NCBI GenBank assembly: GCA_913009915.1
Contig: CAJVYZ010000010.1
Span: forward strand, 1-14,209
Length of the DNA: 14,209 nucleotides
Reading direction: 5' to 3'
From: an uncultured Gemmatimonadota bacterium
GTDB lineage: Bacteria; Gemmatimonadota; Gemmatimonadetes; Gemmatimonadales; GWC2-71-9
The translations under genes and the position numbers were made by a program. Under the pieces are notes generated by a model. It made no database searches, was not told where the DNA came from, and saw nothing but the letters and a program-made list of their open reading frames with translations. Of this stretch, positions 1-14,209 are shown one piece after another (position 1 is the stretch's first letter; each line of letters starts with the position of its first letter).

Positions 1-22
1 CTACACGACGCTCTTCCGATCT
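1..22. other. Untrimmed Illumina TruSeq adapter (artifact)
   Basis: These 22 bases are identical to the 3' end of the Illumina TruSeq universal adapter, which ends in GCTCTTCCGATCT. Genomic sequence starts at 23. The reading frame of the first gene happens to stay open through the adapter, so an automatic gene caller could add artificial residues to its N-terminus. Confidence 0.97.
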
Positions 23-23
23 C

Positions 24-1655
24 ATTCCGGTTCCTGAAGGCCTGAGGTACAGCATCCGGCATCTCTCCATCGCGATATCACCTGATGGACAGACCATCGC
101 GTACGTCAGTCAGGAGGGTCTCTACGCCAGGCGGCTGGACAACGCCGAGCCGGAACTCCTAGTCATGTCTGACGAGATCGCTGTGCCTTTCTTTGCGCCC
201 GACGACGATTGGCTTGGGTTTGCCGAGAGCGGAGTGCTGAAGAAGGTTTCCCTTGGGGGAGGCGCGGTTGCCAATATTCCCTCGGGAAAATTGGTGAGCG
301 ACTGGGGCGACGTCGCTTGGGGCCCGGACGGTGAAGTCATAAAGGGAGGGTCGGGCGCGATCCAGCCCATCCTGCGATCGGGAGAACCGGAGGATCTGAC
401 AACGTTGGAAGGTGACATGGAGGTGTTTCACGGCTGGCCCCAAGTGGTGGATGACAGGAAGGCTCTGGTGTTCACGGTGGGCGGGCCGAGTGGGTTGTGG
501 AACGATGCCAAAGTAGTGGTTCAGGACTTGGAGACGGGAACCAGAACTACTGTTGTCGAAGGAGGGACTTTCGGGCGCTATGTCGACGGATATGTCGTTT
601 TCGTGCGGGGCGATGGCGCCATCTCCGCCGTCCCCTTCGATCTGGGCCGGCGGGAGGTCGTGGGCCGACCGTTCACGGTCGAATCAGGGATACGGGTGGC
701 CTACTGGGGCGGCGGCGGCGGCTTTGCAGTGTCGGAAACGGGAACATTGGCGTATGTCGGGGGTTCGGATTGGGCCAATCACGTTCTCGTGTGGGTCGAT
801 CGGCAAGGCAGACGCCTCGGTCGGGTAGGGCGACCCATGACGGTTGAGCCGATGCACTTGTCGTCCGACGACCGTTGGGTCACCATGTACGTCGCCCGGC
901 CGGGAAATTCCGATATCTATAGGTTCGATACTGAAACCGGAGAAGAGCAACGTCTCACGTTCGAGCAAGCCACCAACGACAACCCGATGTGGTTGCCGGA
1001 CGGTCGCATCGCCTACAGGATGAGCGTGTCGGGGGGTGACCATAGGATCTACGTACGCGATGCCGTCGGTGCTAATGAACCGGTGGTGGCCTACTCGTCC
1101 AACGACATCATCATCCCTGAGGCCGGGTCTCCGGACGGCCGATGGATGATCGTGACCGAACTTGATCCAGATACTGGCGCCGATCTCTATGCGGTGCGGA
1201 TGGACAGCAGCGACACGGTTGTCCCTATCTCGGTAAGCCCCAATCAGGAGTCTGATGCGAGCCTTTCACCCGACGCCCGCTGGCTGACTTACGTGTCTGA
1301 CGAAACAGGAAGGAATGAGGTCTATGCCGTGGCCTTTCCGGCCATGACCGGCAAGCTACAGGTCTCCGTCGGTGGTGGGAGCAGTCCCAAGTGGGCTGCG
1401 ACCAACGAACTGTTTTTTGTCAACGGAGACACCATCATGGTGACGAAGGTCAGGACCGGCAACCTGTTCGAGCGTGAGGTGCCCCGGGCACTGTTCGTAT
1501 CGTCTGAGAAATTTCGCACCTGGGATGTGGCGAGCGATGGAAAGCGCTTCTTGATGGCTGTCAGGAATCCCGACGCGCTGTCTCGAGAGGTTCACGTGGT
1601 CTTGAACTGGTTGGAGGTGTTGCGAGAGAAGTCGGCGGGGCAGCGAGGGCAGTGA
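24..1655 (+). CDS. PD40/TolB-like beta-propeller protein, C-terminal part; probable Ser/Thr kinase sensor half (5' partial)
   Basis: The gene is open from the first genomic codon and has no start in the window, so it is partial; an internal ATG at 165 is not a credible start because propeller sequence precedes it. 543 residues are visible. WD40-like PD40 blade motifs recur: SPDG at residues 19-22, then APDDDW, GPDG, SSDDRW, LPDGR, SPDGRW and SPDARW, ending in a SDGKRF blade. The final VVLNWLEVL motif is typical of the membrane Ser/Thr kinases with a C-terminal TolB-like propeller in Gemmatimonadota and Acidobacteriota, so I infer that a kinase domain and a TM helix lie upstream, off the contig. 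The propeller would be extracytoplasmic and bind a ligand or protein. A stand-alone TolB-like protein is the alternative. The last residues (SAGQRGQ) are encoded by a copy of the dispersed repeat. It is convergent with the CBS gene. Confidence 0.82.
   Translation: MPVPEGLRYSIRHLSIAISPDGQTIAYVSQEGLYARRLDNAEPELLVMSDEIAVPFFAPDDDWLGFAESGVLKKVSLGGGAVANIPSGKLVSDWGDVAWGPDGEVIKGGSGAIQPILRSGEPEDLTTLEGDMEVFHGWPQVVDDRKALVFTVGGPSGLWNDAKVVVQDLETGTRTTVVEGGTFGRYVDGYVVFVRGDGAISAVPFDLGRREVVGRPFTVESGIRVAYWGGGGGFAVSETGTLAYVGGSDWANHVLVWVDRQGRRLGRVGRPMTVEPMHLSSDDRWVTMYVARPGNSDIYRFDTETGEEQRLTFEQATNDNPMWLPDGRIAYRMSVSGGDHRIYVRDAVGANEPVVAYSSNDIIIPEAGSPDGRWMIVTELDPDTGADLYAVRMDSSDTVVPISVSPNQESDASLSPDARWLTYVSDETGRNEVYAVAFPAMTGKLQVSVGGGSSPKWAATNELFFVNGDTIMVTKVRTGNLFEREVPRALFVSSEKFRTWDVASDGKRFLMAVRNPDALSREVHVVLNWLEVLREKSAGQRGQ
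1633..1655 (+). repeat. Modular repeat array 1, inside the 3' end of the propeller gene
   Basis: This is the shortest array: a degenerate U9 (1633-1640), a perfect U9 CAGCGAGGG (1641-1649), then CAGTGA (1650-1655), an S7-like module holding the TGA stop. It is read in frame and forms the last seven codons of the gene. CAGCGAGGGCAG at 1641-1652 has an exact reverse complement at 1757-1768 in array 2, so read-through RNA could fold into a 12-bp stem. Confidence 0.8.
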
Positions 1656-1709
1656 CGGCAGAGAAGTTCGAATGATGAGTGAGGGATTTCGAGTTATGAG
1701 GTACACCGG

Positions 1710-1768
1710 CCTACTGCCCCCGCTGCCCCCGCTGCCCCCGCCGCCCTCGCTGTCACCTGCCCTCGCTG
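1710..1768 (-). repeat. Modular repeat array 2, after the CBS gene stop
   Basis: Read on the minus strand, directly after the CBS TGA stop (1771-1769), the order is U9 (1768-1760), S7 variant CAGGTGA (1759-1753), U9 (1752-1744), U9 variant CGGCGGGGG (1743-1735), two more U9 (1734-1717), and S7-like CAGTAGG (1716-1710). G-runs separated by 4-base loops fit a G-quadruplex pattern in the sense transcript. The 1656-1709 gap between arrays 1 and 2 has no gene. Confidence 0.85.
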
Positions 1769-2233
1769 TCAGTACGTCATCCCATGGACGTAGTCCGTCA
1801 ACATGCGATTCTCGAAATCGGTCTCTTCGATGCTGGCGCTGACTACATCGCCGATGGAGATGATGCCGACCAACTTGCCGTCATCGAGGATGGGCAGGTG
1901 GCGTATCTTGTTCTTGGTCATGATGCCCATGACGTAGCGAATGTCATCGTCCGGGACGCCGATGATGAGGTCGGTCGTCATGAGATCTCGGGCGAGAGAG
2001 GGGCAATCCTCATCCGCCTGGGGATCGCTCGCCAGGGGGCCACAGCACTCGCCGCATTGCCGCAGGATGTCGCGTTCCGAGAGGATGCCCTGGACGCTCC
2101 CGTTCTGGTCGGTGACTACGACCGCGCCGATGCGATGCTCGTTCAGGATGCCGATGGCGTCGTGGACCGTCTTGTCCGCCTCGATCGTCACGACACTACT
2201 TCCCTTTTTCCGCAGAATGTCAGCGATGCGCAT
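1769..2233 (-). CDS. CBS-domain pair protein with cysteine-rich linker
   Basis: A 154-residue cytoplasmic protein made of two CBS motifs: CBS1 about residues 8-58, with GAVVV and the GILSERD motif, and CBS2 about 85-135, with RHLPI and GIISIGDV. Stand-alone CBS pairs usually bind adenine nucleotides or S-adenosylmethionine and regulate partner proteins; the partner cannot be told here. The linker between the two CBS motifs is longer than usual and carries Cys60, Cys63, Cys64 and Cys77, which could bind metal or sense redox state (inference). A purine-rich SD (AAGGGGG) lies 7 bases upstream of the ATG. It is transcribed away from the oxidoreductase operon, with about 400 bp between them, and is followed directly by repeat array 2. 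Confidence 0.92.
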   Translation of the reverse strand: MRIADILRKKGSSVVTIEADKTVHDAIGILNEHRIGAVVVTDQNGSVQGILSERDILRQCGECCGPLASDPQADEDCPSLARDLMTTDLIIGVPDDDIRYVMGIMTKNKIRHLPILDDGKLVGIISIGDVVSASIEETDFENRMLTDYVHGMTY

Positions 2234-2396
2234 ATCGAGGCCCCCTTCGATGGCTGGCGCCGTGAATGGTATGAGCGGTACGGCCCGGGCTCCCGGATCC
2301 GACCAAACGCGTCCTTCCTAAAGTGGCCCTTGGAGCTCAATAGTTCAAATCCCGGAGGAAGGCGGTTCGCATAAGTCGTTGTGGGATAGAATGTTG
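2234..2396. other. Gene-free stretch upstream of the CBS gene
   Basis: First part of a 401-bp gene-free region (2234-2634) between divergent genes. It holds the CBS ribosome-binding site (complement of 2241-2247) and presumably its promoter, but I found no convincing -35/-10 pair. Reading frames crossing it on the plus strand are the antisense shadow of the CBS gene and show no codon signal of their own. Confidence 0.5.
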
Positions 2397-2486
2397 GTGA
2401 TGAAAGCGGGGCAGATGACAGCGAGGGCAGCGAGGGCAGCGGGGGCAGATGACAGCGAGGGCGGATGACAGCGAGGGCAGCGAGGG
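2397..2486 (+). repeat. Modular repeat array 3, between divergent genes
   Basis: Module order on the plus strand: degenerate S7 (2397-2403), short U9 (2404-2411), S7 CAGATGA (2412-2418), three U9 (2419-2427, 2428-2436, 2437-2445), S7 (2446-2452), U9 (2453-2461), S7 variant CGGATGA (2462-2468), two U9 (2469-2486). It is the only array not next to a stop codon of a gene I can recognise. It lies 148 bp upstream of the ATG of the [2Fe-2S] gene. Confidence 0.88.
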
Positions 2487-2536
2487 CCGGGGGTGCAGAG
2501 GGAATTCCTTCACGGAGGGTGTTCGAATCTCACTGG

Positions 2537-2576
2537 TTCGACCTTTCCGAGATTGGGGTGGGCCTTACATTATATT
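2537..2576 (+). promoter_or_regulatory. Candidate promoter of the oxidoreductase operon
   Basis: An AT-rich island (TACATTATATT, 2566-2576) stands out in GC-rich surroundings about 60 bp upstream of the first ATG. TTTCCG (2544-2549) lies 16 bases before TACATT and could act as a -35, and TTCGAC (2537-2542) is another candidate. Neither matches a consensus well. Apart from this, 2487-2624 shows nothing I can name. Confidence 0.25.
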
Positions 2577-2634
2577 AGCCATTCTGGATGGGCCACTTGC
2601 GGTCCACCAACGAATCCACTGCGCGGAGTTCTTG

Positions 2635-3090
2635 ATGACTGCGTTCGAAATCAACGGTAGGCGGGTCGAGTCCATGTCGGCGCCGGACACACCGCTGTTG
2701 TGGGTGATCCGTGACGACCTCGGACTCACCGGCACCAAGTTTGGCTGTGGTATCGGCCAGTGCGGTTCCTGTACCGTCCACCTCGATGGCGCGGCGGTCC
2801 GATCGTGCCAAATCCCGCTTTCGCTGGTCGAGGGGAAGCGGGTGACGACGATCGAGGGCCTGTCCGACAACGGCGATCACCCGCTGCAACTGGCATGGAT
2901 CGAGGAGCAGGTGCCCCAGTGCGGCTACTGCCAATCGGGACAGCTCATGTCGGCGGCCGCGTTGTTGCGCGATACCCCGCGACCCACGGACGACGACATC
3001 GACAACGCCATGTCCGGCAACCTGTGCCGCTGCGGAACGTATCAGCGGATCCGCCGGGCGGTGCACCGGGCGGCGGGAGGCGGCGCATGA
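2635..3090 (+). CDS. [2Fe-2S] subunit of isoquinoline-1-oxidoreductase-like molybdenum hydroxylase (IorA/CoxS type)
   Basis: A 151-residue electron-transfer subunit. The N-terminal plant-type ferredoxin domain carries CGIGQCGSC (Cys38, 43, 46) plus Cys58. The C-terminal helical [2Fe-2S] domain carries CGYC (Cys96, Cys99) and CRC (Cys131, Cys133). All eight cluster ligands are present, and the length is normal for IorA. The start is ATG 2635, with a GGAG Shine-Dalgarno at 2625-2628; an in-frame ATG at 2449 would translate the repeat array and lengthen the N-terminus well beyond the family. It passes electrons from the molybdenum centre of the next gene product to an acceptor. The stop overlaps the next start (ATGA at 3087-3090), so the two are translationally coupled. 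In two-subunit members no FAD subunit is needed, and none is seen here. Confidence 0.95.
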
Positions 3091-5222
3091 CCCCCATCGA
3101 TCTGAACCGCCGCGAGTTCGTGCGAACCGGCCTGGTCGCCGGCGCAGGCCTGACGCTGGCAATCCACTTGCCCGGGTGCGCCCGTCCCGGCGACGGCGCC
3201 ATGGCGACTACCCCCTTCAAGCCCAACGCCTGGCTCCGAATCAGCACCGATGGTGCTACCACCGTCGTCGTCGACAAGTCGGAGATGGGGCAGGGGGTGC
3301 TGACTTCCTTGCCGCAGATGATCATGGAGGAGCTGGACGGCGACTGGTCCATGGTACGTATCGAGCATGCTCCGGTCGGCCCCGAGTATGTGAACCTCGC
3401 CTACGGCATCCAGGCCACCGGGGGCAGCAGTAGTGTGCGCTCCTCCATGCAGGCCCTCCGGGAAGCCGGCGCCAAAGCCCGGGCCATGCTCGTCTCGGCC
3501 GCGGCCCAGGAGTGGGGCGTGGAGCCGTCGGCCTGTCACACCGAAAACGGATACGTGATCGAGACGACGGGTCGCCGCCGCAAGAGCTACGGTGACCTGG
3601 CCGAAGCCGCCGCCGCGATGCCAGTGCCGGAAGCGGTTTCGCTCAAGGACCCGAAGGATTTCAAGCTCATCGGGAAGCCCATCAAGCGGCTCGATCTCGC
3701 CGGCAAGGTGACAGGCCGGGCCGAGTTCGGCATCGACGTCCAGGAGCCCGGGATGCTGGTGGCGGTAGTGGCGCGGTGTCCCACGTTCGGCGGCAGCGTC
3801 AAGGCCTATGAAGACCTGGCCGCCCTCGCGGTCCCTGGCGTACGGCATGTGGTGCAGATCGACTCCGGGATCGCGGTGGTGGCCGACGGCTATTGGCCGG
3901 CGATGCAGGGCCGGCAGGCGCTCGAGATAACCTGGGACCGTGGCGCAATGGCGGAGGTGAGCAGCGAAAGTATCGCGGCGACCTTCGCCTCCCTCGCGGG
4001 CCGGTCCGGTGTCGTGGCCCGGGACGACGGAGATGCGAAGGGCGCCCTCTCGCGGGCCGCTCGGCGGATCGAGGCCGAATACGAGGTGCCCTACCTGGCG
4101 CACGCCACGATGGAACCGATGAACTGCGCCGCGTCGGTAACGGCCGACCAGTGCACCGTCTGGGCACCGACCCAGTTTCAGTCGGGCGCGAGAACTGTTG
4201 GAGCCCAGATCACCGGGCTTCCCGAGGAGGCGATCGAGGTGCATACGACGCTCCTCGGCGGCGGCTTTGGCAGGCGGTTCGAACAGGACTTCGTCATGGA
4301 AGCCATCCAACTGTCCCAGGAAATCAGCGCGCCGGTCAAGGTGATTTGGTCACGCGAAGATGACGTGGGTCACGATTTTTACCGTCCGGCCACCTATAAC
4401 CGGCTGGCAGGCGGTCTCGATGCGTCGGGCAACCCAGTGGCGTGGACCCACCGGGTGGTTGGGCCTTCCATCATGACTCGGTTCGCTGCTGCCTTCGGTC
4501 CCCTGCCGAATGGGTTGGATTCCACGTCGGTAGAGGGCGCCGCCGATATTCCTTACGGCATTCCCAACATTCATTGCGACTGGGTGCAGGCCGACGTCGG
4601 GGTGCCCGTAGGCTTCTGGCGTTCGGTGGGACACTCACAGAACGCGTTCATCTCGGAGTGTTTCATCGACGAACTGGCGGGTGCGGCCGGCCGGGATCCG
4701 TACGAGTTTCGCCGGGCCTTGTTGGCGGAGGCGCCACGGCATCGCGGCGTGCTGGAACTGGCCGCCGCCAAGGCCGGATGGGGAACACAGCTGCCAGCGG
4801 GCCGGGCCCGTGGGATTGCCGTGGCCGAATCTTTTGGCAGCTACGTGGCCGAGGTGGCGGAGGTCTCGTTGGAGGACGGGAAGGTGCGGGTACATCGCGT
4901 GATATGCGCCATCGACTGCGGCCAGCACGTCAATCCGGACATCATCGCGGCGCAAATGGAGAGTGGCATCGTGTTCGGACTCACCGCTGCGCTCTATGGC
5001 AAGATCAGTATTGAGAACGGCAGTGTCCAACAAGGCAACTTCGATGACTATCCGGTCCTTCGACTGAGTGAAATGCCCGAGGTGGAGGTGCACATCGTGC
5101 AGAGCACCGAGCCCCCAGGTGGGGTTGGAGAACCGGGCACGCCGCCGATCGCTCCCGCGGTGGTGAACGCGTTGGCGGCGCTGACCGGGCGCCGGGTGAG
5201 GACGTTGCCGATAGGAGTCTGA
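3087..5222 (+). CDS. Molybdopterin-binding catalytic subunit, xanthine dehydrogenase family (IorB-like), Tat-exported
   Basis: 711 residues, the usual size for IorB/aldehyde-dehydrogenase-type large subunits. The N-terminus has a twin-arginine motif (RREFV, Arg8-Arg9), a hydrophobic stretch and LPGC ending at Cys31, so it is probably exported folded with its cofactor and possibly lipidated. The mature part shows the two molybdopterin-binding domains: EMGQGV early, [11 protein letters not shown] and GGGFGRR (391-397) in the middle, and GVGEPG near the C-terminus, with Glu682 in the position of the catalytic base. The family hydroxylates N-heterocycles or oxidises aldehydes; the substrate is not readable from sequence. 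Start ATG 3087 overlaps the stop of the [2Fe-2S] gene. The TGA stop lies inside the first module of repeat array 4. No XdhC-type insertion chaperone is in the window. Confidence 0.93.
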
Positions 5223-5286
5223 TGACGGCGGGGGCAGATGGAAGCGAGGGCAGCGGGGGCAGCGAGGGCAGCGAGGGCGGTGGGGG
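5219..5286 (+). repeat. Modular repeat array 4, on the stop codon of the molybdopterin subunit
   Basis: Order: S7-like CTGATGA (5219-5225), which contains the TGA stop (5220-5222); U9 variant (5226-5234); S7 variant CAGATGG (5235-5241); then five U9 or near-U9 modules (5242-5286). Five G-runs separated by 4-6 bases (from 5248 to 5286) match a G3N1-7 quadruplex pattern in the sense RNA. It fills nearly all of the 79-bp gap between two convergent genes and may act as a transcription boundary. Confidence 0.88.
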
Positions 5287-5301
5287 TTAGAGGTTGGGGT
5301 G

Positions 5302-7953
5302 TCAGGGGGAGGCGCGGGAGGTGTCGGACATTTCGTCGCGGAATCGGTCGGCGTCCTCCTCTCGACCCAGGGCCTGGTAGGCTTCGACCAGATCGCCTCT
5401 GGCGGTCTTGAGCCAGCTCACCTGCGGGTCCGTCTGAGGAGCCAGGATGTCGTATCCCGCGCGAGACTCGGCAGCGGCTTCCGCGTACCGACGTTGCCGC
5501 ACGAGGGCCCGGCCCAGTTTGATCCTGGCGATGCCGGTGTTCAGGTGTTCGGGAGACAGGGTTTGGGAGAACACACGCACCGCCTCCCGAAACTGCTGCT
5601 CCGCTTCGACGTATAGCTCGCGGTTCAACTGTACGGTGGCCAGATTCGAAAGAGCGATGCCGACGAGATAATGGCCGTTGGGGTAAGCGACCCGGTAGAT
5701 ATCGGCCATCCGGCGGTATGCCGCCTCCGCGTCTGCCAGACGGTCCTGCATCAGCGCCACGCTCCCCAGTTCGTTTACCGTGGACGCCACCCTGGGATGG
5801 TTCTCACCGTACACGCGTTCCTGGATGATTAGCGCCCGACGGATGACGGTATCTGCCTCTGCCAGTTTCCTCTGAAACAAGAGCGCCCGGCTCAGACCGG
5901 TCAGGTTGTCCGCCGTTGCCGGATGGTCGTTGCCGTAGAACCCCACGTTGATGTCGAGCGCCTCTCGGTAATACCGCTCGGCCTCGGCATAGTTGCCACG
6001 TTCGTGTAACACGGCGCCTACGTTTATGAGATCGTTGGCCACCGCCGGATGCCGGTCGCCATACAACTGCCGGTCGTACTCCAGAACCTGGCGAAAGATC
6101 GAGTCCGCCGTCGGGTAGTTACCGGCATAGAAATTCGTGTTGCCGAGTTCGGTGAGGCTCTCGATGAGGTCGGCGTCGATCTCCCGCGTGCTCTGGAGCC
6201 GGACGGCTTCCTCCAGTGTGGCGATAGCCTGGTCGTAGTCGCCCTGCTCCTCCAGTACCTTGCCGAGTGCGGTCATCGCCCTGGCAATGGATGGGTGGTC
6301 CGCCGGCTGGAGGCGCTGGAGTCGGGCTAGGCCGGCGCGAATCGTTTCCTCTGCCACGTCGTACTCCGCTTGTTCCAGGCGCAGCAATCCCAGCGCGATC
6401 TCGCTTTCGGCCACGTCGGGGTGTTCGGCGCCGTGAAGCGAACGGCGTTGCTCGAGCGCGGCCACGATGAGCGAATCCGCCCGGTCGAGCCGGCCAAGCT
6501 GCTGGTAGAGTCCTCCCAGAGTGGCCATCAGCTCGGCCTGGACGGCGGGCTCACCCACGAGCGACCCCGCTTCCTGGACGCCGCGATCGAGCAGGGTCAC
6601 GACCCGCAGGCTGTCGGCGGGACCGACCTGGGCGTCACCCCCGTGGAACAGGTTCAACATGAACCGCTGGATGCGATCGGTGCGTGCCGCCCCGGCCAGG
6701 GCCGTGTCACGCGCTTGGGCCAGGCGAACGGTATAGAAGCCAACGAGCGCTACCAGGACGGCGATCACCACGCTGGCGGCCACGACGGACTGGCGGTTGC
6801 GGCGCATGAACTTGCCGGTCCGGTAGCGCAAGCTGTCGGGCCTGGCCTCGAGCGGTTCACCGGCAAGGAAGTGGTCGATGTCCTGAATGAACGCGTCGAC
6901 CGTTCGGTATCGTCGCTGCGGGTCCTTGTGCATGGCGGTGAGGCACAGCACGTCGAGGTCGGCCCAGGCCGACGCGCCGGCCACGGAGCGGCTGTCCCAC
7001 GGCGGTCCGGCCCGCCGGGTGACGGCCGAGGGGCGCTCCGGCTCCTGCTCGGTGATGAGCCGTTCCGCTTCGGCCGGAGTAGCCTGTGACAGGTCGAACG
7101 GCAACCGCCCGGTCAGCAACTCGTACAGCAGCACGCCGAGGGAATAGACGTCCGTGTGGATGCCGATCCTGTCGCCGCGGAGCTGCTCCGGCGCCGCATA
7201 GGCGGGCGTCATGAGTCTGAAGCCCGTCTTGGTCTGGTCCACCGGCACGTCGAGGCTCTCCAACTGTTTGGCGATGCCGAAGTCGAGCAGCTTGACCGTA
7301 CCATCATTCCGAACCAGCACGTTGGACGGTTTGAGATCGCGGTGCACTACAAGGTGGCTGTGGGCGTGCTGTACCGCCTGGCACACCGACCGGAGAATCA
7401 GCAGTCGGCCTTCCAGGGATGTGCGCCGGGCTTCGCAATACTCGGTGAGCGGTAATCCCTCCACGTATTCCATGGCGAACCACGGCGTCCCGTCGGGCAG
7501 CGCATCGGCATCGTGCAGCTGGGCGATGGAGGGGTGGTTGAGTTGGGCCAGTGTTCGTTGTTCGCTGGCGAAGCGATCCCGCCGGGCCGGCGAGAGCGCA
7601 GCGTCGCGCAGGACCTTGATGGCGACGCGATGGCCCAGGTCGGCTCGTTCGGCGAGATAGACGATCCCCATGCCGCCCTGGCCGACGACCTCCAGGACGC
7701 GATAGGCGCCGAACTCGCGGACGGGAATTGCGGTCTCGCCGGTGTCGCCGACCAGGTGTCCGGCCAGCGGGGCCAAGCCGTGATCGAGGAGGGAGGCGCC
7801 GCGAGCGTCCTCGTCCAGCAGGGACGTCACCTCGGCGACGAGGTTCGGATCCTCGGGGCACTCGCTTGCCAGATACGCTTGTCTCTCTGGAGCGGGCAAC
7901 TCGTTCGCGCCGTGAAACAGCTGCTGGATCCGATCCCAACGTGCCCGGTCCAT
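5302..7953 (-). CDS. Transmembrane Ser/Thr protein kinase with C-terminal TPR sensor domain
   Basis: 883 residues from ATG 7953, which overlaps the stop of the sigma gene (ATGA) and has a GAGGAG Shine-Dalgarno; a longer version from 8013 would add 20 residues read out of frame inside the sigma gene. Residues about 1-75 are a short N-terminal helix region common in these kinases. The Hanks kinase domain (about 84-363) is intact: GQGGMGIVY loop (91-99), Lys113, HRDLKPSN (204-211, catalytic Asp206), DFG (224-226), APE (254-256). One TM helix spans about 389-407. The remainder, about 430-880, is roughly eight or nine 42-residue kinesin-light-chain-type TPR units, several beginning with a HP motif. 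The expected topology is kinase inside and TPRs outside. It probably phosphorylates targets including, perhaps, its cognate sigma factor (inference). Confidence 0.95.
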   Translation of the reverse strand: MDRARWDRIQQLFHGANELPAPERQAYLASECPEDPNLVAEVTSLLDEDARGASLLDHGLAPLAGHLVGDTGETAIPVREFGAYRVLEVVGQGGMGIVYLAERADLGHRVAIKVLRDAALSPARRDRFASEQRTLAQLNHPSIAQLHDADALPDGTPWFAMEYVEGLPLTEYCEARRTSLEGRLLILRSVCQAVQHAHSHLVVHRDLKPSNVLVRNDGTVKLLDFGIAKQLESLDVPVDQTKTGFRLMTPAYAAPEQLRGDRIGIHTDVYSLGVLLYELLTGRLPFDLSQATPAEAERLITEQEPERPSAVTRRAGPPWDSRSVAGASAWADLDVLCLTAMHKDPQRRYRTVDAFIQDIDHFLAGEPLEARPDSLRYRTGKFMRRNRQSVVAASVVIAVLVALVGFYTVRLAQARDTALAGAARTDRIQRFMLNLFHGGDAQVGPADSLRVVTLLDRGVQEAGSLVGEPAVQAELMATLGGLYQQLGRLDRADSLIVAALEQRRSLHGAEHPDVAESEIALGLLRLEQAEYDVAEETIRAGLARLQRLQPADHPSIARAMTALGKVLEEQGDYDQAIATLEEAVRLQSTREIDADLIESLTELGNTNFYAGNYPTADSIFRQVLEYDRQLYGDRHPAVANDLINVGAVLHERGNYAEAERYYREALDINVGFYGNDHPATADNLTGLSRALLFQRKLAEADTVIRRALIIQERVYGENHPRVASTVNELGSVALMQDRLADAEAAYRRMADIYRVAYPNGHYLVGIALSNLATVQLNRELYVEAEQQFREAVRVFSQTLSPEHLNTGIARIKLGRALVRQRRYAEAAAESRAGYDILAPQTDPQVSWLKTARGDLVEAYQALGREEDADRFRDEMSDTSRASP

Positions 7954-8501
7954 CAGGCTCTCTCCTCTATGGCGGGGTGACGGCCCCCTTGGCGGAGCCT
8001 GTGGGCGAGCCATGCCTTGGCGGCGCGCCAGTCACGCATCACCGTTGCCTCGGAGACTCCCAGGAGTTCGGCGGTCTCGGCGACGTCGAAACCGCCGAAG
8101 AACCGGTTCTCGACCATCGCGGCCTGGCGTGGGGATATCCGGGCCAATTCCTCCAACGCGGCATCCAGGTGCAGCACGTCCTCGGCCGATGCGGCCGTCT
8201 CGTCACGTTCGTCATCGAAAGTCACCAGGACGGCGCCGGCGCCTCGCTTGGCAGTGTTGCGCCGCCGGGCCGCGTCGACCAGCACCTGGCGCATGGCCCG
8301 GGCGGCAACGCGTTTGAAGTGGAGGCGGGACGCCGGGTCGAGTGAGGCGGAGGCCGCCAGCTTGAGCCAGGCCTCGTGAACCAGGGCGGTGGGGTTGAGG
8401 GTGACGGCCGCGTGGTCTCGCTGGACGCTGGCCGCCAACCGGCGCAGCTCCTCATAGGCCATGCTGAACATGGTGTCGGCCACAGCCCGACGCTCCGGCA
8501 T
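7953..8501 (-). CDS. ECF-type RNA polymerase sigma factor (Sigma70_ECF / ECF07-like, TIGR02999 type)
   Basis: 182 residues. Region 2 covers about 14-85, with YEELRRLA, the family-typical TLNPTALVHEAWLKL, and HFKRVAARAMRQVLVDAARRR for DNA melting and core binding. Region 4 is about 117-172 (SPRQAAMVENRFFGGF, then the helix-turn-helix AETAELLGVSEATVMRDWR). It redirects RNA polymerase to a specific set of promoters. No anti-sigma factor gene adjoins it; this class is instead typically paired with Ser/Thr kinases, as here. ATG 8501 has an AGGGGG Shine-Dalgarno, but the N-terminus is short for the family, and the frame stays open upstream to a stop at 8586-8588, with a CTG at 8535 as the only start-like codon. 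A longer protein from a rare start cannot be excluded. Its stop overlaps the kinase start. Confidence 0.93.
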   Translation of the reverse strand: MPERRAVADTMFSMAYEELRRLAASVQRDHAAVTLNPTALVHEAWLKLAASASLDPASRLHFKRVAARAMRQVLVDAARRRNTAKRGAGAVLVTFDDERDETAASAEDVLHLDAALEELARISPRQAAMVENRFFGGFDVAETAELLGVSEATVMRDWRAAKAWLAHRLRQGGRHPAIEERA

Positions 8502-8529
8502 GGCGCCCCCTGATCCGAGCTGGTTGATG

Positions 8530-8563
8530 GGCTCCAGCCGCCAGAGTGGCGAGGCTCGGAGCC
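8530..8563. promoter_or_regulatory. 34-bp bulged hairpin upstream of the sigma gene
   Basis: Three nested helices stack into one stem: GGCTCC (8530-8535) with GGAGCC (8558-8563), AGCC (8536-8539) with GGCT (8553-8556), and GCCA (8540-8543) with TGGC (8547-8550). That gives 14 pairs, a 3-base loop and two small bulges. It lies about 28 bases upstream of the sigma ATG, and could be a leader structure controlling translation or an operator. Confidence 0.5.
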
Positions 8564-8616
8564 AGTGACAGTTCGGCGACTGATTTCACGTACTGCGGGA
8601 TAGACAACGGTACCGT

Positions 8617-8643
8617 GCGACTGCCGATCCGGCAAGCAGTCGC
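8617..8643. promoter_or_regulatory. Palindrome upstream of the envelope operon
   Basis: GCGACTGC (8617-8624) and GCAGTCGC (8636-8643) form a perfect 8-bp inverted repeat with an 11-base spacer, 35 bases before ATG 8679. Center-to-center geometry would suit a dimeric regulator on DNA, or a 5' leader hairpin in RNA. The function is not known. Confidence 0.35.
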
Positions 8644-8678
8644 GAAGGCAGGAGTCCGACACCCTGGGAGGCTAGCGC

Positions 8679-8990
8679 ATGGTGGGCGCGGGAAGACCGT
8701 TCGGCACCGTGGACAGAATGAGCGTCATCATGACTCTCCGGGCGGCGGGGTCGCACGATCCCGACGTTCTTCGGGCTCGCAAGGAGCTTCTGGTGCGGGC
8801 GGCACGCTGGCCCCAGTACCTCGGATTCGCGTCGATGTTGCTCGGCGTATTGCTCTCGATTGGCCGCCCCGGCCCCGCGGCAGGGGTACCCGTGGCTGTG
8901 ATCGGCTGGTGGCTGTGGCGCCGCGGCGTCCGCAATGTGACGGCGGTCGAATCGGCTTACAGCGAGTTCGTGAAATCTCCATCTCCGTGA
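8679..8990 (+). CDS. Small two-TM membrane protein, first gene of envelope operon
   Basis: 103 residues, not recognised as a known family. A basic N-terminal half (about 1-42) precedes two hydrophobic segments, about 44-62 (LGFASMLLGVLLSIG) and 66-80 (AGVPVAVIGWWLW), joined by a short Pro/Gly turn, so both ends probably face the cytoplasm. ATG 8679 is preferred over in-frame ATGs at 8718 and 8730 because GGGAGG lies about 9 bases upstream. It heads a run of five same-strand genes with gaps of 9 or 11 bases, 2 bases or an overlap, and is divergent from the sigma factor. Its stop overlaps the Shine-Dalgarno of the next gene (TGAGGTGA). It could serve as a membrane partner or regulator of the operon products, but that is a guess. 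Confidence 0.75.
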   Translation: MVGAGRPFGTVDRMSVIMTLRAAGSHDPDVLRARKELLVRAARWPQYLGFASMLLGVLLSIGRPGPAAGVPVAVIGWWLWRRGVRNVTAVESAYSEFVKSPSP

Positions 8991-8999
8991 GGTGAAACA

Positions 9000-9629
9000 A
9001 TGCGCAACGGAATCAAAGGAGGACGGGCAATGTGGGGAGGGGGCCTGCTCATCGCGGTCGCCGCCGTTGCCTGTGGCGGCGGACTCGAGGGAGTCTACCA
9101 ACCCGAGCCCGGAAAAAGCGGACTGGCAGGTGGGGGTCTCGTCGAGCAGATCGAATTCCGCTCCGGTGACAAGGTGGAAATCACCCTCATGGGCATCACG
9201 AAAGAAGGAACGTACGAGGTCGATGGCGACCGGGTGCGCATCGCCGTATCGGGTGACATCCAGATCTTCCGGGTCGACGACGATGGGTGCATAGACGGCG
9301 GCGCGATTGGCCGCTACTGCCCCAAGGGTGGGATCGCGAGCGGCGATCATGACAAGAGAAAAGAGAATGGCAAGCGCCCGTCGGGAACCTACGTGGCCCG
9401 GGACGGCAATGGTCTGGTCACGCTGGTCTTCCGGTCGGGAAACGAGGCGGAGCTGACGATGACGGAACGGGGCAAGACCTCCCCCGCAATCGTGGCCAGC
9501 TATTCCATCCGGGGCGACCGAGTCGAGTTCCGCCTCCTCGAGTTTGACGAATCATTCGAACTCACCTATCGCGAGGACGTCCTCGAGGGCGTGATACAGG
9601 GCGAAAACGTTCGCTTCACCAGGAGATAG
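9000..9629 (+). CDS. Predicted lipoprotein with duplicated beta-rich domain
   Basis: 209 residues from ATG 9000; no named family recognised. The signal peptide has a basic n-region (RNGIKGGR), a hydrophobic core and AVAC with Cys25, a somewhat weak lipobox followed by a Gly-rich stretch. Two starts are plausible: ATG 9000 has GAGGTGA 5-6 bases upstream and gives the charged n-region, while ATG 9030 has AAGGAGG upstream and would remove the first ten residues. The mature protein holds two similar segments, about 31-103 and 124-208. Each starts with G-V/T-Y, then FRSG plus a hydrophobic alternating strand, then GDRV. The first copy has Cys pair GCIDGG/RYC that the second lacks; a Lys/Gly-rich linker joins them. 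It probably sits on the periplasmic face of a membrane. Confidence 0.82.
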   Translation: MRNGIKGGRAMWGGGLLIAVAAVACGGGLEGVYQPEPGKSGLAGGGLVEQIEFRSGDKVEITLMGITKEGTYEVDGDRVRIAVSGDIQIFRVDDDGCIDGGAIGRYCPKGGIASGDHDKRKENGKRPSGTYVARDGNGLVTLVFRSGNEAELTMTERGKTSPAIVASYSIRGDRVEFRLLEFDESFELTYREDVLEGVIQGENVRFTRR

Positions 9630-9631
9630 CC

Positions 9632-10030
9632 ATGAAGGCACCAAGAGAGTTGCCAAGGGCGCTCGCGCTGATCCTCGCCGCCGCGCTGGCGGGATGCGGG
9701 TCTGACGGGGGCCGGGGCGGGGGTGGGGCCGAGTCCGTAAGGGCCCCGGCGAGCGCGGGCGACGTGTGGGAGATCGCCCGGCCGGCCGACCGGGCCACGG
9801 CGGCCGTGTCGATGCTCGCCTATCTGCACGGGCTCCACGTGATCGTGCTCGACGGCGAGGACGCCTACGCGGGGATGACCCGCCTGCGCGGTGAGCGCGA
9901 CACGGATGGCGCGATCGTCGTCCCACTGGCAGATGGCGCGACGGCCACGATGACCCCGGAAGGGGACGGGATGCAACTCCGGTTTTCCACGGGTGAGACC
10001 GTCGCATTCAAGAAGCGAGGGACCTCATGA
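9632..10030 (+). CDS. Small predicted lipoprotein
   Basis: 132 residues, unknown family. It has a textbook lipoprotein signal: KAPRELPR n-region, Ala/Leu core and LAGC with Cys22. A Gly-rich linker (GGRGGGG) follows, then one compact domain, about 43-132, ending in MQLRFSTGETVAFKKR. This alternating-strand ending resembles the ends of the repeats in the preceding lipoprotein, suggesting a shared beta fold (weak inference). It starts 2 bases after that gene, with AGGAG in the upstream gene's last codons, and its TGA overlaps the next ATG (10027-10030), so it is translationally coupled on both sides. Confidence 0.8.
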   Translation: MKAPRELPRALALILAAALAGCGSDGGRGGGGAESVRAPASAGDVWEIARPADRATAAVSMLAYLHGLHVIVLDGEDAYAGMTRLRGERDTDGAIVVPLADGATATMTPEGDGMQLRFSTGETVAFKKRGTS

Positions 10031-11214
10031 CCACACGCCATTCGATCGTTCTGGCTGGCCTAGCCGTGCTGGGCCCGGCCCTCGCCACAGCGGCCGTAGC
10101 GCAAGACGGTGGGCTCGACGAAACGCAGGTGGCGCTGGTGTATCACGCCATCACCGGAGAGCCCCTCGACTTCGAGCGGATCGCCCAGGCGAGCGACGCG
10201 GTGCGGCGGGCCTCCAATTTCGACCGGCCCGATGTCATCGCGGCCGAGGTGGCGCGGTTGGAACGGATGGCTGCCGCCGCGGATCCATCCCGCTCCTTCC
10301 AGACCCGGGTGAACGACAACATCTCCGAATACGATCACACGCGGGAGCAGTTCAGCATCACGCTGTTCACCCCCGGGTACTACGTGCCGGTCGACGCGTT
10401 CGGGCAGCGGTACCAGTTGGTGTTCGCCAACGCGGAATCGGTGCGAGCCATCCCCATGCCAAAAGAAGAGGCGCGCGAGTTCGACATCCTGCTCAACCGT
10501 ATCGGGCGCCGCGTTACCAACGAAATCCGCTTTCGGGTGACCGGCCAGGGCGACCCAGCCGGCGGCGTAACGGGTGCACGGGTGATCCAGGCTGAGATCC
10601 TCGAGGTCCGGCTGATGGACCGCAACGGCAACGTGGTCCACGTCCCCACCCCCACAGCGGCCGCCGCTCTGCTGGCTACGGTCCCGTTCGATCCGGCCAC
10701 GGCCGATGTGGCAGGCTTCCGGGTGGGCGTCAAGGGAAAGGACCTCGAAGCCAGCCTGACCAGGCTGTACGGCGAGGTGTCGCGCCGCCAGGCCAAGAGT
10801 GATGGTTTTCCGGGAATCGCCACCGTGATGGTGGTGAACGAACTGGGGTGCCGGTCGATCATCGGCCGGCGAACCAAGCCCAAGCCGGGCGACGTGTGCC
10901 TCACCGCCCTGCTCGACGAGAAGGATGTGGTGCGGTCGATCCGCATCGAGCGCCGCTTCCCGCCGTTCGGCAGCGAGGTGTTCCGCTCGGCGATGGCCGC
11001 CAAGTACGGCGCAGTGGCCGACGCCCGGTCGGGGTCGATCTATGTGTTGTCCTGGGGTCCGGAGGTGGACGCACGGTTGGGCGTGCGGGCCTTGAGCGCC
11101 AGCTACGAAGCCGACAGCGACTTCATGGATCGTGGACTCAACCGAGCGGCCGACATGGTGGTGACGCTCCATCTGGTGGACGCGGCCTGGGCGTCGCGGA
11201 CCGCTCAACAATAG
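10027..11214 (+). CDS. Secreted or periplasmic protein of unknown function
   Basis: 395 residues. An N-terminal Sec signal peptide (about 1-25) ends in AVA before QDGG. The N-terminal half contains a block around FTPGYYVPVDAFGQRY and a region of beta strands ending in RLMDRNGNVVHV; a resemblance to DUF4852-type proteins is possible but not certain. The C-terminal half has a pattern seen in several envelope proteins: GFRVGVKGKDLEASLTRLYG, later SIRIERRF and FRSAMAAKYG, ending in YVLSWG. Two cysteines (ELGCRS and GDVCL) could form a disulfide in the periplasm. Its start overlaps the preceding stop and its end is 11 bases from the next gene, placing it firmly in the five-gene operon. The role is unknown. 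Confidence 0.82.
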   Translation: MTTRHSIVLAGLAVLGPALATAAVAQDGGLDETQVALVYHAITGEPLDFERIAQASDAVRRASNFDRPDVIAAEVARLERMAAAADPSRSFQTRVNDNISEYDHTREQFSITLFTPGYYVPVDAFGQRYQLVFANAESVRAIPMPKEEAREFDILLNRIGRRVTNEIRFRVTGQGDPAGGVTGARVIQAEILEVRLMDRNGNVVHVPTPTAAAALLATVPFDPATADVAGFRVGVKGKDLEASLTRLYGEVSRRQAKSDGFPGIATVMVVNELGCRSIIGRRTKPKPGDVCLTALLDEKDVVRSIRIERRFPPFGSEVFRSAMAAKYGAVADARSGSIYVLSWGPEVDARLGVRALSASYEADSDFMDRGLNRAADMVVTLHLVDAAWASRTAQQ

Positions 11215-11225
11215 GGGAGGGCCCG

Positions 11226-12347
11226 ATGAGATTCCGTCAATTATTGGCTGCTTGTCTCACGGTAACGTGCGGCATGGCACTGGGAGGGGTGGGCGCGCTC
11301 GAGGCTCAGTCCGACTCCGTCTGCACCGCCTCGGCGGCTTGCGCCGAGGTGACCGACTTCACGGCCGCCGTCAGCGGCTTTCGGGAGAGCGTGAGCGGCA
11401 ACTACCGGGTGGTTGCCGTGACGGTTCGCTTCAAGAACAAGACCGACAGGGAGTTGAGGCTGGGGTTCGTGACCGGGTCCGCCGTGGTGATCGATGACCG
11501 CGGCAATCGTTACCAGTTAGTAAGGCAGAATGGGGTCCGCGGCATCGGCGAGATCAGCAGCACCACTTTCGATCCCAAGTTCATGCTCCGGCCCGGCGAA
11601 GAGAGCGACGGCCGTTTCGAATTCTATTGGCAGCCGGCCCGGGGCGTCATCTACGGCACTAGCTACGAGATCGACATGGCCATCCGCGAAATCGATCCCG
11701 TGGCAGACGGCCAGTACCGGTTGGGGCGGGAGCATGCTCTCCACTTCAGTGGTTTCGGGGAGGGCGCTGCGGCCTTGGCTCAGCCGGCCACGATCTCCGC
11801 GTCCGACCCCTGCGCCGGCCAGCCCCGTTGTCATTTCGCCACGGCCTTCGCGGCCGAGGTCACCCGGGTCACCCGGAGTGTCTCCGGCCAGCTCAACGAT
11901 CAGATCATCGAGTTCACCGTCAAGTTCACCAACATGACGACCGAGCCGCTGATTCTTGGCTTCACCGATGGCTCCAGCGTGGCGGTGGATGATGCCGGCA
12001 ACCGCTACCTGTGGAACCGGCCCGGCATCAAAGACAAGACCGGTGTCCGTGGCATTGGCGTGATTGGGCGCGGGTCGGCGGATCCGTCGTTTGTGCTCGA
12101 GCCCGGCGGGTCGGGGAGCGCCACCTTCAAGGTGTGGTTCACGGCCCGCCAGAACCAGGTGGGGACGCGCTACGCTTTCGACTTCACCGTGGAACGGCTG
12201 GAGATTCTGCCAAGCCGGCAGATCATGTCGAGGAGGGAGTATGCCGTCGGCTTCGGTGATCTGACGGTCGGCTCGTGGTCGGGCAGTAGCGCGCTGGAGG
12301 AACTGGTCGCTGCGATGCTACGATCGGCCGGAGTCAGCGAGCAGTAG
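11226..12347 (+). CDS. Secreted protein with two tandem copies of a Cys-x5-Cys beta-sandwich-like domain
   Basis: 373 residues from ATG 11226 with GGGGAGGG just upstream; a longer in-frame ORF upstream is only the shadow of the preceding gene. The signal peptide (about 1-27) ends ALEA before QSDS. Two repeats follow, about 33-180 and 196-355. Each begins with C-x5-C (Cys33/Cys39 and Cys196/Cys202), followed by F-A-A-V and S-V-S-G, then V-x-F-x-N-x-T, LGF with a SAVVIDDRGNRY or SSVAVDDAGNRY strand, GVRGIG, DP-F-L-PG, and G-T-Y strands. This resembles an immunoglobulin-like or DUF4352-like surface fold, but I cannot name the family. The last codons (SEQ-stop) are repeat sequence of array 5. Last gene of the envelope operon. 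Confidence 0.85.
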   Translation: MRFRQLLAACLTVTCGMALGGVGALEAQSDSVCTASAACAEVTDFTAAVSGFRESVSGNYRVVAVTVRFKNKTDRELRLGFVTGSAVVIDDRGNRYQLVRQNGVRGIGEISSTTFDPKFMLRPGEESDGRFEFYWQPARGVIYGTSYEIDMAIREIDPVADGQYRLGREHALHFSGFGEGAAALAQPATISASDPCAGQPRCHFATAFAAEVTRVTRSVSGQLNDQIIEFTVKFTNMTTEPLILGFTDGSSVAVDDAGNRYLWNRPGIKDKTGVRGIGVIGRGSADPSFVLEPGGSGSATFKVWFTARQNQVGTRYAFDFTVERLEILPSRQIMSRREYAVGFGDLTVGSWSGSSALEELVAAMLRSAGVSEQ

Positions 12348-12411
12348 ATAGGCGAGGGCAGATGGAGGCGGGGGCAGCGAGGGCAGCGGGAGCAGCGGGG
12401 GCAGTAGAGGG
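12335..12411 (+). repeat. Modular repeat array 5, on the stop codon of the duplicated-domain gene
   Basis: Order: truncated U9 CAGCGAG (12335-12341), S7-like CAGTAGA (12342-12348) containing the TAG stop (12345-12347), degenerate U9 (12350-12358), S7 variant CAGATGG (12359-12365), U9 variant (12366-12374), U9 (12375-12383), CAGCGGGAG (12384-12392), U9 (12393-12401), S7-like CAGTAGA plus GGG (12402-12411). G-runs at 12370-12401 fit a quadruplex pattern. It lies right at the end of the five-gene operon. Confidence 0.86.
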
Positions 12412-12414
12412 CAT

Positions 12415-12443
12415 GGTGCCCAGGAGGCTGTGCCTGGGCGACC
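12415..12443 (+). terminator. Hairpin after the envelope operon, possible terminator
   Basis: GCCCAGG (12418-12424) and CCTGGGC (12433-12439) form a perfect 7-bp stem around an 8-base loop, extended by GGT (12415-12417) with ACC (12441-12443) across one bulged base. No U-tract follows, so intrinsic termination is uncertain; in GC-rich bacteria such stems also protect 3' ends. Confidence 0.4.
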
Positions 12444-12494
12444 AAGCGCATGAGCCGGGAACAGTGCTAAACCTCTTGTTGAAAGGGAATGATG

Positions 12495-12800
12495 ATGAAT
12501 GAAGCGACAGGGTTCATTGGTAGTCTGTTTGATTTGTCCTTTTCTGAATTCGTGACGACGAGGATCATCAAGTTCTTGTTCATTCTTGCTTTGATTGGTT
12601 CTGCAGTGGCAGCACTGGCGATAGTCATTGCTGGATTCGGATCTGGTTCTGGTGCTATTGGGATCTTGGCTCTCCTGGTGTCGCCGGTCGTGTTCTTCCT
12701 CTCCGCTCTTCTTGCGAGAATATGGTTGGAGTTGATCATCGTGGTCTTTAGGATCGCGGAGAATACCGGGCGCTTGGTCGAGATGGGTAGACCCGAATAG
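12495..12800 (+). CDS. DUF4282 family small membrane protein
   Basis: 101 residues from ATG 12495; three ATGs occur in a row (12489, 12492, 12495), and the purine-rich AAAGGGA at 12482-12488 is best spaced for the last. The sequence follows the DUF4282 pattern: SLFDLSFSEFVTTRIIKFLF, a first TM helix (about 24-47), a Gly/Ser turn, a second TM helix (about 53-75), and the characteristic ARIWLELIIVVFRIAENT near the C-terminus. The family's function is unknown. Base composition is visibly lower in GC than in neighbouring genes, with many TTG, TTT, ATT and GTT codons, which could mean recent acquisition or relaxed expression needs. It seems to be a single-gene unit flanked by hairpins. Confidence 0.88.
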   Translation: MNEATGFIGSLFDLSFSEFVTTRIIKFLFILALIGSAVAALAIVIAGFGSGSGAIGILALLVSPVVFFLSALLARIWLELIIVVFRIAENTGRLVEMGRPE

Positions 12801-12852
12801 ACGCTTGGCCAGGTAGCTAGCGAGCCCGTCGCGGGTTGGGGTCAGAATCCAA

Positions 12853-12873
12853 CGCGCCGGTTTCGCCGGCGCG
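12853..12873 (+). terminator. Hairpin after DUF4282 gene, possible terminator
   Basis: CGCGCCGG (12853-12860) pairs perfectly with CCGGCGCG (12866-12873) around TTTCG. Very stable and 52 bases after the DUF4282 stop, but no T-run follows. Confidence 0.45.
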
Positions 12874-12902
12874 CAGACTGAGCCTTGTCGGAACAATGAA
12901 AA

Positions 12903-12948
12903 GGGCTGCCAGCGTGTGACGATCTCACGGTCATTCGCCTGGCAGCTC
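12903..12948. repeat. Nested inverted repeat
   Basis: GCTGCCAG (12905-12912) pairs with CTGGCAGC (12939-12946), with one wobble and one more G-C pair outside. Inside, TGAC (12917-12920) pairs with GTCA (12930-12933). The geometry resembles a REP-like element or a bidirectional boundary between the DUF4282 and peptidase genes. Confidence 0.45.
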
Positions 12949-13096
12949 CGGAACCACCTGTGGCGGGTCAGCCACCAGCCCCACCAGATTAGCCCCCGAC
13001 GCTTCCGAGCCCCATATTAGCCCCGACGCCATACTCACTCGGTGACCCGTGAACTGCGGTCGTCGGCCGATACCGCGATACGGTCTTCCCCAACCC

Positions 13097-13102
13097 AGGA
13101 GG
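13097..13102 (+). promoter_or_regulatory. Shine-Dalgarno that decides the peptidase start
   Basis: A full AGGAGG lies 5 bases before TTG 13108. The next upstream in-frame ATG (13042) has no such site and would put an unlikely 22-residue extension before the signal peptide. Confidence 0.75.
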
Positions 13103-13107
13103 CGAGC

Positions 13108-14100
13108 TTGAGGCATCCATTACCGATCCGCACGCCATGGATCCTGACCATTCTGGTATTGGCGGCAGGGTCCGCCGCGCCGGCCCAGAGCACCCGGCTG
13201 TTCGTGGACAAGACCATCCCGTTCGAGGAGGGGTTTCGGATTTACCTGGTGCCGGACATGGAGGGCATGGGGTCGGCCGTGCTGGTGTCGGAAGTCATCG
13301 CCGGCAACGAGGCGCCTCGCTACAAGGACCGTACCGGGCCCGACTACTGGAACCACTACCGGCACCTGCTCACCCAGGAAGCCAACGTGGTCATCGAGGG
13401 CGCCCGGGCGGCCGGGGCCCGGTCGTTCGTGGTGAACGAGGGGCACGGTGGCAACCGGTTCGCCAACATCATTCCCTGGGAGCTCGACCCCGACGCCCTG
13501 CTCATCCGCGGCTATCCCAAGCCGATGGTGATGAGCACCGGCATCGACTCGACGTTCGGCACCATGATGTTCACTGGGGCCCACGCCGCGCCGCCCAACC
13601 ACGCCGTCATGTCGCACAACTACGCCTTCGACGCGTTCACGGTGAACGGCACGCGCCTCAACGAAGTCGGCATCAACGCGCTGATCGGCGGGGCCAAGGG
13701 CGTGTCCGTCTCCCTGGTGAGCGGTGACGACGTGCTGGTGGCCGAAACGCAAGCCATACTGGGAAACGGCGTCATCGGCGTGGTCACCAAGATTGCGGTG
13801 GGCTACCACGCGGCGATCACCTACAGCCCGGAGCGCGTGCGTGAGATGCTGCGTGCTGCGGCCGAGGAAGCCGTGCGCCGGGAGATGGCCGGCGACTTCG
13901 AGCCATTCGTCATGGCCACGCCGTACGTCGTGGAGTTCACCCTGCGCTCGAGTTATCCCCCCGAAATAGAGGCGGCGGTCGACACGATCACCAATTACCC
14001 GCTCGAGAAGCTCGGCGAACGATCGTACCGTATGGTCACAGATGACGTTGACCGGATTGGCTATCTGCTCGACGCGATCGAGGAAATCGTACTGCCTTGA
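13108..14100 (+). CDS. Secreted M55 family peptidase (DppA-like D-aminopeptidase fold)
   Basis: 330 residues from a TTG start at 13108, chosen for the AGGAGG 5 bases upstream and because translation then begins directly with a classic Sec signal peptide (basic RHPLPIR, hydrophobic core, AAPA before QS at about 26-28). The mature protein has the M55 order of blocks: PDMEG (Asp50, Glu52), NEGHGGN (His113), GAHA (His159), LNEVGINA (Glu186), GVSVSLVSGDD, and GYHAAITYSPERVREML. These match the expected D-x-E, H, H and E zinc ligands of B. subtilis DppA, so it is probably an active binuclear zinc peptidase. DppA is cytoplasmic; the signal peptide implies action in the periplasm or outside, perhaps on D-amino-acid or short peptides from the cell wall (inference). 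Its stop abuts repeat array 6. Confidence 0.93.
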   Translation: MRHPLPIRTPWILTILVLAAGSAAPAQSTRLFVDKTIPFEEGFRIYLVPDMEGMGSAVLVSEVIAGNEAPRYKDRTGPDYWNHYRHLLTQEANVVIEGARAAGARSFVVNEGHGGNRFANIIPWELDPDALLIRGYPKPMVMSTGIDSTFGTMMFTGAHAAPPNHAVMSHNYAFDAFTVNGTRLNEVGINALIGGAKGVSVSLVSGDDVLVAETQAILGNGVIGVVTKIAVGYHAAITYSPERVREMLRAAAEEAVRREMAGDFEPFVMATPYVVEFTLRSSYPPEIEAAVDTITNYPLEKLGERSYRMVTDDVDRIGYLLDAIEEIVLP

Positions 14101-14209
14101 TGGTGGCGGGGCAGCGGGGCGGCGAGGGCAGATGACAGCGGGGGCAGATGACAGCGGGGGCAGATGACAGCGAGGGCAGATGACAGCGGGGGCAGATGAC
14201 AGCGGGGGC
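14097..14209 (+). repeat. Modular repeat array 6 running off the contig end
   Basis: Begins on the peptidase stop: S7-like TTGATGG (14097-14103) contains the TGA (14098-14100). Then come two 8-base U9 variants (14104-14119) and CGGCGAGGG (14120-14128). From 14129 to 14208 there are five perfect tandem 16-bp units CAGATGACAGCGRGGG (S7 plus U9); only the third unit differs, with A at the variable base. The true copy number is unknown because the contig ends inside the repeat. Confidence 0.92.

Follow-up and report, generated by a model that had tools for sequence, protein, structure and literature searches.

The window analysed here, a stretch of 14,209 nt corresponding to contig CAJVYZ010000010.1 (GCA_913009915.1; its genome is hereafter G000), carries arrays of a short G-rich tandem repeat belonging to a family shown to be genome-wide and, among the relatives searched, limited to the genus. 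Its 9-nt unit is GCGRGGGCA, with longer linkers between some of the units, and the order of units within the arrays is fixed, not free. The best explanation, to which about an even chance is given, is that these are genus-specific G-rich short tandem repeats of the Xanthomonas/Nostoc GGGNATC kind, formed by multiplication in place together with block copying into gaps. What is new is a sequence version with an unusually fixed internal order; the repeat type itself is known from Xanthomonas and Nostoc. The arrays of the window and the genes around them are as follows, the gene calls here and in the two genomes of the genus being those of our own script rather than of a standard gene caller.

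3..1655, plus strand: PD40 beta-propeller protein gene, 5' end cut, ending in array 1
1638..1660, plus strand: array 1, a single exact CAGCGRGGG (U9) with degenerate flanking units, where the first gene ends
1714..1768, minus strand: array 2, five cores, immediately 3' of the TGA that ends the CBS-domain gene and G-rich on that gene's coding strand
1769..2233, minus strand: CBS-domain protein gene, its stop adjoining array 2
2399..2499, plus strand: array 3, six cores, linkers CAGATGA and CGGATGA, in the gap from which the CBS and 2Fe-2S genes diverge
2635..3090, plus strand: 2Fe-2S subunit gene (Fer2, Fer2_2)
3087..5222, plus strand: molybdopterin-binding subunit gene, its stop adjoining array 4
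5223..5283, plus strand: array 4, five cores, immediately 3' of the molybdopterin-binding subunit gene's stop (5222), in a convergent gap
5302..7953, minus strand: protein kinase with TPR repeats, convergent to array 4
11226..12347, plus strand: gene without a Pfam match at E 1e-5, its stop adjoining array 5
12348..12404, plus strand: array 5, five cores, immediately 3' of a stop (12347), with the fixed block and its GGGAG unit penultimate
13108..14100, plus strand: M55 D-aminopeptidase family gene, its stop adjoining array 6
14101..14209, plus strand: array 6, strict 16-bp TGACAGCGRGGGCAGA period, after the stop (14100) of the M55 peptidase gene

The first bases of the contig resemble a sequencing adapter. 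A tRNA search of the window found none, and an Rfam search gave no matches at gathering scores; the latter, the one check made on this point, agrees with the initial annotation that the pattern is not a CRISPR. That annotation had described six arrays composed throughout of two modules, U9 and CAGATGA (S7). U9 is indeed in large excess, with 21 matches in the window, where 200 shuffles averaged 0.71 and reached at most 4, and TRF delimits arrays at 1638-1661, 1714-1752, 2399-2499, 5243-5278, 12352-12413 and 14122-14209. Exact S7, however, occurs nine times (1.69 expected), twice outside arrays (at 3315 and 14039) and seven times inside them, all within arrays 2399-2499 and 14101-14209. CAGATGG is present instead in two further arrays, at 5235 and 12359, and the minus-strand array 1714-1768 has CAGGTGA. 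Array 1 has only one exact U9 with degenerate flanks, and arrays 1 and 2 form one inward-facing pair in a convergent gap. The CAGTGA directly 3' of the U9 in array 1 supplies the stop codon of the first gene (1653-1655), while array 3 is the sole window array without an adjoining stop. The contig end (14209) cuts array 6, with its strict 16-bp period.

Over 510 kb of G000, core-to-core steps were 9 nt in 119 of 168 cases, 16 nt in 25 and 12 nt in 7, the remaining 17 having other lengths from 14 to 21 nt; in G001, the comparison genome from the same genus, 80 of 108 steps were 9 nt. CAGATGA is one among several linkers and reads like the junction joining successive copies. A variant unit with GGGAG was penultimate in 20 of 21 runs (mean 5.4 and maximum 12 in shuffles), and a near-invariant 24-nt block containing it recurs at 33 places in G000 and 6 in G001. 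The free combinatorial two-module design proposed at first is thus not supported, the unit order being fixed and S7 one of many linkers. The GGG run was retained in 84 of 89 sandwiched units. Exact 9-nt runs in G000 comprised two units in 19 cases, three in 4, four in 16, five in 4, seven in 2 and nine in 1, with a second peak at four units (16/46); the corresponding numbers in G001 were 17 runs of two units, 12 of three, 11 of four and 1 of five. Beyond CAGT the run ends vary, with GT following in at least 42 of 87 runs before they diverge.

The contigs analysed were 40 of G000 (the 30 longest and 10 picked for U9 dimers) and 100 of G001 (15 picked at first for dimers, with the dimer-bearing C41, C70, C93 and C106 added later). 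Both genomes are incomplete (76.5% and 63%, respectively) and share ~91.5% identity over aligned DNA. G000 has 112 U9 dimers compared with none for the reversed pattern, in line with the genome-wide element supposed initially. The U9 dimer is not restricted to one contig or one genome either, with 36 dimers in G001 and one stray among 59 further relatives. Orthologues could be compared at only five alignable sites of array type, post-stop or in-gene. At two of these orthologous places (L151/L067 and L152/L064), arrays occupy the same place and differ in length and make-up; at L040/L208, L047/L172 and L047/L218, the same stop is followed by an array in one genome and by a shorter stretch rich in G in the other. 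Propagation by slippage or gene conversion, as had been suggested, fits these differences in unit number and kind either way, and the differences prove neither process; alignments at the five sites did not show differences of whole, exact 9-nt units.

The arrays are mostly intergenic (33 of 37 in G000 and 16 of 23 in G001) in DNA that is 85-87% coding, the reversed-pattern control giving one array in G000 and three in G001. Gene-placement counts omit 9 of the 37 arrays in G000 (4 in genes, 5 without a gene on one side) and 9 of the 23 in G001 (7 and 2, respectively). At most 30 bp after a same-strand stop lie 13 of 28 arrays in G000, where random placement gave 6.1 on average and 13 at most, and 10 of 14 in G001, where it gave 3.3 on average and 9 at most. 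Sense U9 arrays, whose G-rich strand is the coding strand, start a median of 5 nt from the stop of their 5' gene, compared with 111-136 nt to the 3' gene. Overall, 20 of 28 arrays in G000 and 13 of 14 in G001 are nearer the 5' than the 3' ORF, whereas U9 arrays antisense to co-directional genes follow this rule in only 2 of 10 cases. Some arrays lie inside genes, some are antisense, and some copies adjoin palindromes.

Other G-rich families in both genomes are placed similarly: with all families taken together, 128 of 167 arrays are nearer the 5' ORF, and in convergent gaps the 5' end of the G-strand is the nearer one in 36 of 43. Neighbouring arrays sharing a gap formed 31 inward pairs (18 of mixed families, 13 of one family) and no outward pair, and U9 pairs within 200 bp were 4 inward and 0 outward. 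Contigs not picked for dimers gave the same picture, with 58 of 77 arrays nearer the 5' gene and 9 inward, 0 outward and 2 parallel pairs. In G015, from another genus, all 48 coordinates of a GGCGGTA family, inspected by eye, included four inward and no outward pairs.

Short tandem intergenic repeats typical of a lineage are familiar as the STRR heptamers of cyanobacteria, which differ from the U9 arrays in unit and host. The initial view that the pattern resembles nothing known is not supported: Rehm et al. (2015; PMC4692102) described the same class in Xanthomonas and Nostoc. As far as that report is drawn on here, its GGGNATC / GGGGAYT repeats are likewise genome-wide, mostly intergenic, G-rich tandem units of 7-9 nt; they also lie on the coding strand no more than 50 bp from stops, are few between divergent genes, form convergent inverted pairs, and often keep their place with a different length in sister species. 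Those of Xanthomonas stand on average 28 nt from the 5' gene versus 160 nt. The units (GCGRGGGCA and GGGNATC) are unrelated, so the resemblance is one of kind and the two are separate sequence families. Measured against the same description, a 9-nt unit with longer linkers replaces the heptamer; a position-fixed variant unit and several families of one polarity per genome are peculiar to the present case; the preference for four units, clear there, is only partly seen here; and quadruplexes, formed there in vitro, are here weakly predicted. In the portion of the paper considered, its authors name no role for the repeats. The TAACTGA heptamers of Beggiatoaceae are described (PMC4679880, in part) as similarly short tandem arrays over intergenic gaps, patchy across lineages, but they are not G-rich and lie mostly just upstream of start codons.

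In the preferred reading, units would multiply in place through slippage or unequal exchange, because mismatch repair deals poorly with loops above 3 nt, according to the section of PMC4060949 relied on. Ectopic conversion or template switching, directed to short GCGGGG-like seeds, would carry the four-unit block into further gaps with no need for an element-specific transposase; conversion at seeds is a step that we infer rather than observe directly. Copies in genes and promoters would mostly be lost, and any influence on transcript 3' ends would be secondary. Slippage alone accounts for neither the fixed block order at 33 places nor the 31:0 excess of inward pairs, and loss from promoters fails for the convergent gaps (36 of 43), where promoters are not expected. 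The antisense U9 arrays, only 2 of 10 of them nearer the 5' gene, also count against this reading. Snap-back copying was rejected as the only source of inward pairs and may explain a part, as 18 of the 31 share less than 30% of 6-mers and 13 share more.

A function at 3' ends, by which G-rich RNA after the stop folds into a G-quadruplex, or a hairpin with a facing array, thereby terminating transcription or shielding the 3' end, is possible but rather unlikely. The 5-nt median distance of sense arrays from stops, the retained GGG run and the four-unit peak in G000 speak for it, as do G4 motif counts over the 100 nt that follow stops (coding strand 20 versus 13 on the other for 209 stops in G000; 18 versus 13 for 342 in G001). 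Yet folding with quadruplexes allowed predicted one in only 2 of 5 window arrays (array 1 left out) and none in the core block, and the G-runs of array 6, with its 16-bp period, are 11-13 nt apart. Support for quadruplexes is weak, and the G4 motif counts together with folding led to their rejection as the sole reason for the arrays. Terminator-like hairpins occur at 0 of 17 array-bearing stops in G000 and 1 of 13 in G001, as a substitute terminator would suggest, but are also few at array-free stops (8 of 192 in G000 and 21 of 329 in G001; mononucleotide shuffles 6.4 and 10.4), so their absence says little. The differences between orthologues and the presence of arrays within genes and antisense also argue against a 3'-end function. 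More improbable is a non-autonomous mobile element (REP, MITE or IS200/IS605 remnant) served by a transposase in trans. REP/BIME elements with RAYT are likewise dispersed, gap-bound and often paired in opposite orientation, but the array unit is no palindrome. The near-invariant block at 33 places and the copies beside palindromes would suit a mobile element, but ends vary after CAGT, and no target duplication was seen at aligned orthologous sites. PF01797 (Y1/RAYT), the only transposase family searched, had no match in the incomplete G000 and G001, so the earlier exclusion of REP holds by this single test; G015 had two matches.

Healing of breaks, in which 3' ends at breaks in gaps gain G-rich repeats from a polymerase and end joining leaves telomere-like inward arrays, would account for the exclusively inward pairs, more than half of them mixed, and for those in G015, and Ku is present in both G000 and G001. 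It is nevertheless very improbable: Ku, the only enzyme or template looked for, occurs in 29 of 41 genomes searched (these two included) and does not track the repeats, one genome has many different units, the start of sense arrays ~5 nt from stops is left unaccounted for, and the 13 one-family pairs are what copying would also yield. An assembly or binning artefact, suggested by the adapter-like start of the contig and its end within an array, has next to no probability, as the same repeats are present in G001, where two aligned sites have them in the same gap or gene. Arrays as assembly breakpoints were also considered, since the window and C11 both terminate in or next to arrays, and dismissed: U9 runs show no enrichment at contig ends, those within 150 bp of an end numbering 1 of 41 in G000 (0.96 expected) and 0 of 39 in G001 (1.21 expected).

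Unrelated units in this Gemmatimonadota genus, Xanthomonas and Nostoc thus share one anatomy, including the strand facing the gene, which suggests that bacterial gene gaps obey a shared rule, mutational or functional; with two genomes ~91% identical, this rule could be followed at orthologous gaps. The inward polarity common to several families is the unexplained part. A sequence-independent, strand-polar process might write G-rich tandem repeats inward from gene ends in unrelated bacteria (this genus, and Xanthomonas and Nostoc as published), with units that differ between lineages. It might, for example, extend 3' ends at breaks before end joining closes them, leaving gaps that resemble fused telomere-like ends; this is a speculative idea of low probability. 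When all tandem repeats were masked, the G skew after stops fell from 0.131 to 0.054 in G000 and from 0.097 to 0.051 in G001. Masking thus lowers the G excess but does not abolish it, so gap polarity may partly predate the visible arrays or have another cause. Before starts, the skew changed from -0.091 to -0.078 in G000 and from -0.088 to -0.077 in G001.

The window holds 21 matches of the 9-nt module U9 (CAGCGRGGG), where 0.71 would be expected, and nine exact matches of the 7-nt module S7 (CAGATGA), where 1.69 would be. The initial annotation had built all six arrays from both modules, but seven of the nine exact S7 matches are limited to just two arrays. Counting the U9 dimer in the genome bin (G000; 3.47 Mb, 676 contigs, 76.5% complete, the window being the entire contig C10) and its relatives supported the proposed genome-wide spread: there were 112 matches in G000, none for the reversed control pattern, 36 in the one congener compared (G001) and one stray in G032, a further relative, while the other 58 of the 61 genomes searched had none. 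The U9 repeat is thus not confined to this contig. In a collection of one genome per species, the U9 trimer occurred in 62 stretches, eight being contigs of the MAG N074bin45, labelled Gemmatimonadetes, and 54 from other genomes, mostly with a single match per stretch; three of the 54 belong to the Gemmatimonadetes bins AG23, 13_2_20CM_2_65_7 and Centralia_MAG_343.

With an array defined as at least three cores (GCGRGGG or GCGGGAG) at gaps of up to 20 nt, 37 arrays were present in 510 kb of G000 and 23 in 385 kb of G001, compared to one and three, respectively, in the reversed control. Core-to-core steps in 510 kb of G000 (n = 168) were of 9 nt in 119 cases, 16 nt in 25, 12 nt in seven and others in 17; in 965 kb of G001 (n = 108), the corresponding numbers were 80 (9 nt), 4 (16 nt) and 24 (others). 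The 16-nt step equals S7 + U9, with linker variants such as CAGATGACA, CAGACGAAA, CAGTTGAAA, CAGGTGACA and similar. Among 87 runs of at least two 9-nt units, the first unit was most commonly preceded by TGACA (14), CGAAA (6), TGGAA (5) or GGGCA (5), and at least 42 runs end in ...CAGT. Judging from these run borders, a linker resembles a junction at which the tail of one copy meets the head of the following one. Contrary to the variable module order described initially, the GGGAG unit has a fixed place: 21 runs of at least three units contain it, and in 20 of them it is the penultimate unit, whereas within-run unit shuffling gave a mean of 5.4 and a maximum of 12 (5,000 shuffles). The 24-nt block around this unit has 33 copies in G000 and six in G001, with none in G032 or G015 (another genus, g15) among the four genomes searched. 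Because the order is fixed and the block recurs at 33 places in G000, this speaks for block copying over independent slippage at each place.

Five of the six window arrays are positioned at stop codons, and their G-rich strand is the coding strand; the exception, array 3, occupies a divergent gap. In the sampled contigs, 13 of 28 arrays of G000 followed a same-strand stop at a distance of no more than 30 bp (random placement: mean 6.1, maximum 13), as did 10 of 14 in G001 (mean 3.3, maximum 9), and divergent gaps held 4 of 28 and 0 of 14, respectively. One G001 array (stretch L057) lies directly 3′ of a putative tRNA 3′ end. Called genes contained 4 of 37 arrays in G000 and 7 of 23 in G001. 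In both species, an array (L152:9065-9179 / L064:18746-18833) codes for the Ser/Gly/Glu linker from the lipoyl to the E3-binding domain of a 2-oxoacid dehydrogenase E2 (dihydrolipoamide acyltransferase), with lengths differing between species; by inspection, the 9-nt unit is stop-free in all six frames. Arrays at L158:4688-4772 and L065:8208-8250 lie in an Exo_endo_phos-family gene (ten cores) and a Clp-type ATPase C-terminus, respectively.

Polarity was analyzed across all G-rich families, using 167 intergenic TRF arrays of G000 and G001 (period 6–20, G/C skew). Of the arrays at most 30 bp downstream of a stop, 72 had G on the coding strand and 14 had C there; of those at most 30 bp upstream of a start, 25 carried G on the non-coding strand and two carried it on the coding strand. 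The 5′ end of the G-strand was the end nearer to a gene in 128 of 167 arrays (convergent gaps 36/43, divergent 16/24; between co-directional genes, sense 48/52 and antisense 28/48). Neighboring arrays in one gap formed 31 inward-facing, 11 parallel and no outward pairs; 13 of the inward pairs shared at least 30% of 6-mers and 18 shared less. Contigs not chosen for U9 gave 58 of 77 arrays with the nearer 5′ end and nine inward, two parallel and no outward pairs. U9 arrays alone followed the nearness rule in 12 of 13 convergent, 2 of 2 divergent, 10 of 13 sense and 2 of 10 antisense cases; U9 thus obeys a sense-after-stop rule more than general nearness. The (TACCGCC)n family had 102 matches in G000, 19 in G001, 48 in G015, three in G017 and two in G034, with none in the other 56 genomes searched; its pairs within 200 bp in G015, with coordinates read by eye, were four inward and none outward.

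The gaps also house other G-rich tandem families, (GGGCGGTA)n, (GGGCGTA)n, (GGGCTAAGA)n, (GGCTGGT)n and (GCGGTGT)n; such families were seen in G000, G001 and G015 (e.g., L154:7138-7192, L149:9383-9403), and genus g15, too, carries the GGCGGTA family, with 48 matches. With all tandem repeats masked in G000 and G001, a weaker G>C excess persists in the first 40 nt after stops, as does a weaker C>G excess at −60 to −20 before starts. Inverted array pairs at L151, L067 and L157 are bounded by CCGTGGGCTTAAGCCCACGG-like palindromes, and a double palindrome, GTCGCTTTAGCGAC with a CCGCGGCT-AAGCCGCGG-like partner, recurs beside arrays:
L156:7990-8050, double palindrome beside array
L156:8883-8940, double palindrome beside array
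L149:5707-5770, double palindrome beside array
L058:7468-7530, double palindrome beside array
L074:5342-5400, double palindrome beside array

In aligned G000/G001 DNA (20 blocks, 106.9 kb, 91.5% identity), unit number and kind differed at orthologous places, although two genomes give no direction of change. The inverted pair L151/L067 and the E2-linker array had at least three cores in both genomes, with differing units. At three places (L040:13201, L047:4880, L047:14074) an array sits immediately at the end of a gene in G000; the same gene in G001 is followed by a G-rich stretch that is shorter and does not reach the array threshold. At L061:9478, three U9 units in the congener stand against a GGGCGTA-type array in G000; near L038:7530 there is roughly one unit in G000 and two in G001; L053/L202 have a common (GCGGGG)-type run, not U9. 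No target duplication was visible at the aligned array sites.

The pattern had been considered unlike CRISPR, REP/BIME, ERIC or simple microsatellite repeats. It matches in kind, with unrelated sequence, the G-rich intergenic repeats of Xanthomonas and Nostoc described in PMC4692102. These are GGGAATC and GGGGAYT heptamers that form 70 and 75 convergent pairs and whose unit number peaks at four; in Xanthomonas they lie on average 28 nt from the 5′ ORF and 160 nt from the 3′ ORF, and 83% of repeats retain their gene context across sister species, with differing lengths. In contrast, no mention was found there of a fixed block, a 9-nt unit with linkers, the phylum Gemmatimonadota, or several unrelated families in one genome with common inward polarity. 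Searches of open-licence paper listings for Gemmatimonadota tandem repeats and later G-rich-repeat work yielded nothing closer.

Of the propagation by slippage or gene conversion proposed initially, what is observed directly is that unit number and kind differ at orthologous gaps; slippage would be the process changing units in place, and the fixed 24-nt block points to copying between loci. According to PMC4060949, loops longer than 3 nt evade mismatch repair. Ku was found in G000 and G001, but these are two of the 29 genomes, among 41 searched, that carry it, and PF01797 had no match in either G000 or G001. Y1 transposase matches occur in G015, from the other genus with GGCGGTA arrays (C203:2608-2949 and C138:45-245), and one of these two contigs also has an inward array pair. 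Quadruplexes were predicted for two of the five window arrays that were folded. G4 motifs on the coding versus the other strand numbered 20 versus 13 of 209 (G000) and 18 versus 13 of 342 (G001) after stops, and 5 versus 9 of 233 and 4 versus 21 of 423, respectively, before starts; a quadruplex role for the arrays is possible but weak.

Positions 1–22 of the window resemble Illumina adapter sequence, and the opening residues of the 3–1655 ORF are therefore probably non-genomic. Among the sampled contigs, a 14-mer from these positions lies near contig ends in 15 further G000 contigs.
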